DNA of 64,000 nucleotides from assembly GCA_037349105.1 (NCBI GenBank), contig JAYJMM010000086.1:1361501-1425500 (forward strand), given 5' to 3'. Of this stretch, positions 1 to 64,000 are shown one piece after another. The first letter of the stretch is position 1. Every line of letters starts with the position of its first letter. The position numbers were made by a program, and so were the translations under genes. Origin of the DNA: Limnomonas spitsbergensis (taxonomy: Eukaryota > Chlorophyta > Chlorophyceae > Chlamydomonadales). A model generated the notes under the pieces. It saw nothing but the letters and a program-made list of their open reading frames with translations. It had not been told where the DNA came from and did not search any database.

Positions 1-2887
1 CTCTACTCGGTCGATGTCATCGAGGCCTGCGCACAGCTGCTGCTCGACACCCTCTCGTCCATGGATGCAGCAGAGGCCCATGCCAGCGCTGGGGCCTTGA
101 GGGCGTTGCCTTCTGAGAGGGTATCCGAGGCGCACCGGGACACCCTGGCCTCAGCAGCGCACCTGCTGCTACCACTGAACTGGGCCCTCAATTCGGCTTT
201 TGCTGAGTTAGGCAAGCAGAGCCTGTCCAGAGTGCCACCTGATGCCTCAAACGTACGTTCCGGGGCCGCCCGCCCAAGCCCCTCCCACTCTCTGCCTGCC
301 AGCGATTACTTTGGACACGAGTCGTTCATGGCTCTGGTAACTGCAGCCCAGAATGCGGCTCGTGCGATCCTCGGGGCGTATCCAGTCTTCTGGGACGGGG
401 CTGGAGGGGCCGCCTCCTGGCTGAGAGCAGCAATCGAATGTGGCCTGTGGGAAATGGTGAGGGGATCTCAGTGAAGAGAGTCATGACACAAACAATATCA
501 TGAATTCCCTTTCCATAACTGGACCCAAACTGTTCACCGTAACCCTCTACCGAAGCCATGAAAGCACTGGAATGCCTTTTGCAATTCCATAGCTGCAATG
601 TTCAGTGATGTCCCTGTACTTTCATGAGGGAAATAAACATACTCTGCAGGCCAGTGTCTGGATCTGCACATTAGCATGATCTTTGAATCACCCGTAAGCG
701 TGGGCCGTGAACTTTGGACCTAAAAACAGCAATTGCATGTGCATGTGCAGCCACAGTTGGCTGATTAACATGTAAATTGTCACAGTCGAGAAGCGAGTCA
801 AGCGACCCAGTCCAATTGTTTAACAGTTCCAGTATGTGCCCATCCCCTGAACGCTAGGAATCTGCCATAGGCATGCTCTAGACAGAGCATCTTCACTTCC
901 TCTTGCTTGGATTACAATTAATGATAGATGGCAAACCCCTTGTCTGTCCCTTCTGCACGGCCCGACTTGCCCCTTCAAGGTGGCCTCCCTCGCCAACATC
1001 ACCGCCATGTCCCTGACGCTGCCTCCGGATGCACCCAGCCCCACCAAAGATGCCGTGGCTGTGACCATCAGCATGATGGCCCTGCTGAGTGAGACGCTGG
1101 ATCGACTGCCCAAGCTGCACATGGACTCCAATCCTGCGGATCGTCAGCTGCCGCAGCACAGGCAGCGCGGCCCACAGCCGTGCGCTGCTGCTGATGCTGC
1201 TGTTGCAGGATGCGCAGCGAAAGATGCCGAGCTGGATTTGTGGATCCAATCCACCCTCTGGTGCCATTCCGCCGTCGCCACTGGGGCGCTCGCGCGCCTC
1301 CAGAGCATGAGTGGTCGGATTCGTGGATGGCTGATCCATGTTCAAGCACTGCAGGTTGGCGGGGGCAAGGTGCCTCAAGGCTCAATTTCAGTGCCGCCTG
1401 ATCAGCAGGGGCAGCCCACCCAGCACATCAAAAAGGAGATCCGAGGCAGAGCCAACACTGAGGCGGATAAACTTGCCTCTGCTCTGGTCGCATTACTGAG
1501 CAGCATCCGCGACTTCCTGGCGACTGGTGAGCTGGAAGAAGCCACCCCACACTCTGCTGCTGAGGACGGTGGATGGCAGCAAGCATCAGGGGCCATGGCC
1601 GCTCCCGTCGCCAGCCCAGCAGCAGACAGCAGTCACGCAGACCATTCCACACCGGCCGTAGACATGCTGCAGACCGCGCTGGGGGCAGAGACGTTTTGCC
1701 TGATCCAGAGGTGTCCTGTCAAAAACCGCACGATCCACGGCTTGAAGCCAAGCAACGATCTGGACGGGCTTATTGCATCTCTGGACGCTGGCACTGAAGT
1801 TTGTCCCATTGGCAGTGGCAACAGCAACAGTGGTGACAGGTTGGACAATGCCACCACCTGCCGCCGCCGCCGCTGCAGCAACATCAGTGTCGTCCCCACC
1901 AGCTCGGTGGCATCGCAGCTGGACCCTGTGGACATGCATGTGGTGCTTGCTCAAGAACTTCATGCCAGCGTGCTCCGCCTCGCCGGCCCAGGCAGCATTG
2001 CCGCAAGCTTGGCTGCGCAGCACTCGCTAGATCAGCACGCCCAGGGCGGACTGTCAAACGACGCACAGACCCGGCTGAACAGGGCACTGCGAGTAGCGCC
2101 AGCGCCGGGCCAAGCCGTCCCGCCAGCAGGCTCGTCTCCTGCACCCCCTGCAGCAGCATCCGTCGGAGATCCAACAGGGACAAAAGACGCACCCGGTCTC
2201 GCTAGCTACATGCGCCTCTTGGCCAAGACGGTTCCTAAAGCCTGCAGATCTGCCTTCTGCTGGAATCTGATGTGCGATACATGCGATGGAATCTCCGATG
2301 GCCTTGCGCAGCACTGCAGAAGCTTTCAGATGCAAGATGAAGGCGTGGCCATCCTGTGCCGGCCCCCCCTGGAGGTGAGCTTGTGGTTGGAGAGGGAACT
2401 CCAGTGATTAACATATATGTGATTGCCATGCATTAGACAAGCCGCGACTTGGTGAGAAAGAGGTAGAATGGTAGATGAGTGCAGGTAAGCACTCATGCAG
2501 GTATGCCAAATGATGTCCATTTGTGCTGCATGATTTTATTTTAGTTTGAACAAAACCACCCCAACATGTTCTCATGCCCTGCCCGGCTGTGCAGCCCAAG
2601 ATAGGTGAGAGCAGGGAGGCATGCTGGTGTGCCATCTGCTGCCTATCTGTGCTGCATGAGCTTACTTTAGTGGGCGCAAAACCACAAACAAATGGTTCCT
2701 GTTTGCCCGCCTGGCTGTGCAGCCCAAGATCCGAGGCAACAAGGACCTGCCCGCCTCCTGTCTGCTGGCATGCTCCAAGTGCAAGGTGGCGCACTACTGC
2801 AGCAAGGCGTGCCAGAAGTATGCGTGGAGCAAGGGCCTACACAAAGCACAATGTGAACACCTGGCAGTGCTGGCAAACGAGATCTGA
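1..2887 (+). CDS. MYND-type zinc-finger protein, 3' part (5' truncated by window)
   Basis: Three exons join in phase 0: 1-456 (donor GTGAGG at 457), 980-2374 (acceptor TTCAAG, donor GTGAGC at 2375) and 2723-2887 (acceptor GCTGTGCAG, stop TGA). The visible product is about 670 residues, mostly alanine-rich and low complexity. The last exon encodes CSKC, then HYCSKACQKYAW and HKAQC, which matches the second half of a MYND finger (C-x2-C, YC-x3-C, H-x3-C). A preceding cysteine pair is not placed with certainty; CRSAFC near the end of exon 2 is a candidate, but the spacing would be long. MYND fingers bind proteins or zinc, and large families of such otherwise unannotated proteins are known in volvocalean algae. 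The first exon is open to the window edge in frame 1. The target and function cannot be inferred. Confidence 0.75.
2460..2735 (+). repeat. tandem duplication of the MYND-exon acceptor region
   Basis: The 3' splice site of the last MYND exon, with about 110 bp of intron before it, occurs twice. The copy around 2498-2602 and the real one around 2618-2735 share TGTGCTGCATGA, ACAAAACCAC/GCAAAACCAC and GCTGTGCAGCCCAAGAT. In the first copy the exon sequence breaks after CCCAAGATAG and runs into GTGAGAGC, a possible donor. Confidence 0.7.
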
Positions 2888-5359
2888 TGAGGGGTTGTGC
2901 CACCTGGTGTGCTTATTCAACCTGGCAGGGGTCGGAGGTTAGCTGGCCATGCCTGCACGCAGCCACAAAATTAGCACTCGTACAGCTGTTCCCTTGCTGA
3001 AAACGTAAATGTGAACCTCAACGTAAATGACAGAGTCTTTGTGATATATCATATCATACAATAGTAGTCGTGCATAAGGATAGAAGCCTCAGATTTGGGG
3101 GATCTGGCTGAGGCCGAAATATACATCAAGATTGATTCTCCTGCACCATGCGAGATATTAAGCTATGCTGCTGATGGATAATATTTGAAGTTATGTGATA
3201 GCATCCTGATGGAGCTCCTCTGCTTTTCAGATAGAAGATAACGTCGATGCTCTGATTTCCCCCTGATCTCCTTGAAAAAATTATTAACCAAGCAAGATAT
3301 GCAATATCCGAGAGCTGTAGCCACTCCTTGACGCATCCTGATAGCAAAAGATGAGGCTTACCTGCAGTGCTCGTCCTCCGTATGATGACCGGCAACGGAA
3401 AAAATTGCAAACTGAGTATTTAAAACGAATACAGGGGAAAAGGTAGTACAGTTGGCAGGTCATGCAGATTCTCATTAATGACCATGCAAGACTGAGTCTA
3501 CCTGCGGCTGCGTTATATGAATGACATTTTTACTGCTACCACTGAGTAAGCCGCAACGATGGGGCTTCCAGCACGGCGCGAAATGCCTGACCTAATCGCA
3601 CGCACGGCCACAGCTATTGATTGTGACCGCGCACTGCGGCCAAAGACCTGTATGTAGACCATGGGGGTTATAATCTTCGAGCAGATTTAGTCACTCCACC
3701 CATGCAACCCCAGGCCCCCTCTCCAAACGTGCATAGAATGACACCCATCCCACCTAACTTGCATGGTGCACTAAAAGTAGGAGACCCTGGCAAAACCCTT
3801 TCCATGGCAGGCAGAACTGCAGCCCTTATACTTTTCAGGTCATTGACAAGCCAAGCACCGTGCCCAGCATGATCAACGAGAGACACGGGTACTAGGATAA
3901 AAAAAATCAACTGAGGACAAGCATTCGTCACATACTGGTATCCAAATGTGTGAACCCTGTTAAACAAGCCTAAGGATAGGGCTGAGGGCCACCCAGTGCA
4001 TGCTGTCATACAAAATCTTGTGCAATGAGAAGAAGGGTGTCCATCGCAGTGTACAGTATGGTGTGACCAGAGTACAGCATAGTGTGACCTGTATACAACA
4101 TGGTGTGGCCAGTGTACGACGTGGTGTGACCAGATCAGGCCATGGTGAGACCAGATCAGGCCATGGTGTGACCAGTGTACGACGTGGTGTGGCCAGTGTA
4201 CGACATTGTGTGACCAGAGTCAAGCATAGTGCCAGATATGTCATTATGTATGGTGTCAAGTAAAATGTCAGACACAGTATCATATATGGTGCGGAAGGTA
4301 TCAGGCATGGTGTCAGGCAGTTTTCAGGCAATACTCATGCCACAGAACCTCAAAGACACACTGTCAGCAGCGTGCTTCGGCTACACTCCAGCTACAGTAA
4401 AGCTTGGAGCATTGGCTACTGGAAGGCTGAAGCATGGATTGCCTTGCATGGGTTGCCTTGCATGGGTTGCCTTGCGCCTTATCTGCTACCTTGCGCATTA
4501 TCTGTTAATTATACCTTATAATATAAAATCACCTGAACCAAGTGAAGAGATCTCCATTGTTATTTCTCTTTTCCTGCCAATGTCCTGCCCCCTATTTCCT
4601 TTTCCTTTCCATTTTCCATTTATTCCCTACCAGACAGTTAGGGGTCCTCGTGCCCGAGATATGAGAGCAGGACCCAGAGGTGTAACAACATCAACTGAAA
4701 CCCTCAATTTTTGCCTCCTGCTTTTCAATTGTCTTCCTTGTTTTAAAATGCCTGAACCGGTTCTCGGGCACATGTCCGGCTGACCCATTTTCAAATTGTG
4801 ATGCTCCTATTGACCAGGGGTTGGGCTGCAAATGAAAATAATAAATGTTGGCAAGTTTTAAATCCTGTGTGAGGGCATTTATTTCGAGTTGTTGTCGCGT
4901 GTGCCTAAAAGTCGCAGCGGACAAGGATGGATAAGTCATTGCCAGCAATGGAGGAGTGAATGTTTGCAAGCTTTAGCAACATTTCAGCTATAAATAACCA
5001 GCCTACAGAGTGCATGGCATTGTGCTTCCTTCACTAAGGCAAGTTCCTCATTGGCCTGGTCTGGGCTGCATGGTCTGGGCTGCAAGCTTCAAGCCATGTT
5101 GCTCGGACCAGGCGGAAGGTTTGGCCCCCAATTCATCGGTGACTGTTAGTAGCTCCTAAAGGCGCTATGCTTTCAAAATAAATAATGTTATCAAGGGTGC
5201 GATTATATGTAGGAACTTGGCTCTGGTGAGCAGGCTGGTGAGCTTGGTCAAGTGCCTTCGATGTTGTGAGTACGTACTGCCGACGTAATGACAACAGTCG
5301 GCCATCCCGCATCGACCCGTTTAAAAACATTATACACCAACGTGGTTGCAACGTGAATC
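2888..5359. other. intergenic region between the MYND gene and DNAI4
   Basis: No convincing exon was seen on either strand. It contains AT-richer stretches (3000-3500, 4500-4600), a short tandem repeat near 4050-4250, and one copy of the CAGCTACA-type motif near 4375-4400. The 3' UTR of the MYND gene and the 5' UTR and promoter of DNAI4 must lie here, but no TATA box or polyadenylation motif stands out. Confidence 0.5.
4050..4250. repeat. short tandem repeat, units of about 20 bp
   Basis: Degenerate units of the type GTGTGACCAGTGTACGACGTG recur, including a near-exact doublet of ACCAGATCAGGCCATGGTG. It lies in the intergenic DNA. Confidence 0.8.
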
Positions 5360-8300
5360 ATGGCCCCCGAAAAACCTCCCAAGGGCAGCCATGGAGGCAG
5401 CGGCCCTGGCGGGGTTCAAAGCTTGGATCGAACCAGCAGCGTGTCCAGCGAAAGAGGAGACAAGGGAGCGGGCCTCAGACTCGCTGGATCGGGTTCGATA
5501 CGCATCTCCCATACGGGCAGCATAATGCGACAGTCGCAAACCGGAGGTACCTGCCTCTAATTCGCGCGCTTGTGTGTCGAGTCGTTTTCAAGGTTAACTT
5601 TCTAGGCATCTCCCGTGTCGAATTTCCCTTCCCCGGTCCAGGGAGACCTGACCTGATGCCCACCTTAAAACGCACGGCCACAGCATTTATAAAATGCGCG
5701 ATGCAAAGCAAGGAGTCCCGGGTAGTCGACCTGTCCCTCCTTGACTCTTGACTCTTGACCTTGACACATCGCAGGCAAGAACAGCAAGATTACAAGGAAC
5801 AGCTCACGTAGGTCCACACGGAGCGGCCTGGGGGGCGGAGACGGGGGTGTCCAGCTGCAGGTGGGTTTGCCGCATGGCGCTCCATTCTGCATGAAGGCTG
5901 CTTGCATGGCGCCAATGTTCACCCGCGAGATGGAGCTTATAATATGGACTGCATGGGGGATGAGAATGAGCTGTTTAGCTGCAGGTGTGGTAAATGTCTA
6001 GCAATGCATGTCAAATAACACCAGGGTCTATTTAGAGGGTTCAAGCTACACTTCAGCTACACACCAGCCTTACGCCAGCGGGGCTAAGTGAGCCAGCGGG
6101 GCTGAGTGAAGCAGGCCCTGTTGCATGGGATATGTCATGAGGGGGCAGCATGTGGGCTTGGGGGCAATGACAGTGCCGCCCAGCTGCAGGTAGGTTAGTT
6201 GCATGGCGCTGCAGTAATTATTTGTGCGTGTCCTTCAACACACTTCAGCTACACTTAATGGGGTATGAGAGAAGGGGCCATGCGGGACGTGGGGCATGAT
6301 AGAGGTAGGGTATGAGTGGGGGGAGGGGAGGCATGAGAGAGGAGGGCATGAGAGAAAGGGGGGCATGAAAGAGGGGGGGCACGAGAGAGGGGGGGCATGA
6401 GACCGCATGAGAGGGGGAGAGGGGGCATGAGAGGGGGAGGGGGCATGAGAGAGGGGGGGCACGAGAGAGGGGGGGCATGAGAGGGGGGGCATGAGATAAG
6501 GGGGGCATGAGATAGGGGGGCATGAGAAGGGGGGGTATAAGATAGGGGGGCATGAGAGAGGGGGGCACGAAAGAGGGGGGGCACGAGAGAGGGGGGGCAT
6601 GAGATAGGGGGGGCATGAGATAGGGAGGGCATGAGATAGGGGGTCATGAGAGGGGGCATGCTCCCTTTCTCACTCCCCTCTCCCACTTTGCTTCCATATG
6701 GCAGAAGACCCTCTCTGTGCCCCCTCTCTGTCTCTCGCTGCGATTGATGTCCCCCTCTGTCCCCTTATCCCCCCTCCAGGTAGTTGACGATCAAGGTGTT
6801 GACCGTACTCCGCGCCCACTGGTCTCCCTCGACCCTTCTGCCATGCGTTACCTGTCGGGCGGGAATGGCGTCAGCACGCCCAACAGTGACACCTCTGAGC
6901 TCCAGTTCCTGGCACGCATGCCGTCGGCGACATTCAGCAGGCAGGGCTGGCAGAGCGGGGGCACTAGCGGGACAGCAACGCCACACAGCGACGACTCGGA
7001 TTATGCCGCGACATGTGAGGGGGAGGAGGAGAGGGAGGGGGGGAGGAGAGGGAGGGAGGGAGGGAGGGAGGGAGGAGAAGGATGGGAGGAAGGAGAGGGA
7101 AGGGAGTAAGGGGTGGGAGGAAGGAGAGGGAGGGAGGGAGGGGGAGTGGGGGGGGGGGGGGGAGGGGAGGGAAGAAGGGAGGGTGGAAGGGAGAGAGGGA
7201 GAGGGGGAGGGAGAGGTGGGAGGGAGGGGAGGAGGAGAGGGAGGGAGTGAGAGTGATAAGAAGGAGCCCCCCTTATCTGTCCGACCATCCCTGTGCTCGA
7301 CTGCCTCTTGCTACCTCTGCCCCCCCCCCCCCCCTCTAACCAGGCAGCGGCCACGAGAGAGTAGAAGGAGCTCCCCCCCCCTGCATGACTGCCCTCGGCC
7401 CCTGAAGCCCCCCTCTTTTCCCCCCGGGCAGCGGCTGAGCAAGAAAAGAAGGAGCGTGCCAAGCTAGCCGCGGAGGTGGCTGCGGAGGAGGCAGCCGAGG
7501 CTGAGTCCAAGCGCCGCACTTTCTCCATGAACCAAGGCCAGGCGGAGCCGGAGCTGCTACAGGAGGTGGACCTGGAAAAGAATGTGTACATCACACTGGA
7601 GGAGACGCCAACACACTTTATCTATGTGGTGCCATGTGCGTGGGGGGAGGGGGCGACAGGGAGCGGGGCAGAGGGAGGGAGCAGGGGGGGGAGGGGGCGA
7701 CAGGGAGCGGGGCAGAGGGAGGGAGCAGGGGGGGGGAGGGGGCGACAGGGAGCGGGGCAGAGGGAGGGAGCAGGGGGGGGGGAGGGGGCGACAGGGAGCG
7801 GGGCAGAGGGAGGGAGCAGGGGGGAGGAGGGGGCGACAGGGAGCGGGGCAGAGGGAGGGAGCAGGGGGGGGGAGGGGGCGACAGGGAGCGGGGCAGAGGG
7901 AGGGAGCAGGGGGGGGGGAGGGGGCGACAGGGAGCGGGGCAGAGGGAGGGAGCAGGGGGGGGGGAGGGGGCGACAGGGAGCGGGGCAGAGGGAGGGAGCG
8001 GAGGAGAGGGAGGGAGCGGGGGAGTGGACAGGAGGGGGGGGAGGGGGCAGGAGGGAGGGCACCCGGAGGCTAGCAATCCCGATGATTCTCGAAACCGTGG
8101 AGGCGCCTTCCGCGCTTTAGAGAATCATTGGGGTCAAGTTGTCCCCCCTTTTGGCATTGCGCACTTACCGTCTGGGACCCAAATTGTGCTCGAGGAGGTT
8201 ACGCCGTGGCTCCTCGACCGCAGGTGCCCAAAACTAGCCCTTCACTTTGTGTTCCTCCACGTAGTGGGGGGCCCCTCCTGCAACGGGGGGCTCCCCACTA

Positions 8301-11300
8301 CGTGGAGGAACACCAAAACCCGCCCTCCACGATGGGGAGAAGCGGGGTTTTGGTGTAAGGGTGCTAGTTGTGTAGCCCCACAAATTTAATCTAGGTCCCT
8401 GACGGTAAGTGCGCGTAGCGGCAGCGACCAAGGAGAGGGATGAAGCGGTGGGAGCAATGGAGTGTTGGACACAGACATGAGCGTGCACATGTCGCTGGCG
8501 GAGACACCGATGAATTTGTCTTTGTGGTGCCATGTGCGCAGGGCAGGGGAGCTGGGGGGAGATGGGCAGGGACAGGGGAAGTGGGCAGGGGAGGTGGGCC
8601 TGGGTAAGACGTTGACTTGTCTGAAGAGACGCCGACACGCTTGATCTATTGTGGTGCCATGTGTAGGGGGCCCGGGGGGGGTGAGGGGGGCGGGAGCAGG
8701 AAGCGGGAGGGAGAGAGGAGTTGAGGGGGGGAGGGGCTAGGGGGTCCTCCAATCCTTCAAGCAAGCCATGTGCGCGGGCTGCACGGCCTCTCGACGAATC
8801 AGATATCGCCATGCCTCCCTTGATCAGCGTTCATTTCATTTGAAGCTGAGCAGCTGTCCACTTCGGATACACTAAGGCCACAGTTCGGCTACCTACCGGA
8901 CTCCGGCCAGCAGTTCTCGTGCAGGGCTTGCTAGGCTGCTGTTATTTTGCAGCATCCCGGTCTATTTCAAGGTTATGGGTTTAGGGTCAAGGTCTCAACC
9001 TTGAACTCGAAAACCTTTGGCCACTGGCTGCCTGCCGGTCTGGTTTGATCCCTTCAATCTGGGTTTAGGGTTTAGGGTTAAGTTTTTTTCTGGCAGAAGG
9101 ACGGCCCACCTACGAGGCCAAAGGCGCAGAGCCAGGGTGGTGTGTGCTCTGAATCAGCGTAGCTGATTGTCCAGGCGGGCCGCTACAAAAAAAAACCATA
9201 GGTCTTTTTGCGCGAAGGGCCCCCCAAAATGGCCTCCGCTACGCGTCCCTCCACATAGTGAGGGGACCCCACTGCTCTCAAGCGTTCTTGCTGGAGCGGA
9301 CTGTGAAAATGTCATGCAAGTGTCCGTTCCTGATGTTTGTTGTATGCACGTGCTCTTGCAGCTCACAAACGTCACTGTTGAAGCGGGTCCGAAACATGCA
9401 AAGCAAGCGCCCATTGATGCTGGTATTGTGTGTGTGTGTGTGCTCTGCTTGCTTTCAGGCGTGACTGTTGGAGCGGACACTGAAGATGCAAAGCACGTGG
9501 AGGATGCAAACAAGCGGTACACGGCACTGCTGACAGCAAAACAGGTGGGGTGAGGGTGTAGAGTTTAGGGTTCCCAGACCCCATCTGTCCATTCCCCTGC
9601 CCCCTGGCCATCTAAACCCCTCACCCGCGACCCCTAACCCCCTGCAGGCTGCCGACAAATACACCGACACCAAGACGCAGACCCCTCAACCGTCAACCCC
9701 AACCCCACCCCCCTGTAGGCTGCCGACAACTACACCGACGCGGAGACGCAGACCCTGAACCTGCTCAAGAAGAGCCGGGAGGTGCAGAGCGCTGTCCTGC
9801 GCACCCATGCAGTGGCCTGCCAAGCCACGGTCTGGGACATCACGGACACGTACCAGGCGCTGGAGGGCGCGGGGGTAGGTCAGGGGGATTCACACCCTCC
9901 ACACTCAGGGGTGGGTCAGGGAGGATTCACACCTTCCACACTCAGGGGTGGGTATGTAAGGATTGACACCCTCCACATTTAGGGTTGGGCAGGGAACGAT
10001 TCACACCTTCCACTCGAAGGGGTGGGCATTTAAGGATTGACCCCCTCCATACTTAGGGGTGGGTAGGGAAGGATTCACCCCCTCCACACTTAGGGCAGGA
10101 AGGGATTCCCTTTCCCCTGTTCCAAGACATCCCCCTGAGCCTTCCTGCTTACTTGACTGTTCTTATAACTGGCTCCTTACGTGCATCTGGTGAACCTGGG
10201 CCCAGCAGTCTGGGGGGGGTCCAGCAGTCTGGAGACGACCCAGCAGTCTGGGCCCAGAAGTCTGTGGTGGTCAACGCAACCTAGGCCGAACCACAAAATA
10301 GATGTTTCCGAACGCTCGTCTCCCTCTCCATACCTTCCCCCCCGTCAGTCCTGTTCTGTTGCCTCTCCATCCCCATCCGCCCCCAACCGCCCCCAACCGA
10401 CTAACTGCCCCGAGTCTCATCTCCCTGCTCCTTCCTGCTCCGCCCCACACTGCTCCTTTTCCCCCCGCTCCCACCCCCCCTCACACACACTGCCCCCTTG
10501 GTCCCGTTCCCCTGCATCCCCCTCCCCTCCGCCCCCTCCTCCCCTCAGGCCGCAGAGGGAGAGGACACAAGGATCGCGCAACCCTCGCCTCCTTCTTCAC
10601 CCTCACCCCCCTCCTTCTCTTCCCCTCCGGTCACTGTGGGCGAGGGGACAGGAATCTCCGTAAGCCTGCCCAGCATCGTCCCGCTGGCAGCCATTATCCC
10701 CACATCGCACCCCTTCTCTCCATCCTGCCTCTTCTCACCCCCTCGCCCCCCCGCCTTCCTTTTCCCGCCAGGCTGCCGAGGGCGAGGACGCGGGCATGGC
10801 CATGGGCTTGCCCAGCATCGGCCAGCTGGCGGCCGCCGCCGGTCGCGGCTCTCAGAACCCTCAGGGTGCCGGGGGCGGGGGCGGGGCCGCCAGCATTCGC
10901 AGCGGTGGGCAGAACAGCACCACGGCCAGCAGGCGTTCCACAGTGATGAGCGGGAGCGAGCTGCCGCGTGTGGAAGGAAGCTCGGCCAGTTTGATGGGAG
11001 GTGAGGGAGCTGCTTTTAGGGCTTTGACCAAAATATTACATTGCATACAGCTACAACTCAGCTGCGTCACACTTTTGTGCGGGAGCGAGCTGCAGCACGT
11101 GGAGGGGAATTCGACCAGACTGTTGGGAGCTGCACCCTGATGAGGGTGGGGGAGGGGAGGGGAGGGGAGCTGCACCCCGATGAGGGGAGGGGAGGGAAAA
11201 GGAGCTGCACCCTGATGAGGTGACGGGAGGGGAGCACTGCCTGTCTCAAGGTGCTTTGGGAACAATCGAGCTGCATCAGGGCCTGCGGCCAGGGGGGGCT

Positions 11301-14300
11301 GATGCAACATGCCCTGCTCTCCTAGGGTCACTGGCCGTACGCCCGTCAAGGTTAGGTCCCGATCGGCCCAGTGGCCGCCACCCAGCGGCCTGCCAAAGGT
11401 AGTCTGACACGCAATGATAAGAACACCAGATTCTTGACAGTCCTCCCCCCTCCTCACCCCGCCCTTTGAACTATCTGCCCCTGCTCGCAATGCGGCGCCC
11501 GTGCCTGGTCCAGATTTGCCGGGCGGCCTGCCCGAGCGCATCCCACTGAATGGCCCCGAGGATCTGATCAGCCCTGACCCGCCCACTACCTCTGTACCCT
11601 CTGAATCCCCCTCCGCTTCCTCTACCCTCTGACCTCTACCTCTCTGACCTCTGCGTCTCTGCCGTCTGCCTCTCTGACCTCTGATCTCTGCCTTTCTGAC
11701 CTCTGACCTCTGCGTCTCTGACCCCTGGTCTCTCAGCCTCTCTACTCTCCGACCCCTCTCCCTCTGTATCCTCTGCCTCTCTGGTATTCAGAGGCAGTGA
11801 GATTCTCTCTGCATCTCTGATGCATCATCTCCCTACCCTCGGCCTTTCTGACCCCTCTGCACATGATCACTGATATCTCTGCCCGTCTGATCTCTCTGAC
11901 CTTACAGCGCCCATTCCTGGTCCTGCTGCGCCCGGCAACCTGCCCGAGGATCTGATCGGCCCCGTCTCATCCTCTGGCCCCTGCCTTCTGACCTCTCTGC
12001 CTTATTGCCTATGGACCTCTGATCTCTCTGCCCTCGGTCTCTCAGACCTCAGACCTTACCTCTCTGCCTCTCTGACCCTGCAGCGCCCATTTCTGGCCCT
12101 GCTGCACCCGGCAACCTGCCGGAGGATCTGATCGGCCCCGTCTCACCCCTTGGCCTCTGCCTCCCTGATGTCTGACCCTGCAGCGCCCATTCCTGGCCCT
12201 GCTGCACCGGGCAACCTGCCCGAGGATCTGATCGGCCCCGTCTCACCCCTTGGCCTCTGCCTCCCTGATCTCTGACCCTGCAGCGCCCATTCCTGGCCCT
12301 GCTGCACCCGGCAACCTGCCCGAGGATCTAATCGGACCCGTCTCACCCCTTGGCCTCTGCCTCCCTGATCTCTGACCCTGCAGCGCCCATTCCTGGCCCT
12401 GCTGCACCCGGCAACCTGCCTGAGGGTGTCCCACTGGACGGCCCCGAGGAGCTGCAGGGTCCCGACCCACTGGTCAGTCTGAGGGGACTGCTGGAGGCGC
12501 TGGAGCTCATGGACTCGGCAGTGGCGCAGAACATGTACCTGCCCAAGCTGCTGCTGTACAGGTGGGAGATATACCAGATGTACAGGTGGGGGATGTACCA
12601 GATGTACAGGTGGGGGACGTTCCAGATGTACAGGTGGGGGATGTACCAGATGTACAGGTGGGGGATGTACCAGATGTACAGGTGGGGGGTGTACCATATG
12701 TACAGGGGGGGATGTACCAGATGTACAGGGGGGATGTACCAGATGTACAGGGGGGGATGTGCCAGATGTACTTGTGAGGGTGGGGGATGCACCAGATGTA
12801 CAGGTGGGGGTTGAATATGTACCTGCCCAACCTGCTGCATCACACGCAGGATTGTCATCTCGGCCCCAGATCCTGAACCCTAAACCCTTCACCTTTTACG
12901 CACCATGGCTCCGCAACAGGTGGTTCAGTCTGCTGTGGATAAAACGAAACCCTGAACTAAAAAACTTGAACCCTGACCTAATGACCCTGATCCCCCTGTG
13001 CACATCACGGCATCCAGTACGGGGTTCAGTACTCCAGGCTGCTCTAGGATACATCCGTTACATCCCAAGCCCGAAATCCTGAACCCCAAACTGTGATCCA
13101 AATCCGAACCCTAAGTGTATTTAGTGTCTGTACCGGTTTACGGGCACAAGTCCCATGCATCAAATGTGATGCCCCGCTGCACTGTAGAAGCTTCGCAAAA
13201 CTTCACAGCCCTGAACCCTTAACCTGGACCTCACACACACACACAGGGGTATCCAGCAAGTCGTCCAGCGCGCGCCCCCCACGCCGCCGGACGCCTCCAA
13301 GCTTACGGAGCGCGAGCTGGGCGGCAAGTCGCTGACCATGAACAAGGGCACCATGTCCCGCGCCCAGTCCCGCGCGGTGTCCCGCCAGAACTCGGGGACG
13401 AGCATCGGCGAGTCCGTGCGCTCTCGGGCGCCCGGCGGCGGCTTGGGTGGCGGCGGCGGCGGCGGTGGCGTAAACCGTGACGTGCTGAACGCTCTGACCG
13501 GTGGAGGCGGGCTCGCGCCATCAGCAAGCGTGCAAGGTGGAGGAGGAGGGGCAGGAGGGCGGGAGGGGAGTATAGGGTCTGCTTCGCAAGCGGACCGGCA
13601 GGGCGGGAAGGGCGACCAGGCGCCGAGCCTGGCGGAGAGCGCCTGGCCGGACGAGCTGCTGCAGGTGTGGCCCGCGGGTGGGGTTGAGGGTTTGGGGTTT
13701 TGTAAGGGTTGAACATGTGACGCGAATGGGCGGAGAAAGGGCGACCAGGCAACAAGTTTGGCAGAGAGTCCCTGGGCGGATGAAGTGATGCACGTGCGCC
13801 ACAAGTGGGAGGGTTCAGGGTTTAGACTCAAACGTCAAGCCTGACCGGACAAGCTGCTGCAGTTGCGCCTTGGGGGTGGGGCTTAGGGTTTTAGGGCTCA
13901 AGTCAAACCTCAAACCTGGCCGGAAGGGCCTCCAGCTGGCACACCTCACACAAATGGGTTTAGGGTTGAGATTCACCCCAAACGGTAGGGTTGAGGGATA
14001 AGGGTTGACGAACCCTGATCAGAGGTTGAGCATGCTGCGGGTTTGTCGGACGAGGGGCGTCCCCAAGGCCGCCCAGAACCGGGTCATGCCCTGAACCCTA
14101 AACCACGCTTTGGGTGAAATGTTGTGAGGGGGGTAAGGCTTCAACCTTGACCCTGAACCCTAAACTGGGGAGTACCCTGAGCCCTAAACCATGGCTGCCT
14201 CTTAGGTTCCTCCCCATACCTGATTTTTGATTCCATGTGCTTCACTCTTGGTTGGCTGTAGGATCTCGCTGACCTTGGCCCTGACGGCGTTCCACGCATC

Positions 14301-17300
14301 GAGCTCCTGTGGCAGTGGCAGTGCCCGCTCACGAGCGGCGCGCACGTTGCCTGCATGGCCTGGAACCGGAAGGCGAGCGACCTACTGGCGGTCGGGTACG
14401 GCAACAACTCGTTTGAGGGAGGCGTGGACCACTCGGTGGCACTCAAGGTGCGTTGGTTGGTGGTTGGGGTGGTTGGCAGTTGGATTGTAAGGGGTAATCA
14501 GGGCGTGGAACCAACAGACCTGCGAGCGGCTGGCAGTCGTGTTGCAGCGACTCGTTTGTGGGAGGTGTGGACCATAAGGTTGCGCTGAAGGTGCGTTGGT
14601 TGGTGGTTGGGATGGTTGGCAGTTGGCCAGTTGGCGTTTAGGAGTAATCAGGGTGTGGAACCAAGATGCCTGCGAGCGGCCGGCAGTCGTGCACAGCAGC
14701 AACTCGTTTGAGGGAGGTGTGGACCATTCGGTTGCGATGAAGGTGCGGAAGCAGTTGGCTGGTATGGATGATGGCTGGTGGTTGGTGGCTCCGGGGGTGG
14801 GAGTGGAGGGTCCGGGAGGTGGGAGTGGAGGGGAGGGTGTGGGCAGGGGGCAGGTGTTTGGACAGGGGTTTGAGATAAGAGGTGCGTGGACAGGGGTTTG
14901 GGGTGCAAGAAGAGGCATTGTACCCTAATCATACAGGGTTTAGGGTTCAGGTAATTTGCCATGACCCAAAGCAGGGTTGGCGGACGAAGCAGAGGGGGGT
15001 GCCGGCAGTGGGGTGTGTGACTTTGTGCTTCAGTTTGTGAAGTGCCCCAACCTCACCCACTCTCCTGCGTCTCACTCTCTCACTCTTGCTGTCTCACTCT
15101 CACTCTTGTTGTCTCACTCTCACTCTTGTTGTCTCACTCTCTCACTCTCTCTCTTGCTCTCGATCTTGCTCTTGCTCTAAAAATCGAACGATTTCCTCGG
15201 ATTTTGCTTTCCAGGTTAGGGTGGCCTTTCAAAGCCTCAAGCACCCGTAGTGCCTCAAGCACCCGTAGTGCTTTGTGTGCTATTTTGTGTCCTGCCCCAG
15301 TCGCGCATGTACTTCATCGTATGTACTGCCCCAACCGCGCCTGTACTTCAACATGTGTCCTGCCCCAACCGCACCTGTACTTCTGCATGTATTAATGTTG
15401 TTTAACAGGGCATGGTGGCCTTCTTGTGCTCAACGCACCTCGAGTACCATATGCACTCTATTGTGTGACCACTGTCCAGACCCAGCCGCGCCTGTGCTTC
15501 ATCATGTGTACTGCCCCAACCGCACCTGTACTTCTGCATGTATTTATGTTGTTTAACAGGGCATGGTGGCCTTCTTGTGCTCAATACACCTCGAGTACCA
15601 TATGCACTCTATTGTGTGACCACTGTCCAGACCCAGCCGCGCCTGTGCTTTATCATGTGTACTGCCCCAACCGCACCTGTACTTCTGCATAATTGATGTT
15701 ATTTAACAGGGCATGGTGGCATTCTGGAGCCTGAAGAACCCGGAGTACCCGCTTTGGAGCTTCGAAACCAAGGCCGGAGTGACCGCGCTCGACTTTGCGA
15801 CACATGACCCCAACATCCTCGCGGTTGGGCTGTACGACGGCACGGTCGCGATCTATGACATCAAGTCGCGACAGGGCTCGCCGGCAATGGAGAGCGATGC
15901 GGCCACTGGCAGGCATACTGACCCGGTCTGGAAGGTGGGGGTTGGGGTCTGGATTGGGGTCGGGCTGGGCTGGGGTTGGGGTGTGGGTTGGGGTTGGGGT
16001 GTGGGTTGGGGTTGGGGTTGGGAAGTCCTAGCCGCAAAAGACCTAACTACTGGTACAGCATTTTTAACGTAGTTACCGGTACTTCCTCTGAATTTCCTTC
16101 AATTTAAGCTGTCGCTAATTTGATATCTTACACTTCTTATGTTGTAACACATGCCTTTGACATGATTGCCAGTCAATGTTGAGACTAAAATGGGGAACGA
16201 GACCACATAAAGGAGCTCTCAACCCTCAACCGGACCATGCAGGTGCATTGGCTAGACAACAGGAGGGGGGACATCTGAACCGGTACCCTAAACCCTGAAT
16301 CCTGACCCCTGAACGCTACAGGTGCGCTGGCTGGACCGTGGCCACGAGCGCGATGAGCCGCTCATCTCTATTTCGACCGACGGCCGCGTTACGCAGTGGT
16401 CCATAGCCAAGGGTCTGGAATTTGTTGACCTGATGAAGCTCAAACGAGTCCCGCGGCGCAACCAGAACGAGGCAGCGGGCGGCGGCACGGTGGCGGCGGC
16501 CACCGCGACCGCCACCGGCGGCAGCAAGGCTGCCGGTGGCGCCGGCGCCACGGGCGGCGCCGCCCCCGCCGCGGTGACGGAGCACGACGCGTTCATCAGC
16601 AGGCTGACGAGCGGGATGTCTTTCGATTTCAGCAGCCGGGACGAGCGCATCTACATCGCAGGTTTGTGCGTTGTTCAGATTTTGAATTCAAGTTTAGGGT
16701 TGAGGGTTCAAGTGTTAGGTCGAGAAAAAAGATTTACAGTATATTAAGATTTGAATCTAGGATTTTGATTCTGGCTGAGGTTGAAGATTAAAGTTGAGGG
16801 TTCAGAGTTGTATTTTGGTTCAGGGTTCAGATTTATATTTACGACCAGGATTTAGAAGTAGGTGGAGAGATTTAGATTCAGGTCCAGGTTTTAGGTGACC
16901 CTTCTCCTTTCCAGCAGCCGGGATGTGTACCTTGACGGAGCGCGCTGTCCAGGATATAGGGTTTAGGATATAGGGTTGGGGATACAGGGTCCAGGATATA
17001 GGGTCCAGGATACAGGGTCCAGGATACAGGGTTTGGGATATAGGGTCCAGGATATAGGAAACTGGCAACCATGTAGCTCTATCATGGCTGAATTGTACCC
17101 TTCCGAATATAAGCCGTGCTGTCGCGAACATCTACCCTCCCTTTCTTCTGCTCCCCCCCCCTCCAGCACACAAATGGGTACAGAGGATGTCTAGATCCAC
17201 CGCTGCTGCACCTCGTACAGTAAGGCACACCTGATTTGTTGCTGGGTATTAGTTGAATTCCTCTCACCCCTTCAGGTACTGAGGATGGCTGGATCCACCG

Positions 17301-18745
17301 ATGCAGCACCTCGTACAGCGAGCAGTACCTTGAAAGCTACCAGGGCCACATGGGCCCTGTGTACAACGTGCAGTGGTCCCCTTTCCGCAAGGACATGTTC
17401 ATCAGCGCGAGCGGGGACTGGACGCTGAGGCTGTGGCAGGAGGGCCGGGAGACGGCTTTGCTGCTGTTCCAGGTAGGGGCTTTAATCGGGACATCAAACC
17501 CTAAAGCATGAGCCCTGAACCCTATACATAAAACCCTGGAAGATGTGCCTTAAACCCTCAATATAAAACCCTGAAACATGAGCCTGGAACCCTAAACCCT
17601 CAAACTTGAGCCCTTCTTCCTCCACGGCGACCTTCCGCTGATGCCCTGACCAGACTTGGGTGTGGGCGTCTGTGTTATCATGCTGTATTTTAGTACTCGT
17701 AAGTCGCAGGGATGGGACACGTTGGGCTTTTTTTTGCTTTCCTGACTTTACCGTGGCCCGTTCCCTCTAAATATTCGGCCTCGGCACTTCTTGGGGGAAA
17801 ATACATTGATAAACGTTATGACGGAAACGCAACCTCAAAGAGTGATGGAATTTCTCCCTCCCCCTCCAGGCTGCCAGCCAAGAGGTAAATGACGTTCAGT
17901 GGTGCCCAACGAATGCGACCGTCTTCGGTGACGTCACGTCCGGAGGCAGGCTGGAGGTGTGTGGGGGGGGGGGGGCAGGGGAAGGGTGTTTGGTGACGTC
18001 AGAACCGGAGGCAGGCTGTAGGTGGGGGGGGTGACCATGAGGGGCCTGGCTCCGAAGCCACATGTGTGTTTATTTAGTGCGCACCAGAATACCTTTGGTA
18101 GGCCGCTGGGCAATTGCCTCTGGGCCGTTAGGGACCAAACCTTGATGGGCCTGCCCATGGCGGGTGGATCAGTAGCTGGGCTAGCTGCGCCAGGACTCCT
18201 CGTGGCAAATGTAGCTGAACACATCCTGGAAAAACTCGTGCAGTCCCCGCTCTCTTGCAGCTTCGGACCTTGGAACTCTTCACCTGAATCTCCCCCCTTC
18301 CCCCCTCATCCTCATCCTCATCTCCCTGTCCTACTCCCTGGCAGCTTTGGGACTCTCCACGATGAAACCAGTCGTGATGCACAGGTTCGGCCTGCTCCTC
18401 TCATACGTGTTCTTCTCCACCCACCATTATACACACGCTACCTACACCCTTAACCCTGAACCCCCTTCCCCTTCCCCTCTCTCCCTCTTGCAGCTCTGGG
18501 ACTTCGAACTTTCCACGGTGAAACCTGTCGTGACGCACAAGTCGGGCATGCGCCTGTCTTGCTTACTTTTCTCCACCAACTCCCCGGTGGTCGTGTGCGG
18601 CGGCGAGGACGGGGCTATCAGCGTCTTCCGCACGCACAACATCGAGCGCGAGTACGACACGATGGATGAGCAGCTCAGCCGCTTGGACGAGACCATTCGC
18701 GCGAATGTCATGAAACAGCAGCCGGGGCAAATGAACTCGGCTTAG
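5360..18745 (+). CDS. DNAI4: Axonemal dynein I1/f intermediate chain DNAI4 (WDR78, IC138 homolog)
   Basis: WD-repeat intermediate chain of the inner-arm dynein I1/f, which helps control ciliary bending. Fifteen exons join in phase: 5360-5546, 5775-5860, 6780-7014, 7432-7635, 9459-9544, 9719-9874, 10772-11000, 12384-12561, 13247-13664, 14262-14447, 15710-15934, 16322-16661, 17276-17472, 17870-17956, 18494-18745. The product is about 1021 residues; Chlamydomonas IC138 is of similar length. The start ATG has an in-frame TGA two codons upstream. Residues 92-105 (VVDDQGVDRTPRPL) match the family's N-terminal motif. An acidic/basic segment follows, then Ser/Gly-rich regions (319-394, 454-593). From about 594 come WD repeats: MAWNRKASDLLAVGYG, VTALDFATHDPNILAVGLYD, DGRVTQWSIAKGLEFVDLMK, VQWSPFRKDMFISASGDWTL and the terminal LWDFELSTVKPVV. 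The WDR78 signature around DGRVTQWS and DLMKLKR separates it from IC140/WDR63. The GC-rich exons contrast with repeat-packed introns. Confidence 0.92.
6258..6662. repeat. purine-rich minisatellite in DNAI4 intron 2
   Basis: About 25 degenerate units of roughly 17 bp of the type GGGGGGGCATGAGAGAG. All long open frames here (Met/Pro/Leu/Ser-rich on the minus strand) are products of the repeat. Confidence 0.9.
7015..7262. repeat. GA-rich polypurine tract at the DNAI4 exon 3 donor
   Basis: Almost pure GGGA/GGAG sequence begins directly at the exon 3 donor (GTGAGG at 7015) and fills the first half of intron 3. It includes a run of G near 7146-7162. Confidence 0.9.
7640..8060. repeat. 44-bp minisatellite following the DNAI4 exon 4 donor
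   Basis: About eight near-identical units, each with GGGGGCGACAGGGAGCGGGG followed by CAGAGGGAGGGAGCAG, start just after the exon 4 donor. Differences in G-run length shift all reading frames, so overlapping open frames on both strands are artefacts. Confidence 0.95.
8159..8414. mobile_element. foldback/MITE-like element with terminal inverted repeats
   Basis: The ends are inverted repeats: GCGCACTTACCGTC at 8159 and its complement ending at 8414, followed inward by GGGACC on both sides. Further inward, AAACTAGCCCTT-type and AAGGGTGCTAG-type arms pair loosely. The centre (8249-8313) is a hairpin with arms of about 27 bp around a loop of about 10 bases. It has no coding capacity, lies in DNAI4 intron 4, and no clear target-site duplication was found. 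Confidence 0.7.
8440..8670 (+). repeat. two decayed copies of the DNAI4 exon 4 3' edge with its donor
   Basis: Exon 4 ends with sequence reading GAGGAGACGCC, then TTTATCTATGTGGTGCCAT and GTGCG. Copies occur near 8500-8537 (GCGGAGACACCG ... TTTGTGGTGCCATGTGCG) and near 8612-8662 (GAAGAGACGCCGACACG ... TGTGGTGCCATGTG). Both keep the donor dinucleotide but lack an open frame, so they are not counted as exons. Confidence 0.75.
9280..9420 (+). repeat. decayed copies of the DNAI4 exon 5 5' edge with acceptor
   Basis: The true exon 5 starts after TTTCAG at 9459 with GCGTGACTGTTGGAGCGGAC. Upstream copies read TCTTGCAGCTCACAAACG, then TCACTGTTGAAGCGGG and AACATGCAAAG (about 9351-9405), and TTCTTGCTGGAGCGGACTG (about 9283-9305). 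The first keeps an AG acceptor. Confidence 0.7.
9620..9720 (+). repeat. copy of the DNAI4 exon 6 5' edge
   Basis: About 70 bp before exon 6 (9719), the sequence CCCCTGCAGGCTGCCGACAA then ATACACCGACACCAAGACGC repeats the acceptor and first 30 bases of the exon with substitutions. It then decays into CCCTCAACCG. Confidence 0.75.
10540..10771 (+). repeat. two decayed copies of the DNAI4 exon 7 5' edge
   Basis: The real exon 7 begins GCTGCCGAGGGCGAGGACGC at 10772. Copies start near 10549 (CTCAGGCCGCAGAGGGAGAG) and near 10630 (GTCACTGTGGGCGAGGGGAC, with downstream CTGCCCAGCATCGTCCCGCT resembling the exon's GLPSIGQLA codons). Confidence 0.75.
11075..11225 (+). repeat. copy of the DNAI4 exon 7 3' edge plus short tandem units
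   Basis: GGGAGCGAGCTGCAGCACGT then GGAGGGGAATTCGACCAGAC repeats the last 50 bases of exon 7. It is followed by three to four units of GAGCTGCACCCTGATGAGG. Confidence 0.75.
11470..11600 (+). repeat. long decayed copy of the DNAI4 exon 8 5' half
   Basis: GCGCCCGTGCCTGGTCCAGA, then GGCCTGCCCGAGCGCATCCC and CTGAATGGCCCCGAGGATCT resemble exon 8 codons for APIPGPAAPGNLPEGVPLDG. No AG acceptor lies directly at its start. Confidence 0.7.
11895..12383 (+). repeat. tandem array of the DNAI4 exon 8 acceptor, about 102-bp units
   Basis: Four upstream copies (acceptors near 11908, 12083, 12182 and 12283) and the true site at 12383 each contain TCTCTGACC, (C)TGCAG or TTACAG, and GCGCCCATTCCTGGCCCTGC, followed by the first 60 bases of exon 8. 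The upstream copies diverge after CCTGCCCGAGGATCTGATCG. The last two periods are close to 101-102 bp. Confidence 0.9.
12555..12835 (+). repeat. donor-derived minisatellite after DNAI4 exon 8
   Basis: Exon 8 ends CTGCTGTACAG with donor GTGGGAG. The units GATGTACAGGTGGGGGATGT repeat about eleven times from the donor onward. Near 12815-12837 a larger copy, ATGTACCTGCCCAACCTGCT, repeats the exon's last codons again. Confidence 0.9.
13700..13880 (+). repeat. decayed copies of the DNAI4 exon 9 3' edge
   Basis: Exon 9 ends with codons for GDQAPSLAESAWPDELLQ. A copy at about 13735-13800 reads GGGCGACCAGGCAACAAGTT then TGGCAGAGAGTCCCTGGGCG. A shorter one near 13840-13866 reads GACCGGACAAGCTGCTGCAG. 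Neither joins in frame. Confidence 0.75.
14500..14745 (+). repeat. two decayed copies of the DNAI4 exon 10 3' half with donor
   Basis: The exon 10 end (codons GNNSFEGGVDHSVALK plus donor GTGCGTTGG) is repeated near 14520-14600 (GACTCGTTTGTGGGAGGTGT, then AAGGTGCGTTGGTTGG) and near 14660-14745 (AACTCGTTTGAGGGAGGTGT, then AAGGTGCGG). Confidence 0.85.
15290..15709 (+). repeat. tandem copies of the DNAI4 exon 11 acceptor, about 150-bp units
   Basis: TGTTTAACAGGGCATGGTGG occurs near 15400 and 15551, and the real acceptor ATTTAACAGGGCATGGTGG is at 15701. The preceding 120 bases (TGCCCCAACCGCACCTGTAC, TTCTGCAT) are also repeated. After GGCATGGTGGC the upstream copies run into TTCTTGTGCTCAA, which does not read through. 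Confidence 0.85.
16900..17060 (+). repeat. copy of the DNAI4 exon 12 3' edge and a GGATATAGGGTCCA array
   Basis: TTTCCAGCAGCCGGGATGTG near 16908 resembles exon 12 FSSRDERIY codons. After it, about eight units of roughly 14 bp (CAGGATATAGGGTC) repeat. Confidence 0.65.
17155..17225 (+). repeat. copy of the DNAI4 exon 13 5' edge with acceptor
   Basis: GGGTACAGAGGATGTCTAGA, then TCCACCGCTGCTGCACCTCG and TACAG repeats the start of exon 13 (codons TEDGWIHRCSTSY), with a stop and shifts. Confidence 0.75.
17965..18025 (+). repeat. copy of the DNAI4 exon 14 3' edge
   Basis: GGTGACGTCAGAACCGGAGG, then CAGGCTGTAGGTGGGG repeats the last 30 bases of exon 14 and its donor about 60 bp downstream. Confidence 0.8.
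18250..18420 (+). repeat. two decayed copies of the DNAI4 exon 15 5' edge
   Basis: A short copy lies near 18255-18285 (CTTGCAGCTTCGGACCTTGG). A long one at about 18338-18420 (TGGCAGCTTTGGGACTCTCC, ATGAAACCAGTCGTGATGCA, CTCCTCTCATACGTGTTCTT) precedes the true acceptor at 18493. Both keep an AG acceptor. Confidence 0.85.
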
Positions 18746-19100
18746 CTTAGGGAGTAGGAAGTGTTATTTATTTATTTGTGGCTCAGCTACCGTTCAGCTA
18801 CAATTCAGCTACCGTGCAGCTGCCTACTGGCCTCCAGGCAGGGGGGCTTTCATGCATGGCCCGTTAAGCTGTTTGGTCTCATGAAGACGGCTTAGCTTAG
18901 GGCCGTGTGGGGCTGATGAGGGAGGGGGGAGATGCAGGGGACGAGATCGTCCACGGTGGAATGGTGGGGGAGGGCTTGACAGAACAATCAATCATCTACT
19001 TCCCCCCGGTCTCTCTCTTTCTGAGAATGTGGGGTGGTAAGCTTTAACCAAAGGCTTCCCGGGGCGGCTAGGTTAACAACTACAGAGCTCTGGGGGGCAC
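18746..19100. other. 3' flank of DNAI4
   Basis: No exon was seen. It contains a cluster of CAGCTACCGTTCAGCTACAA-type units (18780-18825) belonging to the dispersed family described elsewhere. No algal TGTAA poly(A) signal was recognised close to the stop codon. Confidence 0.4.
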
Positions 19101-19104
19101 TGCT

Positions 19105-20400
19105 GCTGCTCTGTATGTCAATAACGTTACACCTCTGGGCCCGCTCAAAGCTCGGCCGCGTGGGCGCCCAACTGTTCAGAAGGGAGTAAAGAAGGAACTA
19201 AAAGGAAGAGAGGGGAAAGGAACAAAAGGAGAGGCCGGGAAGGCAAAGAAGACCAAGTCCAGCACCTGAGTTCCACTAGAGACTAGCCCTCAACAAAGCC
19301 TCTAAGAAAAGATAAGTCCAGAAATGCAAGCGTATCCCACCCCTGCTTGGCCGCGAGGGCGTTCCACTGATCAGAAGGGAGAAGAGAGGAAACTAAAAAG
19401 GGGTCAAACAGCAACAAAAAGGATTGAGAGAGAAGGCCAGAAAGGCCAACGACACTGGCCTCAGAAAGCCTGGAGACTAACCCTCAATAATGCCCACAGC
19501 ACAGTCCACAAAAGCAAGTGCGTCCCACCCATGCCCAGCCTGGTACAACTGGTGGAAGTTAGTGGCAGCGCCCGGAGGACCTGCCCATCCCCGCTCCCGT
19601 TACTGCTCCCTAACACTAGGGCAATGGAAGCATACATGCAACGCATCCTCTACATGCTCGCTATCCCCCGTGCCCAACACCGCTGGCAGCAGCGTTCCTG
19701 TCGCTGCTGACCGTTGCGCCGTCCTCTGGTATCAGCAGTGCTGATCACGCCAAGCCGCAGTCGCAAACTGATGCGCACACAAGCACACTCCCTCTGACTA
19801 GTGCGGCAGTTGGCTTGCGCCAGCACGGCACCTGCCGTGGACTGGAACCAGGCGCGGTAGGTCGCTGCAGATCTGTGCTCGGTGGTAGGGTCCCTGGGGT
19901 CCCCACCGCCGCTTGCGTCCAGCCGTGCTCGCTCGTAGGCTGCGGCAACGAGTGCCAACACCTCTGTGACGGGTAGGCGCTGTGGGGCAGCTGCTGCCTC
20001 GCGCAAGGTGGGGGTGGCTGCCCCCCGCTCCAGCTTCTTTAATGCACCCAGCAGATCAGAGCACCAGGTGCGGCCGCCAGTGCCCTGGCTGAGTGCAAGA
20101 TGCATATCTGATGCCATGGCTTGAGCCATGAAAGTGCTGTACTGCTTTGCCTCCGGTGCCACCGCTGCATTGTAGAAGCGGAGGATATGGGCCCACCAGT
20201 CTCGCTGTAGTGGCTGGAGCTGCAGCTCTCTCATGACTCCCCAACTGGCGGCTGGTGCAGGTAGCCCCGCAGCCTGGCGTAGGTGCTGAAGCAAGCTGGA
20301 CTGCATTTTGCTGGAGAGACATTGCCGCGGCCGGAGGCGCTGCGTACACAGCTGCCAGCCTGATGCGGGTTGGAAGATGGCGCCTTAGGCTGTGTATGTG
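19105..20400 (-). mobile_element. decayed LINE-type retrotransposon, 3' fragment
   Basis: On the minus strand, 20306 down to about 19650 is open and encodes a protein aligning with the second element at 36917-37670. Shared segments include RFYNAAVAPEAKQYS/RFYNAAVAPAAQPDS, SADMHLAVTQ-type and GDPRDPTTEHRSAA, plus a closing Cys/His motif (CCQRCWARG, then after a shift EDALHVCFHCP). This fits the C-terminal part of a non-LTR retrotransposon polyprotein. The reverse-transcriptase domain is missing. The 3' untranslated part (19105-19500) holds two tandem copies of a segment with GTTCAGAAGGGAGTAAAGAA-type sequence and ends at GTCAATAACGTTACACCTCT, as at other tails of this family. Frameshifts make it a relic. 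Confidence 0.75.
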
Positions 20401-20449
20401 TGTTGCATGCCAGCTGCACTTCGATGCCAGGAACATCCCCTGTTTGTTT

Positions 20450-20830
20450 GGGAAATGACGTTAAACCTTTGGGCCTTGCTCCAAAAGGCTTGGCCACAAG
20501 GGGGTTTAGCCGTCAGGTGTTTGTATTCGGTAACTGGAATCAATGTGAATGTCAGTTAATGACGTAACACCTCTGGGCCCTGCTTAAAAAGGCTTGGCCA
20601 CGTGGGCGGTTAGCCGTCGGGTGCTTGAATTTGCTTAATGGAATCAATGTGAATGTCAGGTAATGACGTTACAACTCTGGGCCCAGCTCAAAAAGGATTG
20701 GCCACATGGGCGGTTAGCCGTCGGGTGTTTCAATTTGGTACCTGGAATCGATGTGAATGTCAGTTACTGACGTTACACCTCTGGGCCCTGCTCAAAAAAG
20801 CTCAGCCACCTCGGCAAACGATGAATATCA
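20450..20830 (-). repeat. four tandem LINE-tail copies, about 103-bp units
   Basis: Units near 20453, 20558, 20662 and 20765 read AATGACGTTACACCTCTGGG, CCCTGCTCAAAAAGGCTTGG, CCACGTGGGCGGTTAGCCGT and TGGAATCAATGTGAATGTCA. The same end sequence occurs at 19110 and, inverted, near 38055-38110, where it closes a LINE copy. Confidence 0.85.
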
Positions 20831-20879
20831 GTATCTCGCCTTGGTTATTTGAAAGAGGTTAGCGGATGACGAATTCCTT

Positions 20880-22730
20880 GCTGCCAATGGACTGTAAATA
20901 TCTGGCTCCACCTGACAGGCTATGCCGGATTGGGGTGTCGGGTCTGGTGTCGGGTTCAGAATGGCGTACGGCAACTGGTGGTGCGTATTCGGCACCCTTG
21001 GCTCCCAGAGGTGGTCTCAGCGACTGCCGTGATGCAAATGTGGGCTACTGGGATGGCAATGCTGTGCCGATCCGACTCTTGCCTGTTCATCTCTAGCAGT
21101 GCATGTGCTCCTCAAGCTTTAGGGCGATCCGCAAGAAGAACAGACGATACTTGCAGCATGCCGTTTTGCCGTCTCATTGCTCCCTGCCCAGACACAAGAG
21201 ACGAGAATTGAGGCATGAATTCAGACCACTGAGTGAGTTAGAGCGGGAGTCGTCCGCCAATTTTTGCCACACACGTTCTGTCCCAGACTATAGTCCAGGG
21301 GGAGGTGACGAGCAGCTGCATGCCTGGTCATTGGCATGCCCCCAGCTCTTCTTGAATCAGGAGCGGAGGTCTCAGCGGTGCCACTCTACCTTTCGAAGTT
21401 CCGCAACCGTTCCCGACAATTCTTCAGAGTAGCAAGCAGTTTATATCACCAATTGATAAGTTCTTGCGAGATCGCAGCGCACCTGGTCCCGCAGCACCTC
21501 CTCCGCGGCGAGCACGTGCGGCAAGCCAGCAGTCGCCATTGTCACAGCAAGGATTACGACAGTTTAGAGTATAAGAGAGTGCCAGCGTCTTGTTTGCATT
21601 GCAACGTCCTTCAAGGGCTTTCGGGCTGCTTAGCAGCAGAGCACCACACCTCATGGTGTTCGTGTACCAAGGTGCGGAGCAGGGTGCGGAGCCTGCCTTT
21701 TCCCACCCAGGATGCCTCTGCCTGAAGTGGAAGCTAGACAAGTCGTCGGAAATGTATACAATTATCAACCCATGGGTTAATATAATTCGGGTGGCATCAG
21801 CCCATCGCCATCGTCAATACGCGCCATTTACCTGCATATGTGATTATGTTGTCCGCATGCGTACGAACGCATCCTTGATAAGAGGCCCCTCTTTCGCCCC
21901 GAAAAATACAAGGACCTGGATTGGTACGGATACCATAGCAACCTGATGGCAGCCCGGGTGCCATCGATATATCATGTCAAAAAGCATGAGGGATGGATAT
22001 CCGGCTAGATATTGCCTGTCAGGCTAGTCGGACCCTGTACTAGACTGTGTAAACCATGCAACGGTCAGTGGCACAGGTGCATGGCCGATGTTCATGCAAA
22101 GACTCCTTGGAGGCAATGCATGCTGGTGGCCTTGCACGTCGATGTTCTTGCGCATGGCGGGAAAGGGCGCAGGCATGCCAATGTGAACACAAGCCTCGTG
22201 CTTGATGCATGGCTCCTTGCAGGCAATGTATGCCTGTGTCCCTGCATGTTGATGTTCTTAATGCAAGGCTCCAAGGATACAAAGCGCACCACGGTATGGA
22301 TCTTAAAACTTACTTACATACGGTCAACATCCATGCGGTGTATGGATACGCGTACGTGTCTGACCATCACTGGTTAGGACCTGAATCTGCTCCCACGCTT
22401 CCCCTGCCGAGAGCAGAATGGAATTGGCTATGCAATGTGACCATGCCGTCATGTCATGGATGAGACCGTGGGCACGTTGGGATCTGTGTCCTGATTGTAA
22501 AGAGACTTCGCAGCCCTCGCCATGTGCATGCTGGAAGGCCATAAGACCTCCCATTACACGGAGGGAAAGGGTGTGAGAATGTCGTCAGCTGCCCCCTGCA
22601 GCTCCTGGATTTGCCTTCTAGCGCTCCACTATTGGGAATGAGACCTGCGGAATGAACAGAGGCAGAGGGAGAAATCCAATGGTTTCCAACACTGTGGGAG
22701 AGCCACCACTAATGTGGCTTCCCGAGCAGC
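20880..22730. other. gene-poor stretch without recognised features
   Basis: Several short open frames exist (for example 21103-21432 and 21336-21725, plus), but none shows a family motif, splice pairing or repeat that supports coding. A loose tandem duplication with TTGATGTTCTTAATGCAAGG and GATGTTCTTGCGCATGG lies near 22110-22270. Confidence 0.4.
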
Positions 22731-22759
22731 ACTACAAACCCTGTCATTCCAGTCTTTAT

Positions 22760-22925
22760 TTTTTCGTGACTCATCTACAAGTCAGCTACACTCCAGCCTC
22801 TGGCCGGAGGACCCCTTTTGTGGCCAGCCTTGCTGCTTTGGCCGCCAGTCATGGGCTGGTCCAGGTTTGGTCCCAATCAGGCCTTTGGCGGCTGTGGGGT
22901 GGCCTGCTGAAGTTGGACTTGTAGC
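22760..22925. repeat. dispersed CAGCTACA-type element, long copy
   Basis: It contains TCATCTACAAGTCAGCTACA, CTCCAGCCTCTGGCCGGAGG, TGGCCAGCCTTGCTGCTTTG and GGGCTGGTCCAGGTTTGGTC. An inverted copy with the same order of blocks is at 42340-42510. Confidence 0.8.
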
Positions 22926-23029
22926 CAAAAAAGAAAGACTGTGTCAGTCGTTGGCTGGTCGTATTCAGCTGCAGTGTATTAAGCTGACGCACCCTGAAAC
23001 GCACACTGATGATGACTGATGAAGGAGTG

Positions 23030-23370
23030 GGACCTGGGGAGAGAGGGAGGGCCATTGGACTGCAGACAGTGTCCCTCCCAATGCCGCAAACATGCTCCCC
23101 TCCCCGCCCCGCTGGGAATGCGACCTTCTGTGTGGTTGCATTAACTTTGCAAACATTTGTGTGTGGGGGACAGGGCGAAAGGAAGATCCGTTGGACTTCC
23201 AGCATTGGACTGCAGGGAGTGTCCCTCTCGGTGCCGCAAACATGCTCCCCTGCCCGCTGGGAATGTGCCCTTTTCAGTGGTTGGATTCACTTAGCAGCAA
23301 TACTTAAGAGAGGGACAGGGAGAAGGGGATATCCATTGGGCTTCCAGCCGTGTGCCTCCCACAGCGCTGC
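23030..23370. repeat. tandem duplication, two to three units of about 125-150 bp
   Basis: Repeated blocks are CATTGGACTGCAGACAGTGT/CATTGGACTGCAGGGAGTGT, GCCGCAAACATGCTCCCCT and GCTGGGAATGCGACC/GCTGGGAATGTGCCC. A third, weaker unit begins near 23300. Confidence 0.8.
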
Positions 23371-23603
23371 ATCCTCCGACCCGTGTGAAGTGCAAGTGCG
23401 CAAGGGACCAACTTGGGGGGGCCTGCTGGGCAGCCATCACTGGGCCAAATTGGACAAAAGCGTCACTGGCCTATGGCTGGTGGCCCAAGCAATAGGCGCC
23501 TAGCTGCTTCAAGCCCAACCGGCGGCAGGCCTGGTCGTGTAGCTGTCGTGCAGATGAAGCACCCGAAATGAACTCTGCCTCTGCCCCTCCCCATGCCCAT
23601 GCA

Positions 23604-23935
23604 GGAGCTGGTAAGAAGCAGTCAGCGAACGCGCACGTGTGCATGAGGATGTGCATGTCACAGAACGCGGACCTTCAGTGGTGCATGGCGAAGAACAACT
23701 ACCAGCAGAAGCTGTGTGCCCATCTGGTGACTAAGTGGGTGGCGTGCTGCGATGCGGCAAAGGCGACGGAGAAGGAGAGCAAAGCGAACGCTGCAGTGCT
23801 CGTGTCGGTCAATATGTAACCTGGTGGCTGGCGTTCTACGAAGCAGCCAAGACCTTGGAGAAGGAGAGCAAAGAGAATGCTGTGGTCCTCGCGTCAGCCT
23901 GGCAGAGATCGCAGCATAGGAACGGCACGCTCGGT
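23604..23935 (+). CDS. possible exon of an unrecognised gene, with a partial tandem copy
   Basis: After an acceptor-like CATGCCCATGCAG (ending 23604), a frame reads KKQSANAHVCMRMCM, then CAHLVTKWVACCDAAKATEKESKANAAVLVS, up to a GTCAAT near 23808. Directly downstream (about 23810-23905) a diverged copy encodes a similar segment (WWLAFYEAAKTLEKESKENA) before CTGGCAG. The shared, amino-acid-conserving second half suggests real coding sequence or a recent duplication of it. No family was recognised, and no upstream or downstream exons could be joined. It could equally be another exon-edge echo of a gene whose other parts are lost. Confidence 0.3.
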
Positions 23936-23999
23936 TTGTCTGTGAGCATGCCCTTACTTTTCTCATGCAGCCCTCCGCGATGGATGAGTGATGCTGAGG

Positions 24000-25800
24000 G
24001 CTGGGAAGCGCCATGCATGGGTTGCGCTTCTTAAACGGCACCCTGGGTTGCTGTTTGCGGCGAACGGCACCTCCGGTTGCTGTCCGGGACGAACCTTGGA
24101 CACTGGTCCCATGCGCCTGTCGGCGCCCCATGGATGGGCAATAATTTGAAATGTGGGAGCCTGAAGGCCTGGACGGCTGCTTCTACAGGTTTCTATCAAT
24201 GGGGCCACCCGTGAGGGTTTAGGGCGTGGGTTTATGGTGGAGGGGTTAGGTTTAGGCCCTATGAGGGGTGACAGGGTGGACAGCATGGCCCTGCTCTCAT
24301 GCTGTGCTGTTGTCTGAACCCTCATACCTATACGGGGAGCATCTGTCATTCTGTCCCTCTGGATCCAAAACGGATGTACAGGATGAATGGATCTATGACG
24401 GATCCATGCATGTTTGCAGACTATGATACCACCTGATGGCTGGACACTTCAAGCGTTTTCAGTTTTCAAATTTTGTTCAGAACTTTTCCCTTGCATGTTG
24501 GTTTCGGAGGGTGAGTCCTTTTAGGCACCCTTGTGGTTGGTTTCAGTGCGACCTCGCTGAGTTGGAATGCAAAGGCAGTAGTGCATGCTTACTTTTTGAC
24601 AGCACATCAAGAGGGGGATGAGGTGGGACGTCCTGTCTTTTTATGCTCCTCATTGAGTAGGAACATCATCCTCTGTTGTTGTTTTGCTTTGCCCTTTTTA
24701 TCACCTTGAATTCATGCTGCTTACTCAACCTCGCACCTGGTAATTAATTAATTGGTTTCGTTCTCCTCCTCTCTTTACGTCACACTTTTGCTTCAAACTC
24801 TGCATGGACTAATAAATGGATTCGATTCTCCAAGACACCAATTCCCCACTGCAATTAGTGGCCACACTCCAGTCCTTGTCTTCTGAAATCTACATGGCCC
24901 GGAAACATTGTGGAGACAGTCCCCACACAGCCTAGGTCATCCTCTGTTGGAATTCAATATACGGTGCGGTACATTAATTTTATGAACCTGTACACAGCCG
25001 TTCGAATCAAACATGCCGGTACACACAATTAGGGCCCGTACCCACCATCAGAGGTCACCACAATTGTCATCACGGTTCATCAGGCTGGAATCCGAAAAGA
25101 TAGACAGCTGCGTGTCAAGGACATCACACCTCTGCCAGCTGCATGTATAACCTGCATAGCCACCCTCCCAGTAATACGATGATACACCCCCTCAGCCTCC
25201 CAAAAATCGTTATGTCACACTCCCCCTCCACGGACCGTTTGTCTGTAAAATCCGTTTCATACCACATTCCTCCTCTTCCAACTGTCAAGTTGAGCATCTA
25301 TCGGCCAAATTATCAAAAGCCAACGATGAGGGAAGCAGCGCAACAACACAAAAACAGAGGCCCAGCAGTTCCCCCCACCGAGTGGATGAGATGTACTGCA
25401 CCAGGCATAGCCAGCGGGCGGTTAGCGCCGGGAGGTGGGCAGACTGCTGCAGAAGAAGGTCACACCATACTGTATTGTGCGGTACCTACCATCCCGTACA
25501 TCCCCCAGCTCACGCCTCTTGTCCTACCCTGCTTAGCTAACTCCCAGGTCCTGAGTGAGTGATAGCGCCCACTGGCCACCTGGCTGTCCGAGGCTCTTCC
25601 CCGCTTCACGCAACCGGGCCCCACACGGGCCTGACATCATGCCTGTGGCGTCCAGGTAGACAGGCCCTGCCAGCATGCCGTGCCATACCCATGCCCTACC
25701 AGCACACCTCCCCAGTCCCGAGCCCTTGTCCCCAGTGGTGCGCAATCCACTCCCTTGCTCCCTACGCTACAAAAGACCGCCTCCTTCCCTCAACGCGACA
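24000..25800. other. gene-poor stretch without recognised features
   Basis: A short telomere-like string (GGGTTTAGGGCGTGGGTTTA) lies near 24215-24250. The rest has higher AT content at 24650-25300 and no convincing exon. The 3' UTR of SLY1 should start left of 26048. Confidence 0.4.
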
Positions 25801-25814
25801 TTGTACCGCCTCCA

Positions 25815-25985
25815 AATGCAGCATCAGACTGCCTCCCTCCCTCCCTCCCTCCCCAAGCAACCAGCATCAGACTGCCTCCCTCCCTCCCTCTCTCCCCAAG
25901 CAACCAGCATCAGACTGCCTCCCTCCCTCCCTCCCTCCCCAAGCAACCGGCATCAGACTGCCTCCCTCCCTTCCCCCCTCCCCCC
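25815..25985. repeat. 43-bp tandem repeat downstream of SLY1
   Basis: Four units of AGCATCAGACTGCCTCCCTC, CCTCCCTCCCTCCCC and AAGCAACC. Weaker GACCGCCTCCCTCC pieces flank them up to 26045. Confidence 0.9.
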
Positions 25986-26047
25986 TCGACGCCACATTTC
26001 ACCGCCACCCTGCCCCCTACACGACATTCGACCGCCTCCCTCCCTAT

Positions 26048-29018
26048 CTACGCGATGTTCGACAGCTTCCCGACCTCGCCCAGCTGCTGCAGGAACTCGT
26101 CCCCTGACAGAATCTCCGTCGCGCCGTACAGCAGCTGCCGGGGCGGTACGCAGCGAGCCGCCCACGTGGCTAGTACCTCGCGCTCGAGGTAGTTGCCCCC
26201 GCCAATCACGAAAACGATCGCGTCGCGGAACGGCCCCCGGGCCTGCTCCTGCGCCGCGCGGCCCGCCGGCAGCTTGGGGTCGAAGACGGTGTACTGCTCG
26301 TGCTCGGGGGAGCCCACCCGGCCCTCCATGAGCGCCTCCATGGCCGCGGCCATGGGCACCAGACGCGAACCTGTACAGAAGAGCCAGACACAGCACATGC
26401 GGTGCTCATTGTAGGGAGCCTCTCAGTTACGCTTTCAGTATTTTGGGCAATTGAATTAAACACTGAGCACATGTCAACATGTGTGAACTTGTGAGACCTG
26501 GGTGTCACACCAAAGCATTTTCGAGTAATACTGTAATACTGAAATCGATATTCAGTTTTCCTAAGAGCATCCCAAGAAGAAACCTTTAAACAGAAACTTG
26601 CAAATAAAAACCCTTTGTTGGCTACTGAAGTCCTAACCCCAAACCATAAAACCTTGCAGTTAGAAATCCCTTGTTAAATAGTCATGTCCTTAACCCCAAC
26701 CCTAAAACCTAACTTGCAGTTCGAAACTCCTTGTTAAATACTCATGTCCTAACCCCAAACCATAAAACCTTGCAGTTAGAAATCCCTTGTTAAATACTCA
26801 TGTCCTAACCCCAAACCCTAAAACCTAACTTTCAGTTAGAAACCCCTTGTTGGCTTCTTTAGTCCACTGGGAGTCTAAGAATTGCAGTTTCATGGATTCC
26901 TCGTGGGGGAAGAAGGTGGTGCATGACATCATACCCGTCTCAGCCACATCCAGCCCACAGCATGTGCAACACAGAAAATGCCAGAGGAAGCATTTCCTCT
27001 CGCCTTGATGAAAGACAGGCGGCGTGTCCGTTGGCCAGGCCAGCATTTTTGTGAGCCCAGAATGTCACACCATCACACCACTCCACCCAGTGTCACTCCC
27101 ATCATACTATCCAATCCACAAACCAACCCCATGGCGCTATTACTCTTGCACATCATCCGACTCAAGGGCTAAAATACTCATAATCCTTAACCCTAAACCC
27201 TCGTGCACCCAAGGCTCAAGGCCCCACCCTTCACCCGAACCCCACACACAAGGGTTTACGGCCCAGCACTCACCAAAACCCTAACCCCAAACCCACACAC
27301 GAGGGTTTACGGCCCAGCACTTCATCCTTAACCCACACCCTCACCCCGCACACAAGGGTTGACTACCCAACACTAAACCCTGCACCCTCATCCGAACCCC
27401 ATACACGAGGGGTTTCGGCCCAACAATTAATCCCAAGCCCACACGAGCTCCAGGGTACAGGACCTAAACCTTAGCCCTTGACTCATGCGCACCCGTCAGC
27501 AGCGTCTTGACGTGTTTTGTCACGTGACTCAGGCCCTGCCCGAAAGTCTTGTCCGCCCAATCCAGCAGGTTGGTCTGCGACGTCAGCGCCGACAGACCGC
27601 TGTCCGCCGCCCCGCCGCCTGCACCGGGCTTGGAGGTACCCGTCAGGTTGTTGCGTTTGAGCGTCCGGACGTACAGCAGTGGCGTGACGTCGGCGCCTGT
27701 TGCGCGAATGGCGGTGTCCATCTCGCCGAGGTCCGCATCACTGGGCATGCCTGCACAGGGGCAGCGAGGCTTATTAGATACTTCAAATCGTTTTAGATGC
27801 TCGTGACCCTTAAAACGGCTTCCTTATGAGCACGCCTGCGGCGTGGGGAAGAAGCCATACGATACTTGATCGCACGCGGCACTGCAAATAAGCTGCGGGG
27901 AGCGGTTACGGTATTTATGACGGCAGCTTCCCCTACGGTCCCCTTTAGTACCCCTCAGTACGATGCCCCTAAGTACGGTCCCCCCGAAAAGAAAGTACGC
28001 CCCCCCCGAGAAAAAGTACGGTAATCCTAATTCAAGCTGGGGCCGTAGGTATGTCAGGGTTTGGTCCCAGTGGCCCCTGTGGTGGCCGCCCAGCAGTAGA
28101 ATCAGAAGGCATCAGGCGCACAAGGCCTCAGGCATTGCTGTAGCTGAATTGCAGCTGAAGCTGACTTGTAGCTTAAGCTAAATTGTAGCTGGAGCGAGCA
28201 TGTTACACCCACCGTCGTAGTTGAGCAGCGACAGCGTGACCAGCCTCAGCTTGTCCCGGTGTTAGAATTTACTGTGCCGATTGCACCCGGCAGCCCATCA
28301 TCAAAGTTCGGCAGACACATTCCTGATATTATCTGCCGAATTCATTACCTCGATTACGAATCGATTATTTCCTTCGAATCGATTATTTCCACACTGTGCC
28401 TCCGTGGCGAAATTTCGACCAAAACGACTTTAACGACTTTAACGACTATCCAGCTTTGATTCAACCGTTTTAATTTTTAAGGCCACTTTATCCATAGTGG
28501 TTTCTTGTTTTGAAACCATAGTGGATAAGCAATTGACATTGATAGTACGGTATATTTCAATACCATAATTATGGTATGGTTAAAGTTACCATATATATTT
28601 TTAATATATGGTATTTTTAAGTTTCATGCATCCCTCACCCCTAAGCAACGTCAATTACAAGGAAACGCAAAGCACATGCCCACGGTAAAAGACACTCAAC
28701 CGAGTCTTGGGTAGCCAGCACCCCCCTAAAGCATCCCACCAGCAGCCCACCATCATAGTTGAGTAGCCACAGCATGACCAGCCTCAGCTTGTCACTGGGT
28801 GTCCCCCGGGCGCCCTGCACCAGCCGCAGCACTGCGCCCTTGTCGCCCTTGCCCATCTGCAGCTCCTCGCCCAGGTTGTGGAACTGGTCCAATGCCCGCG
28901 CCTTGATGCTGCCCAACAGTGACGTCGCGAGGTTGGTGTGCTTGTCAAGCACCTGAACACACACACACACACATGCTCTAGGGTCAGACACACACAAGGA
29001 CACGCACGCTTTAAGGTC

Positions 29019-29065
<47 letters not shown>

Positions 29066-32000
29066 AAAACACATGTTTTCGTAGGTAGCACAAACACGCA
29101 CAAGAGCAAGAAAAAAAATCAGAAGGTTGGACACAGACACACCAATAGACACACAGCTTACATGATGGCTTGGTGTGAATTCCTCAGAAGGAACCAAAAA
29201 AACACCAGACTCAGGGAATGACGCCTCTTCACTCCATGGTCTCAGTGGCAGCGTTCCACACCCACCCAGCTCCCTCCTTGCATCATATCCCCCACACATG
29301 CCCCTCACCCGCTCACACCGCCTCCTTGTTTCCACACATTCCCCACCCGCCCACTTCTCCCCATTGCACACACATAGCATACTCCACACCCGTCCACCTC
29401 TCCCCCCCTGGCACACACAGGTTGCATGTTCCAAACCCACCCCACTACCTCCTTGTGTTCACACACTCCTCACCCACCCACCCATCCACCTCTACCCCTG
29501 ACACACACAGGTGGCATATTCCCCACCCACCCACCCACCTCTACCCCTGGCACACACAGGTGGCATATTCCCCACCCACCCACCCACCTCTACCCCTGGC
29601 ACACACAGGTGGCATATTCCCCACCCACCCACCCACCTCTACCCCTGGCACACACAGGTGGCATATTCCCCACCCACCCACCCACCTCTACCCCTGGCAC
29701 ACACAGGTGGCATATTCCCCACCCACCCACCCACCTCTACCCCTGGCACACACAGGTGGCATATTCCCCACCCACCCACCCACCTCTACCCCTGGCACAC
29801 ACAGGTGGCATATTCCCCACCCACCCACCCACCTCTACCCCTGGCACACACAGGTGGCATATTCCCCACCCACCCACCCACCTCTACCCCTGGCACACAC
29901 AGGTGGCATATTCCCCACCCACCCACCCACCTCTACCCCTGGCACACACAGGTGGCATATTCCCCACCCACCCACCCACCTCTACCCCTGGCACACACAG
30001 GTGGCATATTCCCCGCCCACCCACCCACCTCTACCCCTGGCACACACAGGTGGCATATTCCCCACCCACCCACCCACCTCTACCCCTGGCACACACAGGT
30101 GGCATATTCCCCACCCACCCACCCACCTCTACCCCTGGCACACGCAGGTGGCATATTCCCCACCCACCCACCCACCTCTACCCCTGGCACACACAGGTGG
30201 CATATTCCCCACCCACCCACCCACCCACCTCTACCCCTGGCACACACAGGTGGCATATTCCCCACCCACCCACCCACCTCTACCCCTGGCACACACAGGT
30301 GGCATATTCCCCGCCCACCCACCCACCTCTACCCCTGGCACACACAGGTGGCATATTCCCCACCCACCCACCCACCTCTACCCCTGGCACACACAGGTGG
30401 CATATTCCCCACCCACCCACCCACCTCTACCCCTGGCACACACAGGTGGCATATTCCCCACCCACCCACCCACCTCTACCCCTGGCACACGCAGGTGGCA
30501 TATTCCCCACCCACCCACCCACCTCTACCCCTGGCACACACAGGTGGCATATTCCCCACCCACCCACCCACTACTACCCCTGGCACACACAGGTGGCATA
30601 TTCCCCACCCACCCACCCACCTCTACCCCTGGCACACACAGGTGGCATATTCCCCACCCACCCACCCACCTCTACCCCTGGCACACGCAGGTGGCATATT
30701 CCCCACCCACCCACCCACCTTTTTCCGCTCCTGGAGCTCGGGTAGGGATGATACCGCATGCATTAGGTTCTGTGTGTTTCGCTGAATGAGGTCATCGGGA
30801 TCATAAGGCACCCCATCCTGATAGGATGCAGGCAGGCGGGAGGGAGAGAGCGGGTTAGTAGGGGGGAGGGAGCAGGTGGCTGTCAGGGGGGAGCAGGTGG
30901 GTGGATGGGTGGGTGGGTGGTAGCGTGTGTTTGTGGGGACGTCATAGGGGACTCCATCCTGCAGGAACACAGGCTGGGGAGAGAAAGTGAGCATGCAGGT
31001 GGTGGGAGGAAGCAGACAGGAGGGAAGGAGCAGGCAGGGGGGCGGGGGAGGGCAGGTGGGTGGATGGGAAGAAGCAGGTGAGAGGTAGGTAGGTGGGTGG
31101 GAGTTTGTGTGGTCGGGGGGCTTAGGGGACCCCATCCTGAAAGGCGGCAGGCAGGGGAAGGACGGAGCAGGTGGGTAGGTGGGTGGGTGGGTGGGTTTGG
31201 TGGGCAGCCTAGGGGACCCCATGCTGATAGGAAGCAGACAGGGGAAGGACGGACTAGGTAGGTGTGCGGGTGGGTTGTAGCATGTGTGTATAGGGGAGGG
31301 GGGATATAGGGGACCCCATCCAGATGGGAAGCAGGCAAGGGGAGGGAGGGAGCAGGTGGGTGGGTGGGCAGGTGGGTGGGAGTGTGTGTGGGGGGGGGTC
31401 CCATACTCCCAAAGAGGGTCCCATGCTCCCCAGGCAGATTCAAGGAATAAGGCGGCGGGGGGAAAGAGTCAACATGAGGCAACAATGTGAGATTGAATAA
31501 GGAGGTCTAGTTATTGAAAGGTGGGTCAGATGGGAGGTTTGGCTAAGAGGAGGGTCCAAAAGCATGCGGGACAAAGCGGCAGGCAGGGGGGAAGGGGAGG
31601 GAGCAACAATGTGAGATTAAAAGAGGAGCTCTGGGGTTGACGATTTAGGACCGAGCGAGCATGGGCCTGTGTTAATTCCAGGTGCACCAGATGAACTCTG
31701 GCTGGTTGTTGGGTGGGGTACCCAGTCCGGCGGTTTGGGCCCAAATCCCGCACCGTTGACCGTACCGCACCGTTTCCCAGTACCGTTCCGTGTTAAAACA
31801 CCGTATCGGCCATTCCCTTACCAGTACGGCCATTTTGGCTGTACCGTGGTGGCCCCAGCAGTATGGCTGGCTGGCTGGCACAGAGTCCCCCAGAAGCACG
31901 GCTAGCTGCACAGAGCCCCTGAGGCCATGATTGAGCTAAACTACCCTAAAATGTACCTGAAGTGTGACTGAAGGGCCGCCAATGAAACAGAAGCGCTGGC

Positions 32001-35000
32001 CAGCGAGGCTCAAACGAGCAGAGGCGCACACACTATGGGGTGCACAGCTTCCTGGATAGCTGGATTCTTGGATGGCACCCATGGCATAGGGCCATTGTGA
32101 CGGAGCGGAGTGCACGGTGCAAGACAGCAGTGTCTTGGATGAACAAGCCGTCCTCACGTCACATTGCTTGTGCCCAGCCATCATCCAGCAGTCTCCCCCT
32201 GTCCTCTGCCCTCCTGCGGCCCCCCTGCACCACAAACCCTTACACCAGGTCACCAGCCCTCTACACCACCTCCCCCCTACATCACTAGTCCCCCTGTCCT
32301 CTGCCCCCCCCAGCACACCTGCGGCCCCCAGCACACCTGTGGCCCAGCGTTTGTTTTGTTGTTGATCTCCTCCACGGCGTTCCGGTACGCCTTGAGCTGT
32401 GTCTCGACCTCCTCAGCCAGCTTAGGGAAGGGATAGCTGCCGTATGTATCCCAGAAGAAGTCCCGCTCATCCACATCGTAAGACCGCTTGGCTGCAGCAG
32501 GTGACGAGCAAACAAAGGCCGCACAATTGCATGTTTATACGCTGATTCTACCTGCTTGGCTGCAGCATGTGAAACAATATCAAAAGACAGACGTATCATA
32601 TATGGATACCATCCCTTGGCTTCAGCAGGTGAAAATTAAGCAAAAGCCAGATGTACGGTGTAATGAATCGAAAGTGCCGCTTGCCTGCCGCAAGCACACC
32701 CCAGAAGAGGTCATTCTCATGAACAGCATAAGACCACTTGACTGCGGCAGGTGGAAAACAATCTATAGAAGGCAAGACATGTCATGTATCGAAAGTGCCG
32801 CTTGGCCGCAGCAGGCACCTTAAAACAGGTGCCGCCATCAACAGCATAAGACCGCTCAGCTGCGTGGGTGCATGCAAACACACACAGAACAGACCGTAAA
32901 CAAATGCCCGACCATGGTACATACTTCAGAAAAATAACCGCTGTGTCATTATAACTGTACCGCACTTTGGTTCTACGCCCACATATTACCTACCGTATTC
33001 GGTTTATTCCTAGCGTATCCTACGCCGCCACCTGTAAACAACTACACATCCTGTACTGTTTCTACCCCTGCTACCGTTTCCCCCACCTCACCTGCGGTGC
33101 TGCTTGGCCCTGGCCTTGCCTCCCCACCCCATCCTCCCCACCCCATCCTCTCCTTACCCACCCCGTCCTTTCCTTCCCCTGCAACTACAATGCTGCTTGA
33201 TCCCTGCCTTCTCATCCTCTCCTTCCCCGCGACCTCCCCCCCACCTGCAGCGCTGCTTGGTTTGGATCCCGGTCTTTCCCACCCCATCCTCTCCTTCCCC
33301 GCTACCTCCCCCCCACCTACAGCGCTGTTTGGTTTGGATTCCGGTCATCCCCATCCTCTCCTTCCCCGCGACCTCCCCCCCACCTGCAGCGCTGCTTGGT
33401 TTGGATCCCGGTCATCCCCATCCTCTCCTTCCCCGCGACCTCCCCCCCACCTGCAGCGCTGCTTGGTTTGGATCCCGGTCATCCCCATCCTCTCCTTCCC
33501 CGCTACCTCCCCCCCACCTGCAGCGCTGCTTGGTTTGGATCCCGGTCTTCCCCATCCTCTCCTTCCCGCTACCTCCCCCCCACCTGCAGCGCTGCTTGGT
33601 TTGGATCCCGGTCTTCCCCATCCTCTCCTTCCCCGCTACCTCCCCCCCACCTGCAGTGCTGCTTGGTTTGGATCCCGGTCATCCCCATCCTCTCCTTCCC
33701 CGCGACCTCTCCCCCACCTGCAGCGCTGCTTGGTTTGGATCCCGGTCTTCCCCATCCTCTCCTTCCCGCTACCTCCCCCCCACCTGCAGCGCTGCTTGGT
33801 TTGGATCCCGGTCTTCCCCATCCTCTCCTTCCCCACTACCTCCCCCCCACCTGCAGCGCTGCTTGGTTTGGATCCCGGTCATCCCCATCCTCTCCTTCCC
33901 CGCGACCTCCCCCCCACCTGCAGCGCTGCTTGGCCCTGGCCCTGCCTCTCCCGCCACCGCCACCCGGTTCAACTTCATTCCCAGGACGTCCTGCACCAGC
34001 GGCTTGTACGTCCAGGGTTGCTGCAGCGCGCCCGACAGGTCGAAGTTGCGGTCAAAGAGGCACAGCAGCGGCCGCGCAAGCGACGCCGAGAGTCCGATCA
34101 CGCCCTCGCTGAATAAGTTGCTGCGCGCCCGCAAGGCGTCACGCAGCCTGCCGTCCAGAAGGCCTGCCGCGGAGATGGAAGGAAACGGCATGGCGGGAAA
34201 CGGAAAGAAACATGGCAAGATGATGTGCAGGGACAGTCGCGGCATGGTACAGCTACACAAAAACGCTGTAAGGGAATGGAAACAGCTGCGACGGCGAGGA
34301 GGTTGCCTTGAAGTTTCACAAAGCCACATGGGAGAATGTGCATGCAATGATTTCTACCGCCCCCCTCCCCCTCTTGCGACAAGCTCTGTCGTACTTCCCC
34401 ACCTGCAACATCCTGTGCCTGCACCCTCCCTCCTACCTGCCACATGTTCTGCCGCCCCCCCCCTGGGGCATCGGATGATGGGTACCACGCCCAGAGTGAC
34501 GCAGACAGAAAAGAGCCCGTCCACAATACTGGCCACGGATGCCTGCTCAAAATAGGAAGCGATAGCTTATCAGTTGCACAAACGGGGAGGGTTCAGGAGT
34601 GGGGAGGGAGCATGAGCACGGCAGCGCATCTTTGACCATGCGCATGGCAGTTAGTCTTCGGCCATGCTCTAGGCAATGGTTCACTGGCCAAGCGTACGTC
34701 CAGCAGCTCACTGGCCATGCGCATGGCAATGCGTCACTGGCCGATCATAGGTCCAGCTGCTCACTGGCCATGCGCATGGCAGTGCGTCATTGGCCATGCG
34801 CCCATGCACAGGTCCAGCTGCTTCACCCACACCTCGATTTTGTAGTCTGCGGCCGTGGGGTCATTGAGATCCACGTATGTGCCTGGTAGAGCCAAGGAGA
34901 ACATTGTTGGCTCCAGTGCTACAAAGGACAGGTACTGGTCGAACAGCTTGCCAATCTTGTTTGCGCAGCCAGTCTTTACAGCTGAGGTGGCCAACTGCTC

Positions 35001-35420
35001 CATGAGGCGAGATGGGAGCGTTGTGGAAAAGTTCAGGTGCATGACCTCGTACAGGCCACCCTTGGCATCTTGGGCTAAGCGCTCCATGTTGCTTTCTGTG
35101 GGCTGTAGGAAATAGATGGCTGGTACATCTGCTATGGGAGAGCGTTCCGCCTCTATGATCAGGTGCAGAGTGACGCCATGCTTTCGAAGATCGCTGACTC
35201 GAAGTAGAGGCGCGATGATGTCCTTGGTGAAACGATCAAGCACCAAAATTTTGTACAGCTCGCTGGGCTCTTTCCCCGTCGAAGCAGCCACATTTAAATT
35301 CAGAAACTTGACGATTGCATCTGAAATAGCAGGGAGTGTGTGAGTTGCTCATCGTTGCACGCAGATCTCTGTTGTTGACTTGCCTGTCTGCTTCTTGCGC
35401 AGGTTCAACTGGTTAGCCAT
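26048..35420 (-). CDS. SLY1: SLY1/SCFD1, Sec1/Munc18-family vesicle-fusion regulator
   Basis: SM-family protein that binds ER-Golgi syntaxins (Sed5/syntaxin 5, Ufe1) and promotes SNARE assembly at the cytosolic face of ER and Golgi. Nine exons (minus strand, in order): 35384-35420, 34833-35320, 34437-34542, 33918-34163, 32337-32491, 30719-30817, 28751-28952, 27493-27750, 26048-26370. Phases agree at all joins and give about 637 residues, normal for the family. The start ATG follows an in-frame TAA five codons upstream. Recognised family segments are [112 protein letters not shown] and [20 protein letters not shown]. Intron 1 has a GC donor (CAGACAG, then GCAAGTC). The insert at 285-300 ([12 protein letters not shown]) and the Gly/Ala-rich loop near 490 look variable. 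Confidence 0.94.
26600..26860. repeat. about 62-bp tandem repeat in SLY1 intron 8
   Basis: Four units with TTGCAGTTAGAAATCCCTTG, TTAAATACTCATGTCCTAAC and CCCAAACCCTAAAACCT. The last part is telomere-like (CCCTAAA). Confidence 0.85.
27190..27440. repeat. degenerate telomere-like tandem repeat in SLY1 intron 8
   Basis: Four loose units of CACACAAGGGTTTACGGCCC and AGCAC, mixed with CCCTAAACCC, CCTAACCCC and similar strings. Confidence 0.75.
28205..28265 (-). repeat. copy of the SLY1 exon 7 3' edge and donor
   Basis: Exon 7 ends with codons [15 protein letters not shown] and donor GTGGGC at 28750. About 500 bp into intron 7, a copy reads GACAAGCTGAGGCTGGTCAC, then CTGCTCAACTACGACG and GTGGGTG. 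It is nearly intact for 45 bases. The upstream copy was chosen as the exon because it is continuous with the rest of the exon. Confidence 0.85.
28485..28625. repeat. AT-rich palindrome cluster in SLY1 intron 7
   Basis: ATACCATAATTATGGTAT is a perfect 18-bp palindrome. TTACCATATATA and TATATGGTA form a second inverted pair. TTATCCATAGTGGTTTC with GAAACCATAGTGGATAA forms an imperfect hairpin. It stands out as an AT-rich island in GC-rich surroundings and may be a short non-autonomous transposon remnant. Confidence 0.65.
28953..29064. repeat. (CA)n microsatellite at the SLY1 exon 7 acceptor
   Basis: Runs of ACACAC start right at the acceptor side of exon 7 and continue to about 29063, interrupted by two GGTC(A/G)GACAC and AAGGACACGC units. 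Confidence 0.9.
29500..30718. repeat. 48-bp minisatellite of about 25 units in SLY1 intron 6
   Basis: Near-identical units of GTGGCATATTCCCCACCCAC, CCACCCACCTCTACCCCTGG and CACACACA run to the exon 6 donor. The donor itself (minus-strand AAG then GTGGGTGGGTGG) lies inside the last unit. Because 48 is a multiple of three and the unit has no stop in the three plus-strand frames, open frames of over 400 codons arise; I do not regard them as genes. A few units differ (CCGCCC, CACGCA, one extra CCAC). Confidence 0.95.
30930..31420 (-). repeat. array of decayed SLY1 exon 6 acceptor copies
   Basis: Exon 6 starts after ATCCTATCAG with GATGGGGTGCCTTATGATCC. Upstream in the intron, copies occur near 30950 (TTCCTGCAGGATGGAGTCCC then CTATGACGTCCCC), 31130 (TTTCAGGATGGGGTCCCCTA), 31220 (TATCAGCATGGGGTCCCCTA), 31310 (ATCTGGATGGGGTCCCCTAT) and 31400. 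Pyrimidine-rich spacers (CTGCCTGCTTCC-type) are repeated with them. Confidence 0.85.
32305..32345 (-). repeat. duplicated SLY1 exon 5 donor
   Basis: Exon 5 ends GGGCCACAG with donor GTGTGCTGG. Directly after it the minus strand reads GGGCCGCAGGTGTGCTGGGG, so the donor is present twice, 18-19 bases apart. Confidence 0.8.
32540..32880 (-). repeat. three to four decayed copies of the SLY1 exon 5 acceptor
   Basis: The true acceptor region (plus strand: CATCGTAAGACCGCTTGGCT then GCAGCAGGTGA) is repeated near 32570, 32618, 32725-32755 (AGCATAAGACCACTTGACTG then CGGCAGGTGG) and 32840-32872 (AGCATAAGACCGCTCAGCTG). A longer copy also keeps CCCAGAAGAGGTCATTCTCA from inside the exon. Confidence 0.8.
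33195..33935 (-). repeat. about 66-bp minisatellite built on the SLY1 exon 4 donor
   Basis: About eleven units read on the minus strand AAGCAGCGCTGCAG, GTGGGGGGGAGGTCGCGGGG, AAGGAGAGGATGGGG and ATGACCGGGATCCAAACC. AAGCAGCGCTGCAG is the end of exon 4 and GTGGGGGGG is its donor, so each unit carries a potential 5' splice site. Two units carry CGCTACC or CACTACC variants, and unit lengths vary by one base. Confidence 0.93.
34615..34832 (-). repeat. tandem units after the SLY1 exon 2 donor
   Basis: Sequences of the type GGCCATGCGCATGGCAGTGC, GTCACTGGCC and AGGTCCAGCTGCT repeat three to four times just beyond the exon 2 donor. The exon-proximal part (AGGTCCAGCTGCTTCACCCA) is the start of the series. 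Confidence 0.75.
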
Positions 35421-36130
35421 GCTTCTGGACGCTTAAGAACTAGAAATATGCGAACTCCATAATTTACCAAAAATGACTGAGAGTAAGTTAGCACGGGGCT
35501 GTACGGGCTAGATCGCAGTTTCCTTCTTGCTTCTCCAACTCACACCTCATTCGAGCCCGGGTGCCCTTCAGCATTTGAATCGACGAGTTCTTTATTACCA
35601 TGGACCTTATGCAGCTCGCACGTGTTAACTCAGCAGGCACCAAACACCGATCAGTAGGAATCAATTTGTCGAGCATACCGCCAGGAAGACTGGCTCGCTT
35701 TAGTGAACTCCTTTACTTTACCGCTGAGGCTTCAACGAATGAAGGAGGCGTTTTGAGCAATCTAAGTAGCTTCCAACCTATAATGTAGCCACCATTTATA
35801 TAAAGATTTGAAGGGTCATGCCCCAGCTCAGACCTGCACACAACAAATATTATTACCGGTACATTGAACTTAAGACATGATGCAGCAATACTGTACAGGG
35901 AATGAACTGGTAAGGTGACAACGGCATCGCAACAAAGCAGGTCGCTGCAACCTGCCCATTAGGTTCACAGTCTGCTGCAGCAGCGGGGCCAACGGGACAG
36001 GCGATTGCTTTTCAGCGGCCAGCTTGCTAGTTGCTAGCAGTGTCGGCCTGCACAGCGAGGGGGGCCGTCTGATGAAGATTGCAAGAGCACATCCCTCCTG
36101 AACAGTTCGAGTTCAGCGGCGCCATAGCAT
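35421..36130. other. upstream flank of SLY1
   Basis: No convincing gene was seen; an open frame at 35600-35788 (plus) shows no motif. The SLY1 promoter should lie here, but no clear TATA box or other element was recognised. Confidence 0.4.
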
Positions 36131-36149
36131 GCTCCATGCTGCTTTCCTC

Positions 36150-38125
36150 ATGAGGCATGCAGTTCATGTGCAACGGGCAGCTGGGGCCTCAGCAAGCTGC
36201 ATGTGGCCTTTGCGGACTCAACCAAGGCCTATGATGGTGTGCCCCAGGGGCAGCTTTGGTAGCATTTGTCTGGGCCCCTTCACATGCCATCAGGCATGTT
36301 GCACCGTCCAAGCCCTTCATATAGGTGCAGTCTCCACGCTCACAGACGGCCACAAAAACACTGGCCATGTTCCTTGCACCAGATGTATCAAGCAGGGTTG
36401 CCCTCTCAGCCCCATGCTCTTCAGCCTCTTCATCAGCGACCTGCCGGGTATTATTGCAGCCAAATGCCCAGCAGAGGGGGGTGCGCTGGAGGCGGAGCCA
36501 CGACGCAGGTGCCTGTTATATGCAGACGATCTCTCCCTGCTAACCAGCAGCACTGCAGCACGGCAGGGCTGCAGCGCATGCTCAATGCCCTGCTTGAATT
36601 TGCGACAGTTAAACAGCTCTAGGTCAACCTCAGCACGACCAAGGTCTTAGAGTTTGGCGGCCGCTGATAGGACAGTGCTGCCCAGATAGGACAGTGCTGA
36701 AGCGAGTCAAAAAAACAAAAATTTGGGGCATCATTCAGCACAAGAGCGGCAGCATGCAGAAGGCCATGCAAGGTAGAGACTAGAGAGGTGCCTCTGGCTG
36801 CTGCGTTGCACCGTGTCCACCGCATGGCCGCCAAGGTGCGTCTGAGGCATCATCTGCCTAAACGCTTCCGGTTGGCGTCAGTCTGCTGCGCCTGCGGTCG
36901 CTTGCAGTGATGTGGTGTGGGCCACCAGTCACTTCAGGCAGCGGCGTTGCCCCAGAATCAGGATGCAGTCAAGCCTGCTTCAACACATGCGCCAGGCTGC
37001 GGGGCTACTTGCGTCCGCCTCCAGCTGGGGGGGCATGAGGACGCTGCAGATCCACCCGTAGAGCAAGGTTGGTGGCAACACGTACTTCGCTTCTACAACG
37101 CAGCAGTAGCACCAGCAGCACAACCAGACAGCCCCCTCATGGCAGCTGCCATGTCGGCTGATATGCATCTCGCTGTCACTCAGAGCTTTAAAGGACGCAG
37201 CTGGTGTAGGTAATTACTTAGTGCATTGGAGGACCTGGAGGAGGAGTAGCCATCCCCAAACTGTGTCAGACAGCAGCTACTATGCAGCCTCCTCCCATGA
37301 CAGTGGTGCTGGTGCAATGGACAAAGCCTACGAGAGGGCGCAGCTGGAGGTCACCGGCCTAGGAGATCCCAGAGACCCAGCCATGGAGCATAGGTCTGCG
37401 GCCGCCTATCACACCTAATTTCAGCATACGGCGGGTGCCGTGATGGTGCAGACAAGGAGCTGTACCAGCAACAGGGAGTGTGCTTGTCTGTGCACAAACG
37501 TAAGGCTGCGGCTCGGCGCAATCAGCACGGCCGACACTAGGGGCAGGCGCAGTGGTCAACAGCGTGGCACACGTTGCTGCCAGCGATGTTGGGCAAGGGG
37601 CGGTGGTGAGCATGTGGAAGATACATTACATGCTTGCTTCCAATGCCCCAGCGTGCACGGCCACCTTGGGTAGCAGGGATGGGCAGGCCCCCCAGACAGT
37701 GCTATAGGCTTCCACGCTTTGTACCAGGGCAGGCTAGGGTCGAAACTGTGGGATGCTCTGGCTTTTGTGGAGTCTGTGGTAGTGTTTGTTGAGGCTTTAT
37801 CGTTGAAAAGGCCGGGGCTTCCTGTCTCTTACCTATTTCTTCAGCGACTTACGTGTCCTTTTCCTTTGTTTCCTCCTTCTGGGTTTTCCTGACCTTCTGT
37901 CTGGTATGATAACTTGTTTTCTCTTTGTTGAGGGCTAGGGCTATGGGGCTTCTGACTTCCTTTTCTTTGGGGGTTGGATTTCTTCTTCCTTCTTTCCGTC
38001 TGTTTTTTTCCTTCCCCCTCCAGCCTTAAGTTTATTTTTTTCAGATCAGACAGTCGGGCGCTCATGTGGCCGAGCCTTTTCAGCATGGCCCATAGGAGTT
38101 GAGTCATTGACCGGCTTGGTTCCTG
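36150..38125 (+). mobile_element. decayed LINE-type retrotransposon with reverse-transcriptase remnant
   Basis: Reverse-transcriptase motifs appear in order but in different frames: LHVAFADSTKAYDGVPQGQL (36200-36258), QGCPLSPMLFSLFISDL (about 36390-36440) and the catalytic box LLYADDLSLL (36512-36541). Further on, 36917-37420 encodes RFYNAAVAPAAQP and GDPRDPAMEHRSAA, homologous to the minus-strand fragment at 19650-20306. A Cys/His-type end (EDTLHACFQCPS) follows near 37620-37650. The pyrimidine-rich 3' untranslated part ends near 38110 with GGGCGCTCATGTGGCCGAGC, TTTTCAGCATGGCCC and GAGTCATTGAC, as in the other family tails. Stops and frameshifts show it is inactive. Confidence 0.85.
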
Positions 38126-38129
38126 CCAT

Positions 38130-39075
38130 GCCCCCGAAATAAGAGTATCGGCAAACACTTAAGCCAGTATTCAATTTGGACCCTGGCTCCTGAATAAAAG
38201 ATTAAAATAACGGTCACCAACAGACGCTTCGTTTGCAGGCACAGTCCGCGCACAGCGTGCATTCAGTAGCAACCCAGAATTCGGCACATGCCACAAGCAG
38301 TTGTAAATTTTAAAACGTATGAACGTACCCGATCTTTTACTATTCATTTTCGGTGCAATCTATCCTCAAAGAAGATGATATAAAGACATTCCATGGGGTT
38401 TCAAAACACATGCACAATCCATTTCAACAACATCAATCAAATGTGGATAGGTCACCAATTCCAAACACTAATTGTTTCCTTCCCGCTTGCAGTCGCCATC
38501 AGCGCAACATGCGTTGCATTCTAAAAACCGAAGCGCGGCATCAAGAAGCCTGGCAGTCAAAATAATACGTAACCACAATCATTAATTGCCCTACTAGAAA
38601 AAGGGTCAGTCAGTCAGTCAGGGTGAATGTCCAACGGGGCCGCAACCAGTGTCAAACCAAGGTAGCATGATATTGGACCATACAGCTCAGGTTGAACCGG
38701 ATGGTACTATCAAGGTAGCACTATACGGCATGATACAGCACAGCTTAAGCCGGATGGTGCTATAATAAATTTAGCCGTCGAAATATTTAGCCAGGTGTTG
38801 TGAGGGTGAGGTTCAGTGCAGGGAAACATCCGCTTCAGTCAGGGCGTGGCAATCACAACCCTGCGCCTTCAGCTGTCAGTCAGTCCTTCCAGATTACTTA
38901 ACTAGAAACTCAGCAGCCGCCTGCCCCACATGCCAGTACATGTACCTCATCAGTGCATGTCCCCAGAACAAATTGTCCTCGGCAAATGTCCTCCGAGTAC
39001 ATGTCCTCCATCCACCGACAGCAAGCGGTGCATGCCCTGCCGCAGTACATGTACAGCCGAAATACATGTACATCC
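38130..39075. other. region between the LINE and the coiled-coil gene stop
   Basis: It probably includes the 3' UTR of the minus-strand coiled-coil gene. Multiple GTACATGT units (38935-39075) repeat the last codons of that gene (GACATGTACTGA). A tandem GTCAGTCAGTCAG run lies near 38608. No other gene was seen. Confidence 0.4.
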
Positions 39076-42000
39076 TCAGTACATGTCTCCCGAGTTGCCG
39101 TCAAGCGACATCAATCTGTGCACCTCCCGCCGCAGGATAGCGATCTTCCCCTCCGCCCCCATCAGCTCCTCCTCGCGCTCCTTGAGCTCCTCCATCAGCC
39201 GCTCTTGCTCTGAATCTGAGGCTGCTAGCTGCGCCTGCAACGCAGCCACCTGCTGCTGGGCCTGCGCGACACGAGGGTTCAGGGTTCAGGGTTTAGGGTT
39301 GTGGATCTGCTCCATGAGCTCCTCCATCAGACACTCCTTCTCCGACTCACCGGCCGCCAGCTAAACCTGTAGCTTGACCATCTGCCTCGGGGCCTGACAG
39401 CAGGGTAAGCCGCAAGCAAGAGGTCGAGATTGCTGCCAGCTGGATCCGTAGCACGGCCACCTGCTGCTGGGCCTGACAGCAGTCACCACACCAGCGTCTG
39501 CCCCTGACCTTGCCCCCAACCTTTGTCCCCCCCTTCCTGACCCCAAGTTAACCCTAAACATCCCCCCTCTCCCTCCTCCTCATCCTCCTGCCCCTCCCTC
39601 CCCCCTCCCCTCCTCCTGCCCCTCCCAGCTCACCCGGTAAACTGCAGCCTCCAAGTCCCTGACTCGCCCATGGCTGCCTGCTGCTCCCACGGCAACAGCA
39701 ACAGCAGCGGGGGCGGGAGCCGGCGCTTGCGCACTCTCCAGCTGCTGCTGCTGACCCAACAACTGGTGCTGCCGCTCCTGCAGCTGCTGCTGTAGCAAGG
39801 AAACCTGCGCCTGCGCCTGGGCGTGTGCTGCTGAGAGGCTGTTGACCTGTGAAAGTGTGGAGACGGGGCAGGAAGTGTGAAGTATGGCGCCAGAAACGAG
39901 CCAAAGCAGCAGCTGACGATTAGGTGCAAAAAGCGCTGATTTTCATCGTCCATTGTCTGGGCCCTTCAGTCCAAATTCAGCCTCCATTTAGCTGAAACAT
40001 GGCATGCAGCAAAGATCCAGCTAAATCACGACCAGCAGCTTCAATTCAGCTTCCACTCATCTAAAACATGGCCTGCAGCTACCATTCAGCTACCATTCAG
40101 CAAAAGAGCGGCCTGTAGCCGCCGTGGGATCTGGAGCATAGAGCCCTATTGCTTGAGTTTGGGCCTCTAACAGTTTTTGCCCCCATCAGCCCAGTGGTGG
40201 CCGCTGGGCAGCCCTCCCAAAGGCAGGCGGAGCGTGCTATGGTAAGCAACAACCGGTATCCCGGCTGGCTAGACTCGACGAGTGAAGGTGGGGGGCAAAG
40301 AAGTGTAACCGTGGGAGAAACCCTATTTGATTTCACATCCATGCCTCCAGCTGACAGGGTTTTAGGTTGAGGGTTCACGGGAGCAGGACTGGTATCCCAG
40401 TTGACAGGGTTCGGGGTGTAGGAACGCAGGGCAGTCCCAGCTGACAGGGTTCAGGGTTTGAGGTTCAGGGACATAAGGCTGATATCTCTGCTGATAGGGT
40501 TCAAGGTTTTGAAGGTTTAGGGGCAAAGGTCTGCTATCCCAGCTGGCAGGGTTACAGGGTTTGAAGTTTGTGTGAACAGGAGTCCAACTGACGTGGAAAT
40601 CACCTGATCCCTCAGCCCCCCCACCTCATCCCTCAGCCCCCCCACCTGATCCCTCAGACCCCCCACCTCATCCCTCAGCCCCCCCACCTCATCCCTCAGC
40701 CCCCCCACCTCATCCCTCAGCCCCCCCACCTCATCCCTCAGCCCCCCCACCTCATCCCTCAGCCCCCCCACCTCATCCCTCAGCCCCCCCACCTCATCCC
40801 TCAGCCCCCCCACCTCATCCCTCAGCCCCCCCACCTCATCCCTCAGCCCCCCCACCTCATCCCTCAGCCCCCCCACCTGATCCCTCAGCCCCCCCACCTC
40901 ATCCCTCAGCCCCCCCACCTCATCCCTCAGCCCCCCCACCTCATCCCTCAGCCCCCCCACCTGATCCCTCAGCCCCCCCACCTGATCCCTCAGCCCCCCC
41001 ACCTGATCCCTCAGCCCCCCCACCTCATCCCTCAGCCCCCCCACCTCATCCCTCAGCCCCCCCACCTGATTCCTCAGCCCCCCCACCTGATCCCTCAGCC
41101 CCCCCACCTCATCCCTCAGCCCCCCCACCTCATCCCTCAGCCCCCCCACCTGATCCCTCAGCCCCCCCACCTGATCCCTCAGCCCCCCCACCTGATCCCT
41201 CAGCCCCCCCACCTGATCCCTCAGCCCCCCAACCTCATCCCTCAGCCCCCCCACCTGATCCCTCAGCCCCCCCACCTGATCCCTCAGCCCCCCCACCTGA
41301 TCCCTCAGCCCCCCCCACCTGATCCCTCAGCCCCCCCACCTCATCCCTCAGCCCCCCCACCTCATCCCTCAGCCCCCCCACCTGATCCCTCAGCCCCCCC
41401 ACCTGATCCCTCAACCCCCCCACCTGATCCCTCAGCCCCCCCGCCTGATCCCTTAGCCCCCCCACCTGATCCCTCAGCCCCCCCACCTCATCCCTCAGCC
41501 CCCCCACCTGATCCCTCAGCCCCCCCACCTGATCCCTCAGCCCCCCCACCTCATCCCTCAGCCCCCCCACCTCATCCCTCAGCCCCCCCACCTGATCCCT
41601 CAGCCCCCCACCTGATCCCTCAGCCCCCCCGCCTGATCCCTTAGCCCCCCCACCTGATCCCTCAGCCCCCCCACCTGATCCCTCAGCCCCCCCACCTGAT
41701 CCCTCAGCCCCCCCACCTGATCCCTCAGCCCCCCCGCCTGATCCCTTAGCCCCCCCACCTGATCCCTCAGCCCCCCCACCTGATCCCTCAGCCCCCCCGC
41801 CTGATCCCTCAGCCCCCCCACCTGATCCCTCAGCCCCCCCACCTGATCCCTCAGCCCCCCCACCTGATCCCTCAGCCCCCCCGCCTGATCCCTCAGCCCC
41901 CCCACCTGATCCCTCAGCCCCCCCACCTGATCCCTCAGCCCCCCCACCTGATCCCTCAGCCCCCCCACCTGATCCCTCAGCCCCCCCACCTGATCCCTCA

Positions 42001-45000
42001 GCCCCCCCACCTGATCCCTCAGCCCCCCCACCTGATCCCTCAGCCCCCCCACCTGATCCCTCAGCCCCCCCACCTGATCCCTCAGCCCCCCCACCTGATC
42101 CCTCAGCCCCCCCACCTGATCCCTCAGCCCCCCCACCTCATCCCTCAGCCCCCCCACCTGATCCCTCAGCCCCCCCACCTGATCCCTCAGCCCCCCACCT
42201 CATCCCTCAGCCCCCCCACCTGATCCCTCAGCCCCCCCACCTGATCCCCCAGCCCCCCCACCTCATCCCTCAGCCCCCCCACCTGATCCCTCAGCCCCCC
42301 CACCTGATCCCTCAGCCCCCCCTCCCCAACCCAGTATTTATTCTTCCGGCCACCAGTCAAACTTGGGACGGCCACCCTGCAGCTGCCAGAGGACCGACTG
42401 AGACCCCACCTGGACCAGCCTACGACTGATGGCAAAAGCAGCATGGCTGGCCACGAATGGGGCCTCTGGCCAGAGGCCGGAGTCCAACTGACATGTAGCA
42501 GAGTCACGAGATATGAAAGACCGCCTCCACCTGTCCCTATACCCCTCACCCACCCACCCGCCTGCTGCCTTTGCCCCTCACCCACCCACCCGCCTGTTGC
42601 CTATACCCCTCACCCACCCACCCGCCTGTTCCCTATACCCCTCACCCACCCACCCGCCTGTTCCCTATACCCCTCACCCACCCACCCGCCTGTTCCCTAT
42701 ACCCCTCACCCACCCACCCGCCTGTTGCCTTTGCCCCTCACCCACCCACCCACCTGTTCCCTATACCCCTCACCCACCCACCCGCCTGTTCCCTATACCC
42801 CTCACCCACCCACCCGCCTGTTGCCTTTGCCCCTCACCCACCCACCCGCCTGTTGCCTATACCCCTCACCCACCCACCCGCCTGTTCCCTATACCCCTCA
42901 CCCACCCACCCGCCTGTTCCCTATACCCCTCACCCACCCACCCGCCTGTTCCCTATACCCTCACCCACCCACCCGCCTGTTCCCTTTGCCCCTCACCCAC
43001 CCACCCACCTGTTCCCTATACCCCTCACCCACCCACCCACCTGTTCCCTATACCCCTCACCCACCCACCCACCTGTTCCCTATACCCCTCACCCACCCAC
43101 CCGCCTGTTGCCTTTGCCCCTCACCCACCCACCCGCCTGTTGCCTTTGCCCCTCACCCACCCACCCACCTGTTCCCTATACCCCTCACCCACCCACCCGC
43201 CTGTTGCTTTGCCCCTCACCCACCCACCCACCTGTGTCAGGCGTCCCTCACCCACCCACCCAACTGTGTCAGGCGTCCCTCTCTCTCCAATATTCACGCA
43301 GCCCCTCACCACTTGCCCACCTGTTACCTCAGACCCTCCCCCCGCCCACCTTAAACCTCAGCGTCCCCCCCACCTGCTTTTTCCAGCCCCTCCCCTCCCC
43401 TTCTCTCTCCCCTCCCACCTGTTCCCTCTGCCCCCTCCCCCCCACCTGCTTCTTCCAGCCCCTCCCCTCCCCTTCTCTCCCCTCCCACCTGTTCCCTCAG
43501 CCCCCTACCCCCACCTGCTTCTTCCAGCCCCTCTCCTCCCCTCCCCTTCTCTCCCCTCCCACCTGTTCCCTCACCCCCCCCTTCCCCTACCTGAGCCTGC
43601 AGTCCCTGATTCATCTCGTCCAGGCTCCCAATGGCCTCCTCATATTCGTTCCTCTGGCGCCTCAGTCCCTCCACTTCCCCCACACTGATGGCCAGCTTCT
43701 CCTCGTAATCCACCAGGCGAAGGCGTAAGACTTCATGGTCAGAGCTGGAGGGCTGTATAAGAGGAGGGGTGGGTGACAGGTTAGGGTTGAGGGTTTCATA
43801 GCGGATGGCCAGTTACTCCTCCTTGTCCACCACACAGAGGTGCAGCACATCATGGTCAGAGCTGGAGGGCTGTATACGAGGCGAGGGAGGTGGCAGGTTA
43901 GGGTTGAAGGGTTCATAGCGGATGGCCAGTTACTCCTCCTTGTCCACCACACAGAGGTGCAGCACATCATGGTCAGAGCTGCAGGGCTGTATACGAGGCG
44001 AGGGAGGTGGCAGGTTAGGGTTGAAGGGTTCATAGCGGATGGCCAGTTACTCCTCCTTGTCCACCACACAGAGGTGCAGCACATCATGGTCAGAGCTGGA
44101 GGGCTGTATAAGAGGAGGGGTAGTGACAGGTCAGGGCTGAGGGTTAAGGCATTGATACATGTAGGGCGTCGCGAGGGTAGCAGGGAGGATGCGGATCCAG
44201 TACAGGGGCTAAGGGTTTAGGGGTTCAGAACCTGATTGCTAACAACAGGGGGGAGTTGCATAAAAGCCTGAGCCCTCTCATTATTTCAACCCTTTGCTGC
44301 CCCCCCCCCTCCTTCCCCAAAGTCCCTGCTTGTCCCATGGCAGTAAATTCGAACTGCCTTCCCATGAAATAAAAAAGTTTGAAGGGTGGAAAATCATTAA
44401 AACACCACCCCTGGGAAGCATTCAAGGAAATAAACAATTCACACCTGAGGGAGGGCAATTCGATGTATGGTAACACAATTAAATACATAAAGTACTGGCT
44501 TTCATTTGGCGCCAGCACCCACCGATCCTAACCTCCTCAGCACTGTTAATCTTAGCGCGTTTCACACTTCAGCTACATCACTACCTGCAGTCCAGGGGCC
44601 TGGAGCAGCAAGGTGCCTGCCACTTGGGCCAATGGCCATAGACCAGTCAATGTTGTCCCCATTTGCCCTATGGGCGCCCGAGCGGCAGCCTCCACATTGC
44701 CCAGGCACGCACTACAAGCCTCCATATTGTGCCCTGGCACGCACTACAGCAAACTCGAACTGCCTTCCCTCAAAATTGCAGAGGGATTCATTTCAGATAC
44801 TAAGCTGCGATTGCCAATGCCAGGTTCAATCGTAAAGGGAGGGGGGTTGCCCATATTTTGCATGGCATTTTGCATGGCATTTTGCATGGCATTTTGCATG
44901 GCATATATAATTAATTCACACCTGAGGAAAGGTAATTCAAATATACGGTCAGATGGACGCTGCTCCCCAGCCAGCAGACCTGCCCCCTCCAGCGCTTATC

Positions 45001-48000
45001 AGGGTTCACGTTTTCGACCCTACTCTTAAGTTTAGGCTCAATTAAGTTAGGATCAGGGTTTTGAGCCTAGACCCCTACAGCGCTTATCAGGGTTCACGTT
45101 TTCGACCCTAATCTTAAGTTTAGGCTCAATAAAGTTAGGATCAGGGTTTTGAGCCTAGACCCCTACAGCGCTTATCAGGGTTCACGTTTTCGACCCTAAT
45201 TTTAAGTTTAGGCTCAATAAAGTTAGGATCAGGGTTTTGAGCCTAGACCCCTGCAGCGCTTATCAGGGTTCACGTTTTCGACCCTAATCCTTAGTTTAAC
45301 TTCAACCCTTAAACTTACCGGTAGCCTAAGGTTCAAAACCCTAATCGTAACTTGATTTAACCTTAACCTGAGTGTAGGATTCAATGTTGAAACCCTAGAC
45401 CTGTGCCTGCCTCCTTAACCAGCCGACAGTTGCCCTCCTGCTTAAGTGCAGGCCCTGGGGCCAAAACCCTAAACCTGAACCAATAAGCCAGTGTCTCCCC
45501 CCCAAAGCTAGCCGACCTGCGCCCTCCTGCGGTCCAGCTCAGCCCGCGCCTTGGCCAGCTCGTTGTGCAGCTGAGCAGACGCACCCTGGAGCTGGGCCAG
45601 GCGTGCAGAGGCCGAAGATTCCTCCTGCTTCAAAGCCAGGGCCTTTGCAGCGATGGTCAGAAACGGTTGGAGGTGGTTAGAATTGGTTGGAGGTGACAGA
45701 AGTGAGTGAGGGTGGGTGGAAGCGGTTCACGGCAGATATAAGCGGCTGGAGGTGGTTATAAGAGAAGGAATGTGGTTATAGGTGGTTGGAGGTGGCCAGA
45801 AGTGAGTGGACGTGGTTAGGAGCAGGTCAAGGTGTTTATAAGCGGTTGGAGGTGGTTATAAGCTGGGTGATGTGACCAGAGGTGATGGAGGTGGCCGGAA
45901 GCGGTTTCAGTTGGTTTCAGTTGAGTAGAGGTGTCGCCACCCTTCACTGCCCTCCTCACGCCCCCCTGGAGCCATTCATCTGCCCCTCTAGACCTACACC
46001 TTGCATCTACCTCTGCCCGACCCCTCTCCTGCTCTGCCAGGATGACGTTTGACCCTGTTCTGCTGGCTAAAGACAACTGCACTTCTGACGAGCGCAGAGT
46101 AAACAAACACTGACCTGAGCCTGCACCTGCCTCCGCTCCTCATCCACCTCCGCCTGGCTCCTCTCCTGATCGGCCAGGAGGCGCGCCACCTTGCCCTCCA
46201 GCGCGTCTGCCTTGACCCTGAGAGCTACTGCATCGGCACTATCCTCCGACAGCTGATCAAACTGCTGGCGGACTTGCTGGATCTAGTGGGAGCAAGCAAG
46301 GGTTGAGGGTTCAGGGATTGGGATCTGCTGGATGTAGTGGGGGCAAGGAAGGGTTGAGGTTTCAGGGCTTAGGATGTGCTGGATCTAGCGGAAGCAAGCA
46401 AGGGTAGAGGGTTCAGGGATTCAGATGTGCTGGATCTTATGGGAGCAAGCAAGGGTAGAGGGTTCAGGGATTCAGATGTGCTGGATCTTATGGGAGCAAG
46501 CAAGGGTAGAGGGTTCAGGGATTCAAATGTGCTGGATCTTATGGGAGCAAGCAAGGGTAGAGGGTTCAGGGATTCAGATGTGCTGGATCTTATGGGAGCA
46601 AGCAAGGGTAGAGGGTTCAGGGATTCAGATGTGCTGGATCTTATGGGAGCAAGCAAGGGTTCAAGGTCAAGGGTTTGGGATCTACTGGATCAAAATACAT
46701 GGTTCAGGGTTAAGGACCGTCGACCCTCACAGCCTCCGCATTTGCGCTGTCATCTGACAGCTGATGCAGCTGCCGGGATCTGACAGCTGATGCAGCTGCA
46801 GGGATCTGCCGGCGGTAATTGGGTGCTAGCCCTGTTGGCACAATGGTAGCGGCCCAGCCCCACCAACTCTCACCCTAGTTGTCTGCACCTAAATGTTGGC
46901 CTCTTTGGTGGCAGCAAGGCAATGCCATCTACCCACCTTGAGCCTTGCCCCCCCCCGTAACCCTACTCGTCTCAGCTCTGCCCCCCTCCCTCACCCAACC
47001 TCCCCCGGAATCTACCCCCCTCCCCCCTCACCCCCACAGCTATCCGCACCTCTTTGTCGGCCTCCTTGGCGGCGGCAATGTACTGCATATTGTCCTTTGC
47101 CAGGCTGTTGAGCTGCTGGTTGAGAGACTGTGGATGTCAAGTGCAAGAGGGGGGGGGGGATTTCAGTGTAGACCCCAGCTCAGATCTCAATTCGGCATGG
47201 GGCATGGTTTCCTTGGCCAGACTGCTGAGCTACTGGTTGAGAGACTGCAGATGTCAAGTGCAAGGGGAGGGCATGGGTCTCAGTACAGATCCCAGTTCAT
47301 GTCTCAGTTCAGATCTCAGTTCAGATCTCAGTTCAGATCTCAGTTCATGTCCCAGTTCAGATCTCAGTTCAGATCTCAGTTCATGTCTCAGTTCAGATCT
47401 CAGTTCAGATCTCAGTTCAGATCTCAGTTCAGATCTCAGTTCATGTCTCAGTTCAGATCTCAGTTCAGATCTCAGTTCATGTCCCAGTTCAGATCTCAGA
47501 TCATGTCTCAGTTCAGATCTCAGTTCATGTCTCAGTTCATGCCACAAGTCATGTCTCAGTTCAGATCTCAGTTCAGATCTCAGTTCAGATCCCAGTTCAT
47601 GTCTCAGTTCAGATCTCAGTTCAGATCTCAGTTCATGTCCCAGTTCAGATCTCAGTTCATGTCTCAGTTCAGATCTCAGTTCATGTCTCACTTCATGCCA
47701 CAAGTCATGTCTCAGTTCATGTCTCAGTTCAGATCTCAGTTCAGATCCCAGCAATCGCATGTAGTCCTTCACCGGGCATTTGAGCTGCTGGCTGAGCAAA
47801 TGCAGACGTGCAGTGCAAAGGAGCTTCTGGCGGAGCGACTGCAGATATCAACAAGTGCAACCAATCAATTTTGTAGCCAGTTGATCTCAACTTGGACAAA
47901 GCACAGATCTCTGCAAAAAAAACTGTTTATCAGCCTGCACTACGCATGTCAGTACATATGATGCCCCCTAGCCTTCAGCCAGAAAGCACATGACCTGAAC

Positions 48001-51000
48001 ATCGGCCAGCAGTACACGTGCGAGTACATTACCTTACCATCGGCCAGCAGTACACGTGCGAGTACATGACCTGAACATCCGCCAGCAGTACGCCAACTGA
48101 ATGTCATCCAGCAGAACACAAGAAGATACATTAACAGGTAAGGCTTACCTGTACATCAGCCATCGCAGCCTTGAGGCGGACCCCCAACGCGTCCCGCTCC
48201 AGCGTGAGGCCATTCACGTGCATCTGGAGATCCTGCGGACAAGAAGGTGGTGAGACATGGGGGCGGTGAGATATCAGGCAGTGAGGGGGCAGTGATGTGG
48301 CGCCGTGCTTATTACCTGAAGAACGCTTGTAAACATAACCTCAATATTGTGGACAGGACGCTACCTGGAAACATACGATTATTGCGCGCTACTGCCACCT
48401 AAATTACCCGCCTTGCTCATTATCGCTGCCTGAAAGAGGCAGCTAGCTCGCTACTTCAACCTTGATACAGGCGTGCAGGCCGTTACCCTAGAGAAAACGC
48501 CATGCTTGTTACCTGAATAACGCTCCGATTGATTTTTACCTGCATTTTGTGTGGATCATTTTCCTGCTCCAGGGCAGTATGCATCTCCTGCTGCATCTGC
48601 AGCGCGGCCTTGAGGTTGTCCCGCTGCTGCCGGAGCTTCTCCACCGACGCGCTCAATGCCTGCGCAGGGGGTCAGCGAGCCAGCGCAGGGGATCGGGATT
48701 CAGGTCTTAGGGTTTAGGTGGAAATTGTCTCGCCGCTGTCGGCGTTTATCTACGGATGCGCTCAGTGCCTGCAAGCCAGCGTAGGGGTCAGGTTAAACAT
48801 CTTAGGGTTTAGGGCTTAGGGTTCAGTTTTTAGTGCTCAGGGTTCAGGTGAAGGTTGTCCCGCTGCTGCCGAAATTTCTCTACGGACACGGTCAATGCCT
48901 GCAATGACAGCGTAGGGGTTCAGGGTTCAGGGTTGAAAGCGTAGGGCCTTACAGAGTAGTGTACATGTTGTATACTTATATGGTTCAGGCTTGCTGCCCT
49001 GCTGCTGGAATTTCTCTTCGGACGCGCCCAGCGCCAGCATGCCAGCGTGGGTATTCTAGCTTTTGGGAGAGATTGCCGCGCCGAGCCTGGCAAAGTTACT
49101 CTACGGACGCACCCAGAGATGGCATACCAGCGTGGGGAGTTCAGGGCGTAGCGTTGAGGTTGGGCCTGTGTGGTCTCGGCACCGGACGCTCACAACGCAG
49201 CACTCTTTGAGTTCAGGGCTCAGGGTTCAGGGCTCAGGGCTCAGGGCTTTGGAGGATGAGATTAAACCCGTGTGGTCTCAGGACCGGACGCTCTCATCGC
49301 AGCGCTCTTGGGGTTCACAGTTTAGGCTTTCAGGTAGAGTGTTCAGGGTTGAGGTATTTGGTCCCGGTACCAGACGCTCGCACGAATCTCACCGCAGCCT
49401 TCTTAAAGTGCTCCTCGTCGGCCCGTTGCAGCGCCGCCTCGGCCTCCCGGAGCCTCTCTGCAAGCACTTTATTCTCGTGGACCAGCCCTTCGCCAGTCCC
49501 GTCGTTGAACAGGCTCACACGCGAGAACCCGCCTTCCGTGGCGGCGGCAGCGGCGGCGCTGCCACTGCCGCGCACGCGCAGCTGCATCTGCACCGCAGCT
49601 AGCTGCTCCTGTGCCGAGGCAGCAGCCGCGGCCTGGGCGGCCGCCTCGCCGCGGGCCTGGTCCAGCTCTAGGGAGACGGTAGCTGCCTTTTGTTGCAAGC
49701 TGGCGACCTGCGCGTCGCGCAACAACGGGTGGAGGGGGGAGGCACGGCAACGGTTATATTTAGTGCTGAGGTAAGGGGAGACACTGCAGCCATTATTCTG
49801 TGCAGGGGGTGGGGGAGGCACGACATACTTTATTCGGTGCAGGGGGAAGGGGAGACACTGCAGCCATTATTCTGTGCAGGGGGTGGGGGAGGCACGACAT
49901 ACTTTATTCGGTGCAGGGGGAAGGGGAGACACGACAGCGGTTATTTCAGTGCAGGGGAAGGGGAGACATGGTAAGAGTTATTTGATTACTTCCATGCAAA
50001 ACAAACCACCCGAAGGGGTCAGCGGGCAGGCCACCACGGATCTGAATAGGACTAACCCTTGACCGGCCTATGGTCGGTGGCATAAGCAACAACACGGCTT
50101 GCTGCAACAGGTTGGTTGGTTGGTTGGTGGCGCAAGCAACAACAAGGCTTGCTGCAACAGGTTGGTTGGTTGGTTGGTGGCGCAAGCAACAACAAGGCTT
50201 GCTGCAACAGGTTGGTTGGTTGGTTGGTGGCGCAAGCAACAACAAGGCTTGCTGCAACAGGTTGGTTGGTTGGTTGGTGGCGCAAGCAACAACAAGGCTT
50301 GCTGCAACAGGTTGGTTGGTTGGTTGGTGGCGCAAGCAACAACAAGGCTTGCTGCAACAGGTTGGTTGGTTGGTTGGTGGCGCAAGCAACAACAAGGCTT
50401 GCTGCAACAGGTTGGTTGGTTGGTTGGTGGCGCAAGCAACAACAAGGCTTGCTGCAACAGGTTCCTAGTTCCCACAACCGTTGGCCGGGGGATTAGCTAA
50501 AGCACCCTTGAATAAACTGTGAGGCAGGGTATCTGAAGAGATTCAGACAAGGGAGGAGGGGTGGTGCTTGGAAAGCCAACACCTAGCCCACGATAAAAAT
50601 GCTGCAGGCCAGATCTCGCGAGCAGGTCGGATCTTGCAGGCAGGTCAGATTCCCAATCAGGCTGGATCTTGCAAGCTGGCCAGATCGTGCTAGCAGGCCA
50701 GATCTCTCAAGCACGCAAGATCTTGAGAGCAGGACAAACAGCATTTTGACTTTCTGAATGACCAGTGTGGGTGAAGTTCAAAAACTCACCTCCTCACCTC
50801 CTGCTGTCAACGCTCCCCTCATCGGACCATCATGCCATGAGGGTTTAGGGCCCTGAACCCGAATGCAAGCCTCACAACATCACCTCCAGACACCTGCTGC
50901 CGGTGCCCCCCCCATCAAATTATCAGGCCAATAGGGTGAGGTATTTAGGGCCCTGAACCCTAACGCTAGCCTCCACCACCTCCCCACACCCAGCAGCGCC

Positions 51001-54000
51001 TGCAGCCCCACCACCTGTTCCCGCAACGCTGCCGACCATTCCTTGCTCTCTTCCAACTGCCCATACATGTTTGCCAGCCCTTCTGCTCCCCCTCCTCCCC
51101 CCTAAAACACACACACACCTGCGCCTGCAGGCTCACGACTTGCTCCCGCAGCGCCGCTGACCGTTCCTTGTTCTCCTCGAGCCGCCCGTACATCTCTGCC
51201 AGATCTGCCTCCATGGCCCGCTGCGTCTCGCTCCGTCCCTCGGACAGCGCTGCATGTGAGCGTACGCTCTGGCCGAGCGACTGCACCTGCTCCAGCGCGT
51301 GACGCTCACGCTGCCGGAACTCCTCCACTTGTATCGCCTAAACCAGTAAAATTTAGGGCCAAGGTTAAGGGTGAGGGTTCAAGTTTAAGACTAAAACCTG
51401 AATACTAAGGGTCAAGGTTAAGATTCTAAGGATGAAGGATAATAAGAGACTGAGGATGAAGGATAAGGATGGACCCCTAACTACTAAACTCTGCTTGAAG
51501 TCCCCCACTCGCAGCACCTACACCAGGGGCGGTAGGATTCACGATCCAGGTCATGGTTTCAACCTTGTTTAGACCCTAAACGTGGTCATAAACATCCATG
51601 GATCATGCAATCACGCCACAGAGGCACAGACGCCCTGCTCTGTAGCCAATCATGCAATCATGAACTGATGTCCTGCTCTCATGCCAAACACACACCCTCC
51701 TCTTCTTGGCAGACCACCAGACCACCTTCCTGAACCTGAGGGACGGTTAGTTGCCCATTTTATGTTAATGTGTGGTCCAGCTACACTTCGGCTGCACTTC
51801 AGCAGCAGGCAGGACTCGATGCAGCCCCCAAAGGAGGTCTGGTGTGCACTGAAGTGAACACTGCTGGCCAGGACAGAAGACCTGCTCCTGGCCTGGCCCC
51901 AGACCTTCTTCTTCCAGCTTTGTCGCTACCTGATCGTTTCGAAGGGCAGCTTCCGAGCTCGCTTTTCGAGCATCCTTGCCGAACAGGCACAAGGCGTACA
52001 TGAAGACGGACACAGGCAGCGAGAGCAAGGCGTGGATTCTATACCCAAGGGATCTATCAGAACGATGGACAGGCGGTTCTGCTCGTCAATTCAAATGAAA
52101 TATTAAAGACATACTCGGACACCAAACAAAAGCGGGCGGAAGGGTTGTATGTTCACGGGTTCCTCGGTCAGGTATACATGCGCTGCGGTCGTGGAAGGAC
52201 CAGGTCGTGGAAGGAACAGATCGCTACGCTGGGATGCCTCAACGCGCAAATACAGGCATTGCGTGAGCACTCCTTCGGAACTACGGCGAAGGCATGTCCG
52301 CCTCGAAAGCTGCTTGCATCGAACGCCTCAAGCCCACCGATCTTTCCGCAGGGCGCACTAACCGAGGGTTCAAACCCGAGGGGCTGTGCTCGAGGCGATC
52401 ATTTGTTTAAATTGCATGCCCCTATTTCAGCGCTCGCCCGTCGGCCGAGATTTTGTTGCATCAGAGTGCGAGAAAAAGAGGAGGCCTTTCCAGCCCAAAC
52501 TTCCAGCAGTATGCAGCCTTGTCTAGTTGTCTCTATATTCCCCTGTCCTCTCATGTGCTCAGTGCTCCATTCATGTTCCATCCATGTGCTATATCGACTA
52601 TGCATGGTCCATTCGTGTGCTCCACCCTCCATGCATGTGCTCTATTCTCCATCCAACCATACGCTCCATCCGTCCAAACATACGCTCCATCCCCCCATGC
52701 CCGATCCAACCATGCGCTCCATGCTCCAGGCATGTTCCATCCTCCATGCGCTCCATGAGCCCGTGGTCCACCCATGAGCTCAGTGCAGTCCCTTCCCATG
52801 TTCCTCTTGAGATCACAAAACATGCCACCCCGCATCACTCTATATCTCAGGGTACTTCAGCTACACTTCAGCTACATTACAGCCTGACTTCAGTGGCAAG
52901 GTGCACGCCAAAATAAACACTGCGAAGTGCCCACCCACCCCACCGACCTCATGCGCTTTCCTCTCCAGTTCCTCCCTCCCTCAAAACAGCCCCCCCCCCT
53001 ACAACACTCCTTAATCCCTTGACTCAGCATCCACCATGTCTCATGACCATGACTCAGCACCCACCATGACTCAGCATGACTCCTGACCCAGCACCCACCA
53101 TGACTCATGCCCATGACTCAGCACCCACCATGACTCATGCCCATGACTCAGCACCCACGATGACTCATGACTATGACTCAGCACCCACTATGACCCAGCA
53201 TGACTCATGACCATGACTCAGCAAGACTCATGATCATGACTCAGCACCCACCATGACTCATGACCATGACACAGCACCCACCATAACTCTCCGCTCCTCC
53301 TCCAGCTCCTCCACTTGTCCCTGCATCGCATGGCTGTCCCGGACCTGCCGCCGTATGACGCTGAGCTGCTGCTGCAGCTGTCGCGTCTGCTCCTGCGCCT
53401 CCGACTGCTCGCCCTGCCGCGTCTGCAAGCTGCGCTCCAGGATCAGGTTGTGCTGGCGCAGCTGTTGCAGCTGTGCCTCGTAGCCCTGGGCAAGGTTTAG
53501 TGAAAGTGTCAAGCCATCTGAGTTGTTAGGGTATATGAGCAGTCAAGCCATCTGAATTGTTAGGCCATATGGGCAGTCAAGCCATCTGAATTGTCCGGCC
53601 ATATGAGCAGTCAAGCCATCTGAATTGTCCGGCTATATGAGCAGTCAAGCCATCTGAATTATCAGGCCATATGAGCAGTCAAGCCCTCTGAATTATCAGG
53701 CCATATGAGCAGTCAAGCCATCTGAATTATCAGGCCATATGAGCAGTCAAGCCATCTGAATTATCAGGCCATATGAGCAGTCAAGCCCTCTGAATTATCA
53801 GGCTATATGAGCAGTCAAGCCATCTGAATTATCAGGCCATACGAGCAGTCAAGCCCTCTGAATTATCAGGCCATATGAGCAGTCAAGCCATCTGAATTAT
53901 CAGGCCATATGAGCAGATCTAAGGGTGCTTCAGCTACAATGCAACCACATCACGAGGGAGCTCGCTGCCAGGGGCCTAAGGGCCTGCCGCATAGGCCGTC

Positions 54001-57000
54001 AACCGTTCAAAGCTGGGTCCACATTGGCCTGCCCATTGCTCCTTGTCACAGGGCCTAGATAAGGGGTCAACAGGTTGGGGCGCCTCAGCCTCTTGGGACC
54101 CCAAATGGAGCGCTTGGAGGTGCCAAGCAGGATATCATTACAATGATGCAGGGTAGCTCACCTAGTGCTACGGCCGAACGGGTGGCTTCCTTAATTCACA
54201 CCTCAGGGCGCATCGTTTTATTCGTTTATTTATTTATACACACCGGGAGTGATTAAGGTCAAGGGCCCCAGGCTACTTGGCAATCAGCCAGGGTTCTAGT
54301 TGATTCCCACCTGCTGCGCTTCTCTCAGACTGTCATGTGCGTGCTGCAGCTTATCCTGCAGGCCGAACACCTCGTCGCGCATTGCCTTGGCGTCCAGCTG
54401 TAGCTGCGCCCGCTCAGATCCGAACTCCGCTTGTACCGCTGCCAGGCGGGACTCTACCTTGGACAGCTGCGACAGGAGAGATGGGGCAAAAGTTAGCAGG
54501 GGCAGACAGCAGCAGCAGCACCAGTAGCAGTAGTAGTGACAACAGTAGCAGTAGTTGCAACAGAAGCAGTAGCAGCAGTAGCAGCAACAGTAACATTAGC
54601 GGCAACAGCAGCAGCAGGAGCAACAGCAGCAGCGCCAAAGGTATCAGCAGCAGGTGCAGAAGGAGTAGCAGGAGCAACAGGAACAGTAGTAGAAGTAGCA
54701 GCAGTAAACGTACAGAGAGCACAAGTTCCGATTTTAACCTAATCCCTTAACCCTAACCCTAATCCCTGCCCACCTGGGAGGCCTCATGGAACGTACTGCT
54801 GGCAGTCTGCTGCTGTGAGACCTTGATTTCAGCCTGCGGGCAGGTCAGAAAAGATATCCAGGTGGGGACACAAACACACGGGGAAAACTCCGGGAGAATG
54901 GATATGATCGTAAACTGGTATCCTTCATGTTGGCTCTATTGCCCCTGCCGTAGATTTGATTTGCCTTCCCTCGGGCATCAAAACACCATTTCTTTTGGGA
55001 CTGCCCTCAGGGCAAACTGTTGACAAAAACTCTTGAATTTCCCACTGAAAACTGGCGCCAACAATGGATAATGAGTATATTCATGGATCCCACAATCAAA
55101 CAACGTTAATCATGAGGGAAGGCAAAGCAAATCTACGGTTTGCATTAAAATCTAATAACGTGAGGAGGTATGCTTGTCGTGCAGGTTCCACGTCACGGAA
55201 TAAAATCAATTGCGGCATGCATTGGAATCTAATCATGTGCGGAGATATGTCCGTTCTGCAGGCTACATTCTCCGCTCAAAGCCGCATGCCTGAGCCATCA
55301 CAGAGTAGAGGGTGGAACCACTGTCCATGCATTGGGTGCTTCAGCTACAATTCAGCTACATCACTGCCTGCGGCCATGAGGGCCGCGGACAGCCATATGC
55401 CTGTTTTGCTTGAGCCACCAGCTGGAGGTAACCTAACATTTGCCTCAGGGTTCAATGCTCGAAACAAGTAAATCAACCAAAGGCAGTGTGATCCATGTGG
55501 GGAATCGCCAGTGCTGTTGCAAGAGTGCACCATGCCAACTTTGGGCGACACCACCGAGGTGCCGGGCGGCCAGCATGGAGGTGCCGAGCGGCCAGCACCG
55601 AGGTGCGGGGGCCACCACCAAGGTGCCGGGCGGCCACCACCACCGAGGTGCTTTCGACGAGACAATGGCCAACCTATGGCTGGCGCTTGGAAAGCAGGGT
55701 ATGCTGCCCTAGGGTTCAGGTTATAGGGGCTAGGGTTTCTTCCTTGGGTTTAAGGTAAAGGGTTTCTATCTGGGTTCAGGGTTAATGGTGAAAGGTTTCA
55801 TCCTTGGCCCCAGGCTGAGAGACGTAGCTGAAATCCAAAGTCTGTAGGAAGCAAAATACTTTGAAACGGTGACAGCCACTGCCACCACCTCAAATTCTGC
55901 CACCACCTCCTCAAAGTCTGACCCCCATCACCTTGACTCCAGTATTCACACTTCACACACCAACAGATGTTTTCAGTCCTAAAAGTAAAGGGCACTGCCC
56001 TTGACCATTGACACCTCAAGCTTTGACGTTAGGGTATGGGGTTCAGGGTCCAGGGTTTAAGATATAAGGTTTACCCTGAACCCTGCTGCACTCCATCAGC
56101 ATTCAAAATTCAATTTTTGCATTAGGTTCTAGGGTTCAGGGTTCAGAATTAGGGTTCACCCTGAACCCTGTTGCACACCTTCAGCATTGACACCTCGAGC
56201 TCTGCCGAGGCCAGGCTCTGCCTCAGCTCCTCCGCGCCCTGCATCAGCTGCGCGGACGCCAGCTCAGCGCCGCCGCCCCCCCGCCACTCCCGCCCGGTCA
56301 ATGCCAGGTACAACGAGAGCAGCTGTGCCCCGGCGTTGGCGGCGTTGACTTCGGCTTCCTTGGCCTGTTCAGGACAGGCAAGACAAACATTCGTAAACTA
56401 TTCTTGATCGGGGGGAAATGACGCACCAGGCCATCTGCATGCCTGTGTAAGGCAGGCAAGACAGATATGTGTGAACTACCAGTATATGTGTGAACTACCA
56501 GTACCAGTAGTCCTGATTAGAACACATCAGGCCATCAGGCCGTGGCTTCAAAAAAAATAGTCCACATTGCCGTCCACATTTAGAACCCCGGCCGGCCTGA
56601 ACCCGTACAAAGATACCCAGATAGGCAAAACCCGGCTACTTGGCTAACCCCAGCCCTCCCCTGCCATCAGCCTAATCCGCCAGCAGGGCAGGCGGGGCAG
56701 GGCATGACACCTTTCACCAGTTGACTGCAGGGCAGAGCAAAACAACTTTTGATTCAAGGACCGGTACCAGTGACAATTAACAGGGGCATCAGGCCCCCCA
56801 AAACAGGCGCATCAGGCGATGACACCAGCCTCCTCGTTGTGCATGACAAATGCCGCCACAGGGCGCATCTGACAGAGAGCACTCAGGCCACCCAGCAGGG
56901 TTCAGGGTTTACTGGGGGATGTTCAATGCTTAGAGTTCAAGGTTTACTAGGGGATGTTCAATGCTTAGGGTTCAGGTTTTATTGGGGGTGTTCAAGGCTA

Positions 57001-60000
57001 AGGGTCAGGGTTTACTGGGGGATGTTCAATGCTTAGGGTTCAGGGTTTATTGGGGGTGTTCAAGGCTAAGGGTCAGGGTTTACTGGGGGATGTTCAATGC
57101 TTAGGGTTCAGGGTTTATTGAGGGTGTTCAAGGCTAAGGGTCAGGGTTTACTAGGGGATGTTCAAGGCTAAGGGTCAGGGTTTACTAGGGGATGTTCAAT
57201 GCTTAGAGTTCAAGGTTTAATAGGGGATGTTCAATGCTTAGGGTTCAGGTTTTATTGGGGGTGTTCAAGGCTAAGGGTCAGGGTTTACTGGGGGATGTTC
57301 AATGCTTAGGGTTCAGGGTTTATTGGGGGTGTTCAAGGCTAAGGGTCAGGGTTTACTGGGGGATGTTCAATGCTTAGAGTTCAAGGTTTACTAGGGGATG
57401 TTCAATGCTTAGGGTTCAGGTTTTATTGGGGGTGTTCAAGGCTAAGGGTCAGGGTTTACTGGGGGGTGTTCAATGCTTAGGGTTCAGGTTTTATTGGGGG
57501 TGTTCAAGGCTAAGAGTCAGGGTTTACTGGGGGTGTTCAATGCTTAGAGTTCAAGGTTTACTAGGGGATGTTCAATGCTTAGGGTTCAGGTTTTATTGGG
57601 GGTGTTCAAGGCTAAGGGTCAGGGTTTACTGGGGGGTGTTCAATGCTTAGGGTTCAAAGTTTACTGGGGGGTGTTCAATGCTTAGGGTTCAGGGTTTATT
57701 GGGGGGGTGTTCAATGCTTAGGGTTTAGAGTTTACTGGGGGAGTTCAAGGCTTAGGGTTCAGGATTTATTGGGGGGTGCTCTAGGCCCAGGGTTCAGGAT
57801 TTATTGGGGGGTGCTCTAGGCCCAGGGTTCAGGTTTTATTGGGGGTGTTCAAGGCTTAGGGTTCAGGGTTAAGTCTGTTGAACTCTCGCAGGGGATGTTC
57901 AGACGAGGGTGGGTGGGTCGAGAGAGAAGATTGGCAGACATGATACTTTCTGTTACGTCAAGTGTTTCCTGAAGCTTGCGCCAAACCATCTTTGGGGGGC
58001 TACCTAGCGGTGATCGTTTAGGTTGATAGGGACCAATCCCTGAATAGCCCACGAACAGTGGCCTAAGCCATCAAGCATGGCTCCATGCACTAGGCCCCAT
58101 CAAACGTACGCCTCGATGTAGCTCACATGTAGCCAAAGTGCGCTGAAGTAAAGAGTGTTGTTCAGTACTGTTTCATGCTCCAGGTTCTTCAGGAGCACTT
58201 CAGTATGCCAGGATAGGTTCGGCTAAAACCACAAATCACAAACTTCCTGCCAAGCAGCCACAATTTTTATAGCCCTGCTGCTGCTTCCTACCTGGCGGCC
58301 CATCTCTTCGTGATTGAAGTCCACCTGCCGCAGCAGCTTCGAGTTCTCTTCCCGCACCCGCCTCAGCTCCGCCCGCACTTCCCCGAGCTGACCGTCCATC
58401 TCCGCCATCATCGCATCAAGCTCTGACGACAGCATCTGGCAACGGACGCATCCGCCGCCGCCCGGCGGCGGCGCTACCGCCGCGACGGCGGCGGCGACGG
58501 CCGCCGCCGTCTCCGCAGCGTGTGCGGCGCGGCGCTGCTCGAGCGCCTGATGCAGCCGCTCCCGCTCGCGTACTGCAGCGGCCGCTGCCGAGCGGGTGTC
58601 GGCCAGCTCTGCGGCCATGCTAGACAGCCGACCCTCCTGCTCGTGGAGTTGGGATGTCAGGTTGGAGCAGCGCCCACAGGAGGCGGAGGCCTCCCCAGCG
58701 CCGTCCCGCTGTCGCGGCGTCAGCGGCAGGGTTGCCTGCTTGGCGCGCTGCAACCGTTCCACTTGTTGCTGCTTTTCGATGAACTGAGGGGAGGGGAGGG
58801 GGCGGAAGCTAGCTTAGCTCACCAGGGGGAGGGGGCGCAGCGTTTCAGCCCCAAGCTGCGCTGTACCCTTCACCGCTACCTCCCACCAGCTGGATTATTA
58901 GCGCACAGCGCTCGGCTGAGCCTACTTTGGGGCATAGGTGAAAGTAACATGTACTTGATCTGCCTTTCCTTGAGTACCAGTGAGGTCTTTTTTTTCTAAT
59001 GCCACCCAGAGGACAAATTTCGACTACCACTCTCGATTTCTGACACAAGACTGGCATCAATGATCGACAAAAAGTATTTTAATAAAATCCCAAAGCATAT
59101 GTAAAGAAAGCGGTATCTTCACCCTAAGCCCCTTTCTTGCAATCTTCCCATCTTCAACGCCGACTCCCACTGACCTGCCGGGTCTAGGGTCCAAGATTCA
59201 TACCTGCTCATACAAAGCGTCGTACTCAGCCTGCATCTGCTGCTTCGTCCGCAGCCTCTCCTCCTGCAGCCTCACCACCTGCTGCTCCTGCTGCCTGTTT
59301 TGTTGCTGCAGTTGGCGCACTAGGACGGTGTTTCGCGACTCCGCCAGGTTAGCAGTGGAGGAGGATGAGGCAGCGGGTCCGGAAGGGCCTTCGGAGAAAC
59401 TCCTGGCTGATCGGGACTCTAGGGGCACAGCAGAGGCAGCAGAGGCAGCAGGAGCAAGCGGCGACGGCGGCGGCGGAGCCGCCGCCGCTGCTGCCTGCTG
59501 CTCCCGCTGGTGCTGCTGGTGCTGCGTCAGGAAGCTTTCAAAAGGGATGGGTGCACGCTGTTGCTGCTGCTGCTGGAGCTGTTGCTGCTGCAGGTCCTGC
59601 TGCCTGCGTCTGGCCTGCTCCTCGGCCTTCAGCCTCTCGAGGAACTTGTGCCCAATGCCTGCAAAGTCCGTGTCGCCGTGCGCTGCAGCCGCCGCCGCCG
59701 CCACGGCAGCAGCGGGGCCAGGCGCCCTGCCCGCCCGAGCCTCAGAGGGCAGTGCTGAGCTGGATCCCGCACCTCCACCGGCCTGGGGAGGCGGCAGCGT
59801 CCCAGGCCTCCGGGCGTCCGTCGCCGCCCCCCCCATCTTCGCAGTGGCCGCGAGCGTGTCGATGCTGGACTGGAGCGCGGAGGACATGCCCATCAGTCGC
59901 TTGCTGCTGGGCAGGGTCGTGCTCGATTCCTGGGGGGCGGGCCTGCCGGAGCTGTTCGGCGCGGGCCTGCTAGACCTGTCCGGTGCGGGCCTGCCGGGGC

Positions 60001-62786
60001 CGTCCGGCGCGGCATCGCCGTCGAAAGCGATGCGGCGGGCTGTGCTGGTCAGGTCCCTGGCCCCTAACACCGCACCTCCAACGTCCATGTCGAGGCTGGG
60101 GCTGACGCGCATGTCCTACAACATAAAACAGGTTGATACACGCACACAAATATCCGCACATTTGTTTTACGGGTTTGACTTGGATTATTTACCCCAGATT
60201 TGCAATGGAATGACGTCAAGGAAAAGGCATCAGGGGGACAAGCTTAAACTGTACAGGTGAACATGGTCGTTGTCTAAATTTCATACAACCTTGCATAACG
60301 GTAAAAAATGTTACCAATTCGAGAGTTTTCATCAAACATAGCCATTCTGCAGTGTAAAGACATTGTCCATCTACTCACTGCGTTGAGTTGGTCCTTGGAG
60401 CGTTGTGTGTCCTCAAACATGGATGTCCGACCGCGGATCTTGCCCATGCTCTCTGGTCGGAATGAATCAGGGAAAGTTGAATTAAGGCAGCAGATTGAAT
60501 GAAGGAAAGGTGAATGAAGGCAGATTTAATGAAGGAAAGTTGAATTAAGGCAGATGAATGAAGGAAGGTTGAATCAAGGGCCAGAGTGCCTTGCAGCTGG
60601 TGCAGCTGCTGCTTGTAATGCACCAGCAGCAGCAATAGGAATAAAGGAAAGTTGAATCAAGTCAGATTGAATCAAGAAAAGGTGAATGAACGAAAGCAGT
60701 AGGAGACACAGCACCATGCCCTGTCCACTCAATGTCCTGTGGGAGGGGGGAGGGACCACCAGACTACTCACTTTGAGCGCTTTGCAGCAGCGTGTCCTGC
60801 AGCTGGTGCAGCTGCTGCTTGTACTGCAGTAGCTTGGCAGCTGGAACCTGGCCGCCCCCCGTTGACCTGCCACGGCCTGCATCGGCCGCCGCGTCGCCCG
60901 CACCCGACGTCGCATGCGGCGGTCTGGAAGCGCTGGCACTACGCTTGACCTGCTCCGAAACGTGTGCGAGGCTTGAGAGGACCTGGGTCAGGTCCACAAC
61001 AGCCCTGCTCCGAGGCACGCTTGAAGGCCTACGCCCACAGATAGACACACACACACACAAATACATGATTCTCTCTTAAGCGTTCAGAGACGAAATCACC
61101 CAATCGGGTGTAAATGTAGAGCATTTAACATCACAGTCCAAGTATTGCAGTCCATGGATCACCCTCCATTCATCTCCTTCCACACATCACCCTCCAATCC
61201 GACATGCATCACACTCCATGCATCACACTCCATGCATCACCCTCCATGCATCACACTCCATGCATCACACTCCATGCATCACCCTCCATGCATCACACTC
61301 CATGCATCACCCTCCATGCATCACCCTCCATGCATCACACTCCATGCATCACATTCCATGCATCACCCTCCATGCATCACCCTCCATGCATCACACTCCA
61401 TGTATCACACTCCATGCATCACCCTCCATGCATCACACTCCATGCATCACACTCCATGCATCACACTCCATGTATCACACTCCATGCATCACACTCCATG
61501 CATCACACTCCATGCATCAGACTCCATGCATCAGACTCCATGCATCACTCTACATGCATCACACTACATGCATCACACTACATGCATCACACTACATGCA
61601 TCACACTCCAAGCATCACACTCCATGCATCACACTACATGCATCACACTCCATGCATCACACTACATGCATCACACTCCATGTATCACACTCCATGCAAC
61701 ACACTCCATGCAGCACAGTATCACACTCCATGTATCACACCCCATGCATCACACTCCATGCATCACACAACACGTATCACACTTCATGCATCACACTCCA
61801 CTGTGCAGGATGATGACACATCAATCCATGCACTGATGCAGCGCCCAGCGCAGCCTGAGTGCACGGAAAACTAGACAAAAGTGATTTGTTCCCCGCAACG
61901 CCAATGTGGTCCCCGGTACCTGGAGGTGGCCCCACTCTGACCCGAAACGCGGAGGGCCTCTGCGCTAGCAGCCGCGGCTGAGCTGGCCTCCAGCCTCTGT
62001 CGTATGCTGGATGCGAGGCTTAGCAGCGTGTCGCCATTACCCGAGCCTGTCTGTTTTGTAGCTGAGGAGGCCAGGAGGCTGCTCCGGGAGCTCAGCAGTG
62101 AGTCCCCGTTCCCCGCGCCCGGCTGCTGTTTTGTGGCTGAAGAAGCCAGGAGGCTGCTCCGGGAGCCAGCGGCTGCCCCGGACCTCAGCTGATGCTGCTG
62201 TGAGGAGGCCTCTGCATGCGCAGGGCATGCAAGGCATCATGGGTGAGGCGGTCTCTTTGTTCAGGGCTGGGACCGGCGGGGCATGCAAGGCTGCATGAGT
62301 GTGGGGCATGGAGCGTGCAAGGGGCATGGGGGCGGGGCCCACTGGGGGGGATACAAGGGGAACGGCATGTATGTGCATGAAAGCCCAGCATGGCTTGCCC
62401 CTTCCTGGAGCCATGCAGGCACAGATGTGTGCATGCAGCCCAGCATGGCCCGACCCTCCCTAGAGCCATGCAGTGACAGCTCACCCTCCAGCAGCCTTTC
62501 CAGGTGCCTCACTGAAGACGCATGCTTTGAATCAGAGGAGCTGAGCGTTCTTGCGCTGCTGGGATCCTTCTCAGCTGACTTCTGGGTAGCCTGTGCTGGC
62601 CTGGATCCTTGCTGGGCGATTTGGTTCAGCTGAGAGCATGCAGTGTTTTGAGTGCAGTTGGTAGTTGCAGCTGCCACGTTCCTCCTTGATGCTCGCTTTT
62701 TGAAATGGCACCGAGTTGTATCAACTTTGTTTTCTCACCTGTTGCTCGAGTCTGCTGTACTTCCGTAGTTGGTCCTCGGATGTCAT
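39076..62786 (-). CDS. Long coiled-coil protein, family not recognised
   Basis: Twenty-one exons join in phase on the minus strand: 62739-62786, 62485-62629, 61920-62211, 60772-61028, 60379-60452, 59204-60115, 58292-58783, 56179-56364, 54774-54833, 54311-54466, 53282-53485, 51119-51337, 49393-49707, 48540-48659, 48149-48232, 47050-47127, 46115-46282, 45517-45642, 43591-43752, 39634-39846, 39076-39261. The product is about 1498 residues. It starts MTSEDQLRKYSRLEQQLNQI (in-frame TAA upstream) and ends REVHRLMSLDGNSGDMY. Residues 65-250 are Ser/Ala-rich, 273-576 Gln/Ala-rich, and from about 540 to the end the protein is almost continuous heptad coiled coil (VEELEEERR, LREQVVSLQAQ, QERLMEELKEREEELMGAEG). 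From exon 5 on, every intron is phase 0. Coiled coils of this size are typical of centriole, cilium-base or Golgi scaffolds; which applies cannot be told. The exon 8 donor (56179, or 15 bases earlier) and the exon 2/3 join are the least certain. Confidence 0.82.
39290..39490 (-). repeat. two decayed copies of the last coiled-coil exon's 5' part
   Basis: Upstream of the exon start at 39261, plus-strand CTCCATGAGCTCCTCCATCA then GACACTCCTTCTCCGACTCA (39310-39350) and CACGGCCACCTGCTGCTGGG then CCTGACAGCAG (39452-39482) repeat exon segments and the acceptor. Both have stops. Confidence 0.8.
40600..42330 (-). repeat. 21-bp minisatellite of about 82 units, coding-like VGGLRD(Q/E)
   Basis: On the minus strand units read CTGAGGGATCAGGTGGGGGGG or CTGAGGGATGAGGTGGGGGGG. 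They would encode a seven-residue repeat VGGLRDQ/VGGLRDE in the same strand as the surrounding gene. The array is split into four frames (breaks near 41297, 41592 and 42179, each at a change in C-run length). Every unit holds CAG or GAG followed by GTGGGG, that is, a potential donor. Because related GGGAACAG/GTGGGAGG units start right after the exon donor at 43590, I treat it as an intronic splice-junction-derived array, not an exon. Confidence 0.9.
42340..42515. repeat. dispersed CAGCTACA-type element, inverted long copy
   Basis: The reverse complement carries GCTACATGTCAGTTGGACTC, CGGCCTCTGGCCAGAGGCCC, GTGGCCAGCCATGCTGCTTT and GGCTGGTCCAGGTGGGGTCT, matching 22760-22925 block by block. Confidence 0.8.
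42535..43260. repeat. 32-bp minisatellite in the coiled-coil gene
   Basis: About 22 units of CTCACCCACCCACCCGCCTG and TTCCCTATACCC, with TTGCCTTTGCCC variants. The period of 32 rotates through all three frames, which explains three overlapping Pro/Thr/His-rich open frames. Confidence 0.95.
43365..43590 (-). repeat. donor-side repeats after coiled-coil exon 19
   Basis: The exon ends GGACTGCAGGCTCAG with donor GTAGGG at 43590. Beyond it, minus-strand units CTGAGGGAACAGGTGGGAGG and GGGGCTGGAAGAAGCAGGTG alternate three to four times. Confidence 0.75.
43780..44130 (-). repeat. three copies of the coiled-coil exon 19 5' half, about 117-bp units
   Basis: Plus-strand GCGGATGGCCAGTTACTCCT, CCTTGTCCACCACACAGAGG, TGCAGCACATCATGGTCAGA and GCTGGAGGGCTGTATA repeats the first 80 bases of exon 19 and its acceptor. 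The copies carry the same in-frame stop (TAACTGGCC on the minus strand) and are more like each other than the exon. Confidence 0.9.
44320..44945. repeat. direct repeat with ATTCACACCTGAGG/AACTGCCTTCCC blocks
   Basis: Two related segments, about 44335-44480 and 44740-44945, share CGAACTGCCTTCCC, AATTCACACCTGAGG and AATTC-(A/G)ATATAC/TGTATGG. Between them lies a short copy of the dispersed CAGCTACA family (44565-44630). A four-fold CATTTTGCATGG run sits at 44855-44903. Confidence 0.6.
44985..45300. repeat. 86-bp tandem repeat, about four units
   Basis: Units contain CAGCGCTTATCAGGGTTCAC, GTTTTCGACCCTAATCTTAA and GTTAGGATCAGGGTTTTGAG. The spacing is regular but there are no spacers of independent sequence, so it is not a CRISPR. 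Confidence 0.92.
46283..46690 (-). repeat. about 61-bp minisatellite built on the coiled-coil exon 17 acceptor
   Basis: Seven units of GTGCTGGATCTTATGGGAGC, AAGCAAGGGTAGAGGGTTCA and GGGATTCAGAT (plus strand) begin at the acceptor of the exon at 46282, whose own border reads TTGCTGGATCTAGTGGGAGC. The repeated core is therefore the exon edge plus AG. Confidence 0.9.
47205..47245 (-). repeat. copy of the coiled-coil exon 16 acceptor
   Basis: Plus-strand GGCCAGACTGCTGAGCTACT then GGTTGAGAGACTGCAGATGT repeats the exon border at 47127 (GCCAGGCTGTTGAGCTGCTG, GTTGAGAGACTGTGGATGT). Further weak copies are near 47775-47810 and 47822-47850. Confidence 0.8.
47283..47760. repeat. 12-bp minisatellite TTCAGATCTCAG/TTCATGTCTCAG
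   Basis: About 40 units alternate between the two variants, giving SQFRSQFMSQF-type open frames on the plus strand. It lies in an intron of the coiled-coil gene. Confidence 0.95.
48720..49160 (-). repeat. four decayed copies of the coiled-coil exon 14 5' edge
   Basis: The exon border at 48659 (plus: TTGTCCCGCTGCTGCCGGAG, CTTCTCCACCGACGCGCTCA, ATGCCTGCGC) recurs near 48727, 48857, 48995 and 49065 with TCTACGGA(T/C)(G/A)C(G/A) and GCCTGC/CCAGC. Each is followed by AGCGT(A/G)GGG. Spacing is roughly 70-140 bp. Confidence 0.85.
49735..49980. repeat. about 74-bp tandem repeat upstream of coiled-coil exon 13
   Basis: Units with GCACGACATACTTTATTCGG, TGCAGGGGGAAGGGGAGACA and CTGCAGCCATTATTCTGTGC repeat two to three times. 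Confidence 0.85.
50090..50465. repeat. 50-bp minisatellite, about seven units
   Basis: Near-identical units of GCAACAACAAGGCTTGCTGC, AACAGGTTGGTTGGTTGGTT and GGTGGCGCAA. A preceding GGCCTATGGTCGGTGGCATA suggests it grew from an edge of the dispersed repeat family. Confidence 0.95.
50985..51075 (-). repeat. copy of the coiled-coil exon 12 3' edge
   Basis: Plus-strand CAGCGCCTGCAGCCCCACCA, CCTGTTCCCGCAACGCTGCC, GACCATTCCTTGCTCTCTTC and CAACTGCCCATACATGT repeats the end of the exon at 51119 (codons EMYGRLEENKERSAALREQV) over about 80 bases, without an open frame to a donor. Confidence 0.85.
53030..53281 (-). repeat. minisatellite at the coiled-coil exon 11 donor
   Basis: Plus-strand units CATGACTCAGCACCCACCAT and GACTCATGC repeat about nine times up to the donor at 53281. 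CACCCACCAT is the reverse of the exon end ATG plus GTGGGTG, so the donor lies in the last unit. Confidence 0.9.
53515..53915. repeat. 35-bp minisatellite, about 12 units
   Basis: Units of TCTGAATTATCAGGCCATAT and GAGCAGTCAAGCCA, with early units carrying TTGTTAGG or TTGTCCGG. They lie upstream of the exon starting at 53485. Confidence 0.95.
54500..54720. repeat. imperfect CAG/AGT trinucleotide tract
   Basis: A run of AGCAGCAGC, AGTAGCAGT and ACAGCAGC variants follows the acceptor of the exon at 54466. It creates Ser-, Ala- and Leu-rich open frames that I do not accept as genes. Confidence 0.95.
56885..57880. repeat. about 34-bp minisatellite with telomere-like core, about 28 units
   Basis: Alternating units GTTCAATGCTTAGGGTTCAG with GGTTTACTGGGGGAT and GTTCAAGGCTAAGGGTCAGG with GTTTATTGGGGGT fill much of coiled-coil intron 7. 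Confidence 0.95.
60480..60700 (-). repeat. GAATGAAGGAAAGTTGA array and a copy of coiled-coil exon 4 3' edge
   Basis: Short degenerate units (GAATGAAGGAAAGTTGAAT, AAGGCAGATT) flank 60583-60637. There, plus-strand GTGCCTTGCAGCTGGTGCAG then CTGCTGCTTGTAATGCACCA repeats the end of the exon at 60772 (codons LQYKQQLHQLQDTL). Confidence 0.8.
61140..61810. repeat. 14-bp minisatellite CATCACACTCCATG
   Basis: About 46 units with CCCTCC, CTACATG and TGTATC variants. His/Met/Ser/Thr-rich open frames occur in all plus frames, as expected for a stop-free 14-bp unit. Confidence 0.95.
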
Positions 62787-64000
62787 CTCAAGTTCGGACC
62801 ATGACTGGTTTCTCCCAGCTTAGTGATTCCGTCGAGTCAAGCCCTGCGACCTGCCGACCGCTCCAACGAATTTGCAGTTCTTCACTATTTGACTGTGTCT
62901 GAGTCAAGTGTGCAATCTCAGATTGAACTGACAGGCGAAACTTGCCCACATATGAAAGTGAAGCCTTAAGAATTCAATAAATAATGTGGCGAAGAGTTAA
63001 AAGAGGAAGACGATCCTTCCTTCTCTCCCTAATGGTCAATCCCGGCAAATCGCCATACAGGGCAAGGGTGATAAAAGGGTGTGTTACTAGTCCGATCCAC
63101 ACTTTTAGACTGCAGTCTGCCTAGTGACCACTTGTCATCGACCATAGCCCCTAGGTAGCTCCTTCGTTGGGACAGACGTTCAAGAATGTCTCCGCAAATG
63201 GTGGTCAAATCCAAGGTCAGCCAGCAAAACTACCGGTAAACGCATGTTTCAAGGACAATTGCGGGACAGGCTGCATTTGAATTCCAAAACTTCTGAAGGC
63301 CCCCATCCATGCATGGATATGAGCTCATTTGAAAAATTATTATTTGGGGGACACAGTTCAAGCACGGAAAGCGTACACTGCAGCTCGGTCATATCACCGC
63401 TTATCAGGCAGGGGCATGGTGCAACAAGCCTTGGCGCCATGGTGCATGGGCCACCTGTCACCTCCCACCGGCCGTGGGCTGGTCAAGTTTGGTCCCCACT
63501 GGCCCAAAGATAACCAACCAGGAGCTAGCATGGGGTGTACTAAAACAAACGTTGTTTTGTAACCAGGGGACCCTGGCTGGAACTGACCCGCAACTTGGCC
63601 AAGTCAGGATCCGCTGCATTTGAAACCCTAGCCCCCTCTATTCGTACATGTCAGGTGAATGGAGAGGGTATATTGGAACCAGGGAATCCCAGTTGGAGCT
63701 GAACCTGAACGTGGCCAACGTCGGCCCTTGCACTTTAAGCATGGCAGCCTGTTCGTTCCTACGCACACAATGTTATCATAAGTGTGCAGGTGTTCCTTAG
63801 CCACAACCTCGTTTCATCTCCTGTGAGCTGGAAGGCCAGAGAGGGCGAGGAAAACGAAATACCGGTGAAAGGGCTGGCACCACCGCTGCCACTCGCGCCC
63901 GCCTGCCCAGTTTACCGGCTGTCCGTACTTTTGAGGAGTGATGGGTGCACCTGCATGTTTCATTGCAAGAGTAGGAAAGGGAAGACAGCAGGGAATGTGC
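62787..64000. other. upstream flank of the coiled-coil gene
   Basis: No gene recognised. A minus-strand open frame at 63029-63214 (RSYLGAMVDDKW) is faintly like a retrotransposon reverse-transcriptase C-terminal region, but too short to call. A copy of the dispersed family (GGCCGTGGGCTGGTCAAGTT, TGGTCCCCACTGGCCCA) lies at 63465-63510. A tandem pair of about 105 bp with ACCAGGGGACCCTGGCTGGA and ACCAGGGAATCCCAGTTGGA lies at 63560-63740. Confidence 0.45.

Follow-up and report, generated by a model that had tools for sequence, protein, structure and literature searches.

Locus and gene models

How do introns grow? The question is raised by a 64,000-bp stretch of DNA (the window, C86:1361501-1425500) from the chlamydomonadalean snow alga Limnomonas spitsbergensis, in which introns of three genes were predicted from sequence to be filled with decayed copies (echoes) of the ends of the adjacent exons, including their splice sites. 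The genome that we searched consists of 260,226,709 bases in 124 contigs; the published assembly, made from PacBio long reads and polished with Illumina reads, is described as 260.248 Mb in 124 contigs, and 43,157 polished IsoSeq isoforms are reported with it (PMC11228838).

The closest protein matches of the window genes are found in Chlamydomonas eustigma. Gene models were produced with our own spliced protein-to-DNA aligner, which accepts GT/GC-AG sites in three intron phases and uses generic splice scores, and the queries were the C. eustigma proteins DNAI4/IC138, SLY1 (g12536) and a coiled-coil protein (g12535). DNAI4 also matches C. reinhardtii IC138 in PDB. The C. eustigma homologues of the coiled-coil gene and SLY1 carry adjacent numbers. 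Exon edges were defined by homology together with splice consensus; the first exon of each of the three models and several of exons 5-9 of the coiled-coil gene are weak. Of 43 modelled introns, 35 with a GT donor and a length of at least 150 bp were tested and eight were dropped, leaving 70 exon edges. DNAI4 edges at positions 5360-9458 lie outside the count, the C. eustigma model being without upstream exons and intron 1 having been dropped.

Copies of exon ends in the adjacent introns

When 80 exon nucleotides served as the query, 24 of the 70 edges ranked their own intron first among the 35 (2 expected), and 24 edges scored higher in their own intron than in all 60 of its shuffles. A strict catalogue, with queries of up to 120 exon and 30 intron nucleotides and a threshold taken from random shuffles, contains 58 echo copies at 28 of the 70 edges (Table 1); reruns with new shuffles gave 29 and 27 edges. 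There are one to nine copies per edge, reaching 16-94 nt into the exon, with a median identity of 0.785 (range 0.69-1.00), and most of them carry many substitutions. For four of the 28 edges the exon bases alone did not beat the shuffles, so that the matches depend in part on the intron flank; these are the acceptor of intron 5 and the donor of intron 6 in SLY1, and the acceptor of intron 2 and the donor of intron 14 in the coiled-coil gene.

In the strict search, edges of the window genes had no match in introns of the other genes (0/210) or in non-adjacent introns of their own gene (0/70). With 60-nt queries from exons no shorter than 180 nt, the near edge ranked first in 13 of 33 cases, the far edge in one, the middle in one, and the reverse complement of the near edge in none; the last three results are no better than chance. 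The echo pattern is thus real, well controlled and locally extreme, and the observation behind the original prediction holds in comparisons with shuffled introns, exon interiors and introns elsewhere. Its statement that most introns bear echoes can be given an exact figure, 23 of the 35 tested introns.

Table 1. Modelled genes of the window and catalogued copies of their exon ends (positions within the window)
Feature	Positions	Strand	Remarks
DNAI4/IC138, modelled part	9165..18742	+	13 exons, first weak; spliced alignment to C. eustigma protein
DNAI4 exon 3 start and acceptor, echo	9618..9684	+	67 nt, 84% identical, AG kept, 34 bp before real acceptor
DNAI4 exon 4 start, two echoes	10524..10692	+	10606-10692 AG lost; 10524-10577 AG kept
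DNAI4 exon 4 end, echo	11047..11132	+	Donor lost
DNAI4 exon 5 start, five echoes	11474..12325	+	AG kept in four
DNAI4 exon 5 end, echo	12813..12851	+	Donor lost
DNAI4 exon 6 end, two echoes	13728..13891	+	13728-13823 GT kept; 13839-13891 lost
DNAI4 exon 7 end, two echoes	14499..14770	+	94 exon nt each, GT kept
DNAI4 exon 8 start, three echoes	15200..15599	+	40 exon nt; AG kept 3/3
DNAI4 exon 11 start, echo	17177..17220	+	43 exon nt, 89% identical; similarity ends at junction
DNAI4 exon 12 end, echo	17989..18031	+	GT kept
DNAI4 exon 13 start, echo	18315..18424	+	AG kept
SLY1 (Sec1/Munc18 family)	26057..35420	-	9 modelled exons; spliced alignment to g12536
SLY1 exon 7 end, echo	28208..28262	-	52 exon nt, GT kept, 488 bp into intron
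SLY1 exon 6, adjoining donor-bearing copies	30097..30509	-	Inside 49-bp array 29473-30720
SLY1 exon 6 start, three echoes	31108..31348	-	21-31 exon nt, partly dependent on intron flank
SLY1 exon 5 start, two echoes	32685..32880	-	55-56 exon nt, AG kept
SLY1 exon 4 end, nine donor-bearing copies	33080..33866	-	Mostly the 67-bp array
Coiled-coil gene	39079..63115	-	24 modelled exons; spliced alignment to g12535
Coiled-coil exon 24 start, two echoes	39309..39475	-	AG kept
Coiled-coil exon 22 start and acceptor, three copies	43804..44131	-	117-bp spacing, 66 exon nt, AG kept 3/3
Coiled-coil exon 20 stretch, copy	46004..46042	-	26-65 nt inside donor edge; short of junction
Copy of a coiled-coil exon 20 stretch	46722..46776	-	Short of junction
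Coiled-coil exon 19 end, echo	46869..46925	-	GT kept
Coiled-coil exon 19 start, two echoes	47202..47821	-	47202-47271 AG kept; 47757-47821 lost
Coiled-coil exon 17 start, three echoes	48725..49038	-	AG kept in two
Coiled-coil exon 15 end, echo	50985..51077	-	86 exon nt, donor lost
Coiled-coil exon 14 end, two adjoining copies	53035..53209	-	GT kept; partly dependent on intron flank
Coiled-coil exon 11 end, two echoes	55999..56120	-	
Coiled-coil exon 4 stretch, copy	60582..60633	-	16-70 nt inside donor edge
Coiled-coil exon 3 start, echo	62090..62151	-	Acceptor lost; partly dependent on intron flank

Seven edges were inspected as alignments, and in each the real and the copied junction are both visible. 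Similarity continues for at least 20 bases past the splice site in five of the seven; the alignments of DNAI4 intron 10 and coiled-coil intron 15 end near it. Three of the 28 best copies consist of exon bases only and stop short of the splice site, so that the predicted joining of copies to the splice site of their exon applies to most of them but not to all. With queries limited to 120 exon nucleotides, the copies reach 16-94 nt from one edge and none comprises a whole exon with both splice sites; the modelled window genes have no repeat pairs lying mostly in exons.

A single echo is present at 13 of the 28 edges, and 11 of the 28 best echoes are truncated close to the junction. Head-to-tail arrays of the minisatellite (VNTR) type are found at some edges (SLY1 introns 4 and 6, coiled-coil intron 21, DNAI4 intron 4), and the echoes in coiled-coil intron 21, which are 0.99 identical to each other, were amplified as an array. 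However, echoes are nearer in sequence to the exon than to one another at 10 of the 15 multi-copy edges, which rules out a single array as the source of all echoes and makes several independent copyings likely. At the start of DNAI4 exon 5 the identity of the five echoes declines with distance from the exon (0.99, 0.87, 0.83, 0.80, 0.71). This gradient, which would suggest growth rings, is monotonic at that acceptor of intron 4 but does not hold as a rule over the 15 edges (permutation p 0.15).

Echoes outside the window

A non-random sample of eight genes on five contigs was searched outside the window. Inspection by eye of a single 200-kb stretch of contig C39, taken arbitrarily, supplied FAP52, eS1, GMK and NAGS, and CarB, GcvP and two GOGAT genes were picked for having E. 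coli homologues; a PFL query had no match in the genome. Introns with a non-GT donor, short introns and introns with weak flanking exons were dropped (eS1, 1/7; CarB, 5/23; NAGS, 5/10; GcvP, 1/17). The strict search found echoes at 22 of 192 edges, in 19 of 96 introns and in six of the eight genes, and no matches (0/384) when edges were swapped to introns of other genes. Echoes do occur elsewhere in the genome, but not at a uniform rate (window 27/70 against 22/192 edges, Fisher p 3e-6).

The genes differ widely. GcvP has a clear echo of 87 exon and 72 intron bases, NAGS and a kinase-like gene on C39 (named by eye) have copies that include splice sites, and CarB shows weak signs. FAP52 and GMK yielded no echo in the strict search, and FAP52, eS1 and GMK together have one rank-one edge of 26. 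Local repeats make up 0.8% of the intron bases of these three genes, despite 33% in the rest of the C39 stretch, so introns of up to about 1 kb exist almost free of them. A count of edge echoes based on open reading frames gave 16 of 68 coding-like ORFs in the C39 stretch against 19 of 36 in the window; eight of the 16, chosen by us, were aligned, and all eight were above the display cut-off. Junction-spanning duplication is patchy over the genome and enriched in the window genes.

The E. coli GltB query identified a pair of GOGAT paralogues of high similarity, one on C41 and the other on C119, and a third gene on C109. The C41 and C119 genes have matching exon structure and an exon nucleotide identity of 0.909 (2,339 of the 2,572 bases compared). 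They have 29 and 28 modelled introns, of which 22 were paired and used, including one pair below 150 bp. The paired introns total 9,196 and 18,108 bp, a net difference of 8,912 bp, and local direct repeats account for 6,691 bp (75%) of it. The length difference of a pair tracks both its repeat difference (Spearman 0.68) and its non-repeat difference (0.58). C119 introns 11 and 25 carry 5,657 of the 6,691 bp of repeat difference; intron 11, the larger contributor, is free of echoes, and the model of the exon preceding intron 25 is weak (12/29 identical). In the other 20 pairs recognisable repeat amounts to 1,034 of 3,255 bp (32%). Repeats thus form the bulk of the two largest length differences.

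Echoes are found at 5 of 44 and 10 of 44 edges of the two GOGAT genes, and 11 of the 13 echo positions are present in one paralogue only. The youngest units are those at the acceptors of C41 GOGAT intron 15 and DNAI4 intron 4 and at the donor of GcvP intron 16. Where the exons of the paralogues differ, the best echoes agree with their own exon at 30 sites, with the exon of the paralogue at 8 and with neither at 6. Copying was therefore local and mostly later than the split of the paralogues. Clusters of repeats that cross a junction hold about half of the repeat bases (920/1,880 in C41 and 4,244/8,571 in C119).

The original prediction had ranked such duplication among the main routes by which introns grow in this genome. 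With FAP52 and GMK bearing none and fewer than one in eight outside edges affected, this is too strong; in GOGAT, too, the repeat share drops once the two introns are set aside, and about half of the repeat bases belong to clusters that cross no junction. The weaker form stands: duplication across junctions contributes to intron growth.

Probable local duplication across splice junctions

In the window, direct repeats at most 500 bp apart occupy 51% of the modelled intron sequence, compared with 20% of exons and 16% of everything else; for inverted repeats the figures are 1% of intron and 1-2% overall. With a limit of 3 kb, 54% of the tested intron DNA is covered. These settings also flag old internal duplications (0.22 of an E. 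coli carAB stretch and 0.014 of a gcvP stretch). Repeats that reach at least 15 nt into the exon on one side represent 28% of the intron bases, about half of the repeat bases. Repeat cover is level across the junction, with 0.35-0.43 in the last 20 exon nucleotides and 0.36-0.41 in the first 10 intron nucleotides; it drops over roughly the first 100 nt of exon, to 0.01 at a depth of 100-150 nt. This is the pattern expected from local duplication that is blind to the border, and the fall on the exon side is explained by the fact that a copy placed beyond the border is harmless whereas one inside the exon alters the protein. The predicted local duplication across exon-intron borders in direct orientation is borne out by these figures and by the lack of first-ranking reverse complements.

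We therefore regard as the probable explanation a process of local direct duplication that is blind to splice junctions, or mildly prefers them, combined with splicing that keeps the exon-side sites. Introns would keep gaining short local direct duplications, with spacings of mostly about 65-250 bp. A duplication that spans a junction would copy 15-95 terminal exon bases plus the adjoining donor or acceptor and place them on the intron side; the spliceosome would stay on the exon-side site, leaving the protein unchanged and the intron longer, while the copy decays. Some copies may turn into the unit of a tandem array. What we observe directly is the orientation and locality of the copies, the splice site in most of them and the exon as the conserved original (see below). 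Since inverted copies are nearly missing, the molecular step is likely to be replication slippage or unequal exchange rather than end-joining, and displaced templated insertion is disfavoured as a general rule. Eleven of the 28 best echoes have fewer than 20 intron nucleotides aligned, with residual similarity beyond in one of the 11; simple tandem duplication predicts more, so some echoes may be short displaced copies.

A stronger reading is that a process tied to the border, such as transcription- or splicing-coupled breaks, replication pausing, or GC or tract structure, starts duplications there more often than blind placement would. Repeat clusters cross junctions in 25 of 45 cases in the window (13.1 expected under random placement) and in 7 of 16 in six outside genes (4.5 expected), which would allow a preference of up to about two-fold. 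The raw counts for the GOGAT clusters are 5 crossing of 6 and 7 of 14, and for C. reinhardtii and Volvox a higher density of tandem repeats has been reported close to the ends of introns (PMC3887541). In CarB, on the other hand, only one of seven clusters crosses (2.0 expected), and repeat cover over intron bases 1-40 (0.33-0.46) is below that found more than 75 bases in (0.47-0.58). The count is also inflated by the constrained exon, which keeps old crossing duplications recognisable for longer. This bias is rejected as the sole cause of the excess, which persists among young window clusters of at least 88% identity (8/14 against 3.9, sd 1.6; outside the window, 1/3 against 0.8). On balance a border-tied process seems unlikely. 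The corresponding general view, that small direct duplications in this algal lineage favour splice junctions, that intron growth proceeds from the borders and that splicing must pick the outermost sites, is to be held as doubtfully; if true, it could account for the great length of introns in Chlamydomonadales. Why introns are long in core-Reinhardtinia, a group outside which L. spitsbergensis lies, is left open in the account of Craig et al., where the mechanism is called likely ancient (PMC8226300).

The exon as original and the fate of copied splice sites

Among codons that encode different residues in exon and best echo, C. eustigma sides with the exon 98 times, with the echo 11 times and with neither 40 times (best copy at each of the 28 edges); over all copies the figures are 219, 16 and 61. 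The exon is therefore the constrained original, in agreement with the prediction that one copy stays functional while the other decays. Within the aligned stretches the intron flank is no more diverged than the exon part, which counts against plain neutral decay of both intron copies.

Copies were also said to carry stops or shifts. A net frameshift is present in 16 of the 58 and stops make up 17 of 862 aligned codons, so that many copies are open when taken alone; the damage would appear if the copied site were put to use. Both splice-site bases could be aligned in 53 copies, and 42 of these retain the GT or AG, so echoes do supply the decoy splice sites that had been proposed. If used, 38 of these 42 sites would lead to an in-frame stop, four to a frameshift and none to an open in-frame product. 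Only the outermost sites are accordingly predicted to leave the protein intact, and this includes acceptors, although intact AGs lie upstream of them. The exon-side sites presumably continue in use in the mRNA.

The high retention of GT and AG could also mean that echoes are functional, either as mutually exclusive or alternative exon ends or as regulators of splicing. Splice dinucleotides are kept at 0.69 per edge (24 edges), compared with 0.59 for exon and 0.69 for intron-flank dinucleotides, but the difference from exon is 0.11 with a bootstrap interval of -0.05 to 0.26, which includes zero, and we reject any special retention. Given that every retained site is predicted to break the product, that the codons drift from the conserved protein in the 98:11 proportion just described, and that the copies are partial and mostly differ between the GOGAT paralogues, a function of the echoes appears improbable.

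The direction of copying might instead be the reverse, with exonised intronic tandem repeats giving rise to exon edges. Some arrays extend no more than 2-16 nt into the exon (SLY1 introns 6 and 4); the 49-bp array at 29473-30720 of SLY1 starts 2 nt inside exon 6, and the exon part of the match there is weak (0.56-0.65 identical). The echoed exon ends are conserved in C. eustigma, however, and between the GOGAT paralogues, mostly only one of which bears the repeat, and for most edges this direction is very hard to credit. An artefact of gene models, low complexity or assembly is least probable of all and hardly worth considering: although the edges come from our own aligner with generic splice scores, four of them lean on the intron flank and the assembly consists of polished long reads (PMC11228838), the swap controls gave 0/664 in total, the copies (0.69-1.00 identical, most with many substitutions) are unlike assembly duplications, and the same picture is seen at conserved edges of other genes.

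Relation to known systems

Tandem genomic duplication is a recognised route of intron gain (Gao and Lynch 2009 and Hellsten 2011, as cited in PMC3443670). As described there, it resembles the echoes in that local direct duplication of gene sequence yields duplicate splice sites, but the echoes lengthen existing introns and what is duplicated is the junction itself, not an exonic AGGT. No new intron from duplicated AGGT sites was seen in the GOGAT genes, whose 22 paired introns lie at matching places in both paralogues, with or without repeats. In C. reinhardtii and Volvox carteri the highest density of tandem repeats is reported for introns, with more of them close to intron-exon junctions; unlike the echoes, the units of these repeats are not said to include exon ends or splice sites, nor is a link to intron growth stated, in the portion of that paper available to us (PMC3887541).

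Exon copies inside introns of their own gene are also covered by surveys of exon duplication, such as the inter-boundary and intronic matches of Exonize (PMC12343006) and tandem exon duplications, including mutually exclusive exons (PMC9013439). Echoes differ from the tandem exon duplications described there (PMC9013439) in being exon ends with one splice site, whose use would break the frame. Introners share with echoes the mass production of intron sequence within one genome, but are described as related introns inserted in many genes (PMC9860276), whereas echoes were found only beside their own exon; by exon edges alone, neither swap control, 0/210 in the window and 0/384 outside, matched introns of other genes. 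Among the matches listed from the openly licensed PMC literature, judged by title and abstract opening, we recognised no description of junction-spanning copies as a mode of intron growth.

Border-crossing duplications offer a concrete and countable process, with recent cases whose age can be gauged from frozen exon copies and from paralogues. Echoes also amount to naturally occurring groups of rival splice sites, their identity and spacing being known, of which only the outermost is predicted to spare the protein, and such near-identical competitors provide a ready test of how the spliceosome chooses. Annotation pipelines that mask or misread these copies may misplace exon edges. Repeat-filled introns are also reported from GC-rich avian genes (PMC6792250) and from an earthworm metallothionein gene (PMC12783039).

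Tandem arrays in SLY1 and the coiled-coil gene

At the donor end of SLY1 exon 6, a tandem array begins 2 nt inside the exon, and as a result its units carry donor-like GTGGGTGG sites. Much of intron 22 of the coiled-coil gene (3.7 kb) is occupied by two very long minisatellites. The echo catalogue contains no exon echo (a decayed intronic copy of the end of a neighbouring exon) for that intron.

Tandem arrays in the window
Array	Unit (bp)	Copies	Position	Location
Tandem array	49	25	29473-30720	Starting at the donor end of SLY1 exon 6
Minisatellite	21	82	40601-42322	Coiled-coil intron 22
Minisatellite	32	22	42530-43235	Coiled-coil intron 22

Gene order and comparisons between contigs

SLY1 and the coiled-coil gene adjoin each other in the window (26057-63115), and their Chlamydomonas eustigma homologues, g12536 and g12535, respectively, have consecutive gene numbers on a single 95,885-bp contig, which suggests that the order of the two genes is conserved.

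The GOGAT paralogues of contigs C41 and C119 share ~97% protein identity, summed over 26 well-aligned exons, with paired introns totalling 9 kb in C41 versus 18 kb in C119; this pair is useful for dating intron growth.

Window positions 1000-1648 are 68% identical at the DNA level to positions 6851417-6852077 of contig C39. In a 200-kb comparison stretch of that contig, tandem repeats are abundant at about 98-106 kb, with units coding for a KKQREGTYKQVL-like peptide. The ORF list for the stretch includes reverse-transcriptase-like ORFs at about 108.6, 130.8, and 157.3 kb, bearing what we take to be the reverse-transcriptase motif; these are probably retroelements.
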